Positions 1-61,256 of a stretch of 61,256 nt of DNA are shown here, one piece after another (the first letter of the stretch is position 1; the number at the start of each line of letters is the position of its first letter). The notes under the pieces are model-generated. The model did not search any database, was not told the DNA's origin, and saw only the letters and a program-made list of their open reading frames with translations. Location: contig JAFZLC010000045.1 in assembly GCA_017551675.1 (NCBI GenBank), positions 1 to 61,256 of the forward strand, read 5' to 3'. The stretch comes from Paludibacteraceae bacterium (lineage in GTDB: Bacteria; Bacteroidota; Bacteroidia; Bacteroidales; Paludibacteraceae). Position numbers and translations under genes: made by a program.

Positions 1-1
1 G

Positions 2-3000
2 GTTGAACCAAGCGACTTCGTTAACAACAATGACAACTTCAAGGATGTAACCTTCGTAGTCGTACCAGACACGATGATGATCACCCCTCGTGAGAACGTC
101 ATCGTAACCATCACTAAACACTCAGACAACGTCATCTATGACGGTGAAGAGCATACAGTAACAGGTTACGACTTCGATAGCAACGATCCATTGTATATCG
201 AAGACTATATGAAGTTCAACGGAGTAGAGGCTGACTCAACCGCTAAGGGTACTGCAATCGGTAGCTACGGCATGAACTTCGACGAGACATTCTTCGAGAA
301 TATCAATGAGAACTTTAAGAATGTAACCTTCGTGGTGAACAGCAATGATAGCTTGGTAATCGAGGCATTGAAGGATGTGATCGTTACCATTACGAAACAT
401 GCTGACGTGGTTACTTACGATGGCGTAGAGCATACGGTTAGCGGTTACGACTTCGAATCAAGCTCTCCATTGTATACAGAAGAGTTCGTGAGATTCTTGG
501 GTACAGAGTCTGATACCATTGCAACTGGTACAAATGTTGGTAAGTATGGTATGAACTTCGACGAGACCTTCTTCCAGAACATTAACGAGAACTTCTCTAA
601 CGTTACCTTCGTTGTGAAGGAGGCTGATAGCTTGGTAATCGAACCTAAGACAGGTGTGGTAATCACCATCACTGGTCATAGCGATAAGATCACTTACGAC
701 GGTGAGGAACATACAATCGAAGGTTACGATGTAGAGATCAGTGATCCATTGTACAACGAGGCTGACATCATCTTCAGCGGTAACGCATCTGTATCTGCTA
801 CAGAAGTGGGTACCTACAAGATGGAGTTGACCAGCGATGACTTCACAAATGGTAACAGCAACTTCGCTGATGTTACCTTCGTAGTGAACGAGACTGACAA
901 CTTGGTGATCTCACCTCGTGAGAACATCGTAGTGACAATCATCCCTCACTCTGATACAGTGAAGTATACATCTTCTCAATATAAGGTAACTGGTTATGAT
1001 GTAATCATCCCAGATCCAATGTACCAAGAGAGCGACATCATCTTCACAGGTGTGGCTGAGACTTCTGGTACGACGGTGGGTGTTTACCCTATGGAGTTGA
1101 CCAGCGATCAATTCGCTAACAACAATAAGAACTTCAATGTTGTGTTCGATGTGAAAGAGGGCGGTTTGGTAATCACACAAAATGATACCATCATAGTCTA
1201 TGTACACGAGCATGGTGATGAGGTGGTTTACGACGGTCAACGACATGAGGTGACTGAGTTCCACTACACCTTCAACAACGAGTTCTGTAGAGTAGGTAAG
1301 GTGAAACGTGATAGAACCAAGAAGTACATCGTAGAGGGTACTGAGGTAGGTGTATATCAATGGACCATCCAAGAGTCCTATTTCACTTACGATGATGAAA
1401 ACTTCATCAATGTGAAGTTCGTCATTATCCCAGACTCTTTGGTAATCCTTCCAAGAACGGATGTAGAGGTAACTATCATACCTAATACCGATACCTTCAC
1501 TTATGATGGTGAAATGCATACTGTAACTCACTACACTATCGAGTCGAGCGATTCTTTGTTCACCGAGCAAGATTTGATCTTCCACGGTGTGGATACACTC
1601 CAAGTAACAGATGCGGGTACGTATGAAATGAATATCTCAGCAACCGACTTCGAATCGGTTAACCCTAACTTCGGACATGTCACCTTCGTTGTGAAAGAGG
1701 GTCAGAAGACAGTGGTAGAACCAATGAGAGGTGTTGAAGTGGTGATCTCAACCCACGGAGACAGCATCGCATACGATGGTACTGCTCATACAGTATCTGG
1801 CTTCGAGGTAGAGGCTAACAGTGATTTGTACAAACGTGAGTTCATCGACTTCACAGGTGATAGCACAATCACCGCAACTGAGGTAGGTGAGTACACCATG
1901 ATCTTGAATCCAGCTGAGTTCGCTAATAACAACAAGAACTTCGAGGATGTAACCTTCATCATCAACAGTGATAACAAGTTGGTAATCGAGAGTCTTGACG
2001 GAGTTCAGGTTGTCTTGAAGAAACATGGTGCTGTGGTATCTTACAACGGTCAACCACAAACAGTCAGTGGTTACGACCTTATCAGTATCAGTGATACCCT
2101 TTACCATGCAGAAGACTTCAGCTTCATCGGTACAGCTGCTGATACCATCGCTACCCGCACCACAATCGGTACGGCTGTGATGAGCTTGTCGGCCGACGAC
2201 TTCCAAAACAACAACGCTACCTTCGATGATGTACGCTTCATCATCTTGGAAGACACCTTGACGGTGGTTCCAAACGATCATGAGGTGATAGTTATCCGTG
2301 AGGGTGCTAAGTTGGTTCCATTCGACGGACAAGAACACATGGTAACAGGTTACACATTGGTATCTAGCACAGATGGTGCTTATACAACCAGCTGCTTCAC
2401 CTTTAGCGGATGCGATACTGTAAGAGGTAAAGAGGTGGGAGCTTACTCAATGAACTTGAAGGCTGAAGACTTCACTAATATCGATACGAACTATGTGAAC
2501 GTCACCTTCGTCATCGAGGAAGACTCCTTGGCAATCGTTCCATTGCAATCTATCGTGGTAACCATCTACGAACATGCTGATACCTTCACATTCAATGGTA
2601 AAGAGCAAATCGTCAGTGGATACGATATTGAAAGTAGCATCTCTTACTACGATGCTAAAGACTTCAAGTTCGTCGGTGATAGTATCATCAAGAAGGTCAA
2701 TGCAGGTGAATATAAGATGAACCTGAAGACATCAGACTTCATTAATACGAACGAGAACTTTACGGATGTCACCTTCCACGTGGTACCAGCCGTGACGAAG
2801 ATCCTTCCTAAGGAGACACTCCATGTGACAATCTATGGTAACATCGATTCAGTCTACTACAATGGAGGATTCCAAGAGGTGAAGGGTTACACATGGAAGG
2901 CAGAAGAGGGATTTGAATTCTACAAAGAGTTTAAGTTCACCGGTAACGATGTAGCTAAGGGCGTGAAGATTGGTGATTACTACATGGGCTTGACATCATC

Positions 3001-4573
3001 CAACTTCAAGAATACAAGTAGCAACTATGTCAATGTAATCTTTGAAATAGAGGATGGTTACTTACACATCGACCGTGTGCCAATTCCAATCATCGTCTCA
3101 GCTAACACAGGATCTAAGATCTACGATGGTAAGGAGTATCAGAATACAGGTTATTCTTATACGAGAAACGCACTTCAGACTGGCGACCGTATCACGGCAG
3201 TCATCCAAGGACGTATCACCAATGTAGGAACTGTTGAGAACCGCGTTGTCTCTTACAAGATCGTTCGTGGTAGTGAGGATGTAACTGCTAACTACAACTT
3301 CGGTACTGCCGTTCATGGAACGTTGACCATCTTACCACGTACAGTAGTCTTGACATCCGCAGATAGCACGAAGTTGTATGATGGTACACCATTGACTCAG
3401 GATTCTATCCGCATCGAGGCTGATGGATGGGCTGAGGGTGAAGGTGCCGATATCCAAATCACAGGAAAGCAGTTAGAGGTAGGCGAGAGCCAGAACACCT
3501 TCACTTATGAGTTGTGGGAGAACACCGATTTACACAACTATGAGATCGAGACAGTATATGGTACGTTGACTGTCACCAGCAACACTGATGAGGTGATCAT
3601 CGCAGCTGCTAACGACACCTTCTTATACGATGGTAAAGAGCATAGTTCTAACCATTATAGAATCGTAAGTGGTTACATTGGTCAGGGCGACTCCTTGATC
3701 GTAGATGTTGAGGGTGTGATTACCGAGGCAGGTAAGGCAGCCAATAAGGTGGTAGGTTACCGTGTAGTGAGAGGTGCTATGGATGTGACCGACTATTACA
3801 CCTTCGGTACGCCAGTAGATGGAACGTTATTGGTACAGAAACGTAAAGTGACATTGATCTCTGGCAGTGCAGAGCGTGAGTACAATGGAGAAGAGTTGAC
3901 CAACGACACTATCTTCGTAGAAGGTGATGGTTGGGCAGAAGGCGAGGGCGCTGTTTATACAGTGACAGGCAGTCGCTTGTATCCAGGAGACACAGCTAAC
4001 AAGTTCACCTACGAGTTGGATGCCAACACATTGGCTAAGAACTACACCATCACGAAACGAGAAGGTAAGTTGACCGTTCTTATGAATACGCAAGTGTTGG
4101 ATATCACAGCAGCTAGTGCAACCAAGATGTACGATGGAACTCCATTGGAGGACAGCAGCTTCACCTATACCGAGGGCATACTTGCCGAGGGTGATATCTT
4201 GTATGTAACGATAGAAGGTAGCATCACTGAGGTAGGTGTGGATACTAACAGAATCGTTGATTATCGTATCATGAGAGGTGATATGGATGTGACAGACTTC
4301 TATACAATCGGAGAGGTCAACAATGGTATCTTGAGAGTAGAGCAAGACCTTCACAAGCTTCCATTTGTACTTGTCGGCAAAGACCACTCAATCGAGATGT
4401 ACAATGTCAACAGCAAGGTACGCGTATACGATATGTTAGGTCGTCTAGTGAAGATCAACGGTGCCTTCGAGGTTGAGGTTGGTAACTTCTATAATGTCGA
4501 AGTGATGAACGCAGGCGTTTATGTTGTGGTCATCGATGGACATGAGGAAGGGTATAAGGTGATTGTGAGGTAA
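2..4573 (+). CDS. Giant MBG/YDG-repeat adhesin-like protein with T9SS type A sorting domain (3' part)
   Basis: The reading frame is open from base 2, so the gene starts left of the window and about 1523 residues are visible. It is a tandem array of beta-rich repeats of the MBG/YDG type. Eleven repeats of about 85-90 residues carry a core such as YDGEEHTVTGYDF and end in a segment like NVTFVV..DSLVIEP. Five shorter repeats of about 75 residues then follow, with cores such as YDGTPLT or YDGKEH and a recurring GDGWAEGEGA segment. The last 70 or so residues form a type A T9SS C-terminal domain: VRVYDMLGRLV, then NAGVYVVVIDG and a terminal KVIVR. By family knowledge such proteins cross the outer membrane by T9SS and are released or attached to the surface. 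A role in adhesion is inferred; no enzymatic domain is visible. Repeat 4 (YTSSQYKV) and repeat 5 (Cys- and Lys-containing insert) are the most divergent. Confidence 0.9.
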   Translation, partial: VEPSDFVNNNDNFKDVTFVVVPDTMMITPRENVIVTITKHSDNVIYDGEEHTVTGYDFDSNDPLYIEDYMKFNGVEADSTAKGTAIGSYGMNFDETFFENINENFKNVTFVVNSNDSLVIEALKDVIVTITKHADVVTYDGVEHTVSGYDFESSSPLYTEEFVRFLGTESDTIATGTNVGKYGMNFDETFFQNINENFSNVTFVVKEADSLVIEPKTGVVITITGHSDKITYDGEEHTIEGYDVEISDPLYNEADIIFSGNASVSATEVGTYKMELTSDDFTNGNSNFADVTFVVNETDNLVISPRENIVVTIIPHSDTVKYTSSQYKVTGYDVIIPDPMYQESDIIFTGVAETSGTTVGVYPMELTSDQFANNNKNFNVVFDVKEGGLVITQNDTIIVYVHEHGDEVVYDGQRHEVTEFHYTFNNEFCRVGKVKRDRTKKYIVEGTEVGVYQWTIQESYFTYDDENFINVKFVIIPDSLVILPRTDVEVTIIPNTDTFTYDGEMHTVTHYTIESSDSLFTEQDLIFHGVDTLQVTDAGTYEMNISATDFESVNPNFGHVTFVVKEGQKTVVEPMRGVEVVISTHGDSIAYDGTAHTVSGFEVEANSDLYKREFIDFTGDSTITATEVGEYTMILNPAEFANNNKNFEDVTFIINSDNKLVIESLDGVQVVLKKHGAVVSYNGQPQTVSGYDLISISDTLYHAEDFSFIGTAADTIATRTTIGTAVMSLSADDFQNNNATFDDVRFIILEDTLTVVPNDHEVIVIREGAKLVPFDGQEHMVTGYTLVSSTDGAYTTSCFTFSGCDTVRGKEVGAYSMNLKAEDFTNIDTNYVNVTFVIEEDSLAIVPLQSIVVTIYEHADTFTFNGKEQIVSGYDIESSISYYDAKDFKFVGDSIIKKVNAGEYKMNLKTSDFINTNENFTDVTFHVVPAVTKILPKETLHVTIYGNIDSVYYNGGFQEVKGYTWKAEEGFEFYKEFKFTGNDVAKGVKIGDYYMGLTSSNFKNTSSNYVNVIFEIEDGYLHIDRVPIPIIVSANTGSKIYDGKEYQNTGYSYTRNALQTGDRITAVIQGRITNVGTVENRVVSYKIVRGSEDVTANYNFGTAVHGTLTILPRTVVLTSADSTKLYDGTPLTQDSIRIEADGWAEGEGADIQITGKQLEVGESQNTFTYELWENTDLHNYEIETVYGTLTVTSNTDEVIIAAANDTFLYDGKEHSSNHYRIVSGYIGQGDSLIVDVEGVITEAGKAANKVVGYRVVRGAMDVTDYYTFGTPVDGTLLVQKRKVTLISGSAEREYNGEELTNDTIFVEGDGWAEGEGAVYTVTGSRLYPGDTANKFTYELDANTLAKNYTITKREGKLTVLMNTQVLDITAASATKMYDGTPLEDSSFTYTEGILAEGDILYVTIEGSITEVGVDTNRIVDYRIMRGDMDVTDFYTIGEVNNGILRVEQDLHKLPFVLVGKDHSIEMYNVNSKVRVYDMLGRLVKINGAFEVEVGNFYNVEVMNAGVYVVVIDGHEEGYKVIVR

Positions 4574-4589
4574 GGTGCGGAATATCATT

Positions 4590-4609
4590 AGGGGCGAATT
4601 GCCATTCGT
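4590..4609 (+). repeat. REP-like element, copy 1 (degenerate right arm)
   Basis: Left arm AGGGGCGAAT and centre TGCCATTCG match the consensus, but the right arm reads GTGC in place of CCCC, so the hairpin is weaker than in the other copies. Confidence 0.6.
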
Positions 4610-4641
4610 GCATATTTCACCGCAAGGCACAAACATCACCG

Positions 4642-4663
4642 GGGGCGAATTGCCATTCGCCCC
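4642..4663 (+). repeat. REP-like element, copy 2 (near-perfect palindrome)
   Basis: GGGGCGAAT / ATTCGCCCC arms flank a TGCC centre, and TAC follows. This is the most complete copy and can form a 9-bp stem. Confidence 0.7.
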
Positions 4664-4700
4664 TACGGAACGCAATGTCGATGGAAAACGCATCCTGTAA

Positions 4701-4720
4701 GGGCGAATGGCAATTCGCCC
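4701..4720 (-). repeat. REP-like element, copy 3 (inverted)
   Basis: GGGCGAAT / ATTCGCCC arms flank a GGCA centre, the reverse complement of the TGCC centre of copies 1 and 2. Copies 2 and 3 could therefore pair with each other as a long-range stem as well as fold individually. Confidence 0.65.
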
Positions 4721-4765
4721 ATGTTCGGTATGCGACGAACGGTGCAAATTGTGCAACCATCATCA

Positions 4766-4787
4766 AGGGCGAATTGCTATTCGCCCC
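4766..4787 (+). repeat. REP-like element, copy 4
   Basis: AGGGCGAAT / ATTCGCCCCT arms flank a TGCT centre, and AC follows. Its right edge meets the stop codon of the phosphoesterase gene on the minus strand. Confidence 0.65.
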
Positions 4788-5275
4788 TACCGCAATTCAA
4801 TCACCTCCAAATCGGTGGTTTTCCCTCCGTCGATCACGAACCGCATGAGGGTCCGCACCTTATGGAAACCATAGGTTCCGGCGGCACCTGGATTCAAACA
4901 CATAACACGTAATTCGGGGTCGTACATCGCCTTTAGAATATGCGAATGACCACATACAAACAATTGAGGTTTCTCTTGGTAGAGCAGTTCCTTGATGCCT
5001 GGCGCATATTTGCGAGGGTAGCCTCCGATGTGTGTCATCACGACACGCACCTCTTCACACTGAAATTTCAATATCTTCTGTCGGCCTATGCGAATTTCTT
5101 GTCCGTCGATATTGCCATAAACGGAACGGAAAACTTTTCCTTCTCCTAACTTCTCGCAAATCTCTAACGAACCGATATCGCCTGCATGCCAGATCTCATC
5201 ACACTCTTTAAAATAGGTGAGGTAACGATCATCCCAACACCCGTGAGTGTCGGAGAGTAGTCCGATGCGTTTCAT
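4787..5275 (-). CDS. YfcE/MJ0936-family metallophosphoesterase
   Basis: This 162-residue cytoplasmic protein has the full motif set of small calcineurin-like phosphodiesterases: LSDTHG at the N terminus, HAGDIG, YGNIDG, MTHIGG and CGHSH. These supply the His/Asp/Asn ligands of a two-metal centre. The length is typical of YfcE-type enzymes, which hydrolyse phosphodiesters in vitro; the physiological substrate is generally unknown. Its ATG overlaps the stop of the upstream membrane-protein gene by 4 bases (ATGA), indicating translational coupling. It is the last gene of the hflX unit, and its stop codon abuts the fourth REP element. Confidence 0.88.
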   Translation of the reverse strand: MKRIGLLSDTHGCWDDRYLTYFKECDEIWHAGDIGSLEICEKLGEGKVFRSVYGNIDGQEIRIGRQKILKFQCEEVRVVMTHIGGYPRKYAPGIKELLYQEKPQLFVCGHSHILKAMYDPELRVMCLNPGAAGTYGFHKVRTLMRFVIDGGKTTDLEVIELR

Positions 5276-5865
5276 GCAATACTCTGCTTCTTTAATAACT
5301 CCAATACATAATCGTGGAACGGAATTCCATAGACCTCACTGATCTTTTTCCCTAACAAAAGAATCTGTGACACAGCACTGAAGTCGCTCGCCGAGATAAG
5401 TGATTCGAAGGAGTCATCCTCCTTCACCATACGTAGGTCGTAGACATACTCATCGACCTTCTGATGGTAGAGTCCGCCATAGGTGTAATCGCTCGTCTGC
5501 TCATATCGTTGAAAAGCCAAACGTCGGCACTGCGGAACGAATGGTTTCCAACTGCCAATCTTAAACTGAAAGAGTTGGGCTCCTTCGCGTATGGCTTTAT
5601 TCTCTGGGTCGAATTCGAAGAATCGTTTAGTCTGGACAAAAACATAACCGATTGCCACCATGAGGAGCATGAGGGGCAACTCGCTTTTTAGAAAATCGAT
5701 CAGGATCTCTGCAAAGGTCTTGGTGAAGTCGAATACAATCGCATGATAGACGAACATACCGAACAGACAAATTGCTGATATGATCATAATGACACCTATC
5801 ACCACAACGGCGATAGGGAAGAAATTCCTTTCCTCTACAGTGATGATTTGATTTGTTGTGCTCAT
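5272..5865 (-). CDS. Small membrane protein of unknown function
   Basis: I do not recognise a family for this 197-residue protein. It has two predicted transmembrane helices (about residues 15-45 and 60-82). A mostly hydrophilic C-terminal domain follows, with FQFKIGSWKPF, a Tyr-rich DYTYGGLYHQK and an amphipathic end predicted to be helical. With only two helices and a larger soluble tail, it resembles small inner-membrane proteins with a cytoplasmic domain. It overlaps the downstream phosphoesterase and the upstream DUF4954 gene by 4 bases each, so all three are probably made together. Confidence 0.75.
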   Translation of the reverse strand: MSTTNQIITVEERNFFPIAVVVIGVIMIISAICLFGMFVYHAIVFDFTKTFAEILIDFLKSELPLMLLMVAIGYVFVQTKRFFEFDPENKAIREGAQLFQFKIGSWKPFVPQCRRLAFQRYEQTSDYTYGGLYHQKVDEYVYDLRMVKEDDSFESLISASDFSAVSQILLLGKKISEVYGIPFHDYVLELLKKQSIA

Positions 5866-7853
5866 CCTTTTATATCTTTGATTCGTTCAATTAATTCATT
5901 ACCCAAAGCCTCTTTCACTTTGATGTGCTTCTGTACCTCGATGACGAATGGATTTTGCTCAAACTGACCACGCACGTTCTCAAAATCCTTTTCTTGTTGC
6001 TCTGCACCTCCGTCGGCTCCGAATCCAGTCTTGGTGGTGAGGGTGAACTCTTTCTTCGCATCTTCGTAAAGCATCTTGTCGAGGGTGATGACCGACTCCT
6101 TCCATTTGTTGACAATGCCGAGAATGTCTTGGATGGTAAACTCGTCAATCGTCTTATTTATCTTCTCCTGAAGTTTCTCGATGGCCCAGGTCCACTCGTA
6201 GGTGTAGTAGTTCTTGTGAACGTCGGCAAAGACCTGATTCAACGTCTCTATATCGTTGTATTCATCGGTCTCAATCTTGCGAACCACCTCCTTGCCAAGG
6301 TCTCTTGGTAGGATAAGTCCAGCCACGTCGATCCATTTGCCGGTACCGATCTCCGTATCGGGTTTCAGTCTCTCACGAATCTGTTGGATGGAGGTGAAAC
6401 GAGTACTCTCCAATCGTTTGATGATGGAGTTACCCAAGAACTTCCAGATACCCATTTCATAGAGGCTGATTCCCTTTTTCAGGGAGCTGTTCTTGATACG
6501 GGTGTTGTGGTAGTAGTAGTTGCTGCACTCTTCGCCAGCAATCTTTTTCAGTTCCTCGAGGATGTTCACACCCGCCATCATCTTTTGGATGGTGTAGGGA
6601 CTCAGGAGGTTATAGTTGATTTGATCCAACCGTTTTGGATCCTTTCGTTTGTCACGTTTAGGCCATTTCTGCGCATCACGGATGGTGCCGACGCTACGCA
6701 GGTTGGCAGCGGGAACGAGATAGGTCTCGTTGTTGTTCTCTATCAAGTAGGAGAAGGGTAGGTTGGTGGTGTCGGGATGGGTGGTGTGACGACCCATGAT
6801 CAAGGTGAATGCACCAATCTTAGCAGGCCACAGGATGTAGGAGTCGCTGGTGGTCTTAGACCCTCTCTCCACAACACCTTGGTGGATAGGACCCAGTTTA
6901 TACATGTGGTTACTCTGGTTGCTTCCCGAACCTGCGTTTAGGAAGGAGAAGAGACCGGCGATCAAGAGACTGGACTTGTGATGCGTCACAGTGAACGGAC
7001 CTGCAAATACAGAGGCAGCCTCACCGTGGAATCCTTGACAGTTGGCGAAGAAGAGTGTGTCGGTAGCAGAATATTGCTTACCAATCTGACATCCCTGTCC
7101 GACAAAGCATTTGTCGATCATAGCACTCTCGGTCACCTCACTTCCTGATGAGAGGATGAAATCCTTAGCGATGACACCCACACCGATGTTGACAGGTGCG
7201 GAAGCGTTGCTGTTGATGCTACCATTCTCAAGCTTGAGACAACCTTTCAAAGTCGCATTGTCACCTATGCGCAGATTCTTCAGACATCCACAGTTGCGGA
7301 TGATGACGTTGTTGCCGATATGACCTGTTTCAGAAACGATCTGAGCACTGTATTGCTCAACCATTTTCTGTAGTTTTTCAATCAAGATGGATCTGTGTCT
7401 GTAGAGAGCCATCATATAGGCGAAATGTGCGGAAAGAACGTCGCAGATGGGAACCTCGCGACCACCCCCTTCGTTGAGTGGGGAGACAAGGACACCATTA
7501 CCAAAAGAACTCTTTTCTGTCACGGCTAACAGATCCACATTTTCGATGAGGGTCTCATTGCCGATGACGTAGTTGGCGATGTAGTTGCCAATGCGTTCGA
7601 TGTATGCGTCATTGCCGACAACACAGTTGTGAAGCGTAGCCATCCGAATACCGGAGTGGCGGGTGATGTTGCCTTCCAACGTGTAACTCTTTTCGAAATA
7701 ACCCAATCGAATGGGACCCGAGAAATGGGTGTCGGAGACATATTGCGCATTAAACTTGGGGTCTACTTCAATCGCATTCCAATCTTCTGCGGTGCAATGT
7801 TGTTGACTTAGTTGGTCAATCTCTTGCTGGGTGAGTTTTCTGTAGTTTTCCAT
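5862..7853 (-). CDS. DUF4954-family left-handed beta-helix protein
   Basis: This 663-residue protein has hexapeptide-repeat character in its first two thirds (stretches such as VVGNDAYIE, VIGNETLIE, HIGNNVIIR, RIGDNATLK, FVGQGCQIG). That indicates a left-handed parallel beta-helix of the kind found in sugar acyltransferases. The segments TVTHHKSSLLIAGLF and GRHTTHPDTTNLPFSYL are characteristic of the Bacteroidetes DUF4954 family as I know it. The last 220 residues are largely helical and charged. Nucleotidyl- or acyltransferase-like chemistry on a sugar is plausible, but no reaction is established that I know of. It starts 8 bases after hflX ends and overlaps the next gene by 4 bases. Confidence 0.82.
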   Translation of the reverse strand: MENYRKLTQQEIDQLSQQHCTAEDWNAIEVDPKFNAQYVSDTHFSGPIRLGYFEKSYTLEGNITRHSGIRMATLHNCVVGNDAYIERIGNYIANYVIGNETLIENVDLLAVTEKSSFGNGVLVSPLNEGGGREVPICDVLSAHFAYMMALYRHRSILIEKLQKMVEQYSAQIVSETGHIGNNVIIRNCGCLKNLRIGDNATLKGCLKLENGSINSNASAPVNIGVGVIAKDFILSSGSEVTESAMIDKCFVGQGCQIGKQYSATDTLFFANCQGFHGEAASVFAGPFTVTHHKSSLLIAGLFSFLNAGSGSNQSNHMYKLGPIHQGVVERGSKTTSDSYILWPAKIGAFTLIMGRHTTHPDTTNLPFSYLIENNNETYLVPAANLRSVGTIRDAQKWPKRDKRKDPKRLDQINYNLLSPYTIQKMMAGVNILEELKKIAGEECSNYYYHNTRIKNSSLKKGISLYEMGIWKFLGNSIIKRLESTRFTSIQQIRERLKPDTEIGTGKWIDVAGLILPRDLGKEVVRKIETDEYNDIETLNQVFADVHKNYYTYEWTWAIEKLQEKINKTIDEFTIQDILGIVNKWKESVITLDKMLYEDAKKEFTLTTKTGFGADGGAEQQEKDFENVRGQFEQNPFVIEVQKHIKVKEALGNELIERIKDIKG

Positions 7854-7861
7854 CTGCCCGA

Positions 7862-9103
7862 TTAATTGATTTCCTCAGCGTTTTCATCGTATTTTTGGTA
7901 GATGAAATCGTTGTATGGGAAACGTGTGACATGAATCTCTTTTACCTTTTTGTAGAGTAGGTCTTTGAACTCTTCTAAATTTGTTTTATTATGTGCGGAA
8001 ATAAAGATGCAATTTTCTTGCAACTTGGCCATCCATGTGTTTTTTAGTTCCTCCAAACTGATGTTCTCACGGGTCTTAGGTGTGAGGTCATCTTCCTCCT
8101 TTGGTGTGTAGGTGAAGGCATCTATTTTGTTGAATACGAGGATGGTTGGTTTATCTTCCACCTTTAGGTCTTGAAGGGTTTTCTCCACCACAGCGATCTG
8201 GTCTTCGAAGGTTGGGTGGGAGATATCCACCACATGGACGAGCAGGTCGGCCTCTCTCACCTCGTCGAGGGTTGATTTGAACGACTCCACCAAGTCGTGT
8301 GGGAGTTTGCGGATAAATCCGACCGTATCGGAGAGCAAGAAGGGTAGGTTCTCGATGGTCACCTTGCGCACGGTGGTGTCGAGGGTGGCGAAGAGTTTGT
8401 TCTCGGCGAAGACATCCGATTTGCTGAGTAGGTTCATGATGGTTGATTTACCCACGTTGGTGTAGCCCACCAATGCGACGCGCACCATTTTGCCACGGTT
8501 CTTACGCTGAATCACCTTCTGGTTGTCTATCGATTTCAGTTCTTCCTTCAAGAGGGATATCTTAGAGAGAATGATGCGGCGGTCGGTCTCGATCTGCGTC
8601 TCACCCGGACCTCTCATACCGATACCACCACGCTGACGTTCCAAGTGGGTCCACATACCTGTCAGACGAGGAAGCAAGTATTTATACTGTGCCAATTCCA
8701 CCTGCGTCTTAGCGTGAGCTGTTTGCGCTCTCTTGGCGAAGATATCTAGGATAAGACTGGTTCGATCCAGTACTTTGATGCCTAATTCCTTCTCGATGTT
8801 TCTAATCTGTTTGGGAGAAAGCTCGTCGTCAAAGAGGGCGAGACCGATCTCATTTTCGTTTTCCGCCTGTTCTTTGATATAGTTTTTGATCTCCTCTAGT
8901 TTGCCGGGACCGACAAAGAAGTTGGAGTTGGGGTTGTCCAGTTTCTGTAAGAAGAATTTCTGCGGATAAGCCCCTGCGGTTTCGGCGAGAAAGGCAAGTT
9001 CGTTGATGTATTCCGTAGCTTTCTGTTCGTTTTGTTGGGGAGTGATAAGTCCCACCAAAACGGCTTTCTCTTCGTATATTTCAGTTTTTACAATTTGTCC
9101 CAT
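7862..9103 (-). CDS. hflX: Ribosome-associated GTPase HflX
   Basis: This 413-residue GTPase has the HflX layout. An N-terminal domain contains FFVGPGKLEEI and DDELSPKQIRNIE; then come the HflX signature GIGMRGPGETQIETDRR near residue 160 and a coiled linker. The G domain has G1 GYTNVGKST (about 213), a DTVGFI switch II, NKID (G4) and SAHN (G5). HflX binds the large ribosomal subunit and rescues or splits stalled ribosomes under stress. It is the first gene of a minus-strand unit with DUF4954, a membrane protein and a phosphoesterase. Upstream lies a small inverted repeat (GTGAGT/ACTCAC, 9126-9142) without a T-tract, of unknown role. Confidence 0.95.
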   Translation of the reverse strand: MGQIVKTEIYEEKAVLVGLITPQQNEQKATEYINELAFLAETAGAYPQKFFLQKLDNPNSNFFVGPGKLEEIKNYIKEQAENENEIGLALFDDELSPKQIRNIEKELGIKVLDRTSLILDIFAKRAQTAHAKTQVELAQYKYLLPRLTGMWTHLERQRGGIGMRGPGETQIETDRRIILSKISLLKEELKSIDNQKVIQRKNRGKMVRVALVGYTNVGKSTIMNLLSKSDVFAENKLFATLDTTVRKVTIENLPFLLSDTVGFIRKLPHDLVESFKSTLDEVREADLLVHVVDISHPTFEDQIAVVEKTLQDLKVEDKPTILVFNKIDAFTYTPKEEDDLTPKTRENISLEELKNTWMAKLQENCIFISAHNKTNLEEFKDLLYKKVKEIHVTRFPYNDFIYQKYDENAEEIN

Positions 9104-9199
9104 TTACAATTGACTATTAGATTTCGTGAGTGCTGAACTCACTTTTAGGGTTTCGCTTTCTTAGATGGATGATGAACTCCATAGCGAAGCGATAAAGAA

Positions 9200-9241
9200 A
9201 AAGGAGCAAGAAAGAATCATTGAAATTCTCCTTACTCCTTT
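9200..9241 (-). terminator. Rho-independent terminator of recA
   Basis: Read on the minus strand, AAAGGAG.AAG.AGAAT pairs with ATTCT..CTT.CTCCTTT around a short TTCAATG loop and is followed by a T-rich tail. It lies just after the recA stop codon and separates recA from hflX. Confidence 0.75.
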
Positions 9242-9249
9242 ATGGTTGG

Positions 9250-10263
9250 TTAGAAAGAGGCGGTTTTTGCAGCCTCCCTTACTTTTTCTTCTAGTTCGTT
9301 GGCGAGCTCTGGATTGTCTCGAAGCAGGTCTTTGGTAGCATCTCTACCCTGAGCTAGTTTGGTCTCGTTGTAGCTATACCAAGAACCACTCTTCTTGATG
9401 ATTCCAAATTCAACACCTAAATCAACAATCTCGCCTACATGAGAGACACCTTCACCAAACATGATGTCGAACTCTGCTTTCTTGAATGGAGGTGCCACTT
9501 TGTTCTTCACCACTTTAACTCTCGTCTGGCTACCGATAACGTTGTCGCCCTCTTTCAACTGTCCGATGCGACGGATGTCGAGACGTACAGAAGCATAGAA
9601 TTTCAAGGCGTTACCACCGGTGGTGGTTTCAGGGTTGCCAAACATCACACCAATCTTTTCACGCAATTGGTTGATGAAGATACAGCATGTATTTGTTTTG
9701 TTGATGCTACCTGTTAGTTTGCGTAGTGCTTGAGACATCAGACGAGCTTGAAGACCCATTTTGGAGTCGCCCATGTCTCCCTCAATCTCAGCCTTAGGTG
9801 TAAGAGCTGCCACGGAGTCGATGACTACGATATCGATGGCAGAGGAGCGGATAAGCTGGTCAGCAATCTCCAATGCTTGTTCTCCGTTGTCGGGTTGAGA
9901 AATCAGTAGGTTCTCGACGTCAACGCCTAACTTCTCAGCATAGAAGCGGTCGAAGGCGTGCTCTGCATCAATGATGGCAGCGATTCCTCCCGTTTTTTGT
10001 GCTTGCGCAATAGCATGAATCGCCAAGGTGGTTTTACCTGATGATTCAGGACCGAAAATTTCAATAACTCTTCCTCTTGGGAATCCCCCAACACCCAATG
10101 CAAGGTCCAAACCTAATGAACCACTTGGAATAACAGGAACTTCTTCGATCTTGTTGTCTCCCATCTTCATGATGGTGCCCTTGCCATGATCTTTCTCGAT
10201 TTTTTCCATAGCGAGTTGAAGTGCTTTCAACTTTTCGCTCGATGGTTTTATAACTTCTTCCAT
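9250..10263 (-). CDS. recA: DNA recombinase RecA
   Basis: This 337-residue RecA is of normal length and fully conserved. It has Walker [10 protein letters not shown] at about residue 71, the DAEHAFD segment, Walker [10 protein letters not shown], loop L1 [12 protein letters not shown], the [19 protein letters not shown] region leading into L2, and a short C-terminal tail ending in AAKTASF. It promotes strand exchange in homologous recombination and, by family knowledge, stimulates LexA-type autocleavage. It has its own promoter and terminator, so it is probably monocistronic. No SOS box could be recognised with confidence upstream. Confidence 0.98.
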
Positions 10264-10295
10264 TTTTTTGTGAACTTATTTTATTATTGTTTCTA

Positions 10296-10326
10296 CAAAG
10301 TTAAAAGATAAATTCCTAATCCGAAA
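10296..10326 (-). promoter_or_regulatory. Predicted recA promoter (Bacteroidetes type)
   Basis: On the minus strand a TAACTTTG box (10296-10303) fits the Bacteroidetes -7 consensus TAnnTTTG. Nineteen bases upstream is TTTC, one mismatch from the -33 TTTG. Predicted transcription would give a leader of about 30 bases. Confidence 0.6.
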
Positions 10327-10360
10327 AAAAGAGACCTTTTTTTTGAGGGGGAATTTTTTG

Positions 10361-10368
10361 TAATTTTG
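10361..10368 (+). promoter_or_regulatory. Predicted ttcA -7 box, almost touching the start codon
   Basis: TAATTTTG matches TAnnTTTG and ends only 7 bases before the ATG. A TTTT lies at the -33 position with 19-base spacing. If used, the transcript would be essentially leaderless. Confidence 0.5.
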
Positions 10369-10375
10369 CATTGTT

Positions 10376-11104
10376 ATGGATTTAGCAGATAAAATATATA
10401 AGAAGGTTAGAAATGCGATTGATCGGTTTGGATTGATCGAGGAGGGGGATAAGATTCTTGTGGGACTCTCCGGTGGCAAGGATTCGCTGGCGCTGGTGGA
10501 GTTTCTTTCCCGAAAGCAGAGGAGTCATCACCCTAATTTCGAATTGGTGGCGGTGCATATCTCGATGAGCAATATTCCGTATCAGGCAGATATTGATTAT
10601 CTAAAGGCGTATGCAGACTCTTTCGGCGTACCTTTCATCCATGACATCACCTCGTTCGACCCCACCACGGATACTCGTAATACACCTTGTTTCCTTTGCT
10701 CGTGGACGCGCAGGAAACGGATGTTCGCATTGGCGAAGGAACTGAAATGCAATAAGATTGCCTTGGGACATCACTTGGACGACATGCTTCATACATTGCT
10801 GATGAACCTCACTTTTCAAGGCTCTTTTAGTACGATGCCTCCGTTGCTGACCATGAATAAGTTTGAGATGCAGTTGATTCGTCCCCTCTCATTGGTGGAG
10901 GAGAAGGATTTGATTGAGTTTGCCCAACTGCGGAATTTTAAGCGACAAAAAGAGAATTGCCCGTATGAGCAAGATTCTAACCGTACCTCAGTGCAAGAGG
11001 TGTTGGATCAGATGTTGAAATTAAATCCACATGCTAAAAGCAGCCTGTTGCGTGCAATGATGAATGTGCAGACCGATTATTTGCCACAGGAAATTTATAT
11101 GTGA
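10376..11104 (+). CDS. ttcA: TtcA-like tRNA 2-thiocytidine biosynthesis protein
   Basis: This 242-residue PP-loop ATPase has the ATP pyrophosphatase motif SGGKDS at residues 32-37, a CFLC pair (Cys105, Cys108) and a third Cys in ENCPYEQD (about 195). Together these match the three cysteines that hold the [4Fe-4S] cluster in TtcA. GHHLDDM is the conserved family motif following the first cysteines. TtcA thiolates C32 of certain tRNAs. The protein is shorter than the E. coli enzyme (about 310), lacking N- and C-terminal extensions, as is usual for compact homologues. A different tRNA position within the TtcA/TilS superfamily cannot be excluded. It is divergent from recA. Confidence 0.85.
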   Translation: MDLADKIYKKVRNAIDRFGLIEEGDKILVGLSGGKDSLALVEFLSRKQRSHHPNFELVAVHISMSNIPYQADIDYLKAYADSFGVPFIHDITSFDPTTDTRNTPCFLCSWTRRKRMFALAKELKCNKIALGHHLDDMLHTLLMNLTFQGSFSTMPPLLTMNKFEMQLIRPLSLVEEKDLIEFAQLRNFKRQKENCPYEQDSNRTSVQEVLDQMLKLNPHAKSSLLRAMMNVQTDYLPQEIYM

Positions 11105-11186
11105 TAGAGTCGCTTCGCGAGAAATCATACAAATCTATTCAAGTTTTTACGAATCCAACAAAAATGTAAAGATTTCCCGTCAATAA

Positions 11187-11225
11187 GAAAGGGTGTATCA
11201 AACGTGAATTTGATACACCCTTTTA
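11187..11225. terminator. Bidirectional terminator between ttcA and the 25-kb gene
   Basis: A perfect 12-bp stem (GGGTGTATCAAA / TTTGATACACCC, loop CGTGAA) has TTTT after it on the plus strand and TTTCTT after it on the minus strand. It therefore serves both convergent genes. Confidence 0.85.
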
Positions 11226-11243
11226 TCATTGGCATGTATGCCG

Positions 11244-14200
11244 TTATCGAATGAGGGTAATGCTACCTCTATCCTGACCGCTCTTGTGTAGACCACGGAA
11301 GTCGCTCTTCCAGTCGACTACATAACCGTAGACTCCACGAGGAACAGGGAGGTCGTTGTAAGTTCCATCCCATTCATCTTCTTTCGAGAAGCCTTCGAAC
11401 ATGATGGTTCCTTCACGGTTGTAGATGATGAAGTGCATATCGGTGATGAACTCAGTACCTAAGAATCTAAATACGTCGTTACGTTGGTCATCGTTTGGAG
11501 TGAAGGCGTTAGGAGCCCAGAACTTCTTCCATACGTAGACAACAGAATCACCTGTGTACTCACAACCATTCACCTTATCCACTGCAATTGCATGTACGAT
11601 GAAGGAGTCTCTGATGGCTGCATTCAAGTATTTATGTTTTACGTTTGTCTCGCCAACCTCTGTCATGCCGTCGCCAGTCTCCCAGAACCAGTTGGTGTTG
11701 GTTGGTGAGATACCAGACATGGTGATGATAGGGTTCTCCTCTAAGATGATGCGAGGCTCAACTGAGAACTCAACCTTAGGATGAGTCAATGTGTCGATTT
11801 CTCTCTCGATGGTAGTAGTACATCCGTTAGCATCCTTACCTACCAATCTAACTGTAGTCAACTCGTCGATTCTAGCTCTGATATGGTCGGATGTGTTACC
11901 AGCGACCTCACCATTGCTTGGTGAACTTGACCACTCGTAAGAGATGGCGTTACCATGAGCAGATAAGTAGACGGTGGTGCTTTCTCCTGGACAACCTCTG
12001 ACGGAGTCTTGCTTCAATTGAACGTTAGGACGTTTCAATGTGCGGATAGGAATATCCTTCGTTGCGGAACATCCGTTAGAAGAAGTACCCGTTACAGAGA
12101 TGGTGGTGTTCTCGTCGATACCTTTCGTCAAGATTCTACCAGTCTCACCTGTGCTCCATACGAATGAGGAAGCACCCTCTACGAAGATGACAGCTGTGTC
12201 ACCCTTACATACTACAGTATCACCCGATACCTTGATGTTTGGAGCAACGTTAGCTTTGACGTATACTTCCATCTCGGTGGTACAAGAACCTTTCTTACCA
12301 GCCAATGTGATTCTCGTGTTGCCTTCTGGTTGGAAGTTGAGTTTATCACCATGGACGGTCTTGTCTGCGTATGTCCATACGTAAGAGTCGGCACCATGAG
12401 CTTGAAGTGATACATCGTCGCCGATACATACTTGGTCGTTACCTGTGTAGTTGATGCTTGGACTAGGTTTCAAGTAGATAATCTTGAACTTCTCGCTTTC
12501 GCATCCGTTCTTATCCACTGCGTGAGCATAGATGTATGATGTGGTGTTGATTTCGAATGTGATAGGTTCGGAATCTTTTGTCACACCATCGTCTGAGCTA
12601 GAACCAAGACCCCAATAGTAGGTGTCGCCCGTACCAACAGCCATGATCTCAGCAAGTGCTCCACGACAGATACTGTCGTCTGTTACGATCTCAAACTGAG
12701 GAACTGGGTGGATGGTGACAGGGATGGTTACCTTCGTTGTACATCCATTCACATCTGTTCCGACTACGCTGTAGGTTCTGCTCTCATTGCCATAAAGGGT
12801 GATGCTTTGACTTGTAGCGTTGTTGCTCCACTTGTAGGCTGCAGCACCATAAGCTGTCAGAGTGACGCTCTTGCCCTCACATACGGAGGTGTTACCCTGG
12901 ATGGATACATTAGGATTTTGTAACACATTGACAGGGATGGTGAGTGAAGCGGAACAGTTGTTGGTAGTTCCTTGTACGGAGTAAACCATTGAACTGGTTG
13001 GGTAGTCGATAGATGTACCCGTCTTATTCTCTGGCTCGTGAGCCCATGTGTACTCACTAGCACCGATGACGTTGATTTGAACTTTCTCTTCCGCACATAC
13101 TTGAGAAGGAGCAGTGTAACTCAAGACTGGGTAAGGGTTGCTCTTGATTGTGTGACTCTTCTTAGTTACACAATTGCTTGCGCTTGTAGCTTCAACAACG
13201 AAGGTTTGTGTCTTCGTGATGATTGGCGTGATAGAGCTTGCAATAGCACCGTTACTCCATACATACTTCACAGCATCGCCATTGATGATGTTCAAGTTGA
13301 CTGCACCGCCCTCACAAATCTCTGTAGGTCCGTCGATGTCGAAGGATGGAAGAGAATCGATGTGGACTGTGTATTCCGTTGTGTTCTTACATCCGTTGAT
13401 GTCTTTTCCTGTTACGGTGTAGGTCTTTGTCTCCAAAGGCTTGTCAGTGATGATGCTAGCCTTAGATCCTGTGCTCCATTCGTAGCTTACACCTCCAGAA
13501 GCTGCCAACTGGATGGATGTGTTCTTGCAGACGGAAACTGGTCCGGAGATCCAGATGTTAGGAAGTTGAAGCACATTAACTTGGAAGTTGATAGAGCTCT
13601 TACATCCTGACTTGTCTCCAACGATTGTATAGTTAGTCAGATTCTCTGGCTTATCAACGAATCGGAAGGTCTTCGTTTTGAACGTATCGTTCTTCCATAC
13701 ATAAGAGTCAGCACCTTGGATGTTCATCACGATGGAGTCGCCGATACAAATCTGCTTAGGTGCGTTGTAAACCAACTCTGGATAATCTAAGTTCTTGATT
13801 GTATGAGAAGCGGTTCCAACACAACCGTATGCATCGGTTCCTGTTGCAATGAATTGCATAGTCTCGGTGATGGTAGGGTAGATGTTTTCACCCATCTCGC
13901 CAGAGCTCCAGCTATATTCATTAGCACCTTCAGCTTTCAAGTGAGCAACGCTTCCGTTACAGATGGAGTCGTCACCTGTAATGATAACCTTAGGTAACTC
14001 GTGTACAACCACCTCGAATGGATCGGTTGTGAACGAACAGTTGTTAACGTCTGTTCCTGTTACTGTATAGAAGACAGAACCAACAGTGTTCAACGACTCA
14101 GACATCTCGTTGCCGTTGATGCCATTGTTCCATTCGTAGCTTTGTGCACCTCCCGCAGACAATATAACGTTGCCGCCAACGCAGATGTCTCTGTTTCCAG

Positions 14201-17200
14201 AAATCCATACATAAGGACTAGGCAATACGCTGACACTGACTTGCTCTTGTGTCGTACAGCCGTTCTTAGTTCCTTCTACAGTGAAGGTCTTGCTGGTGGT
14301 CATCTTCTGCTCTTTGTAAGAGTTGCCTGTTGAGTTGTCTTGCCACTTGTATTCATCAGCTCCAGATGCGATGATGATCAAATCCAAGCCTTCACAAATG
14401 CTCTTAGGAGCGTCTGTTGTGATGACTGGGTAGTCTTTCTTGATAACGTTCTTCGTGAGGGTCGTCTTACAATTCTTCAAGTTCTCACCAATAACTGTGA
14501 ATGTGGTGGTCTTGTTGATGATTGGATGAATCGTATCTTTTTGTTCACCTGTGTTCACCCAAGTATATGTATTGGCATTACCCTTCACATAAAGGAGAGC
14601 TTCGTTGCCTTCGCAGACTTCATTGTCACCGAAGATCTGGAACTCAGGAAGATCGTTAACCTCCAAGACGAACTCTTCACTCCAGTTAGAACAGTTGTTA
14701 CCATCGGTACCGTATACCTTGTATGTAGTTCTCTCTGAAGGAGACTCTGTTCTCTCTTCTACTGTACGTCCGTCGTTCCAAACGTAGGTGAGACCTCCGT
14801 TGGCAGTCAATACAGAACTTTCAACATCCTTACAGATTTCGTTCTTGGTAGCCGATATCCAGATGTTAGGCAATGACATCACTGGTACGTTCACCTCGTA
14901 AGTAGCGGTACATTCACCAACCTTACCTGTGATGATGTAAGTGGTATCCTTTGTTGGAGTGTCAGAGATGACACCGCCGCTGATCAACTGATTCAACTCG
15001 TTGTAGTATTCGTTTGCACCAGAGAGTTGAATTGTGAGAGGAGAACCGTAACATACATAGTTTGGAGCATCAGATTTCAAATTAGGAATAGCCAATGCTT
15101 CTACAGTGTGGGTTGCTGAGTTCTCACAACCATTTAAGTCTTGTACTTGAACCGTGAAGGTCTTCGTCTCTGTAATGGTTGGGTTGATTTGATATACCGA
15201 TTCTCCATCAGTCCAAGAGTAGGACTTAATGATATTAGAGTTGGACAATGCGGTAAGTTGAACCACCTCGTTCTTACAGATTGCATCCTTACCATCGATA
15301 GCGATATCAGGAAGCATATTGACAACCACCTCAAACTCGGCTGAGTTCTCACAACCGTTTTCATCCTTACCGATCACATAGTATGTGGTGGTCTCTTCTG
15401 GTTTAACATCGATGTCGTCTGTTGTGGCGATGGTGTCTTTGCTGTCGAGGCTACCTGCCTTCCATACATATTTACCAGACTCGCCCTCTTTTGCATTCAA
15501 GGTGATGTAGTCTCCGATACAGATTTCATTGTCTGGATCCTTCGTGCTAATCAAGATTGAAGGCAATGACCAAACAGCTACGGAGATCTCCTCTGATGAT
15601 GTACATTGGATCTCGGTACCATACTCGGTCTTACCGTAGTTGATTGTACCGTGAACAACAAATGTCTTGTCGTCGGTCATCACCTCATTAGCGATGGTTC
15701 CGTTCACAATGTTGTATTCAGAATAGATGTCTGTTACATTCTCAGCATTCTCCCATACGAAGCTTTCTGCACCGATGACGGAGATCTTAGCGATAGATCC
15801 CTGACATACATGTTCAGGAGCCTCAATTTGCAAGTCTGGGAATGGTTTGGTTCCGATAAGAATAGAGTCTGCATTCTCACATTGGTTGATGTCAACACCA
15901 CGTACCTTCAAGTACTTCTGTCCATTGACGGTGGTGATGATCTCTTCACCAGTGGTTGAGGTTGCCCATGCATCGCTCAAATCTTTCTTCGTATACCATG
16001 TGTAGTCGAGAGCTGTACCATCCACCTTCTTAGTGATCTCTGTACCATCACAGATGATTGGCTTAGGATCGCCAAGGATCTCAACCGATGGCAATGGGTT
16101 CACCTTCACAGAGAATGACTGTGATGAGTGACAATTGTTCTTGTCGGTTGCCTTTGCTGTGAATGCATAAGTAGTGATGGCAGTAGGCTTCATCTCGTAA
16201 GTCTCGCCTTGATAATCTCTGTCAATCCAATCGTATACATATTTGTTGCTTGGATTGTTAGCTTTCGCTGTCAAAGAGATGGTCTTATCCGCACAGATGG
16301 CGTTTGGTCCGTCGATTGTGAATTCAGGAAGAGACCAGATGCTGATGGTGATAGGCAACTCAGTTGAACAGTCGTTAGATGTTGCAATCACATTGTATGA
16401 CTTCTGAGAATAGAGGTTCTCAGTTGTTCTGACAGCGCTGTTGCTATTGTTGTCAACCCAAGTCCATTCATCAGCATTGCTCAAAGTGATGGTGATTGGC
16501 TGACCTTTACATACGGTGTCTGTTCCCGTGCTTGTTGTATAAGTAGGAACTGGGAATTCCTTAACAAAGACGGTGATAGTGTCATGAGACTGACAAGAGT
16601 TGATGTCTGTTGCCTTTACAACGTAGGTGACAGAGTTCTCATCCATGCTTGCAGGCGTTACCTTTGGTACGATGATTGAAGAAGAACCTACGTTCTCGCC
16701 CGTACCTAAGATTGTCCATTCGAAGTAGTTAGCAGAACCTTTTGCCTCGATGGTAGCCTCTGTACCACGGCAGACAGGATCAACAGGATCGATGAAGAGA
16801 GCAGGGTGGTCGTAGATGATAATGTCTTTCGTAGCATTGTTCTTACAACCATGCTTGTCTTCACCTATTACTTCGTATGTTACACTACCGGAAGCAACTG
16901 GTTTAACTGTTACTTTGTCGGTTGTTGTATTAGCAGGATTCAACCATTGATATTTACCGCTGACGCCATTCTTAGCAGTTAAGACAACTTGATCGTCCAA
17001 ACAGATCTCGTTTTTGTCTGACTCAATTTCGATATCAGGCAAAGACCATACGTAGATGGTGGTGTCGATTCTGCTTGTACACTTGCCGACGGTACCCTTT
17101 ACCCAGATGGTTTGAGGTTCCTCGATATGAGTGATCTCAACTTCAGAGTAGTGCTCGTTGGCAATGCTCCACTCGTATGAGCAGTTGTCTGGACCAGAAA

Positions 17201-20200
17201 CGGTAATCAACTTGTCTTCACCGAAACATACGGTGTCACCCTTGTCGATTGTCATGCTGATAGCAGGAAGTTCGATGATATTAACAATGATGCTGTCTTT
17301 CTTCTTACATCCTTCTGCAGACATACCGACAACTCTGTATTTTTTATCGTTGTTAAGCGTTTCAGCGTAACGAGTGTCAGTCTTGAATCCAGTACCCCAA
17401 TCGTAGCTCAAACCAGGGTTGTTGGCTTGGATGACAGCTTCGCTACCTTTACATACAGGTCCGTTGCTTGTCAATGAGAAGATAGGGTCGTTGTACATGT
17501 GAACGGTGATATCCTTCGTGCCGACACAATTGTTTTGGTCGGTACCCATGACAGTGAATGTGGTACGTTCGTTGAGGCTATTTGTCTTGTAGTCTGATCC
17601 TGTACCTAATACATTCTCATCACCTTTCAAATACCATGAGTAGGTGGAAGCCGTTGTACTGCTAGCCGTTAAGAGAGCCGTTGTATTTTTACAAATAGTG
17701 GTGTCTCTAGCGGTGATGTTAGGCAATTCCATTACACCGATGGTGAATGAGCTCTTGGTTTCACAACCACCCTCTACCGTAGTGGCAACTACAGAGAAGT
17801 CGGTTGTCTTCGTAATCTTTCTGGTGATAGAAGGTTGGTCTTCACTGAGCAATCCGTTCCATACGAAGGTACAAGGCATCTCATTACCCTTAGGATCAAG
17901 AACTTCTGCGGTGACAGTGACATCGTTGCCCTTACAAGCAAAGGCTGGATTGTCTAACTGAAGTTTCGCATAATCGTACTTCTTAATGAAGATATCTTCA
18001 ACCGTAGTGTCGCATCCGAAGCTGTTCGTTCCGATAACACTGAATACTGTATCAGATGTGATGACAGGACGGTATGTTTGAGCTCTAGAAACAACGTTTC
18101 CGTTTTTATCCATCCAAATGTATGAAAGTGAACTGTTGTCAGCTTCCAATACAGCGGTTTCGTTCTCGCAATAACCCTCTTTGTGAGAGACGGAGAATCT
18201 AGGTGTTTCGTTGATGGAGATTGTGATTTCATCCCAATTCTTACATCCGTTAGCGTCAATACCCCAAACAGATACGTGCTGTTGTGTACTGATGTTAATC
18301 ATACCCATCGTATTGTTTGCAGTATAGGATTCGTCGCCCTCCCATAAGTAAGAGACACCTCCTGTAACAACCAATTCAAGGTCTGTGAACTTACATACGG
18401 AGTAGTTAGGAGAGTTTTCAATCTTGATGTTAGGTAAGCTCCAAGTAGCAACGGTCACGATCGTATTGGATACGCATCCGTCTACGTTAGCTTCAACATA
18501 GTAGGATTGGTCTTTCTCCAACATTCCACTCTTGCAAGTATCTGCGGTTGAAAGCAACTGACCAGCCTCATTGTTCAATCTCCATGTGTAGGTTGCATGA
18601 GGGTTGTTACCTCTAAGAACGGTTGAGTCGCCCTCGCAAATAAATTGAGCATATTGCAAAGCCATGGTTGGGAACTCCTTGATGCCTACCACGATGGAAT
18701 TATCTTTCACACACTTGGTGGAAGGATCCATAGCTGAAACTGTGATTGTTGTAGGTTCATCAATTGTGTAAGAGTTGCTGAACAATGATTGATATCCCTT
18801 GTTCTCCCAGTCGTATGTTAAGTTGTAATTGTCTGTGAAGACAACCACGTCTTGACCTTTACAAACTTTGCTTTCGCTAGACAAATTGAAGGTTGGAAGC
18901 TCGTTGACAACCAATAGATGTTCAGCTTGGTTCTTACAACCATATTGGTCTTCTGCTATAACCCTGTAAGTCGTGTTTGTAGTAGGACTTGGAGATACGG
19001 TCTTATCCGTAGAGAATGCTGTTGTGTTATCTCCCGCATACCATTCATACGTTTGCATGTTGTCGGTTGCAGTAAGATTAGCAGGAGTGTTGATACATAC
19101 GGCTTTGTCTCCAAATATCTCAATGTAAGGCAACTCTCTTGTAGCGATGTTGTATGTCTCGCTTGATGTACATGTGATAGAGCCGTCGTATTGAGGATAT
19201 GAGAAGCTAACCTTAGCCGTGTATTTGGTATTGTTTACATTGACAGTCTCGTTGAGTGTGTAATCTGTACCCAACTCTCTGTTCGCTGCGTTGAACCACT
19301 GGATGGTGGCGTTGGCAACAGGAACGATGTTGATGGTAGCCTTACCGCCCTTACATACAGAGTCAGTCTTGCTAGCCACTGTGATGGTAGGGTACTCTTT
19401 CACTCTGACGAAGAGTGTCATGATAGAGTCACACAAATTAGAGTTGGTAGCTTTCACTGTGATCTCCTTGTCGGCAGTCAGATTATTTACCTGAAGAAGT
19501 TCTCCAGATGTCTTTTGACCATCGACAGTCCATTCGAATGATAAGCTTTCAGCAGAGAGGTCGCTCTTAGCATAGAGGGTAGTCTGACCACCGACACATA
19601 CGATGGTGTCTCCCGAAATGCTGAAACGAGGTCGAGGGTTGACAGTGATGGTGAGGTTGTCTTTATTGATACAACCAACGTTGTCCATACCCCAGACAGT
19701 CACTTGTTTCTCTTTGGTTATGTTCTCTAATGTCTTGGTGTCATTGTTCTCTAAGAATGTAGTCTCAGAATCCATATCCCATCTGTATTTAACACCTCCG
19801 GTAGCGGAGAGTTGAATGTCACCATCGTAACATACATCAGTCTTTCCACGATCGATGGCGATGTTAGGAAGTGGAGTATAGCTGATGGTGATAGATTGGG
19901 AGCTAGAACACTTGTTGTTGGTACCAACGACAGAGAACTCTTTCACTGACGTGATGGCGTCAGAGATGAATGTGTCTTTGTGAACACCCGTTAAGTTCCA
20001 TACATAAGTGGTTATGCCACTTGTGATGGTATCTGTAGCGTAGAGAGTATCTTTCTCGTTGTAACATACGATGTCTTTACCGTGGATGGTAATCTCTGGA
20101 TTAGGCTTCCATCCGATGGTGATGGTGTCGTTGGATGTACATCCGTTGGCATCTCTTGCAGTGACAACGAACTCTTTGTTGGCATCTCTGGTGATAGCAG

Positions 20201-23200
20201 GAGTGAAATATTCTTTCTTAGAAGAGAACTCACCTGTACCCCAGTTGTATAGAAGTGTTGGTTTGTCGGCGATTAACTTGGTGTTCAAACCGTCGCACAC
20301 CGTTTGATCTTCACTGACAACATTGAAGATTGGCAAATCGTTCACTGCGATCTCGTGAGTAGTACTATCCGCACATCCGAAGGCATCGTGGATCTTCACT
20401 GAATAGGATGTGTATCTCTTAGGATAAACTGTGAGTCGACTAGTGGTTAGATCTAAGTGGGTTACACCTACAGTGGTGTCGCTCCATTCGTAAGTGTAAG
20501 GAGCAGCCGTTTCGATGATTTCAGTGTTCATCGTGATGGTGTCACCATAGCAGATTGCGTTCTCACTTTGAATCATTACGATAGGCAAAGGTTTGATGTC
20601 GATGATGGTGTCAACTGTAGATTGACAAACCGTCGCATTGCTTTGACCTTCAACTTCGTAAGATATGGTTCCTTTGAATGAGAACAACTCTTTTGCAGAC
20701 ATCTTCTCTTTGATTGTAAGAGAACCTTGAGCAACGTTGTCGTTTCTTTGAATCCATGTGATGGTTGCGTTGTCGTTACTGCTTACTTTTATGCGAGCAG
20801 AGTCGTTGATACATACATACTCAGGAGCCTCATCCACGCGGATGACAGGGTTCTCCTTCACAAGGATTACGAATCTCTTGGTAGCCGTACACTCGTCTGT
20901 GCTTGCTGTCACGGTGTAAGCAGTGTCTTCTACTACGTTTGTGACTGTGATTGACTTAGTGTTGATGGCACCATTACTCCATGTCAATGTATAGTTGGCA
21001 ACCTCGTTAGCATCCAACTTGACGTCGTTGCCATGGCAAACGCCAACGTTCTGTGTTGGTAAGCTGAACTCTGGAGTTTGAGCACGATATACCATAAACG
21101 GAGCTGAGTAGTTGACACAACTGAGGGTGTCGTTGACAGCGGTTGTACCTTTTATGATGTAGTATGTGCTTGTAGAAGGTGTAACACCTATGCTAGTGGA
21201 TGACGCGATTGGATTCTTTTGATCAGACCATGTCTCACCCTCTTGCCATAAGTAAATTGTTCCGTCAGGACCATTGGCAGTCAGTTGAGCAGCGTTTGTA
21301 GAATTCTCACAAAGGAATCCGTCACCAGAAATGAATACTTCTGGTAATTCATGCACAGTGACAGATATGCTCTTTTCCTTCTGACAAACGTACGATGTGC
21401 TCTTGTATGTGCCTGCTATTTCAGCTGTGACCGTATAGTTGTAAGGAGTTAATGCAGCCTTGTTGTAACCATTTTCAGTCCATGACGTGCCGCTGACACT
21501 ACCATTGCTTGGCCATGTGTAGCTGTAGGTGTCGGACGTGTTGCTGGTGACGTTGAGCGTTACACTTGTCTTCTCACAGATGTCTTCTCTCGTCGAGATA
21601 GAGAAGTCAGGGTCAGGGATCATCTTAACGAAGTGAGTAGCAGATGAAGAACACTCATTTCCATCCGTAACGGTTACTGTGAAGGTAGAATCCTTCGTGA
21701 TAACCACATTAGAGGTCATGGCATTCTTGCTTGGATTCACATCGCCCCAGTTGTATGAAGGAGAGGAGATGTTGCCACTCAATGAAGATATGGTCAATAA
21801 TACGGTTTCGTTGCTACATGCAGCATCCTTACCTGTCAATTCAATTTCAGGTAACTTGTTGACATTAACAGTATAGTTGGTTGAGTCAATACAACCATTT
21901 GCATCGGTAACGATTACTGTATATAAGTTCGTGATGCTTGGCTTGATGTCACTTAATGTAGATGTGTCTTTCTTTACAGAAGCTAAGTTGGCATCATTTG
22001 TATTGGTCTTCCAAATATAGCTGTAGTCGCTAGAACCTCCGTTAGCTTGCAATGTGATGGAATCGTTCAAACAGATGTAAGAAGAACCATCTGCAGCATA
22101 ACCGTTAATCTGAACTTCAGGAAGTGGATTAACTTTGACGGTTAAAGAGGAGTCGGTGACACAACCCGTACTATTTGATACTTGAAAGAAGTAGGTGGTT
22201 GTAATCTCCGGTGCTAACGTTCTAGAAGCAGACTCTATAATGTTTACATAATTTCCAGTTTCTGAATCGGACAACCATTCAAATTTGTCGTTGGCATTGT
22301 TGCTGGAAAGTGTGACGGTTAGATTGCCACCGACGCAGATGTCTTTAAGTCCAGAGATAGAGATGACAGGGTTGTCGATCTTGTTCACTGGAATATAATC
22401 AGAGGAGCCAGGACAACCTTCGATGGTTCTACCGATTGCTTTAATCTCAATGTCGTTTTCGATAGTTGGGTAAATGACATCGCCCGTACCCAAATTCTCA
22501 TTGTCTCGGGTTACCCATTCGTAGGTTCCGAAGGCACCAGCACCAGATGCGGAAATCTCAGCTGTTTTTCCTACGCAGACATCAGCCACAGTTGCTCTGA
22601 GGATAATCGTTGGTGTCGTATCCATCTTGATAGTGTGACTTACTACTTGTGAGTTGTCGCAATTATTAGCATCCGTTACAGTGACAGTGAATGTGTAACT
22701 CTCTTTTAATTCTTGGAGTAACTTAGCTGTCATTGTGTCTTTGTTATCCACGTCGATGGTAAATACTTCACCATCGTGAGATTTACCAGTCCATTTGTAG
22801 GTGTATGGCTCAACACCTTCTGAGGCTTTGGCAACTAAGGTTACATCGTCATTGTTACATGCATTTTCCTTACCTGTGATGGAAGCGATAGGAGCCTTCT
22901 TAGAAGTGATGGTGATGTCGGCCTCTGTCGCACATCCATGCTCGGACAATACACGAGCAGTGAATTTGGTATTGTTCTCCACTTTGACACCACTCAATGT
23001 CTTATTCATGATGTATGAATCACCATTGATGTTGATCCATTCGTATGGTGTTTGTGGGTGAAGAGGGTCTGTTGTGCTTGTGATAACAATGTCTTCTAAT
23101 GTAGAACCAAGACAAACGTTAAGTTCTTGGTTTGTAACATCCGTATTGTCACTTGCCTTCTTCAAAGCAATAGTAGGATTAGCCTCCAAGTAAACTGTGT

Positions 23201-26200
23201 AGAAGGTGTCTTTGTGACAGTTACTGTTCTTGTTGGTAACGGTCAAATCCAATTTGTAGTTGGATTGTTCCATCGTAATGGTACGCTCAACATTCGCATT
23301 ACCATCTTCCCATATGTAGCTGTAGTTGGTCTCGTCTGGATTCTTGATACCAAATGTAGCTGAACCTCCGGCACAAGCGTATCTGTCGCCCGTGAACTCA
23401 ACAGTAGGGATGTCTAATACGTTGACAGTGAATTTCGTTGAGTTTTTACATCCATTAGGATCTGCAATCACCTCGTATACGGTTGTGGTGAGAGGATTGA
23501 CTGATATGCTTGCATTTTCGCCCAAAGAGTTCTCCCATTTGAAGTTGGTTGTTGAAGGACTCGCAGCTGTTAGTGTCAAACTTTCACCTTTACAGATGTT
23601 GACGTTACCATTGATTTGCTCGTTGATGGTTACGCTAGGAGGTGTTACGACTGTGATAGTGAGATAGTCGAAGTATTCACAACCATTCTTTTCTATCTTC
23701 AGTTCGTATGTAGTTGTAGCAGTTGGTCTGAATGTGCGGGTACCATTGGTTATTTGTTCCCAGTTGTCATTGATCTTCACGAAGCAAGTACCATCACCAG
23801 TGATGTTTATCTTCGTGCTATCACCCTCACAAATAGTCTTGTTACCAGCCGTTGTGATGGATGAAACAGGGAATGGTTTGATGGTGATAGGGTATTTAGA
23901 ATTCTCGCAAGTACCATTGCTGATGACTACGAGGTAATTCTCTTCTTCAGAAACAACTTCTGTCAACTTGTAGTTCTTATCGCCAGATCCTACAATGTCG
24001 CCCTTGTGGTCTGGTTTCGTTCCATCATATTTAAACCATTGGATGCTCTCGATGTCACTGTTGCTAGTGATACCCACACTAGCTGGTGTGCCAAGACAGT
24101 ATTCTGTGTTTCCAGACAATACAATGTTTGGCAATTCGTTTACTTCGAATGTACCAGCCTTGGTTGCATTACATCCGTTTGCACCTGTAACGGTTAATGT
24201 GTATGAGAATGTTCCTACTGTACTTGGTGTGTAAGTTGCAGTATCTTTGTTGGTTGAACTTGGACTAGGAGTCCATTGATATTGTGCATTTAAGTCGGAG
24301 CAGTCTGCCACCAATTGGATAGGGGAGTTGACACAGACTGATGCAGGAGCATCGATGTCGTTGATGACAGGAAGTTCCTTGCTATTGATGGTGGTGTCAA
24401 GTGTTGACGAACAACCATTGCTGGTACCTGTAACAGAGAAGCTAGCAGATTTGCCAATTACAAAACTGTATGAAGTGTTGTTCGCAGTACCTGTCTCTGA
24501 AGTCTCCCAAGTGTATTCAGCATTTGAAACAGACTCATTGATAATGGAGATCATAGCATTTCCGTTCTCACAAACTTCGCTGTAGCTGAAGTTCCATGAT
24601 GGAGCTTCGATACCTCTTACGCTGTATGGAACAGGATTGCTCTCGCACACTACAACACCTCCTGGGATACTATTGTTTTCAAATGCTTTGACATAGTATG
24701 TCTCCTCAGTTGAAGTGGCTGTCACCTCCAAATTCTTGGAAGTACCCAATAAGGTGTTCGTATTGCCTTCTGTTTTATACCATTCGTATGTGTAAGAGTC
24801 AGATCCTTTTGCTGTTAAGATAATGGTGGAGTCTAGACACAACGCTTTGTCAGCAGTGATCTCAGAGATGGTTGGCTTCTCCAACTCTGCAACCTCAAAT
24901 TTCTGAGTTGCTGAACAATTGTTTTCATCGACACCTTTCACTATGTAAGAGCCAGTTGAATAGGCCTCAATAGTGCTTTCATTGCTGATAGGAGTTTGAT
25001 TGTTATTCCAAGAAGAACCCTTTTGCCAGCTATAAGTCAATGTGTTACCATTGCTTTCCGTAGCGGTTAGGGTAGTGGAGCCTCCCTTACAATATCCAGA
25101 TAGACCTGTGATGTTGATGACAGGGTTGGCATTGACTGTTACCTCTACGTCTCTTGTTGACTGACATTCACCATCTGTTAGTGTAACCCTTCTTGTAATA
25201 TTGGATGTTACATTATTGAGGGTGATAGGGTTGGATGAACTGTTATCCCATTTGATTGTACCAGAACCAGAAGCGGTGATGGTGATGTCACCTCCACTAC
25301 ATACAGTAGGGATGGCAGGTTCAATGGTGATAACAGGATTGTTCTTAGTGGTAATCTTGATTGTGTTTGATTTGTAACCACTACAATGATATTGGCTCGT
25401 TCCAGTTGCATAGACGTAAAGTTCTTCTGTTACATCTTTGATTGTGATGGAACTCTTCGCATTATCTTCGTAGATGATATTGCTGTAGTCGCTGTCGTCA
25501 CTCTTCTTCTTGATTGTCCATGTGAATGACTCTGCGGAAGCACCAGACGTTGTCGCGCTCACTCTGACATCCTTGCCAGAACAGATTTCTTTGTCGTTAC
25601 CCAATGAGATAGTCATCTCTGGGTATAGATTGATCTTTTGTTCAATCTTAGTTTGACATTTGGTCTGTTCGTCTTGGAAGCTGACAAAGTATGAACCATC
25701 TTCAGCAGGTGTGTCGGTAATTGTGGTTACACCGTTGCCGTTTGCGATGGCGGTTTCAGTTGCACTGCTACTCTCTTTCTTTGTCCAAGCGATTGTAGAG
25801 TTGTCGATAACTGTGTTAGAAGCACTTTCAATGGCAAATTGAAGTTCTTTTCTACAAGAAGCCACTGTAGCACCATTGGTGTATTGCCCGTCAATTAGGA
25901 TGCTTGCACTAGGCTCTTTCTTGACGTCAACATAGATGGTCTTATCGACTGAACATACTCTGTCTGCCGACCATGCTGTTACGTTAAATCCTTTCCTTGA
26001 AGTGATGGTCTCAGTTGAAGTCCATTGCTTAGTGGTTGCATCGTAGGTTCCACTGCTAGCCCATTGATATTCGGCAGCAGTACTGTTGTTGCTGACTTTG
26101 AGGACAGCGTTGCTCTTAGGACAGACAGCATCTGCTGTGATCTCCACGATAGGTTTCTCGCTGACAAGAACTGTCAATGTGTCAAAGCCTTTACAGTTGA

Positions 26201-29200
26201 TGTCGTTTGTAACAACCAACTTGTATTTTGTTGTGGATGTAGGCTCGTCAGTTAATGAACTGCTTGTGGCTGATGGTATAGAGGTCTCCACCTCTGTTGT
26301 TACTCCACCAACCGTTTGACTTTCCACAGTGAACCATTCGAAGCTATTGAATTCTCCATCAGTGGATATCTGTACAGTATTGCCATTACAGATTGGATTC
26401 TTTTCTGTATAAATGCTGACAGCTGGTGCAGGGAACACAGTGAATGAAATCTTTGCAGTGTCAGGACACTCGTCCAAACTTGCGATGACTCCATACGTGA
26501 ACTTTCTGTTTTCTGCTTTATGTACGGTCAACATATCACTTGTGACAGCTGTGTCTTGTGTGTTAGTGTTGGTTATCCACTCAGTCCATTTTGTGATTGT
26601 TGCACCTGTTGATACATCTGCAGTGAATGTTACATCTTCGTTTGGACAAACCTCACTCTTGTTTGCCGTGATAGATATAGATGGACGAGGCTTGACCTCA
26701 ATAAGAATTGTCGTGTCTGCCGTACATGTAGCATTGTTCTGATCGTTGTTAGTTGTGTGGATTGTTATGAACTGGTTGCTTGTCAACGGTTTCATGTTGG
26801 CCGTTGGAATATTGGTAGAGTTACCCAAGTATTCTCCAGATGTGTTCTCACCTAAATACCAGTTAACGTTTTGACCTCCCGCATCAACAGTGATGTTGGA
26901 TGGCTTTTCTCCAGAACAAATAGGGGTGTTGCCGCTAACAATGATGGTTGGTTTAGCAGCCTTCTTGATGTTGTATGATGCGGTGTCAGGACAATTGTAA
27001 CTGTTCCATCCAACGACATAACCAGAGATTTCTTCTGTCTCTGCGGAGATATAGAATGAGTTAGACTCTTCTGTATATCCAATCTCCTGTTTGTTGGCAT
27101 CCAACCATGAGTATTGTGTAGTGGTGGAAGTTGCCTTGTCGACATATACTTCAACAGTGTTTCCTTCACAAGCGGCAGAAGATTGTTTTACCTTGATGGT
27201 AGCGGCTGGATTAACCGTTACAATCACGTCTTCTGAGCTTTTACATGCATCGGCTGCCTCACTTGTCTTAGCTTGTGCAGTAAAGATATAAGTTTCAGCG
27301 GTGTTGCCTGTATTGTTGCCTTTCCATGAGAATGAAGGTAGGTTGGAAGCAAAGTTGTCTACATCAGTTCCCACTTTTTTGTATTTCCATTCATAACGAT
27401 AACTTGTCGTGTTGGAAGCAGAGATGTTGATTGAGTTTCCAGAACAAATCGCATTATCGTTGGCATCGGTGATGATGTCGAATACTGGCTTTTTGTTGAC
27501 CGTGGCAAGATAATCCTTTGTTGTTTGACAGCTTGTCAAGTCTTTGTTGCTAGCAGTCAATCTGACGGTCGTACTTTCTTTGATGGAAGGAATCGTAATG
27601 CTTGTACCTCCATTTGTGATATTGTTATAATTCCATTCGTAGTTGTACAGGTCAGAATGATCGCTGACTACAGATATTGTAGCGTTTTCATCCTCGCAGA
27701 CTGGAGTATAAGAGAAATCAAATGTAGGTTTCTTGATGACGTTAACTGTCTTTTCTGATTCTGTTGAACATCCATTGTTGTCTGTTACAGTCAACTTATA
27801 AGTGGTTGTGTCAGAAGGAGAGAATACAGGATTCTTCGTTGTATTTAACACGAAGTCAGGGTCTGCTTTATCAATCCAAGAATATGTCTTGAACTCTATC
27901 ATAGATTGAAGAGGAGCAAGTCCACCTTCACAAATAGTGGTGGTTCCCGTAATTTCATTCGTTGGTTTTGCATATACGGTTACCACGACGGAGTCTTTGC
28001 TAGTACATGCGTATGAATCGTTTGTTGTAGCAGTGGCGATGTATGTGATCATCTCGGATTGTTGCTCTGTCGAAAGCGTCATGTTGATAGAGGTGCCCGT
28101 CAATGATTCACGATGGTTGTTTCTTACCCATTGCCATTGAATGTTACTGTTTGTGGCAGAAGCATTTAACGTATAGGAATCGCCCGAACAAGCTTTCTGC
28201 TTGCCATCAAATGAGATGACAGGTTTGTCTTCTACCTTGATGGTGAGGAATGAATCTTTGTAACAGTTGCCGCTATATACCTTAATGTTATAGGTTTTGT
28301 CAGCTGTTACGTCTGTGAATGTTCTAGTGTTGTTTGTTGCTTGAGTACCATCTTGCCAATCGATCTTGTCGATGGTTCCGCTTTGTGCATTGATGGTAAC
28401 TGTGACGTCGTCTCCACTACAAACATGAGGCTCGGTCCATGTAGGTTGAGGAAGACTGAGCAATGTGATGGAATGAGTGTTTTGTGCATTAGCAGTACAT
28501 CCATAATCGTTGGTACCTTCTACACTATAAGTGATAGGCTCTTGAATAGTTGGCTTAACCTGATTTCCGGAGATCTTATTGCTTGTTTTGTTCTCCGACC
28601 AAATATAAGTAGAGGCACCAGAAGCCGTCAGTGTGATGGATTCACCCGGACATGCGCTTGTAGGTCCTGAAATGGTAACTTCTGGCTTTTCGTGTACAGT
28701 GACGCTTATCGAATCCTCTCCACGACAAGCTCCATTGAATCCAACCACCTTGTATTTGAATGTTCCTGCGGAGGTTCCTGTTAAGGATGCTTCGCTTTGT
28801 CCATCGCTGGATGTGGTGAGTGTTGGTGCGTTTGCTGTTCGTGCACTCCATGTGTAAGTACCAGCACCTGTAGGTGCGCTTGGATCATATATACCAGCAC
28901 CTGTAGCGGTCAGTGTGATTCGATCGTCCTGACAAATCTCTTTGGTGATAGGGTTGGAGCTGATCTTGATGTAAGGAAGTTCCAAAACCGTTACCATGAG
29001 AGTTTGTGCCTCACTCGTACAAGTTGTCTGTTGATTGTATTGCTTAGAACCTTCGATTCTGAAGTTTTGACTGTTAGACAATTTGTCTGTTGTGGTAAAG
29101 GTTAGATTACCATTGTTGTCGGATGTGACAGTCTCATTCTTGTTACCCCAAGTTATCTTATAAGTGGTGTTTTCGGTACCACTGATATTTATTGTTGCTT

Positions 29201-32200
29201 GGTTGTCTTTACATACATCAGCAGCAGTAGGGATGAAAGTAGGAACATCGTATGTGCTTACTGTGAATGAAGTCTCTCCGTAACATCCACTAGCGTTGCT
29301 ACCTTTTACTTTATAAACTGTTTCTTGGTTGACGGTTGGACTATAGGATATACCACCACCCACGGAAACATTGTTTGCAAACCATTGATAATCATTATTG
29401 ACAGCACCTGAAGCATTCAACTGGAAGGTTTTTCCTTTACATACACTTCCACTTCCATTCTGTGTTTCGTTGATGAGAAGGGTAGGTTTGTCGTTTACTG
29501 TTACCTTGTATTCGGCAGATGCAGAACATCCGACAACACCAGCAGCCTCTAATGTCGTAATGGTAACTTGTGCAGTTGCAAAACGATCGGTCAATGCAGG
29601 TTTTAAATAAGCCTGGTTTGTTGTACTAGTGTCGTTGCTCCATTGGTAAGAAACATTGCTTTGACTGCTTGTCGCAACCAATAGAACGGAGTCGCCCTGA
29701 CAGATACTGTTTACACCAGTCGCGCTGGTTACAGTTACAGTTGGAAGTTCCTTCACTTCAACTGTGATGGTTTGTTTTGTTGAACAACCGCCTTCGATAC
29801 GGATAGTGGCTTCAAATGTATAAACTTTTGCTATATCCAGTTTCTTCGTGTTCAATTGGTCGTGACCGACGAATGGTTGGTAAGCACCTTTGTTCCATGA
29901 GATGTAAACCTTGCTAAGATCTTGCTCGGTGGTGGTTGCAGTAATGAGGACAGAGTCGCCACGACAGATTGTTTTTTTGTCGACTTCCAATTTTAGATTA
30001 GGCTCTTTCGCAACTACGATGGTCACACTGTCAGGGTCGGAAACACAACCGCTCGCATTTGTACCTGTCACGGAGTATTTGTTGGTTGTATTCCAATCCA
30101 TATTTGAGATTTGGTATGTGTTCGTTTTAACACTTGTTGGCTCGCCGTTTACAGACCAACTCCATTGGTCGCTCATCATATTGCCACTAGTAGAGCTGGC
30201 AACCAACTCTTCCGTTTCACCTTTACAATATTGAGGTTTGACGTTGGACAATTTGATGGTTGGCTTTTGCACATACGAAATCACTTGCTCCGCTTGTGTG
30301 GTTGGACATCCGTTGGCACCTTTCGCTGTTAATGTTATTTTATCAGACTCAGTAACACCACTGAGGATGACAACTTTAGGATCTGAAATCGATTTCTGTG
30401 TGATGGTTGCACCCTTTTCGCTGGTCCAAACGAAGTCGCTTGCACCACCGATGGCTTTCAATTCCAATGTTCCACCTTCACAAATCTCACCTTTACTGTC
30501 GATACCGATAGACTCGGTTGAGTATACATCGATGCTAATTTCTCCTTGTGCTTGACAACCTGATGCAGTAGTAGCAGTGACACTATAGTTCTGCTTTCCT
30601 GTAATTGGTCCCGTGGTGAGTGTGCTGGTCGTGTTAGACTGTCCTACCCATTCCCAAGAGATGTCAGATTGTACATTGCTATTGGTGTTCTCTGCAGTGA
30701 TGGTTGTTGAACTATTGTAACAAACAACGCTTGGAGAAGCTGTGAGGAAAACAACTGGAGTCTCTTCCGCTAAGATGGAGACGGTTGCTGTGCTTTTACA
30801 TAGATTACTGTTGTAACCCGTTACAGTGAATGTGACATCTTCGTTGATTTGTGGATTGATGCTACCACATTCTGTACAAGCATAATCTCTAGTATCTCCG
30901 TTGATGGTATATTTCCATGTGTAAGAGGTAACGTCTTCAGCATCTGCAGTGATTCTGACAGATGAACCTTTACATATGCGTGAGTTGTTCAAAGGCTCTG
31001 TGATTTGAATCTCTGGAGCAGGAATACCACTGATCGTCTTTTGTCCTTCGCCTTTACAACCTTTTGAGTCGTATCCGGAAACACTATAGGTGCTTGGCCC
31101 ATTAGGTACGGATTCTATTAATAAGGTGTCTTTGTTAAGTGTGGTATTGTTATTCCAAATGTATCTATGTGAGACACCACCTTTGGCAACCAACTGCATG
31201 GAAGCCCCCTCACATTTTGAATCTTCACCTACTATATATATATTAGGTGGCATCTGTACAGTTAGAGGATAGGTGGACTTAGTCGTACAATTTTCCATAT
31301 CGGCAACTAATTCAACATTAAATGGAGTTGAAACTTTCTCCATGTCGATGTTTTGCATGTTGAAGGTAGTGCCTGTTTGTGTCAAGTCTTGTCCGTCGTA
31401 GTTGTAAGACCATGTATAAGTTGTATTATTAGCGTTGACACTTGGATCAACACGAAGAGTTAGATCCAAACCGTTGCAGACATAGTCTTTGTTGTTTGCG
31501 TCATTTTTGATGACAGGGAACTCTTTCGCTCTGATTGTTTCAATGTCTGTGTTACTTTCACATTTGTGTTCATCTGATGCAATTACGTGGAACACGGTTG
31601 TCTGTGCCAATGGTAATTGTATGACGTCTCCTGTTGCGTCACCAATCTTCGTACCTAATGTGTCATAAAGAGTCCAACTGTATTCTGCGATTAGATCGTT
31701 GCCAGAGCCATCTTTACCAATGGATGCAGATGCTGTGGCAATTTCGTTTTTACAATATCTGTCTTTCTCGGTTGTGATGGCGACTGTAGGAAGTCCATAG
31801 AAACTAAGGTCGGCGGTTGTTTGTCCGTAACATCCGTTAGAACCTTTTGCTTTGACTACATATGTGAAGTCGCCTGCAACACTAGATCTTGCTGTGATTG
31901 TATTGCGATTTCCTGATGGGTTGGCAATCGTGGCACTATCAAGCGTAGACCAGACAATGTCGTTACCCCTTTTTGTTCCCCATGTGTATTTCTCAGTTGC
32001 TCCAGCACCGCTTGCTGTCAGTGTGATGGAGTTCTTTGCACAGACACCAGCCTCGTGACCAGTGATTGCCAATGCGGCTGAAGGTAAAATGGAAACACCT
32101 TTTCTGAGGGTGGACGTACATTCTGTTGTGAGTCCCTCGTTTTTATAAACGATGGTACCATTGAGAGTATAGTAGGTCATACCAGTTCCAGAAGGTGAGT

Positions 32201-35200
32201 CGGTTAATGTGCTTGAGGTTCCGACAATTTCATTGTCATTGTTGCGCCATTCATATTTTCTCTGATCGATTTGAGAATTATATTGGGTGATGGACAATTT
32301 TCCAGTCAAAGAAAGAGCTTCCCCCTCGCAAATCGTTGTGTCTCTAATGGTAATGGTAGGGTATGGCCTTACTGCCACATGCACTTTTGCAGTATTTGAT
32401 TTACAGTTATATCCATTTATACCATATACTTTGTAGTCCGTACTAGAACCAACGGTGACGGTATGTACTTGGTTCTTGGTTCCATCATTCCATGTGAATT
32501 CAGTTATGTCGCCCGTGTCATCGTGTGCGGTAAGAGTAACTGTTTCATTTTCGCAGATTAAGTATCTTTCTGCTGTTGCTGTAATGGTTGCAGGTTTATG
32601 GACGGTTACTGTGAAAGGAACTGTTCGAGAACATCCTTTGTAATTAGCTTTGGCAAAGGCTTTTACATACAATGTTAATGGTCCTTCTTCTGTCGCGACG
32701 TGCACATCGTACACGTTTGTGGCACTCTCGTGAGCTTCAAGAGTAGGATCTGGTCCCCAATAATAGCTTTCTGCACCCGAAGCCACCATGTTTACTTTGT
32801 CATTCAAGCAGACATGTCCAGCAATGGGAGCCCTATCGGTGATGGTGATGCTTGGTGCACTGTTCACTGTGATGTTGTATTCTGCGTCTTTCGAACAAAC
32901 AATGTCACCATGCGTTTCGTAAGCTGTCACATAGTATGTTTTAGTGGTGACATTAGGCACGTCTGTCATGGAGAGTTTCTTGTCATTGCTATAAACAGGA
33001 TTGTTACCACCTGTCCATACAGAGCAAGAATCTGCACCAGTTAAAGTGAGTGTGATTGATTTTCCTTCACATATAGGACCAGTTGCTGAGCTGCTGATTT
33101 GAGGATTTGGTACACTGTGAACCTGAATTTGCGTAGACAGAGTGCTGGTACACTCATTGCTGTTGGTTCCTTGAATGGAAAGATTGTAGGTTCCGTTTGC
33201 TGTGAATGGAATGGTAACTTGCTTGTTTTGGAAGTTCGTTCCATCATTAAGTGTCCATACATATCTGTCGTCGTTGTCAGCACCCTCTGCAGTGTAGAGA
33301 TAGTCACTTCCGACGCAGACGTTTTTAGGTCCATTGATTGTTAGTTTTGGAGCCTCTTTCTTATATATGTCTACAGAGTCTATGTCGAAACATTCATTTT
33401 CAGAAATACAGATGGCGTAATATCTCGTGGATTCTGTGACAATAGGAGAGTAGGCGTTTGATGCGGAAAGTTCAGTTGTCTTTTTGATTTGCTGCTTGTT
33501 TTCGTCTTTCCATTCGAAGTAGCATTCCATGTTACTGCTGGCATGCAATGAAGCCTCGTCGCCTTCACAAATCTCCAAGTAGCGGATCAGGTTGCCATTT
33601 CCATCGGTTTTGAATTTCATTCCTTCACCGGTAAGTGTGATGGAAGGCTTTTCCTTCACGGTTATGTTGTGCTCGCCCGTGTATACGCAAGTACGAGGAT
33701 TTCCATTTCCAGCAAACTCGTCACTCTCGATTTGCAATGTGTATGTTGCGGTTCCGTTGGTAGGAGTTGCCATGTAGGCAACAGCACCCGCTCCAGTAGT
33801 GACGGAGTTGAGTATGTTGTCTTTCTCGTCTTTCCAGAAATATCTAAATGGGTTGCCAACGCTATTCTTATAAGCTCCGGCTGAAGATGTTAGGTAGGCA
33901 GAAGTATTTAGTCTCAACTCTGTAGACTCGCCGAAACAGATGTGGTCAGGACCTAAGATGTCTACTTTAGGACGACCTACAACGGTCACTTGTTTGTTGA
34001 TTGTCTTTCTACAGTCGTTTTTAGTGATGATTAACAACTCAACATCGTATGTTTTAGTTTGTCCAGGATTACAAGGCAACAAAACGGTAACACTATCACC
34101 TTGTATTTGCACTGGGTTTCCGTTGTTGTCTGTGTAAGACCAAATTCGGTTGACAATCTCGTCAGGTTCAACCATCTCTCCGTTGTGGTTGATTTTGGTG
34201 ATGACTGTTTTGTCTATTAACAACACTTCGTTGTAACAAGCTATTTCGGCCTCGAAATCAAGGTTGAATGGATTTTTCGTCAGGGTGAACTGGTCGGTTG
34301 TTTTGGTACATTCAGAACCACTGTTGACAAGGTTTGGATCGTTGTCGTTACTGCTCATGGTACAGGTGTATGTAGTACCTTCAGAGACTTGATCCGCATG
34401 GATTCTTGCTACGTTTGGTTGATAATAATTAGGTATGGTGATAGGACTTGACCAACTATAGTTCTCAAATCCTTCAGGTGCTGTTAATTCAATGTCAGCT
34501 CCATCTCCACAGTTCTTGACGATTACCTCGAAAGGTTTTGTCTCAGCTGTGAAATATCCGTAAGAACGGTGGTAGTTGGCTGCATATGCTTGTCTGAAAC
34601 CGTGTTTTGAATTATCGTTACATTTTGGACAATAGGACTGATTGCTTGCGTTTAAGTTCAAGTCTCCATCTTTTATATATGAACCACAGTTTCTACATAT
34701 CCATATTTTTTCAACACAGTCGTGGTTGATGATTTCAACAGTGATTTCTTGGCCAACATAGTCTCTAAGGTCGTAGGAAATGGTGGTCCAATCTTTGAAA
34801 TATGTTTTTTCCAGGTAATCGGCAGGCAAGTAGGCTTGTTGACAATAAGCATCGCCATGTACAGCAATCTCTTCACTTTCCAAACATGTACGGATGGTGC
34901 TACCAGTTGTGTTACAGTTGTAACATGTGTGGGCCAGATTAGGATCGGTGTTTTCGAGATTTGCATAGATCAGTGTATCCTTCTTGTTTGTTTTGTAAGT
35001 ACACTCTATACAAACATTTTGACTTTCAATTCTAGTTTTATGGACTGTTTCACCCTCTGCACAAATCTTCTTTGTTGTGTATTGTGCACATTTGTAGTAG
35101 TATGTGTCCCAGATATCACTTCCTTTGTTTTCGAACTGTAGACATTCTCCGTCTTCGTTGAGGTCAGTACAGTTTGCGTAATTTCTTACTAAGGAGTTGT

Positions 35201-36263
35201 TTCTTACGTCAAAATAGTAGAATCCGTTTCCATCTTTATAGTATCTTCTTTTTGTGTATTGTCTTTGGAAGTAAGTTTGACCATTTTGCACATATGAAGG
35301 GAGATAATAATATCCTTCGTCGTTTTCATATCGTATACATCTGTCTAACACTGTTTTTTCCCTCGTACACACAAACTCATCATAAGGGACAACAATGTCT
35401 CTCACCTCAGAACGTAAACAACGGAAGTTCTTCTTTTCGTCGGAGTTTTTACACTCTTCGCAGATTCCGTTTTCGTTTTCGGGACAGGACTCGCTATGCT
35501 CTATAAATCCATAGCTGTCAGGCAACGTTTGCTCACACACTTTACAATAGGTGACGTGGTCGGAAATCGTTTTTGTACTCGCTTTTGTTAGTCCTGTTTC
35601 GCCATCGATGACACTGGAGTTACATAGGATGTTTCCATTTTGATCGTATATGCGAACGGCAAAAGGAGGTAGATCGTCTGTTTTATGCCTTCCGTTGAAA
35701 TGAGGGTCGTGAAGGAGTGCGGCGTACTTGTAGGTCAATAGCGTGGAGTTCTCTCCGACGGTGAATTTATAGACCATTCTCTCTGCCATTGCACGTCGGT
35801 ATGTTCCGCCTATATAATCTCGGTCGACAGCTCGAATTTCTGATTCTTCGCTTGATCCGATTCGGACTGCATAGGTACTACCATCAGGGACTTGTTTCAA
35901 GTTATCGCAGGCGATGTTTTTATCTATACTGGAGGAACTCATGATTTGAAAGTCTCCATATATTGTTCCAGTGATCTGAGCAGTTCTGACTGACCAATTG
36001 TCTGTTGCAGAGGTTGTTTGGGTGTTGTATGAGTTCGAAATCACAAATGGACTCGCATCATTGGAAAAATCAGTTGGTCCATAGTATCCGTAATATCTAG
36101 TCCAACCCTCAAATGTTCCTTTCTCGAATCCTAAGTTGGGGGAGTCGGAATTGACTTTGCTAGTTTGTGCATACGAGGTCTGCACCCCTACACTGAAAAG
36201 CAATAGGTTGGTAAATAGTAGTAGAATAATATGTCGCAGTCTAGTTTGTATACTTTTGCTCAT
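11244..36263 (-). CDS. 8339-residue exported multi-Ig protein with type B T9SS (gliding-motility) C-terminal domain
   Basis: One uninterrupted frame of 25 kb. A signal peptide (hydrophobic residues about 10-27) is predicted to be cut after SYA (32), leaving N-terminal Gln. Residues about 40-235 and 490-590 look like a split jelly-roll domain seen at the N terminus of Bacteroidetes motility-type proteins (LGFEKGTFEGW, YDLRDYVGQEI, DC, YGYFTAE). A Cys-rich segment is inserted in it. From about 590 to 8150 there are roughly 90 Ig-like domains of 70-90 residues. Each typically has an ICEG-type Cys near the start, a YxW core and an NGC-type Cys near the end, so one disulfide per domain is likely. 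A PKD-like domain precedes the last 95 residues (APNAFTPNDDQRNDVF ... WDGTYNDLPVPRGVYGY), the type B signal for T9SS. A surface fibre or adhesin role is inferred; no catalytic domain was seen. Confidence 0.93.
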   Translation of the reverse strand: MSKSIQTRLRHIILLLFTNLLLFSVGVQTSYAQTSKVNSDSPNLGFEKGTFEGWTRYYGYYGPTDFSNDASPFVISNSYNTQTTSATDNWSVRTAQITGTIYGDFQIMSSSSIDKNIACDNLKQVPDGSTYAVRIGSSEESEIRAVDRDYIGGTYRRAMAERMVYKFTVGENSTLLTYKYAALLHDPHFNGRHKTDDLPPFAVRIYDQNGNILCNSSVIDGETGLTKASTKTISDHVTYCKVCEQTLPDSYGFIEHSESCPENENGICEECKNSDEKKNFRCLRSEVRDIVVPYDEFVCTREKTVLDRCIRYENDEGYYYLPSYVQNGQTYFQRQYTKRRYYKDGNGFYYFDVRNNSLVRNYANCTDLNEDGECLQFENKGSDIWDTYYYKCAQYTTKKICAEGETVHKTRIESQNVCIECTYKTNKKDTLIYANLENTDPNLAHTCYNCNTTGSTIRTCLESEEIAVHGDAYCQQAYLPADYLEKTYFKDWTTISYDLRDYVGQEITVEIINHDCVEKIWICRNCGSYIKDGDLNLNASNQSYCPKCNDNSKHGFRQAYAANYHRSYGYFTAETKPFEVIVKNCGDGADIELTAPEGFENYSWSSPITIPNYYQPNVARIHADQVSEGTTYTCTMSSNDNDPNLVNSGSECTKTTDQFTLTKNPFNLDFEAEIACYNEVLLIDKTVITKINHNGEMVEPDEIVNRIWSYTDNNGNPVQIQGDSVTVLLPCNPGQTKTYDVELLIITKNDCRKTINKQVTVVGRPKVDILGPDHICFGESTELRLNTSAYLTSSAGAYKNSVGNPFRYFWKDEKDNILNSVTTGAGAVAYMATPTNGTATYTLQIESDEFAGNGNPRTCVYTGEHNITVKEKPSITLTGEGMKFKTDGNGNLIRYLEICEGDEASLHASSNMECYFEWKDENKQQIKKTTELSASNAYSPIVTESTRYYAICISENECFDIDSVDIYKKEAPKLTINGPKNVCVGSDYLYTAEGADNDDRYVWTLNDGTNFQNKQVTIPFTANGTYNLSIQGTNSNECTSTLSTQIQVHSVPNPQISSSATGPICEGKSITLTLTGADSCSVWTGGNNPVYSNDKKLSMTDVPNVTTKTYYVTAYETHGDIVCSKDAEYNITVNSAPSITITDRAPIAGHVCLNDKVNMVASGAESYYWGPDPTLEAHESATNVYDVHVATEEGPLTLYVKAFAKANYKGCSRTVPFTVTVHKPATITATAERYLICENETVTLTAHDDTGDITEFTWNDGTKNQVHTVTVGSSTDYKVYGINGYNCKSNTAKVHVAVRPYPTITIRDTTICEGEALSLTGKLSITQYNSQIDQRKYEWRNNDNEIVGTSSTLTDSPSGTGMTYYTLNGTIVYKNEGLTTECTSTLRKGVSILPSAALAITGHEAGVCAKNSITLTASGAGATEKYTWGTKRGNDIVWSTLDSATIANPSGNRNTITARSSVAGDFTYVVKAKGSNGCYGQTTADLSFYGLPTVAITTEKDRYCKNEIATASASIGKDGSGNDLIAEYSWTLYDTLGTKIGDATGDVIQLPLAQTTVFHVIASDEHKCESNTDIETIRAKEFPVIKNDANNKDYVCNGLDLTLRVDPSVNANNTTYTWSYNYDGQDLTQTGTTFNMQNIDMEKVSTPFNVELVADMENCTTKSTYPLTVQMPPNIYIVGEDSKCEGASMQLVAKGGVSHRYIWNNNTTLNKDTLLIESVPNGPSTYSVSGYDSKGCKGEGQKTISGIPAPEIQITEPLNNSRICKGSSVRITADAEDVTSYTWKYTINGDTRDYACTECGSINPQINEDVTFTVTGYNSNLCKSTATVSILAEETPVVFLTASPSVVCYNSSTTITAENTNSNVQSDISWEWVGQSNTTSTLTTGPITGKQNYSVTATTASGCQAQGEISIDVYSTESIGIDSKGEICEGGTLELKAIGGASDFVWTSEKGATITQKSISDPKVVILSGVTESDKITLTAKGANGCPTTQAEQVISYVQKPTIKLSNVKPQYCKGETEELVASSTSGNMMSDQWSWSVNGEPTSVKTNTYQISNMDWNTTNKYSVTGTNASGCVSDPDSVTIVVAKEPNLKLEVDKKTICRGDSVLITATTTEQDLSKVYISWNKGAYQPFVGHDQLNTKKLDIAKVYTFEATIRIEGGCSTKQTITVEVKELPTVTVTSATGVNSICQGDSVLLVATSSQSNVSYQWSNDTSTTNQAYLKPALTDRFATAQVTITTLEAAGVVGCSASAEYKVTVNDKPTLLINETQNGSGSVCKGKTFQLNASGAVNNDYQWFANNVSVGGGISYSPTVNQETVYKVKGSNASGCYGETSFTVSTYDVPTFIPTAADVCKDNQATINISGTENTTYKITWGNKNETVTSDNNGNLTFTTTDKLSNSQNFRIEGSKQYNQQTTCTSEAQTLMVTVLELPYIKISSNPITKEICQDDRITLTATGAGIYDPSAPTGAGTYTWSARTANAPTLTTSSDGQSEASLTGTSAGTFKYKVVGFNGACRGEDSISVTVHEKPEVTISGPTSACPGESITLTASGASTYIWSENKTSNKISGNQVKPTIQEPITYSVEGTNDYGCTANAQNTHSITLLSLPQPTWTEPHVCSGDDVTVTINAQSGTIDKIDWQDGTQATNNTRTFTDVTADKTYNIKVYSGNCYKDSFLTIKVEDKPVISFDGKQKACSGDSYTLNASATNSNIQWQWVRNNHRESLTGTSINMTLSTEQQSEMITYIATATTNDSYACTSKDSVVVTVYAKPTNEITGTTTICEGGLAPLQSMIEFKTYSWIDKADPDFVLNTTKNPVFSPSDTTTYKLTVTDNNGCSTESEKTVNVIKKPTFDFSYTPVCEDENATISVVSDHSDLYNYEWNYNNITNGGTSITIPSIKESTTVRLTASNKDLTSCQTTKDYLATVNKKPVFDIITDANDNAICSGNSINISASNTTSYRYEWKYKKVGTDVDNFASNLPSFSWKGNNTGNTAETYIFTAQAKTSEAADACKSSEDVIVTVNPAATIKVKQSSAACEGNTVEVYVDKATSTTTQYSWLDANKQEIGYTEESNSFYISAETEEISGYVVGWNSYNCPDTASYNIKKAAKPTIIVSGNTPICSGEKPSNITVDAGGQNVNWYLGENTSGEYLGNSTNIPTANMKPLTSNQFITIHTTNNDQNNATCTADTTILIEVKPRPSISITANKSEVCPNEDVTFTADVSTGATITKWTEWITNTNTQDTAVTSDMLTVHKAENRKFTYGVIASLDECPDTAKISFTVFPAPAVSIYTEKNPICNGNTVQISTDGEFNSFEWFTVESQTVGGVTTEVETSIPSATSSSLTDEPTSTTKYKLVVTNDINCKGFDTLTVLVSEKPIVEITADAVCPKSNAVLKVSNNSTAAEYQWASSGTYDATTKQWTSTETITSRKGFNVTAWSADRVCSVDKTIYVDVKKEPSASILIDGQYTNGATVASCRKELQFAIESASNTVIDNSTIAWTKKESSSATETAIANGNGVTTITDTPAEDGSYFVSFQDEQTKCQTKIEQKINLYPEMTISLGNDKEICSGKDVRVSATTSGASAESFTWTIKKKSDDSDYSNIIYEDNAKSSITIKDVTEELYVYATGTSQYHCSGYKSNTIKITTKNNPVITIEPAIPTVCSGGDITITASGSGTIKWDNSSSNPITLNNVTSNITRRVTLTDGECQSTRDVEVTVNANPVINITGLSGYCKGGSTTLTATESNGNTLTYSWQKGSSWNNNQTPISNESTIEAYSTGSYIVKGVDENNCSATQKFEVAELEKPTISEITADKALCLDSTIILTAKGSDSYTYEWYKTEGNTNTLLGTSKNLEVTATSTEETYYVKAFENNSIPGGVVVCESNPVPYSVRGIEAPSWNFSYSEVCENGNAMISIINESVSNAEYTWETSETGTANNTSYSFVIGKSASFSVTGTSNGCSSTLDTTINSKELPVINDIDAPASVCVNSPIQLVADCSDLNAQYQWTPSPSSTNKDTATYTPSTVGTFSYTLTVTGANGCNATKAGTFEVNELPNIVLSGNTEYCLGTPASVGITSNSDIESIQWFKYDGTKPDHKGDIVGSGDKNYKLTEVVSEEENYLVVISNGTCENSKYPITIKPFPVSSITTAGNKTICEGDSTKINITGDGTCFVKINDNWEQITNGTRTFRPTATTTYELKIEKNGCEYFDYLTITVVTPPSVTINEQINGNVNICKGESLTLTAASPSTTNFKWENSLGENASISVNPLTTTVYEVIADPNGCKNSTKFTVNVLDIPTVEFTGDRYACAGGSATFGIKNPDETNYSYIWEDGNANVERTITMEQSNYKLDLTVTNKNSNCHKDTFYTVYLEANPTIALKKASDNTDVTNQELNVCLGSTLEDIVITSTTDPLHPQTPYEWININGDSYIMNKTLSGVKVENNTKFTARVLSEHGCATEADITITSKKAPIASITGKENACNNDDVTLVAKASEGVEPYTYKWTGKSHDGEVFTIDVDNKDTMTAKLLQELKESYTFTVTVTDANNCDNSQVVSHTIKMDTTPTIILRATVADVCVGKTAEISASGAGAFGTYEWVTRDNENLGTGDVIYPTIENDIEIKAIGRTIEGCPGSSDYIPVNKIDNPVISISGLKDICVGGNLTVTLSSNNANDKFEWLSDSETGNYVNIIESASRTLAPEITTTYFFQVSNSTGCVTDSSLTVKVNPLPEVQINGYAADGSSYICLNDSITLQANGGSSDYSYIWKTNTNDANLASVKKDTSTLSDIKPSITNLYTVIVTDANGCIDSTNYTVNVNKLPEIELTGKDAACSNETVLLTISSLSGNISSPSYNWGDVNPSKNAMTSNVVITKDSTFTVTVTDGNECSSSATHFVKMIPDPDFSISTREDICEKTSVTLNVTSNTSDTYSYTWPSNGSVSGTSWTENGYNKAALTPYNYTVTAEIAGTYKSTSYVCQKEKSISVTVHELPEVFISGDGFLCENSTNAAQLTANGPDGTIYLWQEGETWSDQKNPIASSTSIGVTPSTSTYYIIKGTTAVNDTLSCVNYSAPFMVYRAQTPEFSLPTQNVGVCHGNDVKLDANEVANYTLTWSNGAINTKSITVTNVVEDTAYTVTASTDECTATKRFVILVKENPVIRVDEAPEYVCINDSARIKVSSNDNATITWIQRNDNVAQGSLTIKEKMSAKELFSFKGTISYEVEGQSNATVCQSTVDTIIDIKPLPIVMIQSENAICYGDTITMNTEIIETAAPYTYEWSDTTVGVTHLDLTTSRLTVYPKRYTSYSVKIHDAFGCADSTTHEIAVNDLPIFNVVSEDQTVCDGLNTKLIADKPTLLYNWGTGEFSSKKEYFTPAITRDANKEFVVTARDANGCTSNDTITIGWKPNPEITIHGKDIVCYNEKDTLYATDTITSGITTYVWNLTGVHKDTFISDAITSVKEFSVVGTNNKCSSSQSITISYTPLPNIAIDRGKTDVCYDGDIQLSATGGVKYRWDMDSETTFLENNDTKTLENITKEKQVTVWGMDNVGCINKDNLTITVNPRPRFSISGDTIVCVGGQTTLYAKSDLSAESLSFEWTVDGQKTSGELLQVNNLTADKEITVKATNSNLCDSIMTLFVRVKEYPTITVASKTDSVCKGGKATINIVPVANATIQWFNAANRELGTDYTLNETVNVNNTKYTAKVSFSYPQYDGSITCTSSETYNIATRELPYIEIFGDKAVCINTPANLTATDNMQTYEWYAGDNTTAFSTDKTVSPSPTTNTTYRVIAEDQYGCKNQAEHLLVVNELPTFNLSSESKVCKGQDVVVFTDNYNLTYDWENKGYQSLFSNSYTIDEPTTITVSAMDPSTKCVKDNSIVVGIKEFPTMALQYAQFICEGDSTVLRGNNPHATYTWRLNNEAGQLLSTADTCKSGMLEKDQSYYVEANVDGCVSNTIVTVATWSLPNIKIENSPNYSVCKFTDLELVVTGGVSYLWEGDESYTANNTMGMINISTQQHVSVWGIDANGCKNWDEITISINETPRFSVSHKEGYCENETAVLEADNSSLSYIWMDKNGNVVSRAQTYRPVITSDTVFSVIGTNSFGCDTTVEDIFIKKYDYAKLQLDNPAFACKGNDVTVTAEVLDPKGNEMPCTFVWNGLLSEDQPSITRKITKTTDFSVVATTVEGGCETKSSFTIGVMELPNITARDTTICKNTTALLTASSTTASTYSWYLKGDENVLGTGSDYKTNSLNERTTFTVMGTDQNNCVGTKDITVHMYNDPIFSLTSNGPVCKGSEAVIQANNPGLSYDWGTGFKTDTRYAETLNNDKKYRVVGMSAEGCKKKDSIIVNIIELPAISMTIDKGDTVCFGEDKLITVSGPDNCSYEWSIANEHYSEVEITHIEEPQTIWVKGTVGKCTSRIDTTIYVWSLPDIEIESDKNEICLDDQVVLTAKNGVSGKYQWLNPANTTTDKVTVKPVASGSVTYEVIGEDKHGCKNNATKDIIIYDHPALFIDPVDPVCRGTEATIEAKGSANYFEWTILGTGENVGSSSIIVPKVTPASMDENSVTYVVKATDINSCQSHDTITVFVKEFPVPTYTTSTGTDTVCKGQPITITLSNADEWTWVDNNSNSAVRTTENLYSQKSYNVIATSNDCSTELPITISIWSLPEFTIDGPNAICADKTISLTAKANNPSNKYVYDWIDRDYQGETYEMKPTAITTYAFTAKATDKNNCHSSQSFSVKVNPLPSVEILGDPKPIICDGTEITKKVDGTALDYTWYTKKDLSDAWATSTTGEEIITTVNGQKYLKVRGVDINQCENADSILIGTKPFPDLQIEAPEHVCQGSIAKISVIGAESFVWENAENVTDIYSEYNIVNGTIANEVMTDDKTFVVHGTINYGKTEYGTEIQCTSSEEISVAVWSLPSILISTKDPDNEICIGDYITLNAKEGESGKYVWKAGSLDSKDTIATTDDIDVKPEETTTYYVIGKDENGCENSAEFEVVVNMLPDIAIDGKDAICKNEVVQLTALSNSNIIKSYSWTDGESVYQINPTITETKTFTVQVQDLNGCENSATHTVEALAIPNLKSDAPNYVCYGSPLTIQLSGANEYYNELNQLISGGVISDTPTKDTTYIITGKVGECTATYEVNVPVMSLPNIWISATKNEICKDVESSVLTANGGLTYVWNDGRTVEERTESPSERTTYKVYGTDGNNCSNWSEEFVLEVNDLPEFQIFGDNEVCEGNEALLYVKGNANTYTWVNTGEQKDTIHPIINKTTTFTVIGENLKNCKTTLTKNVIKKDYPVITTDAPKSICEGLDLIIIASGADEYKWQDNSTGNSYKEQKMTTSKTFTVEGTKNGCTTQEQVSVSVLPSPYVWISGNRDICVGGNVILSAGGAQSYEWNNGINGNEMSESLNTVGSVFYTVTGTDVNNCSFTTDPFEVVVHELPKVIITGDDSICNGSVAHLKAEGANEYSWSSGEMGENIYPTITETMQFIATGTDAYGCVGTASHTIKNLDYPELVYNAPKQICIGDSIVMNIQGADSYVWKNDTFKTKTFRFVDKPENLTNYTIVGDKSGCKSSINFQVNVLQLPNIWISGPVSVCKNTSIQLAASGGVSYEWSTGSKASIITDKPLETKTYTVTGKDINGCKNTTEYTVHIDSLPSFDIDGPTEICEGGAVNLNIINGDAVKYVWSNGAIASSITPIITKTQTFVVEATSASNCVTKKSHTIKSNPYPVLSYTAPSQVCAEEKVQINVIGASEYTWAHEPENKTGTSIDYPTSSMVYSVQGTTNNCSASLTIPVNVLQNPNVSIQGNTSVCEGKSVTLTAYGAAAYKWSNNATSQSITLYGNESRTYSVVGTDVNGCTTKVTIPVTIHPVPQFEIVTDDSICRGALAEIMAVGTGDTYYWGLGSSSDDGVTKDSEPITFEINTTSYIYAHAVDKNGCESEKFKIIYLKPSPSINYTGNDQVCIGDDVSLQAHGADSYVWTYADKTVHGDKLNFQPEGNTRITLAGKKGSCTTEMEVYVKANVAPNIKVSGDTVVCKGDTAVIFVEGASSFVWSTGETGRILTKGIDENTTISVTGTSSNGCSATKDIPIRTLKRPNVQLKQDSVRGCPGESTTVYLSAHGNAISYEWSSSPSNGEVAGNTSDHIRARIDELTTVRLVGKDANGCTTTIEREIDTLTHPKVEFSVEPRIILEENPIITMSGISPTNTNWFWETGDGMTEVGETNVKHKYLNAAIRDSFIVHAIAVDKVNGCEYTGDSVVYVWKKFWAPNAFTPNDDQRNDVFRFLGTEFITDMHFIIYNREGTIMFEGFSKEDEWDGTYNDLPVPRGVYGYVVDWKSDFRGLHKSGQDRGSITLIR
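11247..11531 (-). other. Type B T9SS C-terminal domain of the giant protein
   Basis: Residues about 8245-8339 match the gliding-motility-associated C-terminal family: FWAPNAFTPNDD, FIIYNREGTIMFEG, WDGTYNDLPVPRGVYGYVV and a final GSITLIR. By family knowledge this directs secretion through T9SS. Type B domains such as that of SprB need PorP/SprF-like partners, none of which is in this window. Confidence 0.88.
12245..22130 (-). repeat. Three-domain (A-B-C) higher-order repeat, about 14 units
   Basis: In the C-terminal 40 percent of the giant protein the Ig-like domains recur in a fixed order with a period of about 215-250 residues (650-740 bp). Domain A opens with LPNIWISG-like sequence and closes with D.NGC. 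Domain B opens with LP.F.I.G...IC. Domain C opens with YP.L...AP..VC and closes with a short C-terminal strand, often VWS or VLQ, before the next A. Fourteen A-type openings were counted by eye, from LPEVQINGYAADG (about 22.1 kb) to NPNVSIQGNTSVC (about 12.9 kb). In the last four units (about 12.2-14.9 kb) the spacing is close to 650 bp. Earlier domains do not show this order clearly. Confidence 0.75.
34586..35558 (-). other. Cysteine-rich insertion with zinc-ribbon-like CxxC pairs and calcium-loop-like motifs
   Basis: Residues about 236-560 of the giant protein hold more than 20 cysteines. CxxC pairs occur at about 240/243 (CKVC), 268/271 (CEEC), 418/421 (CIEC), 447/450 (CYNC), 523/526 (CRNC) and 545/548 (CPKC). 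The last two pairs, in CRNCGSYIKDG and SYCPKCND, look like a classical zinc ribbon. Asp/Asn-rich loops such as DLNEDGEC and PENENGIC resemble calcium-binding loops. A pair of similar Tyr-rich stretches (NDEGYYYL, DGNGFYYF) lies between. The segment interrupts the N-terminal jelly-roll-like domain, whose strands resume at DWTTISYDLRDYVGQ. The metal assignment is inferred; in an oxidising compartment the pairs could instead be disulfides. Confidence 0.6.
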
Positions 36264-36318
36264 ATCTGTATGTTTTTTAAATTCTTACTTTGTTTCTCAC
36301 CGATTAAAGTTCAATTTG

Positions 36319-36350
36319 TAAAATTACCGATTAATTTTCACCCTACCAAA
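36319..36350 (-). promoter_or_regulatory. Predicted promoter of the 25-kb gene
   Basis: On the minus strand TTTG (36347-36350), a 20-base spacer and TAATTTTA (36319-36326, one mismatch to TAnnTTTG) predict a leader of about 45-50 bases before the ATG at 36263. The flanking sequence (36351-36534) is very AT-rich with long A-tracts and holds no gene. Confidence 0.5.
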
Positions 36351-36511
36351 TTAAAAATCGACTGATTTCACTTTTTTTCACAAAAAAAACAAAAAAAAGA
36401 AAAAATATAGAAAATCCAGCTAAAACTCAACTTGTGTGTGGTTCTAAAGTGTTGTCTGTTATGAGTTTGAAAACTATTTGTCCAGTCTCTGAAAAATATT
36501 TTGAAAAAAGC

Positions 36512-36542
36512 TTTGCCGTTTAATGAAAAACATATAATTTTG
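36512..36542 (+). promoter_or_regulatory. Consensus Bacteroidetes promoter of tRNA-Glu
   Basis: TTTG (36512-36515), exactly 19 bases, then TAATTTTG (36535-36542) is a full match to the Bacteroidetes -33/-7 consensus. It sits 18 bases before the mature tRNA 5' end. Confidence 0.8.
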
Positions 36543-36560
36543 CAACGTTAAAATTTTGAA

Positions 36561-36633
36561 GGCGGATTAGTGTAGTGGCCTAGCACGTAGCTCTCTCACG
36601 GCTTAGACCCGGGTTCGATTCCCGGATCCGCTG
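36561..36633 (+). tRNA. tRNA-Glu (anticodon CTC)
   Basis: The 73-base cloverleaf has acceptor arms GGCGGAT / ATCCGCT (first pair G-U), a short D stem GTG/CAC, an anticodon loop CTCTCAC with CTC at 36595-36597, and a perfect T stem CCGGG/CCCGG with loop TTCGATT. CCA is not encoded. The CTCTCACGG stretch is the usual tRNA-Glu signature. The anticodon stem is weak: TAGCT against GGCTT gives three standard pairs, one G-U and an apparent U-U at the outer end. It decodes GAG. Confidence 0.9.
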
Positions 36634-36635
36634 CT

Positions 36636-36674
36636 AAAAAATGGGTTCAGTTTGTTTGAAACCCATTTTTTTTT
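36636..36674 (+). terminator. Rho-independent terminator of tRNA-Glu
   Basis: AAAATGGGTT pairs with AACCCATTTT around an 11-12 base loop and is followed by further T residues, directly after the tRNA. Confidence 0.85.
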
Positions 36675-36917
36675 ATCTTTGTTCGAAAATGAAAATTGAT
36701 TTTTTTAGTATGTGTGTTTTGTTTTTCTTAGGGTTGATTCTTGATAGATGATATGCTAAGAAAGGCGAAGCTTTTTGATATAATTCACTGGATTTCTTGC
36801 TTAATTTTATTACAATTTCTCGTTTGGGAATGTAAATTCAAAAGGTTATCAACTCACAATTTGTATTAATTTTTGTCAAAATGGTGAATGTATAAAGTTC
36901 GCCTTAAATATTTCAGA

Positions 36918-37913
36918 ATGAAAAATAATAAGTTTATGAATCGTTGGCTTTTTCTTCCATTCGTTGTTTTAGTGTTGTTGTCATGTTCGTCCCCCAAAAA
37001 AGAGACACAGAAGCAACCGTCACAAGAAACTTCTTCAATTGTGATAACCAGACCGTCTTTCTCTTCGGATTCTGCTTTTTTATTTATCAAACAACAGTGC
37101 GAGTTTGGCCCGCGCGTTCCTAATACTTCTGCCCACGACAAGTGTGCGGAATATTTGGTCGAAAAATTAAAATCTTATGGATTGATTGTCACGACACAAA
37201 AGTATACTGCAACAGCTTATGACCAAACGGTTTTGAAAGGTACAAATATCATCGGACAACTTCATCCTGAAATGGACAAAAGAATTGTTTTGTTCTCTCA
37301 TTGGGACTCTCGTCATGTGTGTGATAATGATAATCTAGAGAATAGAAATCAGCCGGTGATGGGTGCTAACGATGGTGCTAGTGGTGTGGCTGTCTTGTTG
37401 GAGGTGGCTCGCCAACTACAGATAGAGAATGATTCTGTAGGAGTGGATATCGTCTTCTTGGATTTGGAAGATTATGGTCAGCCATCTTTCGAAACAGACG
37501 AGAAACAGGATACTTGGTGCTTGGGTGCTCAATATCTGGCTCGAAATCCTTACTACGACAAACGTCCTCGGAAAGGTATCTTGTTGGATATGGTGGGCGC
37601 TTCATCTCCATATTTCGGATTTGATCAGATATCATTGAATTATGCGGAGCCTCTTTTGCAAGAAGTCTGGTCTGCAGCTCATTCACTAGGATTCTCTTCT
37701 TCGTTCATTCCTGATATTTCTGGCGCTGTTTTAGACGATCATTATTATCTTAACACGATTGCTGCGATTCCTACGATCGACATCATAGATTATAATCAAA
37801 ATAGAGGATTCCCATCTACATGGCATACTGTAAACGACACGCCTGATAACATCGATAAAAAATCATTGCAAATGGTGGGTGAGGTGCTGCTAAGCGTGCT
37901 AAGAACAAAATGA
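36918..37913 (+). CDS. Glutaminyl-peptide cyclotransferase-like M28-family lipoprotein
   Basis: With the ATG at 36918 the protein has 331 residues. The lipobox LLSC at Cys23 follows a hydrophobic run, so it should be a periplasm-facing lipoprotein. Starts at 36888 and 36936 are also possible; 36918 gives the most typical signal peptide. The M28/QC fold is shown by FGPRVPNTSAHDKC, LFSHWDSRHV, GANDGASGVAVLLE, IVFLDLEDYG, LLDMVG, DHYYLN and STWHTVNDTPDNID, including the His/Asp/Glu zinc ligands. Glutaminyl cyclases turn N-terminal Gln of exported proteins into pyroglutamate. An aminopeptidase of the same fold is the alternative, but the DLED segment and the length fit bacterial cyclases. Its stop overlaps the flippase start by 4 bases. 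Confidence 0.85.
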   Translation: MKNNKFMNRWLFLPFVVLVLLSCSSPKKETQKQPSQETSSIVITRPSFSSDSAFLFIKQQCEFGPRVPNTSAHDKCAEYLVEKLKSYGLIVTTQKYTATAYDQTVLKGTNIIGQLHPEMDKRIVLFSHWDSRHVCDNDNLENRNQPVMGANDGASGVAVLLEVARQLQIENDSVGVDIVFLDLEDYGQPSFETDEKQDTWCLGAQYLARNPYYDKRPRKGILLDMVGASSPYFGFDQISLNYAEPLLQEVWSAAHSLGFSSSFIPDISGAVLDDHYYLNTIAAIPTIDIIDYNQNRGFPSTWHTVNDTPDNIDKKSLQMVGEVLLSVLRTK

Positions 37914-39169
37914 GTTTGTCCGTCAAAAACATAGGGGCGTCGCCTGAATTCCGCTCTGTTTTTACCAATTTTTCGTGGCTTTTGGTTATTAAAGTCGCGG
38001 GATATATCTTTCCTCTCCTTACGATTCCTTATTTGGCAAAAGTACTGGGTGCGGAAGGACTTGGAAAAATTGCGGTAGCCGCCTCTGTGAATGTTTGGAT
38101 TATGACTATTTGCAATTGGGGGTTCATGTACTCTGCCACAAGAGATTTATCAAGATGCAGAATGGATGAGAAACAGGTATCTTCTATCTTTTCGACTGTT
38201 CTTTCTTGTCGCTTGACCTTGATGATGATTTGCTTTTTTGTCTTTTTGCTCCTAATTGCTTTTATACCTTCATTTAGGGCAGAAAGTCTTTTGTTCCTTT
38301 TTACTTTTTTGGCGATACCGGGACACATTCTTTTCCCTGAATGGTTTTTCCAAGCGATGGAGGAGATGAAATATGTGACCCTATTTAATTTTATTGTAAA
38401 ACTCTTCTTTACCATCGCTGTTTTCATTTTTATTCAGCAGAAAGAGGATTATATTCTTCAACCATTGCTTTTGTCTTTGGGTTTTATACTGATGGGCGTA
38501 ATCTCTCATCTGTACATCATCAAACGATGGAATGTAAAGTTTCAATGGATTTCCTTAAAACGTGCCTTTCAAGAGATAAAGGCTGGCATGGACGTTTTTC
38601 TTAGCGTCTTTATTCATAATCTGTATGATAGTTTTTCACAGATTATTTTGGGTTACTATTGTGGATTTAAACATACTGGAGTGTATGATGCAGGTAATAA
38701 GTTTTATGACATCTGCATACAGTTTTTCAATCTTTTGTCAATGGCCTTTTTCCCTGTGTTGTCTCGGAAAATTAATGTTCATAAGTATTATTTAGCATTG
38801 GCATTGGCATTATCCTCTCTCGTTTCCTTTTTTCTTTTTCTCTTTGCTCCATCAATTATTCATTGGTTCTATACGGAGGAATTTTCAGGCGCGATATGTG
38901 TCTTGCGAATCTTATCATTATCATTGCCGTTTGCCATTATGATAAACATATATGGAACGAATTATTTGTTGATTGTCGGACAGGAAAAGAAAATGAGATC
39001 GATAATCGTATGGGTTTCCTTGCTCGGGTTTGCCATGTCATTCCCGCTGGTAATCTATTATCAGGCCATCGGTGTTGCTATTTTACTGCTTTTGGTTCGT
39101 TGTATTATGGCCATTGCCTTGTACGTCGCATCTAAAGGGATTGCTAAAAGTGTGACGTTAAATGATTGA
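37910..39169 (+). CDS. Wzx/RfbX-type polysaccharide flippase
   Basis: This 419-residue integral membrane protein has about 12 hydrophobic segments. The N terminus FSWLLVIKVAGYIFPLLTIP and LAKVLGAEGLG are typical of the RfbX branch of the MOP superfamily, as is the mid-protein segment MDVFLSVFIHNLYDSFSQI. It would flip undecaprenyl-linked oligosaccharide units to the periplasmic face of the inner membrane. The start codon overlaps the cyclase stop by 4 bases, and the polymerase gene starts 9 bases after it ends. It opens the polysaccharide cluster. Confidence 0.9.
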   Translation: MSLSVKNIGASPEFRSVFTNFSWLLVIKVAGYIFPLLTIPYLAKVLGAEGLGKIAVAASVNVWIMTICNWGFMYSATRDLSRCRMDEKQVSSIFSTVLSCRLTLMMICFFVFLLLIAFIPSFRAESLLFLFTFLAIPGHILFPEWFFQAMEEMKYVTLFNFIVKLFFTIAVFIFIQQKEDYILQPLLLSLGFILMGVISHLYIIKRWNVKFQWISLKRAFQEIKAGMDVFLSVFIHNLYDSFSQIILGYYCGFKHTGVYDAGNKFYDICIQFFNLLSMAFFPVLSRKINVHKYYLALALALSSLVSFFLFLFAPSIIHWFYTEEFSGAICVLRILSLSLPFAIMINIYGTNYLLIVGQEKKMRSIIVWVSLLGFAMSFPLVIYYQAIGVAILLLLVRCIMAIALYVASKGIAKSVTLND

Positions 39170-39178
39170 TGTTTTGTT

Positions 39179-40375
39179 ATGAATGTGGGTAAGATAAAAT
39201 CATTGTCTATTTTGAACATTATGGTGGCGTTTTTCTTTATGACGACACCATTGGAGTCCGTTTCTCTCTTCGAGAAATTCTCAATGGCAAAGTTATCTTC
39301 TCTTTTCGTTTTGGTGGTTTGGGCATATAAAGGATTCCCTATGCGTCGCTCATCGTTGGTCTATTCTTTTGTTGGCGTGTTGTTACTTTCTGTAATCTCT
39401 GTTTTATGGTCAATCGACAAGGAACATACGCTGATTTCCATTGCCACATTTTTGTTGCCGTGTGTTTTGTTGACGGAAGCGATCCTTTCCTCCATTAGAA
39501 AAAAAGAGGACATCACTTTATACTTATTTGCGTATGTTGTAGGCTGTTTGATCATATCCATCTCTTGTATTGCTAATCGGGATACCATCATTGAAAATGC
39601 AATATTGGAGAATGAGTTAAGACTGACCTCGTTTGGACAGAATCAGAACGTGTTAGCCTTCTTGTTGACGATGGGACTTGTTATAGTTCTTTCCGCATTA
39701 AAGAAACATGGCTCAATTGGTGTGCGGATTATTCAATGGTCGTTACTTGTTCTTTTCTCTTTTGTCTCCATTTCCACAGGATCGAGAATGGGTATGGGCC
39801 TTTTATGCTTCGTCATATTACTGTTTCTAATCTCCTCTAAAACAAAGGGACAAGTCTTTTTGATGCTCTTGTTCCTTGTTTCATTTGTATTCTTTATGAT
39901 TCCTCTTATTCCATCGGAGGTGTACAATCGTTTCTTTGAAACGGATATGTTGATAAAATCGGGCGATTTTTCGGGAAGAGGCGGTATCTGGGAGAAGTCG
40001 TGGTCTGCTTTTACGATGGAAACCCCCTTCTTGGGCGTTGGATATAGTAATTTCATCACCTTAATGGGACTCTATTATTCCGCACCTGAGGCTTCTCATA
40101 ACACATACCTGACTTATATCGTTGAGTTTGGTTTCGCCTTCTTTTGGGTCCCTTTTATTCCAGTGATTCTTATTGCTAAGTATATATGGTCAATATTTAG
40201 GAAGGTGAAGGATTTGTACGTATTTTCGTATGTCCTTCCTCTTTTTATCGCCATGTTTGTGTTGGAGACAGCAAAAAACAGATGGATTTTCATCATTGGC
40301 ACGTTGGTTTATGCATGGTATAAACTGGAGTGTAACAAAAAGTCTGAGAATGAAGATTGTAGAAGTGATTCCTAA
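39179..40375 (+). CDS. O-antigen polymerase/ligase family membrane protein (Wzy/WaaL-like)
   Basis: This 398-residue protein has about 10-12 transmembrane segments. The large periplasmic loop contains GRGGIWEKSWSAF, FLGVGYSNF and EASHNTYLTYIVEFG, the conserved features of the Wzy_C/O-antigen ligase superfamily (the His in SHNTYL is the usual conserved residue). It either polymerises flipped repeat units or ligates glycan to lipid A core; sequence alone cannot decide which. The next gene starts inside its last 26 bases. Confidence 0.85.
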   Translation: MNVGKIKSLSILNIMVAFFFMTTPLESVSLFEKFSMAKLSSLFVLVVWAYKGFPMRRSSLVYSFVGVLLLSVISVLWSIDKEHTLISIATFLLPCVLLTEAILSSIRKKEDITLYLFAYVVGCLIISISCIANRDTIIENAILENELRLTSFGQNQNVLAFLLTMGLVIVLSALKKHGSIGVRIIQWSLLVLFSFVSISTGSRMGMGLLCFVILLFLISSKTKGQVFLMLLFLVSFVFFMIPLIPSEVYNRFFETDMLIKSGDFSGRGGIWEKSWSAFTMETPFLGVGYSNFITLMGLYYSAPEASHNTYLTYIVEFGFAFFWVPFIPVILIAKYIWSIFRKVKDLYVFSYVLPLFIAMFVLETAKNRWIFIIGTLVYAWYKLECNKKSENEDCRSDS

Positions 40376-41441
40376 ATTGATTTCTGGTGGAGCCGAGAAA
40401 TTTGTTATTGACCTTTCGAACGAACTGTATCGACAAGGTCATGATGTGACGTTGGTGTCGTTGTATGATACGGACCAAAGTTGCATTTTGGAATCTGCAT
40501 TGTCGGAAAATGTAAAAAAAATCTTCTTACACAAACATTTAGGTTTTGATTGGAAGTGCATGTGGACATTGTTCCAATTTATCCGAAAGGAACGCCCAGA
40601 TGTGGTACATGTGCATGTGGGTGCAATTCGTTATGTGATGCCAGCTCTTGTTTGGATGCGAAAAACCTCCTTCTTTGCAACAATCCATAATGAACCTGCA
40701 TACGAGGCGTTTTCAAAAGTGGGCCTTTACATAAGGAAAATCTTATTTGCCTTTAGAAGGATGACCCCTGTAGTTATCTCTGATCTGTTTGTTGATACTT
40801 TTGTGAAATTGTATCATCGAACACCCGTTATGATTTATAACGGGGCGGTGGAATATGACAAAGAGGTTTCGGATGAGATGAGACAGTATAGGGAGAATGT
40901 TGATTTCCTTTTCGTCCATGTGGGTAGAGTCCAAAAAGCAAAAAATCAGTTAGCCTTGGTGAAAACCTTTTCACGTCTTATTGAAGAGGGACGCAAGGTG
41001 AAGTTGCTTATCATCGGAAGAGTGGAGGAGTCTGATTTATTCTCTCAGTTGTCAAAATATTTTAATGACAATATTCTTTATCTCGGAGAAAAAACAGATG
41101 TTCGGTCGTATATGCAAATCTCTGATGCGTTGTGTATGACGTCTACTGTGGAGGGTATGCCCATCTCGGTGATAGAGGGAATGTCGGTGGGGTGTGTACC
41201 ACTTGTTACTCCTGCCGGTGGATGCGTGGATATGATTGACCAAGAAGTGGATGGATTGTTGTCGCCTGACTTTGGCGAAGAGTCGTATTACCAACTCCTT
41301 CAACAATATATGGGATATGATCAGGAAAAGAGAAATAGAATGAGCCAATCTGCAATGATAAAATTCCAGGATCGCTATTCTATGAAAATTTGTGCGGAAA
41401 ATTATCTTTCTGCATTTGAATTGTCACGTCATAAAAGTTAA
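40350..41441 (+). CDS. Glycosyltransferase, GT4 family
   Basis: The start at 40350 (MKIVEVIPKL) is chosen because the N-terminal GT4 strand and the GGAEKFVIDL motif begin there; codons further upstream in this frame lie in the preceding gene and make no sense as protein. The 363-residue protein has a GT-B fold. VHVHVG closes the acceptor domain, FVHVGRVQKAKNQL opens the donor domain, and TVEGMPISVIEGMSVG holds the E-x7-E nucleotide-sugar signature. Cytoplasmic, probably peripheral at the membrane. It adds one sugar of the repeat unit; donor unknown. Confidence 0.9.
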   Translation: MKIVEVIPKLISGGAEKFVIDLSNELYRQGHDVTLVSLYDTDQSCILESALSENVKKIFLHKHLGFDWKCMWTLFQFIRKERPDVVHVHVGAIRYVMPALVWMRKTSFFATIHNEPAYEAFSKVGLYIRKILFAFRRMTPVVISDLFVDTFVKLYHRTPVMIYNGAVEYDKEVSDEMRQYRENVDFLFVHVGRVQKAKNQLALVKTFSRLIEEGRKVKLLIIGRVEESDLFSQLSKYFNDNILYLGEKTDVRSYMQISDALCMTSTVEGMPISVIEGMSVGCVPLVTPAGGCVDMIDQEVDGLLSPDFGEESYYQLLQQYMGYDQEKRNRMSQSAMIKFQDRYSMKICAENYLSAFELSRHKS

Positions 41442-41450
41442 GAGATAAGT

Positions 41451-42491
41451 ATGAGTGAGTTGATATTCGTCGGTCCATTAAGTCGTGATAATCATTCATT
41501 GGATGGCTCAACTGTGAAAAATGATTTTTTCTTGAGTGAGTTAAGAAATCATTTCAGTTCCATCGATGTCTATGACACGTGGAATTGGAAACATGCACCA
41601 CTCAAGTTGGTTAGACTTATATTCAAAATACTTTTTGCCAAACAGAAGAAATTTATTCTCTCGATAAGTGGACAAAGTGCATATCGTCTTATCTCATTTT
41701 TTTCAATGTTTGGACGACGTCATCTTGTCTATTATTTTGCAATTGGTGGCTCTTTTTATAAAAAAATAAAAGATGGACGGTTCGAAAAAGAACGTTATGA
41801 TTGTCTGAAAGCGATTGCAGTAGAGAGCGATTCGATAAAAAGAGAGTTGGAAGATATGGGCTTGAAACAGGTCTATTATTGTCCTAATTTTAAGAAGATA
41901 AATTATATTCCTCGTTTGAAAAATGAGAAAAATTCGGTTTGCCGATTTGTCTTCTGTTCACGTATTTTACCTGAAAAGGGTTGTGACCTGATTCTTTCTG
42001 CGGTTTCAACGCTTAACTCAATGCGGAATAAACAATTTGTTGTGGATTTCTACGGACCCATAAAAGAGTCATACAAATCAGTTTTCTTGCAAAAGGTAAA
42101 CGAGTGCGAAAACGTCACTTATAAGGGTGTTCTGGATTTTTCGAATCCTACCAGTTATGATTTGTTATCGCATTATGATGTAATGTTGTTTCCTACTTAT
42201 TGGGAAGGCGAGGGATTTCCTGGCATTGTGGTTGATGCTTGTGTGGCAGGATTGCCTATCATAGCCTCTGATTGGAGTATGAATAGAGAAGTGGTCGAGG
42301 ATGGTGTGACGGGATGGATTATACCATGCAAGGATGTTGAGGCTTTAGCGGATGTTATGTCGAAGGTGATGGATGATTCGTATGATTTGTTGTCGATGAG
42401 TCAAAATTGCCAAAGGAGAGCTTCAAATTTCTCATCCGAGAATGTGTTGACAACCTCCTTCCTTCAGGAAATCGGGTTGTTAGAAAAATAG
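41451..42491 (+). CDS. Glycosyltransferase, GT4 family
   Basis: This 346-residue GT-B enzyme has FVGPLSRDNHSLDGST at the N terminus, FCSRILPEKGCDLIL opening the donor domain, and EGEGFPGIVVDACVAGLPI with an E-x7-D version of the family's E-x7-E motif. It begins 9 bases after the previous glycosyltransferase, with which it shares only family-level features. Acceptor and donor sugars cannot be read from the sequence. Confidence 0.88.
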   Translation: MSELIFVGPLSRDNHSLDGSTVKNDFFLSELRNHFSSIDVYDTWNWKHAPLKLVRLIFKILFAKQKKFILSISGQSAYRLISFFSMFGRRHLVYYFAIGGSFYKKIKDGRFEKERYDCLKAIAVESDSIKRELEDMGLKQVYYCPNFKKINYIPRLKNEKNSVCRFVFCSRILPEKGCDLILSAVSTLNSMRNKQFVVDFYGPIKESYKSVFLQKVNECENVTYKGVLDFSNPTSYDLLSHYDVMLFPTYWEGEGFPGIVVDACVAGLPIIASDWSMNREVVEDGVTGWIIPCKDVEALADVMSKVMDDSYDLLSMSQNCQRRASNFSSENVLTTSFLQEIGLLEK

Positions 42492-42498
42492 TCGTAGT

Positions 42499-43389
42499 AT
42501 GCATATCAAACATAATAAAATAACGAAAGTTCTTTTTTACCCTCTTATCGTTGCGGGTGAGTGGATGGGAAAACATTATCCTGTTCAATACATGAAGATT
42601 CGGTATTTCTTTCGATTCCATCGGTTTGTGAATTTAAAACATCCTACAGACTTGAATGAGAAGATTCTATGGCTTTATTTTAATACAGACACGAATGAAT
42701 GGTCACGTTTGACTGACAAACTGCTTGTGCGTGATTATGTGAAGGAGAAAGGCTTTGAGGAGATACTGAAAGAGGTCTATGCTGTATGGAATCGATTGGA
42801 AGATGTTCAATTCGACGAATTGCCTGAATCGTTTGTTTTGAAAAGTAACAATGGTAGTGGTACATGTTTGATTGTGAGTGATAAATCTCAGTTTCATGAG
42901 AAGAATGCCTTACGTCTGATGAAGCAGTGGATGGTCAAAGATGATTTCGGATATGAGTATCATTATCGGAAGATAACCAACAGATTGTTTGCGGAAGAAT
43001 ATTTGGATGCATGTGATTCACCATCGGTTGTGGATTATAAATTCTGGTGCTTTAATTCGATTCCTTCTTATGTTTGGGTCTGTACTAATCGAGATGCCTC
43101 CGGATGTGATACCATGATTTATGATATGAATTGGAATGCGTATCCAAACTATTTGAATGTGAATCAATCTTATAGAAAAGGAGACCTGCTACCCAAACCT
43201 TCTCAGTTTAATCGAATGAAAGAGATTGCCGGAAAATTGTCGCAATCATTCCCTGTGGTTCGTGTCGATCTTTTTGAAGTGAATGGGAAGGTCTATTTTG
43301 GAGAGATGACGTTCACCTCTGTTGGCGGAATGAATTCGCAGTATTCTAAGGAGTTTTTGTTAAAAGCGGGATCACTAATCACACTATGA
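42499..43389 (+). CDS. TupA-like ATP-grasp protein
   Basis: This 296-residue protein resembles the TupA-like ATP-grasp family: KHPTDLNEKILWLYF near residue 50, the nucleotide-binding FVLKSNNGSGTCLIV, AEEYLD, VDYKFWCFN, and a metal-binding VRVDLFEVNGKVYFGEMTF. TupA makes the peptide-like backbone of teichuronopeptide, and ATP-grasp enzymes join a carboxylate to an amine using ATP. Here it may attach an amino acid to a uronic acid or amino sugar of the glycan (inference). It lies between a glycosyltransferase and an acetyltransferase-like gene, overlapping the latter by 4 bases. Confidence 0.82.
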   Translation: MHIKHNKITKVLFYPLIVAGEWMGKHYPVQYMKIRYFFRFHRFVNLKHPTDLNEKILWLYFNTDTNEWSRLTDKLLVRDYVKEKGFEEILKEVYAVWNRLEDVQFDELPESFVLKSNNGSGTCLIVSDKSQFHEKNALRLMKQWMVKDDFGYEYHYRKITNRLFAEEYLDACDSPSVVDYKFWCFNSIPSYVWVCTNRDASGCDTMIYDMNWNAYPNYLNVNQSYRKGDLLPKPSQFNRMKEIAGKLSQSFPVVRVDLFEVNGKVYFGEMTFTSVGGMNSQYSKEFLLKAGSLITL

Positions 43390-44192
43390 ATCAGTTGCAT
43401 TACACATTGTACAAAAATTCGTGGGTCTATTCTGGTCCGATAGATGACGAGAAGCGTCTCTCCAAGGAAGAGATGAAGTCGTTGCTGTCAAAGGGTGGAC
43501 TGATGGTGAGAAATGTCTATGATTTTGACACTGAGGAATCTTCATTCTGGTTTGTTATAAAGGATTCCAATGACCCATTGGATGATTTTCGTGGGCATAC
43601 GACAAAAAAACGTATTCAGACTTCTCTTTCTAATCTGAAGTTTGAACGGGTGGAAAAGGAACATTTTTCATTGACGGAGGCCTATTCCGTCATGAAAGAG
43701 AATTATCTTTTTTACAAAACAAAGCAGAATATTCCTTCTTTTGACGAATTCAAAGGACGAGTCTTGTCGATGGATGATACGTTTGATATATGGACGGCAA
43801 GAATGAAAGAAACAAATGAATTGGCGGCTTGGGCTATTCGTAGAAGATATAAAGAGAGCTGTGAGTATCAATCCATAAAGGCTCATCCTAAGTTTTTTAC
43901 TACTTGTTATCCTTTTTATGGTATGTATTATGTCTGCAACGAATATTATTTAAAGACATTGAAGTTGAAGTTTGTCTCCGATGGCGCTCGATCCATTACG
44001 AATCATTCGAATATTCAGAATTTCTTGATTGAGAAATTCAATTTCAGAAAAGCTTATTGCCATCTGAATGTGGTTTATCAGTGGTGGTTGACTCCCATCG
44101 TGAAGTTGTTATTTCCTTTTAGAAAGTTTGTCCCCAAAGGAAGAGTCAAGTCTCTTCTGAATTTGGAGGCGATGAAACGTGGTTTGTTATGA
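43386..44192 (+). CDS. Putative GNAT/FemAB-like acyltransferase in polysaccharide cluster
   Basis: I do not recognise this 268-residue protein with certainty. The middle (YSVMKENYLFYKTKQNIPSF) and the end of the central domain (VSDGARSITNHSNIQNF then LIEKFNFRKAY) resemble the layout of FemAB/GNAT-fold proteins, where a DG.RS segment precedes a helix and an F.FR ending. The C terminus (residues about 225-268) is basic with a short hydrophobic patch. It overlaps both neighbours by 4 bases, so it is likely to work directly with the ATP-grasp protein, perhaps in acyl or aminoacyl decoration of the glycan. Function unproven. Confidence 0.6.
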   Translation: MNQLHYTLYKNSWVYSGPIDDEKRLSKEEMKSLLSKGGLMVRNVYDFDTEESSFWFVIKDSNDPLDDFRGHTTKKRIQTSLSNLKFERVEKEHFSLTEAYSVMKENYLFYKTKQNIPSFDEFKGRVLSMDDTFDIWTARMKETNELAAWAIRRRYKESCEYQSIKAHPKFFTTCYPFYGMYYVCNEYYLKTLKLKFVSDGARSITNHSNIQNFLIEKFNFRKAYCHLNVVYQWWLTPIVKLLFPFRKFVPKGRVKSLLNLEAMKRGLL

Positions 44193-45187
44193 ATGAATCA
44201 GTGAAATTGACGGTTATATGTCCGATTTACAATGAGGGTGCATTCATCTCTCAGTTTGTTGAGTCTTTGTTGCGACAGGATTTCCCAAAAGAGGATTTGG
44301 AGATTCTGTTTGTTGATGGTATGAGTACGGATAACACGAGGGAAATAATTTCTCGATATATGGAAAAGAATCCGTATATCTTCCTTCTTGACAACCCTTT
44401 TCAAACGGTTCCATTCGCATTGAATAAGGGTATTCAAAATGCGCGTGGAGATGTGATTATGCGCGTGGATGCCCATACGCTATGTCCGCCGAACTATTTC
44501 TCAACCTTATATCGTCGCTTGCTTGAGTTGAATGCGGACAACGTTGGTTGCTCTATTCGTACGGATGTGTTGACGAAGACGCCGGAAAGTCTTGCAATTC
44601 GGGAGGTCCTCTGCAATAAATGGGGCGTTGGCAATTCTGTGTTCCGTACAGGCGTGAGCGAAGTGCAGCTTGTCGATACGGTTCCTTTTGGATGCTTCCC
44701 AAAACAGACTTTTGAAAAGTATGGTTTGTATGATAGTCGCCTCGATCGGGATCAGGATATTGAACTGAACAAACGAATCGCAAAAGGAGGTGGGAAAATT
44801 TATATAGTACCTGATACCTATTGTGTCTATTTCGCACGTGAAACTTATCGCGACTTGGCTCATAACAGTTTTGATAATGGAAAATGGAATCTCTGGACCC
44901 TCTTCTTTACACGAAACTTGGAGTCATTGTCTGTGAGACATCTGATACCATTTTTCTTCATTCTCTCTTTGCTGATGACTCTCTTCTTGGGACTTGTGTT
45001 CCCGAAGGTCCTTATTCTTTTTGCGTTGATTCTTTTATCTTACTTGCTTCTTGTCGGAATTGTTTCGCATAGATTGGCAAAGGAGAAAAGTTTATCTTTC
45101 TCCTGTTTGATAAAAGCCTTCCTAACATTGCATTTCTCTTATGGAGTAGGTTCTCTTATGGGATTTGTCTTATGGCCTTTTAAATAA
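44189..45187 (+). CDS. Membrane-bound glycosyltransferase, GT2 family
   Basis: This 332-residue protein has a GT-A catalytic domain (residues about 1-230): ICPIYNEGAFI, FVDGMSTDNTREII, MRVDAHT as the DxD-type metal site, and DRDQDIELNKR as the acidic ED motif. Three C-terminal transmembrane helices (about 250-330) follow, as in ExoA-like exopolysaccharide glycosyltransferases. It starts within the 4-base overlap with the preceding gene. It probably extends the lipid-linked repeat unit at the inner membrane. Confidence 0.9.
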   Translation: MNESVKLTVICPIYNEGAFISQFVESLLRQDFPKEDLEILFVDGMSTDNTREIISRYMEKNPYIFLLDNPFQTVPFALNKGIQNARGDVIMRVDAHTLCPPNYFSTLYRRLLELNADNVGCSIRTDVLTKTPESLAIREVLCNKWGVGNSVFRTGVSEVQLVDTVPFGCFPKQTFEKYGLYDSRLDRDQDIELNKRIAKGGGKIYIVPDTYCVYFARETYRDLAHNSFDNGKWNLWTLFFTRNLESLSVRHLIPFFFILSLLMTLFLGLVFPKVLILFALILLSYLLLVGIVSHRLAKEKSLSFSCLIKAFLTLHFSYGVGSLMGFVLWPFK

Positions 45188-45202
45188 CAGATAAACTACC
45201 TA

Positions 45203-45820
45203 ATGAATGATATGGTTCTGAAATGGTTATTTGATCGAATTGTCTCTGCTTTTGCTTTGATTGCTCTTGCTTGGTTGTTGTTGGTTATAGCTGTTGCAAT
45301 AAAAGTAAAGATGGGAAGTCCCGTTCTTTTTGTTCAAAACAGAGTGGGGGGGAATGGACAACTGTTTCGCATTCATAAATTTCGCACGATGGAACTGCAT
45401 CATGATGGATCTTCAGTCTCGGTGGCGGGCGAGTCTCGGATCACCCCTCTTGGCTCTTTCTTGCGTAAATATAAGTTGGACGAATTGCCTGAATTGTGGG
45501 ATGTGATGATAGGACGTATGAGTTTTGTCGGACCTCGTCCTGATGTTCCTGGTTACGCTGATAAACTGCAAGGGGACGACAGAAATGTCCTGAAACTATC
45601 GCCGGGTATAACAGGTCCCGCAACGCTTAAATATAGGGACGAGGAAACCCTTTTGGCAAGCCAATCTAATCCGCAGCAGTATAATGATGAAGTGATATTT
45701 CCCGATAAGGTGCGACTCAATCTGTATTATTATCACCACCATTCGTTTATGATGGATTTGAAAATACTTTTTGCCACTGTGTTTCATCAACATATCATTT
45801 ATGATGGAGAGTTAATTTGA
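45203..45820 (+). CDS. Initiating sugar phosphoglycosyl transferase (PglC/WbaP catalytic domain)
   Basis: This 205-residue monotopic phosphoglycosyl transferase has one N-terminal re-entrant helix (about 12-35), then PVLFVQNRVGGNGQLF, IHKFRTM, GSFLRKYKLDELPELWDVM with the catalytic Asp-Glu pair, MSFVGPRPDVPGY and LSPGITGPATLKYR. It lacks the extra membrane helices of full-length WbaP, so it is of the small PglC type. It transfers a sugar-1-phosphate to undecaprenyl phosphate, the first step of repeat-unit assembly. It is the last gene of the cluster, after a 15-base gap. Confidence 0.93.
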   Translation: MNDMVLKWLFDRIVSAFALIALAWLLLVIAVAIKVKMGSPVLFVQNRVGGNGQLFRIHKFRTMELHHDGSSVSVAGESRITPLGSFLRKYKLDELPELWDVMIGRMSFVGPRPDVPGYADKLQGDDRNVLKLSPGITGPATLKYRDEETLLASQSNPQQYNDEVIFPDKVRLNLYYYHHHSFMMDLKILFATVFHQHIIYDGELI

Positions 45821-45861
45821 AAAAAGATGGAGCCGTTGGCGGTAAAGTGACATCAAAAATA

Positions 45862-45869
45862 TAATTTTG
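45862..45869 (+). promoter_or_regulatory. Possible -7 box upstream of rsmG
   Basis: TAATTTTG fits TAnnTTTG, about 28 bases before the rsmG ATG. No good TTTG at the right spacing was found (a TTG lies 23 bases upstream). Confidence 0.35.
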
Positions 45870-45897
45870 TAAGAGGAATTGAAATTTCTGTAATAGC

Positions 45898-46524
45898 ATG
45901 GATTTAATTTTAAAATATTTCCCGAATCTGACAGAACGTCAAAAGGAGCAGTTTGCTGCTTTGTACGATTTGTATACGGATTGGAACAGCAAGATTAATG
46001 TCATCTCTCGAAAAGATATAGAGAATCTTTACGAGCATCACGTACTTCACTCGTTGGCTATTGCCAAGATATTGGAGTTTAAACCAGGCACATCCATCAT
46101 GGATGTGGGAACAGGTGGCGGTTTCCCTGCCATTCCGTTGGCCATCTATTTCCCTGAATCTACATTCCATTTGGTTGATTCCATAGGAAAAAAGATCCGA
46201 GTAGCATCAGAGGTCTCTAATGCCATTGGTTTGCAAAACACCACTTTCAAGCATGAACGTGTGGAGGAAGAGAAACAGAAGTTTGATTTTGTCGTTAGCC
46301 GTGCAGTTATGCCTTTGGCTGATTTAGTGAGATTGTCACAGAAAAATGTCTCGTTGAAAAATCAGAAGAATGCTTTGCCGAATGGTATTATTTGTTTGAA
46401 GGGTGGAGAACTACAACATGAGATAATGCCTTTCCGAAACAGAGCGTCTATGTATGACATAAAGGATTTTTTTAAAGAAGAGTTTTTTGACACGAAGAAG
46501 GCTGTGTATGTGCCTGTTTGTTGA
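45898..46524 (+). CDS. rsmG: 16S rRNA (guanine-N7) methyltransferase RsmG
   Basis: This 208-residue class I SAM methyltransferase has the RsmG features: YTDWNSKINVISRKD, LYEHHVLHSLAIAK, the SAM motif DVGTGGGFPAIPLAI, LVDSIGKKIRVA and FVVSRAVMPL, with GIICLKGG near the end. It methylates N7 of G527 (E. coli numbering) in 16S rRNA. The length is standard. It follows the polysaccharide cluster after 77 bases and is followed closely by pcm. Confidence 0.95.
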   Translation: MDLILKYFPNLTERQKEQFAALYDLYTDWNSKINVISRKDIENLYEHHVLHSLAIAKILEFKPGTSIMDVGTGGGFPAIPLAIYFPESTFHLVDSIGKKIRVASEVSNAIGLQNTTFKHERVEEEKQKFDFVVSRAVMPLADLVRLSQKNVSLKNQKNALPNGIICLKGGELQHEIMPFRNRASMYDIKDFFKEEFFDTKKAVYVPVC

Positions 46525-46532
46525 CGTGGGAG

Positions 46533-47177
46533 ATGGCAGATATTTATAAATTCATAGCTCGAAGAAGAAACCTTGTAAAAGTTTTGGAGAGTAAGGGTAT
46601 CCGTTCGTCCATTGTATTAAAGGCTATTGGTGATGTGCCTCGTGAGAAGTTTATGAATCAGACACTTGTCGAACTCTCATACGATGATAAGGCATATCCT
46701 ATAGGGGCTGGACAAACCATTTCACAACCTTATACTGTGGCGAAACAAACAGAATTGTTGGACCTGAAAGGAGATGAGAAGGTGTTGGAAATCGGTACAG
46801 GTTCTGGTTATCAGACGGCGGTACTTTGTCATTGCAGATGTTCTGTGTACAGTATAGAGAGACAGAAGGTCTTGTATGATAAAACAAGTAAACTATTATC
46901 AGATTTGGGGTATAGAGCTAAATGCTTGTATGGCGATGGCTTTGCAGGATGGCAAGAAAACGCACCTTTTGATCGTATATTGGTGACGGCTGGTTGTGCA
47001 GAAATGCCTAAAGAATTGTTGACACAATTGGCGGTGGGAGGAATTATGGTGATTCCTTTCGGGACCAATTCACAACTGAAGATGTTACGCATTAAAAGAG
47101 TATCAGAGACGGACTTTGAAAAAGAAGAGTTTGGAGAATGCTCTTTTGTGCCGATGCTAAAAGGGGTTGAGGAATAA
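46533..47177 (+). CDS. pcm: Protein-L-isoaspartate O-methyltransferase
   Basis: The ATG at 46533 is chosen over an in-frame TTG at 46518, giving 214 residues. Motifs are FMNQTLVELSYDDKAYPIGAG, QTISQPYTVAKQTELL, the SAM-binding VLEIGTGSGYQTAVL, DRILVTAGCAEMP and GGIMVIPFG, all typical of PCMT. It methylates isoaspartyl residues that arise by protein ageing so that they can revert to aspartate. The stop overlaps the ATG of the next gene (TAATG). The combination rsmG-pcm-ABC ATPase looks like an operon. Confidence 0.93.
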   Translation: MADIYKFIARRRNLVKVLESKGIRSSIVLKAIGDVPREKFMNQTLVELSYDDKAYPIGAGQTISQPYTVAKQTELLDLKGDEKVLEIGTGSGYQTAVLCHCRCSVYSIERQKVLYDKTSKLLSDLGYRAKCLYGDGFAGWQENAPFDRILVTAGCAEMPKELLTQLAVGGIMVIPFGTNSQLKMLRIKRVSETDFEKEEFGECSFVPMLKGVEE

Positions 47178-47914
47178 TGCAACAGAGTTTGTTGAATGTA
47201 CAAAATCTTGTGATTGGGTATCGTGATTTGTCACAAACAAGGATACTCACACAGCCGATTTCTTGTTCAGTTTTTCCTGCTTCTCTAATCGCGTTGTTGG
47301 GACCTAACGGAACGGGAAAATCTACATTGCTGAGAACCTTGTCGGGTTTGCATGCTCCTATTTCGGGTGAAATTGAATTGTGCGGAAAATCTTTATCCAC
47401 ACTCTCTGCTCGTCGAAAGGCTGAGTTGGTGGGGGTTGTCTTCCCTCAAAACATGGCAAAACCAAATTTGACGGTGTCGGAATATGTTATGATGGGCTTC
47501 TACCGTACCTTGCCATGGAATGGTATTTTGAGTGAGGAAGATGAAAGGAGACGCACCGAGTTGTTGACGCAATTTACGCTTACCTCTTTGTCTGACCGTC
47601 GGATTAATGAGTTGTCGGATGGTGAGTTCCAGCGTGCTGAATTAGCTCGTGTTATGGCTCAGTCCACACCTCTCGTTGTGATGGATGAACCGACGGCGCA
47701 TTTGGATTATCCCTCTCGACATTTTATCATGCGTATGTTGAAGGATTTGGTTACCCAATTGGGGGTCTCTATCATTGTGAGTACCCACGAGGTGGATATG
47801 ATAAAAGACTATGCAGATCTATTTTGGACATTGAATAAAAACGGATGTTTTCAGTCCCATACCTCTTTGACGCCAGCTTTGCTGAATGAGGTGTATGACA
47901 CGCAGATTTTTTAG
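47177..47914 (+). CDS. FecE/BtuD-type ABC transporter ATP-binding protein
   Basis: This 245-residue ATPase has Walker A GPNGTGKST at about 42-50, a Q-loop in VVFPQNMAKPNLTV, signature LSDGEFQRAELARVMAQ (LSGGQ variant LSDGE), Walker B LVVMDEPTAHLD and switch His in STHEVDM. Its features fit ATPases paired with FecCD/BtuC-type permeases for iron-siderophore, haem or cobalamin uptake. No permease or binding protein is adjacent, so it is an orphan in this window; the BtuB-like receptor at 54211 may or may not belong to the same uptake route. Confidence 0.88.
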   Translation: MQQSLLNVQNLVIGYRDLSQTRILTQPISCSVFPASLIALLGPNGTGKSTLLRTLSGLHAPISGEIELCGKSLSTLSARRKAELVGVVFPQNMAKPNLTVSEYVMMGFYRTLPWNGILSEEDERRRTELLTQFTLTSLSDRRINELSDGEFQRAELARVMAQSTPLVVMDEPTAHLDYPSRHFIMRMLKDLVTQLGVSIIVSTHEVDMIKDYADLFWTLNKNGCFQSHTSLTPALLNEVYDTQIF

Positions 47915-47959
47915 GAGAAACTTTGCCTGGATTATTTATCCAATTAAAAATATTTGCAA

Positions 47960-47991
47960 AAAAAACAGAGACGATGTTTTCATCGCCTCTG
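47960..47991 (-). terminator. Rho-independent terminator of asnS
   Basis: On the minus strand CAGAGGCGATG pairs with CATCGTCTCTG around a short AAAA loop and is followed by eight T residues. The plus strand has no T-tract, so it serves asnS rather than the ABC ATPase. Confidence 0.85.
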
Positions 47992-48047
47992 CCATTTAAC
48001 GTATATTGTTTTATTGTTTTTCTTTTGAATCCGCAGATTGCCTTCGT

Positions 48048-49448
48048 TTAGAAATTAGCCGTCTTAGGAGTTCTTGGGAATGGAATCACGTCGCGGATGT
48101 TTTGCATACCTGTTACGAACAACATCAAACGCTCGAAACCAAGTCCGAATCCTCCGTGAGGACATGATCCGTACTTACGAGTATCCAAATACCACCACAT
48201 ATCTTTCATAGGAATCTTCAGTTCGTCGATTCTCTTCAAAAGCTTGTCGTAGTTCTCTTCGCGAACACTACCTCCGATGATTTCTCCAATTTGAGGGAAG
48301 AGAACGTCTGTTCCTTGAACTGTTTTCTTATCTTCATTCTCTTTCATGTAGAAGGCTTTGATCTCTTTTGGATAGTTGATCATGATAACTGGTTTTTTGA
48401 AGTGCTCTTCAACCAAGTAACGTTCATGCTCACTAGCCAAGTCACAGCCCCAATAAACAGGGAATTCAAACTTGTGTCCTGCTTTGATGGCATCTTCCAA
48501 TATCTTCACACCTTCAGTGTATGGAAGTCTGACGAATTCAGTGTTGACTACAGCCTTTAATCTTTCAATCAAACCATTGTCGATCAGCTTGTTGAGGAAT
48601 TCTAGGTCGTCCATGCAATTGTCTAACGCCCATTTTACGCAATATTTGATGAAATCCTCTTCCAAATCCATCAAATCTTGAAGGTCGATGAAGGCAACCT
48701 CAGGTTCAATCATCCAGAACTCAGCCAAGTGACGAGGTGTGTTGGAATTCTCTGCGCGGAAAGTAGGTCCGAATGTGTAGATAGCACCCAATGCAGTGGC
48801 AGCTAACTCTCCCTCCAACTGTCCGGATACCGTTAGTGAAGTCTGCTTTCCAAAGAAATCATCATCGTATCGAATGTTTCCATTCTCGTCTTTCTTGAGA
48901 TTGTATAGATTTTGAGTGGTGACTTGGAACATCTGTCCTGCACCTTCACAATCAGATGCTGTGATGATAGGAGAGTGGAAGTAGAAAAATCCTTTCTCGT
49001 GGAAATATTTATGGATGGCAATGGCCATGTTGTGACGAATTCTCAATACGGCACCAAACAAGTTGGTACGTGGACGAAGGTGAGCGATGTCGCGAAGGTA
49101 CTCTAATGAGTGACCCTTCTTCTGTAATGGGTAAGTGTCATCAGCTGTACCATAGATTTCAATCTCTTCTGCTTGAATCTCTACGGATTGACCACCGCCC
49201 AAAGACTCAACCAACTTACCGTTGACACTGATACATGCACCTGTCGTGATTGATTTTAGTATGTTCTCGTCGAACTTGTCAACATCGGCAACAATCTGTA
49301 TGCTATTAATGGTAGAACCGTCGTTTAAAGCAATAAAGTTTACACTTTTGTTACCTCTTTTCGTTCTTACCCAACCTTTTACGTTGATGGGTTCTCCGTA
49401 TGATGTCTTCTTGAAGGCATCGACAATCTTAGTTCTACGAATCTCCAT
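48048..49448 (-). CDS. asnS: Asparaginyl-tRNA synthetase
   Basis: This class IIb synthetase has 466 residues, the normal length. An OB-fold anticodon-binding domain comes first ([23 protein letters not shown]). The catalytic domain has motif 1 around [15 protein letters not shown], motif 2 with [26 protein letters not shown] and motif 3 [12 protein letters not shown] near the C terminus. The FPRTP ending is typical of AsnS. It has its own terminator and a predicted promoter, so it is probably transcribed alone. Confidence 0.97.
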
Positions 49449-49496
49449 AATCTACTTTTTTATTTCGTTTTATCTTATACTCAAAATTTTGATTTG

Positions 49497-49504
49497 CAAA
49501 GTTA
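49497..49504 (-). promoter_or_regulatory. Possible -7 box of asnS
   Basis: TAACTTTG on the minus strand matches TAnnTTTG, about 48 bases before the asnS start. No clear -33 TTTG was found at 19-20 bases. Confidence 0.4.
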
Positions 49505-49718
49505 ACAATAAGTTTTCATAAATTGTCATTCTTGAATAGTTTTGTCGAATATTCTTTTTCAATACGTTCATTTTGTTTCAAAAACAGCTCTGTTTTGTTT
49601 CGTTTGTCTATTGTTTCTCGCGTTTCCCTTTGCGTTGAATGTTAGATTTCATTAAATTTGTAAAAAAATATCAGGGAGTTATTCCCATTATGTCTAACTT
49701 TTGTTTTGCGGAAAATAT

Positions 49719-50147
49719 ATGAAAGAAAGATCTGCTAAAAACGCTGAAATGAAAAGTCTTGCCGATTATTCAATTGCTGACTTTTTTATGTGTAAATGTC
49801 AGAAGCCTTTGGTTAATGAGGCTTGGCATGAGTATGAATCGATTGTTCGTGATTTGGATGAACAATTAAAACAACTTCCCCCATTGTATGAACAAGATGG
49901 CAAGGGGTTCCAAGCCACTGTCTATGCTCATTATTTTGGGGGTGCGACAGATATCTTCGTGACAGAGTGTAGCGGAGAAGATGCCTTCGGATATGTGATC
50001 CTTAATGGTGATTATGAAAGTTCAGAATTGGGGTACATCTCCATTAAGGAACTGACGGAGATTGAACTGTTGAATTTGGATTTCTTTTGGGAACCATGTG
50101 CACTGCATGAGGCACTCTCAGAAGTGGATTCGGAATATTTCCAGTAG
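49719..50147 (+). CDS. DUF2958-like small protein
   Basis: The ATG at 49719 is preferred (142 residues) over an in-frame TTG at 49701. After a helical N terminus with two Cys (CKCQ), the C-terminal half (QATVYAHYFGGATDIFVTE, AFGYVILNGDYESSELGYISIKEL) resembles the DUF2958 fold, which is often found in plasmid or mobile-element genes and has no known activity. It stands alone between convergent asnS and argS. The sequence TTTGCGGAAAAT just before the start is shared with the rhomboid gene at 52549. Confidence 0.65.
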   Translation: MKERSAKNAEMKSLADYSIADFFMCKCQKPLVNEAWHEYESIVRDLDEQLKQLPPLYEQDGKGFQATVYAHYFGGATDIFVTECSGEDAFGYVILNGDYESSELGYISIKELTEIELLNLDFFWEPCALHEALSEVDSEYFQ

Positions 50148-50160
50148 GGACTCGTGATGA

Positions 50161-50198
50161 AAAAAATAGAGACGGTGAATTCATCGTCTCTATTTTTG
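50161..50198. terminator. Bidirectional terminator between the DUF2958-like gene and argS
   Basis: AAAATAGAGACG.TG pairs with CA.CGTCTCTATTTTT across a short loop, with T-tracts in both directions. It serves the two convergent genes. Confidence 0.85.
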
Positions 50199-50223
50199 TT
50201 GTGTTTATTGAAAAATCAGATTT

Positions 50224-52017
50224 TTACATTCTTTCAGGAACCTCAATACCTAAAAGACCCATGCCCGATTTGATAACTGCAGCAATCTTCTTTGACAATA
50301 AAAGACGGAATGCTCTTAGGTCTTCATTCTCTTCCTTCAGAATAGAGAAGTCGTGATAGAAAGAGTTGTATTGCTTAACAAGTTCGTATACGTAGTTAGC
50401 AATGAGAGCCGGACTGTAGTCTGTACCTGCTTGTCTTACCACGTTCGGGAAGTTGGATAGGTATTGAATCAAGTTGACCTCTGTGTCAGATAGAGTAAGA
50501 CCATCTTTTACAGAAGTGTTGAGTTGAATGCCTTGCTCTGCTGCTTTACGCAATACAGAACAGATTCTGGCATGAGTATACTGAATGAATGGTCCAGTGT
50601 TTCCGTTGAAGTCGATAGACTCTTTCGGATTGAACAACATGTTCTTGCGAGGGTCCACCTTCAAAATGAAATATTTTAAGGCACCTAAACCGCAAATGCG
50701 AGCAATCTCGTTGATCTCATCTTCTGTCATGCCATCCAGTTTGCCTAATTCATCAGATACTTCGCGAGCTGTTTGAATCATCTCATCCATCAGGTCGTCT
50801 GCATCCACAACAGTACCTTCTCTTGACTTCATCTTACCTTCAGGAAGTTCCACCATTCCGTATGAGAAGTGTACTAAGTCTTTACCCCATGAGAAACCAA
50901 GACGGTCGAGTAGAATGGAGAGTACTTGGAAGTGATAGTTTTGCTCGTTTCCAACCACATAGATCATTTTGTTGATGTCAAACTCGTTGAAGCGTTGAGT
51001 GGCTGTTCCGATGTCTTGTGTCATGTAAACGGATGTGCCATCTGCACGAAGAAGTAACTTCTCGTCCAAACCGTTTTGAGTAAGGTCTGCCCAAACAGAA
51101 CCATCTTCACGACGATAGAACAATCCTTTAGATAATCCCTCGTTTACTTTCGCCTTTCCATCAATATAAGTGGTTGACTCATAGTATATCTTGTCGAATC
51201 CTACGCCCAATCTCTTGTAAGTCTCATCGAAACCTGCGTATACCCAACTATTCATTTCATTCCATAATTTACGGACTTCAGCATCGCCATCCTCCCATTT
51301 TTTCAGCATGGCTTGAGCTTCTTGTAATAAAGGAGCTTGTTTTTTTGCATCTTCCTCAGAGAGTCCTTTGTCCATTAGGGCTTTGACCTCTTTCTTGTAC
51401 TCTTGGTCAAATTTCACATAGTAGTCGCCCACCAAGTGATCTCCCTTTTTACCTGTTGAGGCTGGAGTCTCTCCGTTGCCGAACTTTTGCCAAGCCAACA
51501 TTGATTTGCAGATATGGATACCACGGTCGTTGACAATGTTTGTTTTGATAACGCGATAACCATTTGCTGCTAATATTTTGCATAAACTATAACCTAGCAG
51601 ATTGTTTCGGATATGACCTAGGTGAAGAGGTTTGTTTGTGTTGGGAGATGAATATTCAACCATGTAAAGGGGAGAGTCTGCCGTTGCGGTCTTGAATCCA
51701 TATTGGTCGTCAGCCAGCATAGCGTTGAGTGTGCTCACCCAAGTATTCTTTGCTATTGATAGATTGAGGAACCCTTTAATCACATTGAATTTTTCCACAA
51801 TGCTCTCGTTCTTAACCAAATAATCGCCGATTTCGTTGGCTGTGATCTCTGGAGTTTTTTTCGAAATTTTCAAGAATGGGAACACTACTAGGGTTAAATC
51901 TCCCTCAAACTCTATTTTCGTCGTTTGTAATTGTACCGCTTTTGCATCTACGGTTTGTCCATACAGACTCTCAATAGTCTTGATGACAGATTGAACTAAC
52001 TTTTCTTCTAAATTCAT
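50224..52017 (-). CDS. argS: Arginyl-tRNA synthetase
   Basis: This class Ia synthetase has 597 residues. The order is an N-terminal ArgS additional domain, the HIGH-type motif in YSSPNTNKPLHLGHIRN, the ArgS segments AWQKFG and VVGNEQNYHF, a KMSK-loop equivalent EGKMKSREG, and the C-terminal anticodon-binding DALR domain (YVYELVKQYNSFYHD), ending in IEVPERM. The degenerate KMSK loop is normal for many ArgS proteins. It is separated from HU by a strong terminator. Confidence 0.97.
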   Translation of the reverse strand: MNLEEKLVQSVIKTIESLYGQTVDAKAVQLQTTKIEFEGDLTLVVFPFLKISKKTPEITANEIGDYLVKNESIVEKFNVIKGFLNLSIAKNTWVSTLNAMLADDQYGFKTATADSPLYMVEYSSPNTNKPLHLGHIRNNLLGYSLCKILAANGYRVIKTNIVNDRGIHICKSMLAWQKFGNGETPASTGKKGDHLVGDYYVKFDQEYKKEVKALMDKGLSEEDAKKQAPLLQEAQAMLKKWEDGDAEVRKLWNEMNSWVYAGFDETYKRLGVGFDKIYYESTTYIDGKAKVNEGLSKGLFYRREDGSVWADLTQNGLDEKLLLRADGTSVYMTQDIGTATQRFNEFDINKMIYVVGNEQNYHFQVLSILLDRLGFSWGKDLVHFSYGMVELPEGKMKSREGTVVDADDLMDEMIQTAREVSDELGKLDGMTEDEINEIARICGLGALKYFILKVDPRKNMLFNPKESIDFNGNTGPFIQYTHARICSVLRKAAEQGIQLNTSVKDGLTLSDTEVNLIQYLSNFPNVVRQAGTDYSPALIANYVYELVKQYNSFYHDFSILKEENEDLRAFRLLLSKKIAAVIKSGMGLLGIEVPERM

Positions 52018-52037
52018 CTCTTTTATTATTTTGTCTG

Positions 52038-52045
52038 CAAAATTA
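52038..52045 (-). promoter_or_regulatory. Possible -7 box of argS
   Basis: TAATTTTG on the minus strand matches the consensus. It lies about 20 bases before the argS ATG, directly downstream of the HU terminator. No -33 element is clear. Confidence 0.4.
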
Positions 52046-52080
52046 CAACAAAAAAAGGGAAGGTGATATACCTTCCCTTA
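52046..52080 (-). terminator. Rho-independent terminator of the HU gene
   Basis: On the minus strand TAAGGGAAGGT pairs with ACCTTCCCTT around a five-base loop, followed by seven to eight T residues. Confidence 0.88.
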
Positions 52081-52100
52081 GTTTTTTTGTTAATACTAAA

Positions 52101-52373
52101 TTAGTTTAATGCAGCATTCAATTCTGAACCAGCTTTAAATTTAGCGGATTTCTTAGCAGCAATCTTAATCTTTTGCTTAGTTGCTGGGTTGATACCCTCA
52201 CGAGCAGAAGACTCTTTTACTGAGAATGTTCCAAAACCAATAAGTGCTACTTTGTCGCCTGATTTCAATGCACCAGAGATAGCCTCTGTAATTGCGTCGA
52301 TTGCTTTCTTGCTGTCATTTTTGCTAAGTCCAGCTTTTTCTGCTACTGCGTTAATAAGTTCTTGCTTGTTCAT
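52101..52373 (-). CDS. HU family DNA-binding protein
   Basis: This 90-residue protein is a canonical HU/IHF histone-like protein: MNKQELINAVAEKAGLSK, then DAITEAISGALKSGDKV, GFGTFSVKES and the DNA-binding arm with GINPATKQKI. It binds and bends DNA as a dimer and compacts the nucleoid. It is monocistronic, with a consensus promoter and a strong terminator. Confidence 0.96.
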   Translation of the reverse strand: MNKQELINAVAEKAGLSKNDSKKAIDAITEAISGALKSGDKVALIGFGTFSVKESSAREGINPATKQKIKIAAKKSAKFKAGSELNAALN

Positions 52374-52416
52374 AAGATTATAATTTAAAAATTTGTTTAA
52401 TTATCCTTAATTGTTG

Positions 52417-52447
52417 CAAATCTATTTTAAAAATCTTTGATTCCAAA
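52417..52447 (-). promoter_or_regulatory. Consensus promoter of the HU gene
   Basis: On the minus strand TTTG (52444-52447), exactly 19 bases, then TAGATTTG (52417-52424) matches both promoter elements. The predicted leader is about 35-40 bases. Confidence 0.78.
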
Positions 52448-52530
52448 GGATTTGAGAAAAAAAATAAGGAAAAAAATATATTTTTGGTATAATTGTGTTG
52501 TAAAACATATACAGGCATGTTTTTTAACAT

Positions 52531-52538
52531 TATCTTTG
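52531..52538 (+). promoter_or_regulatory. Predicted -7 box of the rhomboid operon, next to the start codon
   Basis: TATCTTTG matches TAnnTTTG and is followed by CGGAAAATTA and the ATG at 52549, which leaves room for only a few leader bases. No -33 TTTG was found at 19-20 bases. Confidence 0.45.
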
Positions 52539-52548
52539 CGGAAAATTA

Positions 52549-53316
52549 ATGTGTATGTCAAGTTTTAGCGATAATTCATTTTTGGGATTTTTCAAAAATA
52601 TCCCTACAGTAACGCGACATTTGTTGATTATAAATGTACTTTTTTGGTTGGCTTGTATCGCGTTTAAAGAGAAAGGAGTGGATTTAATAGAATCTTATAG
52701 TTTACATTATTGGGGCTCTTCTGCTTTCCACCCTATTCAGTTCATCACGTACATGTTTCTGCATGCGCCATTTCCTCAAATTTGGCATATCTTCTTTAAT
52801 ATGTTCTCTCTCTTTATGTTTGGACGTGTTCTTGAGATGTATTGGGGTCCGAAATTTTATTTCTTCTTTTATATAGTAACAGGATTGTTTGCGGGGTTGG
52901 CACAGGAATTGACGTGGATGTATAGCTTGCGTCCTCTTTTTGACCTTGCCAATGAACCAGTTCCATTTGTGTTGAATGGCACTTTATTTTATGATACGCA
53001 AGACGCCTTCGTCTATTTATATGGTTGCGATTTTGATACTATCTTATGCAAATATCAGACGGTTGGTGCTTCTGGTGCCATCTTTGGTTTGTTGGCAGCT
53101 TTCGCCATGAAATTTCCAAACCATCCAATCTATCTCTATTTCGTTCCCATTCCGATAAAAGCAAAATATGCGATGATTGGTATCGCCGTTTTGGAGTTGT
53201 ACTTGGGCGTGAGTAGTTCTGGAGACGGAATTGCGCATTATGCTCACCTTGGTGGTGCATTGGGGGGTATTCTTCTTGTGTTATGTTGGAACAAATTTTA
53301 TATTCCGAATCGTTAG
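52549..53316 (+). CDS. Rhomboid-family intramembrane serine protease
   Basis: This 255-residue protein has about six transmembrane helices. HIFFN in helix 2 gives the oxyanion His/Asn, GASGAIFG in helix 4 holds the nucleophile Ser, and AHLGGALGG in helix 6 holds the catalytic His, so it should be active. There is a roughly 50-residue insertion between helices 3 and 4 (RPLFDLANEPVPF onward). A second in-frame ATG at 52555 is an equally good start. Three bases separate it from a second rhomboid gene. Substrates are unknown. Confidence 0.92.
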   Translation: MCMSSFSDNSFLGFFKNIPTVTRHLLIINVLFWLACIAFKEKGVDLIESYSLHYWGSSAFHPIQFITYMFLHAPFPQIWHIFFNMFSLFMFGRVLEMYWGPKFYFFFYIVTGLFAGLAQELTWMYSLRPLFDLANEPVPFVLNGTLFYDTQDAFVYLYGCDFDTILCKYQTVGASGAIFGLLAAFAMKFPNHPIYLYFVPIPIKAKYAMIGIAVLELYLGVSSSGDGIAHYAHLGGALGGILLVLCWNKFYIPNR

Positions 53317-53319
53317 ATT

Positions 53320-54195
53320 ATGAGTTTTAAAGATGATGTAATCAGTTCATTTCAGGAGGGGTCTCTTCTTACGAAGTTGATCTATGTGAATGTGGGTGTA
53401 TATGTGTTCCTCGCACTTGTACAGGTCGTTTGCAAACTGTTTGAGTTGGATTCCTCTTGGCTGGGATGGGTTTTCATGGTACCCTCTAACTGGAGTTCCT
53501 TCCTTCATCATCCTTGGACGATATTGACGTATATGTTTTCTCACACTGGATTTGTCCACTTGATCTGTAACGTGCTGATGCTGTATTGGTTTGGACAACT
53601 TTTCATGACCTTTTTCAATCAGCGTGATTTGGTGGGAGTCTATGTTTTGGGAGGATTGGCTGGTGGCCTGATTTATCTCTTGGCATTTAATTTCATCCCT
53701 TATTATGTGCAACAGGGTTCGAATTTTTTGCTGGGTGCTTCTGCTTCGGTAATGGCAATTGTGGTGTCCACTGCTGTAATCTCGCCAGACTATCGCGTGC
53801 GGATACCTCTGATTGGTTCCGTGAAAATTGAATGGATTGCCGTCGCAACGGTCTTAATCAGTTTGTTGAGCATCACATCTGCAAATGCGGGCGGTGAATT
53901 GGCTCATCTCGGTGGTGCTTTGGCTGGCTACCTTTTTGCAAAAGCCTATAAAAAGAATAAAAACATAGTGGGTTGGATTAATGCCTTTTTGGATAAACTG
54001 ATCAATCTCTTTAAAAAGAGACCATCGATGAATGTCTCGTATGAAAATATGTCCTCTGCTCGTGAAACGGATGAGGAATACAATGCTCGAAAAAAACAAA
54101 AGAATGATGAAATAGATCGAATCTTAGATAAAATAAAACAAAGCGGCTATGATTCATTAACATCGGATGAACGGAAAAAATTGTTTGGCAAATAG
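53320..54195 (+). CDS. Rhomboid-family intramembrane serine protease with charged C-terminal tail
   Basis: This 291-residue rhomboid has HLICN in helix 2, GASASVMAI with the nucleophile Ser and ELAHLGGALAGY with the catalytic His. After the last helix a charged tail of about 75 residues follows (KKRPSMNVSYEN ... RILDKIKQSGYDSLTSDE), probably cytoplasmic and helical. It differs from the first rhomboid in lacking the long loop insertion, so this is an old duplication or two distinct families rather than a recent copy. The TonB-dependent receptor gene begins 15 bases downstream. Confidence 0.92.
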   Translation: MSFKDDVISSFQEGSLLTKLIYVNVGVYVFLALVQVVCKLFELDSSWLGWVFMVPSNWSSFLHHPWTILTYMFSHTGFVHLICNVLMLYWFGQLFMTFFNQRDLVGVYVLGGLAGGLIYLLAFNFIPYYVQQGSNFLLGASASVMAIVVSTAVISPDYRVRIPLIGSVKIEWIAVATVLISLLSITSANAGGELAHLGGALAGYLFAKAYKKNKNIVGWINAFLDKLINLFKKRPSMNVSYENMSSARETDEEYNARKKQKNDEIDRILDKIKQSGYDSLTSDERKKLFGK

Positions 54196-54210
54196 ACAAT
54201 TCTTGTTGCT

Positions 54211-56136
54211 ATGAAAAATAGTTGGTTCCTATTCCTTATTCTCCTTTCCCATCCCTTGTTTTCCTTTGCTCAATCTGATTCTATTCAAATTCATGAACTG
54301 CAGGAGGTGGAGGTCTTAACCTCTCGTCGCTCTATGTCTAATGATCTCTTTTCGGGTGCCACTTCAGTGCTTGCTCCCACCGAGGTGCTGGATCAGATGC
54401 AAAACACTTCCTTGTCCGATTTCTTGGCTAAGGGTACTTCCTTGTTTGTGAAAGAAACAGGAAATGGTATGCTCTCAACAATCTCTTTGCGAGGTACTTC
54501 CGCATCTCATACGAAGGTGAACTGGGAGGATGTTCCCATTAATTCACAAACCATGGGTCAGGTGGATTTGAGTCAGTTGCCTCTCATCTTCTTTGATGAA
54601 GTTCTCGTTCATCCTGGCGGTGAGGGATCTGTATATGGAAATGGCGCCATCGGTGGTGCCATCACATTGTCAGGAAACCTTTCGTTTCAAGATACGTTCT
54701 CTTTGCAATTGCACTCTTCATACGGCTCTTTCCACTCTTTGTTCGAATCCTTGAAATGCAAGGTGGGCAATGATAAAGTTCAGTCGAACACAGCTCTATT
54801 CTATCGGAAATCTGACAATGATTTCAAATTTGATTTTAGGAAACAGAGACAGGTGCAACAAAATGCTTCGTTCTACGATTATGGAGTGCTGGAAAATTTG
54901 AGATTCCGCCTCTCTCCTAAACATAGTATTGGACTGAAATTGTGGCATACATACTACGATCGCAACATACAACCGATGATGCAAAACAACTGGGATGAAC
55001 GGAAATATGAATCCATCTCTAATCGCTCGACAAAAGTCTTGTTGGACTATGTGCAAGAGTCGAATTTGCTATGGAAAATGCGTATGGGATGGCTCGCCGA
55101 CGACCAATTGTATGAGTCTCATCTTATTGCAACAGATGATTGGTTGACCCAATCTTCGGTGGAAAAATCTTGGCGAAACTCTTCCAAGCTATGGGTGGAT
55201 CTGAAAGTGGGGGGTGATTTACATGCCATTCGCCCTGAAGTGTATGCCTATATGGATTCTTTGATGGAGTGGAATGGCTCCCTCTATGCTTTGTCAAAAT
55301 TCGTAGCCAATCGGTTTGAACTAACCTGTAATTTGCGGAAAAATTTTGTAACAAATCTAAAAGTTCCTTTCAGTCCCTCAATCAGTGTGAACTATCACCT
55401 TATTCGGAATGATAAAAACAACTTGTCGACACAATTCCTCTGTTCTCGAAATGTGAACGTTCCTACCTTGAATGATAGATATTGGGGCAAGATTGATAAT
55501 AGAGATATCTCTCCAGAAAAAGGGGCTAATTTGGAAATGAATGTGAGGTATGGACACAAAACGGAGCACTATTTCCTACAGCTGCAATCGGCTTTATATC
55601 GGAATGATGTTTCGGATTGGATCTTGTGGATGCCTCGAGGAAATATATGGAAACCGACCAACATCGATCGCGTTTTGGCGAAAGGTGTGGAGCTGACTTT
55701 AAATCAGATGGTTAAGTGGAGTAAGAATGCTTCTTCTCTTGATTTGAATTATGCCTATAATCATACGGAAATAAAGGAAGGTTTTTCGAATATGTCTGTG
55801 TTTGAAGGAAGACAGATGCCTCTTCTTCCACGACATACGGCTTCTGCTTGCTTGTATGGTAATGTCCATTCTTTTCAATATTCTTTGTTGGGTAAATGGG
55901 TGGGGCCACGAACCACCTCTGATATTTTTGACCAATTGGATAGCTATTTTATCCTAAATATGACGGTGGATTATTTGTTCAAGATAGGGGGAAAAGGAGA
56001 ACGAAAATATCTTCACATTATAGATGTGGGTGTTCAGGGGAATAATCTGCTAAACACGGTCTATCAGACAATGCCGTATAGGGCAATGCCACTCATGAAT
56101 TTCAATTGTTTCGTGAAATATAGCATAAACAGGTAG
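54211..56136 (+). CDS. BtuB-like TonB-dependent outer-membrane receptor
   Basis: This 641-residue receptor has a signal peptide predicted to be cut after FSFA (20), leaving N-terminal Gln. A TonB-box-like ELQEVEVL follows. The plug domain (about 40-150) contains SLSDFLAKGTSLFVKE, ISLRGTSASHTKV and GGEGSVYGNGAIGGAITL. The rest is a 22-strand-type barrel of alternating amphipathic strands ending in FNCFVKYSINR. The length and the absence of an N-terminal carboxypeptidase-like domain set it apart from SusC proteins and fit vitamin B12, haem or siderophore receptors. The ligand is not determinable here. It is the last gene of the rhomboid unit. Confidence 0.9.
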   Translation: MKNSWFLFLILLSHPLFSFAQSDSIQIHELQEVEVLTSRRSMSNDLFSGATSVLAPTEVLDQMQNTSLSDFLAKGTSLFVKETGNGMLSTISLRGTSASHTKVNWEDVPINSQTMGQVDLSQLPLIFFDEVLVHPGGEGSVYGNGAIGGAITLSGNLSFQDTFSLQLHSSYGSFHSLFESLKCKVGNDKVQSNTALFYRKSDNDFKFDFRKQRQVQQNASFYDYGVLENLRFRLSPKHSIGLKLWHTYYDRNIQPMMQNNWDERKYESISNRSTKVLLDYVQESNLLWKMRMGWLADDQLYESHLIATDDWLTQSSVEKSWRNSSKLWVDLKVGGDLHAIRPEVYAYMDSLMEWNGSLYALSKFVANRFELTCNLRKNFVTNLKVPFSPSISVNYHLIRNDKNNLSTQFLCSRNVNVPTLNDRYWGKIDNRDISPEKGANLEMNVRYGHKTEHYFLQLQSALYRNDVSDWILWMPRGNIWKPTNIDRVLAKGVELTLNQMVKWSKNASSLDLNYAYNHTEIKEGFSNMSVFEGRQMPLLPRHTASACLYGNVHSFQYSLLGKWVGPRTTSDIFDQLDSYFILNMTVDYLFKIGGKGERKYLHIIDVGVQGNNLLNTVYQTMPYRAMPLMNFNCFVKYSINR

Positions 56137-56191
56137 TTTGAAACTGTATTTGCTGTTTTTTCATGTGTGTGTTAAAACAATTTAACAAAAA

Positions 56192-56223
56192 TTTGTATTT
56201 CAATGGGTTATTTTGTATTTTTG
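56192..56223 (+). promoter_or_regulatory. Predicted promoter of the GH8 giant gene
   Basis: TTTG (56192-56195), a 20-base spacer, then TATTTTTG (56216-56223) fits the Bacteroidetes consensus. The predicted leader is about 60 bases before the ATG at 56289. Confidence 0.65.
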
Positions 56224-56288
56224 TACGTTGGATATAGTTATAAAAATATTATTTCACGAACTTAGTTATCTATAAAACACATTGGACC

Positions 56289-59200
56289 ATGGAAAAAAGA
56301 TATATATTACATAAATGTGTTGTATTATTATCCCTTTTGCTATTTTGCTTGACCGTAAAAGCTGTGCCAGTGCATATTAACTCAGGGAATCCGGCATATC
56401 CGTTTCCTCAGTTCTTGGAGTATGCGTGTGGTGTTAACTTGGGTACGCAAAATCCAGAGGGTGTGGTACACATAGAGATGGAACAGGATATTCGTGATGC
56501 CTACCAAATCTTCGCCAATGAGTGGGAATACACAGGTGAGACGATGGATGGTGTCAAATATATTCGTGGTAACATCGGTTGTCCGTATGATTGTCGTGAG
56601 GGTGATGGTTATTCAATGCTTGCCGCAGCAGTTATGGGAGACAAGCAAGCTTTTGATGGATTATGGTTTAGAATACACGATAGGTTCCGTCCTACTGCTA
56701 CCAGTTATCTGACTGGAGCGAAAGTTGCAGATGGTGGATATGGAAATCTAATCATTGGTGATCAGGCGAATAGTTGTTCTGCTACTGATGGTGATAATGA
56801 GATTGTATTGGCGTTGTATATAGCTTGGCGCCAGTGGGGTGATGACAGTGGACACAAGGGCGCCAATGGAGAAATGATATCCTACAAAAAGGATATGATT
56901 GAAGTGGTTCGAGGTCTTGTTGCTATGTATGAAGAACGATTCAAGACGGAAAATCCGCGCAGGGTGACTACGGGAGACGTTGGTCTGGATGGTTATCTGA
57001 AAAACGGTACGACATGGTCGGAGGTGACCGGCTGGGCTACTACGAATGCTTTGAATATGAACGGGGTGAGCTATATACCTGAATACGCTGGTCCGGTGAA
57101 GATGCATACCGACTATAGTTCACCTGCCTATTTCCGTGAGTTCTATGATTTGGTAATGGAACTTGACCTTCCTGAGTCTTCCGATTGGGAGAGAGAACAA
57201 TATCGTAGATGTGAGGCATCATGCGACTGGATGGTGGGTAACTGGCTGAGTCAATCTGCTAAGAACCTCTTCTTTGGTGAGGAGGCTTCTATATCCAATA
57301 ATAATGTTGTGACATTGTCTGCGGGTAACCAAGGAGGTCGTTTCAGATCAGCATGGAGAACAGCCCTCAACTATGTATGGCATTTAAATCCGGATTATAC
57401 GTGGGATCCTGTTTCTCACACTGTTAAGGATGGTGGAAACACCTTTGAAAAAGATTGGTGTGACAGATTTGCAAAATTTATGAATGACCCTCAGGGTTGG
57501 AATAATTCATCAGCATGTACAGAATTCGGTGGTGGTCCAAGCGTGTCATACAAAGGTCCTGCCACATTGCATTGGGATATCGGTCCTGATGGCTCCTTCC
57601 CTAAGAGTGAGTTTATCTTCAACTGGATATCGGGTGTTGGTATGCCTGCAGCTATTGGTTCGGGCGATATGGATTTGGCTGGAGTCCTTTACAGACAATG
57701 TAATATTGAGTGGGATATCACAGAGGGTGGTGATGGCTATCTTACAAGTGTGCCTCACTATTTCCACGGATTCTTCCGTTGGTTGGGTATGGTTATCGCT
57801 ACGGGAAACCATCAGGCACCAAGTGTGATGAAACCATCTGCTAACATGAAGATCTATCGTGCTATTGAAGATAGTGTGACATTCGCTTATACAGGAGATG
57901 AGATAAAATATCTATTGGATTATCGAAACTTTGGTACGATAGATGCAAAAGACGTTGTGATTGTGGAAAATGTGCCAAAGGATTTTGTCTTTTTGAGTGC
58001 AAGTGACGGTGGCGTTTATGATGCTGCTACTCATACAATCACATGGAAAATCGGTACAGTGCCAGGATTCAAGAGTGATAACACGGAAGGTCCTGCGTTG
58101 AATTTGAAATCAGGCAATTTGGCAAAGACAATCGGACAGGTCTCTTATAAATGTAAGATTGGTCCAAAAGCCTTTGGAAGATATTGTACCACTGCTGATA
58201 TTACATGCTCGAATGGTACAGGATGGACATCCAACGAATATCCTAATTACACCACTGCAACGATGCAGAGAAACTGTGTCGACGTTATCAAACGTGCATT
58301 GAAAATAGAGAAGACTTCGGATGTTGAGAAGGTGAATCCAGGTAATTTGGTTAAATACCAAATTGATTTTGAGAACTCTTCTGAGGCAGGTTGGCTTGAT
58401 GGTGGTCGTCCTCGTGTGAGCGTTGCTGTTTCAAACAGCGGATTGGGTACCTCACAACAATGGTTGAGATTCCGTCTTTACAATGACGCAATTGAACCAT
58501 ATATCAATTATGGAAACTATCGTATAGCTTACTATATGTATGATTCGGGTCTTGACTGTTTGGCAGGGGAAGACGATTGTCCTGTTGGATGGGGCTGGTA
58601 CACAGCTGTCTATGAAGGAAAAAGAACCCCTAATGATAAAGTTAGTGTGACGCACGAGACAATCGTGGAAGGCTCTGATGATTTTGGAAAGTGGAATCAG
58701 CGATTGTGCATTCAGTTCGCACCGCTATTAGTTACGACTACAGCGCATTTGTCCAATTATTATGGAATGGGAACTCGTATTCACAAAGGTGGTACAGAAC
58801 CTCTTCGTGTGTTTGGTTATCTCTATCCAAGCAACTGGGCAAACACGAATTTTGCGGATGATTGGTCATGGGATGCGAATGCTCAGGATGCTGAGGATGG
58901 AAACTACCATCCAATTTCTCCTAGTTGGCAAAACATCGATCCAGAAACAGGAAAGTCAATTGAGATTCCTGTGACTGAATATTTACCAAGTATATGTGAA
59001 AAACCAAAACATGTTGTCAAAAATATTCTTGTAGAGGAATATGATGGATATGTATGGCGTCGTATCCTTGGTACGGGTCCTATGGCAGGACGAGAGGCAA
59101 AGGATGTGGTTGTTGTCGATACTTTGCCAAAGGGTATGGAGTTTGTTGGTTTCCAAAATGAATGTCCTTTGGCAGAATATGGCGCTAGTTGGAAATCTAG

Positions 59201-61256
59201 CAAGATAGCAGACGGCCGCTGGGTTGTGAAATGGGAAATCCCTATCATGCAGGTAAAACAAAAAGGCTCTATTATCTATACCGCAATGGCAAGTTTCCCT
59301 TCTGGCGCTACTTGTGAAACTGATGATGAGTTGACACAGAATGTGGCTTGGATTCTTGCAGATAAGAACTCTCCGTTGTCGGATACTGCTGAGGTGACGG
59401 TTACTTGTGGAAAAGTACCAAAACCAATAGTTCCAACGACTCTTGTGAAGAGCGTTGATAAAGAGACTGTTCAGGTGGATGATGAGGTGACTTATACCAT
59501 TGAGTACGAACAGACGCATGGTGCTATCTACGATGATGCTCTTTCTAAATCTTCTGATTGGTCTTTGTCTGGAGCGTCAATCTCTGGTGGTACTCTTTCG
59601 ATTTCTCAGAATACGAAAGCAACATATAACAATTCTCTTTCAAAGAACATATATGTTGAGATGGATGCTAATATAGCAGCAGACCAAACGGGAGAAATCA
59701 TTTTGAGAGATAACATTCGCTTGCAATTTAAGTATAACACCTCAAATGGTATGACAGTAACTTGTTATGATGGATCAAGAGAGGTGGAACATGCAACATG
59801 TGCATTAAAAAATAATCCTTCTAGGTGGAGCATAAAACTTCAGGATGATGTTTTGCAGGTATGGTTTGGTAGAGACACTTCTGCAAGCGCATCTTTTTCA
59901 GCTTCGGGATTGACGGAGAAGGAAGGTAAACTCGCATTTAATGGTGCGGGATGGGGCGATTTCAAATATTCTAATATGCATGTCCACACGGATTATGCTT
60001 ATAATCTTTCTATCGTGGATCTTGTCCCTGCAGAGATAAAGGTGGATGAGTCTTCTTTCCAATCCTTCCATAATGGAACTGCGGCTGGAACTGGAAAATT
60101 ATACAAGGGCGCAGATGGAGACTCCATTGTATGGACTAGCTTGGCATCTAATCCAATTGCTTTTGGCGATAAATTTAAGGTGACTTGGACTGGTAAGGTT
60201 GTTGATTGCTCCGAGAAGGTTATTAACTTGGCGAAGGCTAAACTTCTTGGCCATGATGACGATGAGATTATGGCACAGGCTGTGAGTGTTTGTGGTGCCT
60301 CTTGCGACCTCACTTCTGTTACGATGAAACCAGATGCAAATGATGTGTGCGGAGATTCTGTTGTTCTTCGTGTGGATGCGAAGTCTTCTGGAATTTACAA
60401 CTACGAATATTATTTGAACGGCAGTAAGATTGGTTCTACCACAAAAATGGATACGTTCGTTGCTAAAGTTTCAGGAAACTATAGCGTCATAGTAACAGAT
60501 CCATCTGATGCTACTTGCACTCTTACAAGTAGTGATGTGACGGTTGTTATTAAGGAACGTCCTGAGGGTGCTGATTATGCTATTGGACTTCTTTGTGAAG
60601 GCATGAGTTCGGCTAATAATTCTGATTATCAGAAGGCAGTGACGGAGTTGTCTCAGAAAGAGAGCAATGGTTACTCTGTGTTGTGGTACAATGCTGCAGG
60701 TCAATCATTGTCACAGATGCCGAATCCGGATAATGAAACAGTCAGTGGTGAATATAACTATGTTTATACATTAGAAAAGGATGGTTGTGTCAGTGATGAA
60801 ATGAAGTTGTCTTATACAGTATCTGACACGGCGAAATTAGATTTGAAGGATCTCTTTATCTGTGCAGGTCAGAGTGCCACACTTGAGACCCCGTACGATG
60901 CTAGTTACACATACAAGTGGAGTGATGGCTCATCCAACAACACGTTGGTGACCGACCAAGCAGGCACCTACTCAGTGGTGGTGACGACGACTGCGGGCTG
61001 TGAGTCTCACGCATCGGCTAAGGTGACGGTGGCAGATAAACTGGAGGTAGATTTGGGCGATGACAAGACGGTCTGCAAGGCGGATCTTCCGTACGTGCTG
61101 GATGCGACGAGTAATTACGATAGCTTCGAGTGGAGCGACGGAACGACCGAACAGACGCTGAACGTCACAGAGACTGGTACCTACAAGGTAAAGGTGACAC
61201 AAGGAACCTGCAGCGGAGAGGGCGAGGTGACAATCACAGTATCGACGGTCGATGAC
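56289..61256 (+). CDS. Giant exported protein: GH8 glycoside hydrolase with DUF11-like and Ig-like repeats (5' part)
   Basis: The frame is open from the ATG at 56289 to the last base (1656 codons), so the 3' end is missing. A signal peptide (hydrophobic residues 11-22, likely cut after VKA at 25) is followed by a GH8 domain of about 500 residues. REGDGYSM places the catalytic acid at about Glu104, and ATDGDNEIVLAL carries the second conserved acidic site at about Asp167. GH8 enzymes hydrolyse beta-1,4 glycans such as cellulose, xylan, chitosan or licheninan. DUF11-like repeats follow (YLLDYRNFGTIDAKDVVIVE near 530, EAKDVVVVDTLPKGMEF near 940). Ig-like domains resembling those of the 25-kb gene follow (CKADLPYVLDATSNYDSFEW). 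A T9SS signal is expected downstream but cannot be seen. Confidence 0.85.
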   Translation, partial: MEKRYILHKCVVLLSLLLFCLTVKAVPVHINSGNPAYPFPQFLEYACGVNLGTQNPEGVVHIEMEQDIRDAYQIFANEWEYTGETMDGVKYIRGNIGCPYDCREGDGYSMLAAAVMGDKQAFDGLWFRIHDRFRPTATSYLTGAKVADGGYGNLIIGDQANSCSATDGDNEIVLALYIAWRQWGDDSGHKGANGEMISYKKDMIEVVRGLVAMYEERFKTENPRRVTTGDVGLDGYLKNGTTWSEVTGWATTNALNMNGVSYIPEYAGPVKMHTDYSSPAYFREFYDLVMELDLPESSDWEREQYRRCEASCDWMVGNWLSQSAKNLFFGEEASISNNNVVTLSAGNQGGRFRSAWRTALNYVWHLNPDYTWDPVSHTVKDGGNTFEKDWCDRFAKFMNDPQGWNNSSACTEFGGGPSVSYKGPATLHWDIGPDGSFPKSEFIFNWISGVGMPAAIGSGDMDLAGVLYRQCNIEWDITEGGDGYLTSVPHYFHGFFRWLGMVIATGNHQAPSVMKPSANMKIYRAIEDSVTFAYTGDEIKYLLDYRNFGTIDAKDVVIVENVPKDFVFLSASDGGVYDAATHTITWKIGTVPGFKSDNTEGPALNLKSGNLAKTIGQVSYKCKIGPKAFGRYCTTADITCSNGTGWTSNEYPNYTTATMQRNCVDVIKRALKIEKTSDVEKVNPGNLVKYQIDFENSSEAGWLDGGRPRVSVAVSNSGLGTSQQWLRFRLYNDAIEPYINYGNYRIAYYMYDSGLDCLAGEDDCPVGWGWYTAVYEGKRTPNDKVSVTHETIVEGSDDFGKWNQRLCIQFAPLLVTTTAHLSNYYGMGTRIHKGGTEPLRVFGYLYPSNWANTNFADDWSWDANAQDAEDGNYHPISPSWQNIDPETGKSIEIPVTEYLPSICEKPKHVVKNILVEEYDGYVWRRILGTGPMAGREAKDVVVVDTLPKGMEFVGFQNECPLAEYGASWKSSKIADGRWVVKWEIPIMQVKQKGSIIYTAMASFPSGATCETDDELTQNVAWILADKNSPLSDTAEVTVTCGKVPKPIVPTTLVKSVDKETVQVDDEVTYTIEYEQTHGAIYDDALSKSSDWSLSGASISGGTLSISQNTKATYNNSLSKNIYVEMDANIAADQTGEIILRDNIRLQFKYNTSNGMTVTCYDGSREVEHATCALKNNPSRWSIKLQDDVLQVWFGRDTSASASFSASGLTEKEGKLAFNGAGWGDFKYSNMHVHTDYAYNLSIVDLVPAEIKVDESSFQSFHNGTAAGTGKLYKGADGDSIVWTSLASNPIAFGDKFKVTWTGKVVDCSEKVINLAKAKLLGHDDDEIMAQAVSVCGASCDLTSVTMKPDANDVCGDSVVLRVDAKSSGIYNYEYYLNGSKIGSTTKMDTFVAKVSGNYSVIVTDPSDATCTLTSSDVTVVIKERPEGADYAIGLLCEGMSSANNSDYQKAVTELSQKESNGYSVLWYNAAGQSLSQMPNPDNETVSGEYNYVYTLEKDGCVSDEMKLSYTVSDTAKLDLKDLFICAGQSATLETPYDASYTYKWSDGSSNNTLVTDQAGTYSVVVTTTAGCESHASAKVTVADKLEVDLGDDKTVCKADLPYVLDATSNYDSFEWSDGTTEQTLNVTETGTYKVKVTQGTCSGEGEVTITVSTVDD

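Follow-up and report, generated by a model that had tools for sequence, protein, structure and literature searches.

Two matched giant Ig-repeat genes of Paludibacteraceae as candidate partner strands of a GhpA-like surface fibre

The stretch of DNA analysed here (the window; 61,256 nucleotides, bases 1-61256 of contig C44 in a 3.3-Mb Paludibacteraceae genome of 58 contigs) carries a giant gene, A, whose features are collected in Table 1. A single ATG-started frame of 8339 codons, closed by one stop, bears out the stop-free frame described in a first-pass annotation of the same DNA. The frame is real, and the same genome encodes a second giant, B (8011 aa, contig C37), which that annotation missed, together with the constant number of repeats and the joint variation of A and B. 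Gene A encodes 222 cysteines, most commonly spaced 25 and 26 residues apart. The concern, also raised there, that the repeats might have been collapsed in assembly has been addressed: the only array that Tandem Repeats Finder detects in the window is short and lies outside the gene, full-length orthologues of A occur in 11 further genomes, and dN/dS is between 0.05 and 0.33 across every segment in the four close pairs compared, so that neither chance nor a collapsed repeat accounts for the gene. An assembly artefact or a decaying gene is extremely improbable, as the draft state of all the genomes is countered by 24 full-length frames with 91 repeats each from 12 genomes and by dN/dS values far under 1.

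Table 1. Features of protein A, and the gene adjoining it, on the forward-strand numbering of the window.
Feature	Coordinates	Strand	Basis or remark
Giant gene A, 8339 codons	11244..36263	-	frame read
CHU_C / type B T9SS sorting domain, residues 8250-8337	11253..11516	-	PF13585, TIGR04131
Proximal repeats 79-91, closest part to the 13-repeat sibling	11514..14429	-	
91 Ig_7 repeats, residues 764-8250	11514..33974	-	Pfam and iterated repeat profile
PKD-like domain, residues 666-763	33975..34268	-	structure-based
Weak Ig-like match, residues 588-665	34269..34502	-	repeat profile
N-terminal tip region, residues 33-587, Cys-rich	34503..36167	-	beta-rich model, partly confident
Putative Sec-type leader (residues 1-32), cut near SYA^Q	36168..36263	-	read by eye
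Divergent M28 peptidase gene, adjoins A	36888..37913	+	also beside A in G151, G139, G155, G091, G143 and G113; no fibre role claimed

Along protein A, each half has a Pfam match to Ig_7 (PF19081; E 4.4e-43 and 1.6e-92), the C-terminal end matches CHU_C (PF13585), and the NCBIfam model of the T9SS type B sorting domain (TIGR04131) scores 52.3 bits against a cut-off of 35; the type B C-terminal signal suspected earlier is thus confirmed. The earlier estimate of about 90 Ig-like domains was likewise correct, given the 91 profile repeats between the PKD-like domain and CHU_C and one weak Ig-like match before the former. A three-domain super-repeat runs along the array, with 82 of the 91 domains in phase and none of 2000 shuffles equally strong (mean, 10 proteins). 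Toward the N-terminus, residues 233-473 of the tip model of A are mostly of low confidence, and Pfam PKD_4 matches 9 of 23 orthologous or paralogous N-termini, the protein A of the window not being among them. A phage tail family, phrog_3995, also matches at 11247-23246 (-) with E 2.7e-22, probably via the Ig-like beads.

The A repeats have their closest solved relative in GhpA, which forms the heptameric grappling hook of Aureispira (E=1e-203; Aureispira sp. CCB-QB1; PDB 9flp, 9fls, 9flu, 9flv, 9flw, 9flx, 9fly, and 9g8b), and two other Ig_7/CHU_C proteins of the genome, serving as controls, gave no GhpA match. The C-terminal signal of A aligns with that of GhpA, and the Ig/PKD part of the N-terminal model of A resembles GhpA fragments; a profile of the 23 N-termini retrieved no GhpA at E 10.

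Several further features lie in the vicinity. A tRNA-Glu (ctc) gene is found at 36561-36634 (+), between A and the M28 peptidase gene, and a polysaccharide cluster (Wzx-like, Wzy-like, glycosyltransferases, and a sugar transferase) occupies 37910-45820 (+) beside A; a Wzx homologue adjoins A in G151, G139, and G091 too. At the window start, an open 1523-aa frame (2-4573, +) with a weak partial MBG domain match is probably another surface protein, and an open 1656-aa frame at the window end (56289-61256, +) gives DUF11 and weak Glyco_hydro_8 matches.

When the N-terminal 651 residues of A were used as query, matches came from 89 of 200 family genomes, and both A and B are present at full length in 12 of the 16 genomes analysed for the genus. 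The two genes stand in tandem on one contig in nine of these 12 and on separate contigs in the other three (G000, G155, and G091). Elsewhere in the genus, G151 has both giants truncated at contig ends, G139 has A cut with no B seen among the matches listed, and G147 and G159 (88-89% complete) have no giant among the matches listed. A and B are 28-36% identical to each other, with their sorting domains more alike (63-71%). The loci of the genus come, where a source is named, from goat omasum, yak cecum and rumen, water buffalo rumen, sheep rumen, and horse faeces, the 13 named loci belonging to Paludibacteraceae or Bacteroidales MAGs. A member of another genus, G080, encodes a giant of 10468 aa with 123 repeat-profile hits (L091-L093, G080:C28:13503-44909), and no second giant was seen among its listed matches. 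As side observations, the porP operon adjoins recA in G113 (L130:7281-9692), which suggests that a rearrangement occurred in clade 1, its breakpoints being A|B and porP|recA, and an ion-transport domain protein (Ion_trans, PKD_channel) is encoded near the giant of contig C37 (L017:5853-6641, -).

An iterated profile, trained on these same A and B proteins, counts 91 repeats, bounded by the PKD-like domain and CHU_C, in all 24 full-length A and B sequences, despite lengths that vary from 7792 to 8449 aa; with repeats spaced 62-138 residues apart, one that was missed or counted twice could hardly be accommodated. When 7-repeat sliding windows were compared (five A and five B proteins), those lying off the diagonal numbered 0-6 of 85 between orthologues and 0-22 of 85 between A and B. 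The same constancy extends to a short sibling of about 1520 aa, which shares the layout of the giants (tip, PKD-like domain, repeats, and CHU_C) but has 13 repeats instead of 91, a number kept in six of six genomes from four genera. Its tip is 38-47% identical to the tip of A, its sorting domain is 49-62% identical to those of A and B, and in the three siblings tested its repeats match giant repeats 76-91 best. As other large CHU_C families of the genus, examined as a control, are near-constant in length too, and as the sibling keeps its 13 repeats, A and B are not exceptional in having a fixed count; the genus generally holds such architectures constant.

Beyond their shared count, A and B change together. 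Between the sister genomes G103 and G027, nucleotide identity is mostly 88-100% through repeat 65 of A and repeat 63 of B (the exceptions being A repeats 25, 26, and 62, at 85, 67, and 82%), falls to 69-82% over repeats 66-91 of A and to 70-85% over repeats 64-91 of B, and returns to 91-92% in CHU_C. The corresponding dS is about 0.8-1.2 in repeats 61-91, 0.02-0.19 in the tip and repeats 1-60, and 0.24-0.31 in CHU_C, and eight flanking genes are 87-97% identical. Between G143 and G113, the tips of both giants have diverged (72 and 73%) against about 90% elsewhere; the arrays of this pair show no A-B correlation (r 0.10; 20 of 90 shifts equally high). In the three genomes with A and B on separate contigs, the divergence profiles by 13-repeat block nearly coincide. 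In a comparison of 66 genome pairs, residual divergence in A and in B is correlated at lag 0 (r 0.33; r 0.18 after quadratic correction for overall divergence), with one of 90 lags, namely +1, as high as lag 0; within subsets of clade 2, between 2 and 8 of the 90 lags equal it, and the A-B register is resolved to a few domains only, neighbouring lags scoring almost equally. Permutation of genome labels within clades gave no value as high in 2000 trials, and clade 2 alone gave 2/5040, 2/720, 2/720, and 2/120 for four genome choices (identity counted). Gene conversion does not explain the co-divergence, as A-B identity within a genome is not above that across genomes. Longer arrays in A go with longer arrays in B (r 0.966 between spans; r 0.92 over 11 contrasts), and one control family shows the opposite trend; the span correlation depends on deep contrasts, with a sign-flip p of 0.03 that becomes 0.13 when the two largest are removed. 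Single-domain length changes show no clear diagonal excess between A and B, and the block test gives p 0.11. In both A and B, tips and bases differ from the middle in conservation.

Export machinery is at hand. The first-pass annotation had named a lack of T9SS genes as grounds for doubt and had suggested a search for SprF/PorP-like partners; the genome has SprA and a porP-gldK-gldL-gldM-gldN cluster, together with 26 CHU_C matches and 18 PorP/SprF matches, some of them fragments and none on contig C44. According to the available text of one study, orphan type B cargo can share a single shuttle (PMC12618676), and, in the part of another that is available, shuttles encoded next to PorE-like genes for peptidoglycan binding may hold static cargo in place (PMC9143113). 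The shuttle gene on contig C37 has a neighbour with an OmpA domain; it and the PorP/SprF-like gene on C4 are candidate shuttles for A and B. A shuttle gene also directly follows the short sibling, identified as PorP/SprF by search in G000 and G155 and by likeness in three others, the copy in G054 being cut off. The shuttle-like genes at this position have a conserved tail cysteine (..[KR][YF]PCP..) in five of five complete copies (L138:5574-6554, L140, L141, L142, and L143), which might link to GldK.

Taken together with the secretion signal, this machinery, the repeat homology to GhpA, and the pairing of the genes, the block-wise co-divergence suggests that A and B run as paired strands in a single long, GhpA-like fibre exported to the cell surface by the T9SS, a reading given a probability of about 0.48, in which the two proteins would co-assemble. 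On this proposal, A would be exported through SprA with a PorP/SprF-like shuttle and then anchored, its 91 Ig beads forming a rod of about 0.3 μm with the N-terminal tip, by analogy with GhpA, presumably outermost, and gene B would give a second strand of 91 like beads. The two strands, as their co-divergence leads us to infer, most likely pack side by side and in register, tip to tip and base to base, within one multi-stranded filament, for which a length of several hundred nanometres is plausible. Such a fibre would most likely hold other cells, or plant or host surfaces, and is more likely to be anchored and static than to be an adhesin that glides along a track. The stricter version, in which A and B are obligate partners in a hetero-oligomeric filament, with 91 beads each for tip-to-base register and blocks replaced jointly when lineages swap tip or base types, is put forward more tentatively.

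A and B may instead be independent single-chain or homo-oligomeric T9SS adhesins, a possibility that is rather doubtful yet carries real weight, wherein the count is frozen because diverged repeats hardly recombine, and divergence is parallel because tip and base positions meet the same ligands, shuttle, or recombination regime. The constant lengths of the other large CHU_C families, the 13 repeats of the sibling, the lack of DNA-level tandem repeats in the gene, and the distinct conservation of tips and bases in A and B alike would all suit independence; such adhesins would nevertheless require parallel pressure to act on matching blocks of A and B within any given genome pair, although the genes lie on separate contigs, and, in one sister pair, on nearly the same repeats (A 66-91 and B 64-91).

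It is unlikely that A is a mobile SprB-type gliding adhesin that a SprF-like shuttle, attached by a disulfide, would pull along a GldJKN track. GldB, GldD, and GldJ homologues, which, like GldK, would favour this reading, occur in 16 of 16 genomes of the genus (over the curated cut-off in 3, 16, and 0 of 16, respectively; GldJ is in two pieces in G147), but a search of 198 genomes from the order gave GldJ matches in 156, 93 of them over the cut-off, so its presence is no specific sign of gliding in this genus. A survey of oral bacteria records GldJ, in its available part, in only three genera (PMC11705866). SprB-type gliding adhesins are marked by SprB repeats, and no SprB-repeat family is among the Pfam matches to A (E 0.01). 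A Cys-X-Cys tail, which couples SprF to the track, is absent from the ten of the genome's 18 PorP/SprF-like matches that were read and from nine of nine copies of the C37 shuttle. The GldK cysteine that aligns with PorK Cys356, whose role is taken from the accessible portion of published work, is kept, however, and, together with the tail cysteine of the sibling shuttles, it makes a track-linked form conceivable. Less probable still is a true ixotrophic grappling hook that catches prey cells: the array of A is homologous to that of GhpA and the C-terminal signals align, but the tip has no sequence match to that of GhpA, and nothing was seen that points to predation. Aureispira, as far as the available account goes, uses a T6SS together with its hooks.

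Giant repeat adhesins are often seen as loose, changeable strings. In this genus, bead number is exact across deep divergence in two paralogues, and both genes change jointly by block. If A and B co-assemble, they would represent a genetic ruler for a multi-stranded fibre and offer a way to study what keeps two 25-kb genes in step. The results also extend GhpA-like arrays from the marine predator in which they were known to relatives from the herbivore rumen and hindgut.

Among known systems, SprB of Flavobacterium johnsoniae (6497 aa in the source text available, and about 200 nm long), the comparison chosen in the first-pass annotation, is not the best one. It too is a giant type B T9SS adhesin with a PorP/SprF-type shuttle, but A has no SprB repeat in its Pfam matches and has its repeats matched by GhpA, and no Cys-X-Cys shuttle tail was found here; likeness to SprB, and gliding, are weakly supported for A. 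GhlA of Litorilinea aerophila is also described, in the available text, as a bead-on-string giant in a multi-stranded hook filament, but differs in its DUF11 beads, its trimer model, and its origin in Chloroflexota. In the literature searched, no two-gene GhpA-like appendage was found, and none in gut commensals. GhpA itself resembles A as a giant T9SS protein with a homologous Ig bead array and a CHU_C-like C-terminus, and in parts of GhpA the repeat scores recur every three domains (249 aa), the phase of the three-domain unit not being significantly shared with A. With 5898 aa and about 43 Ig matches, GhpA is smaller than A (8339 aa, 91 repeats), and, as its available description has it, a single protein forms the heptamer, whereas here there are two diverged proteins. 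What is new here is a GhpA-like giant as a matched pair.
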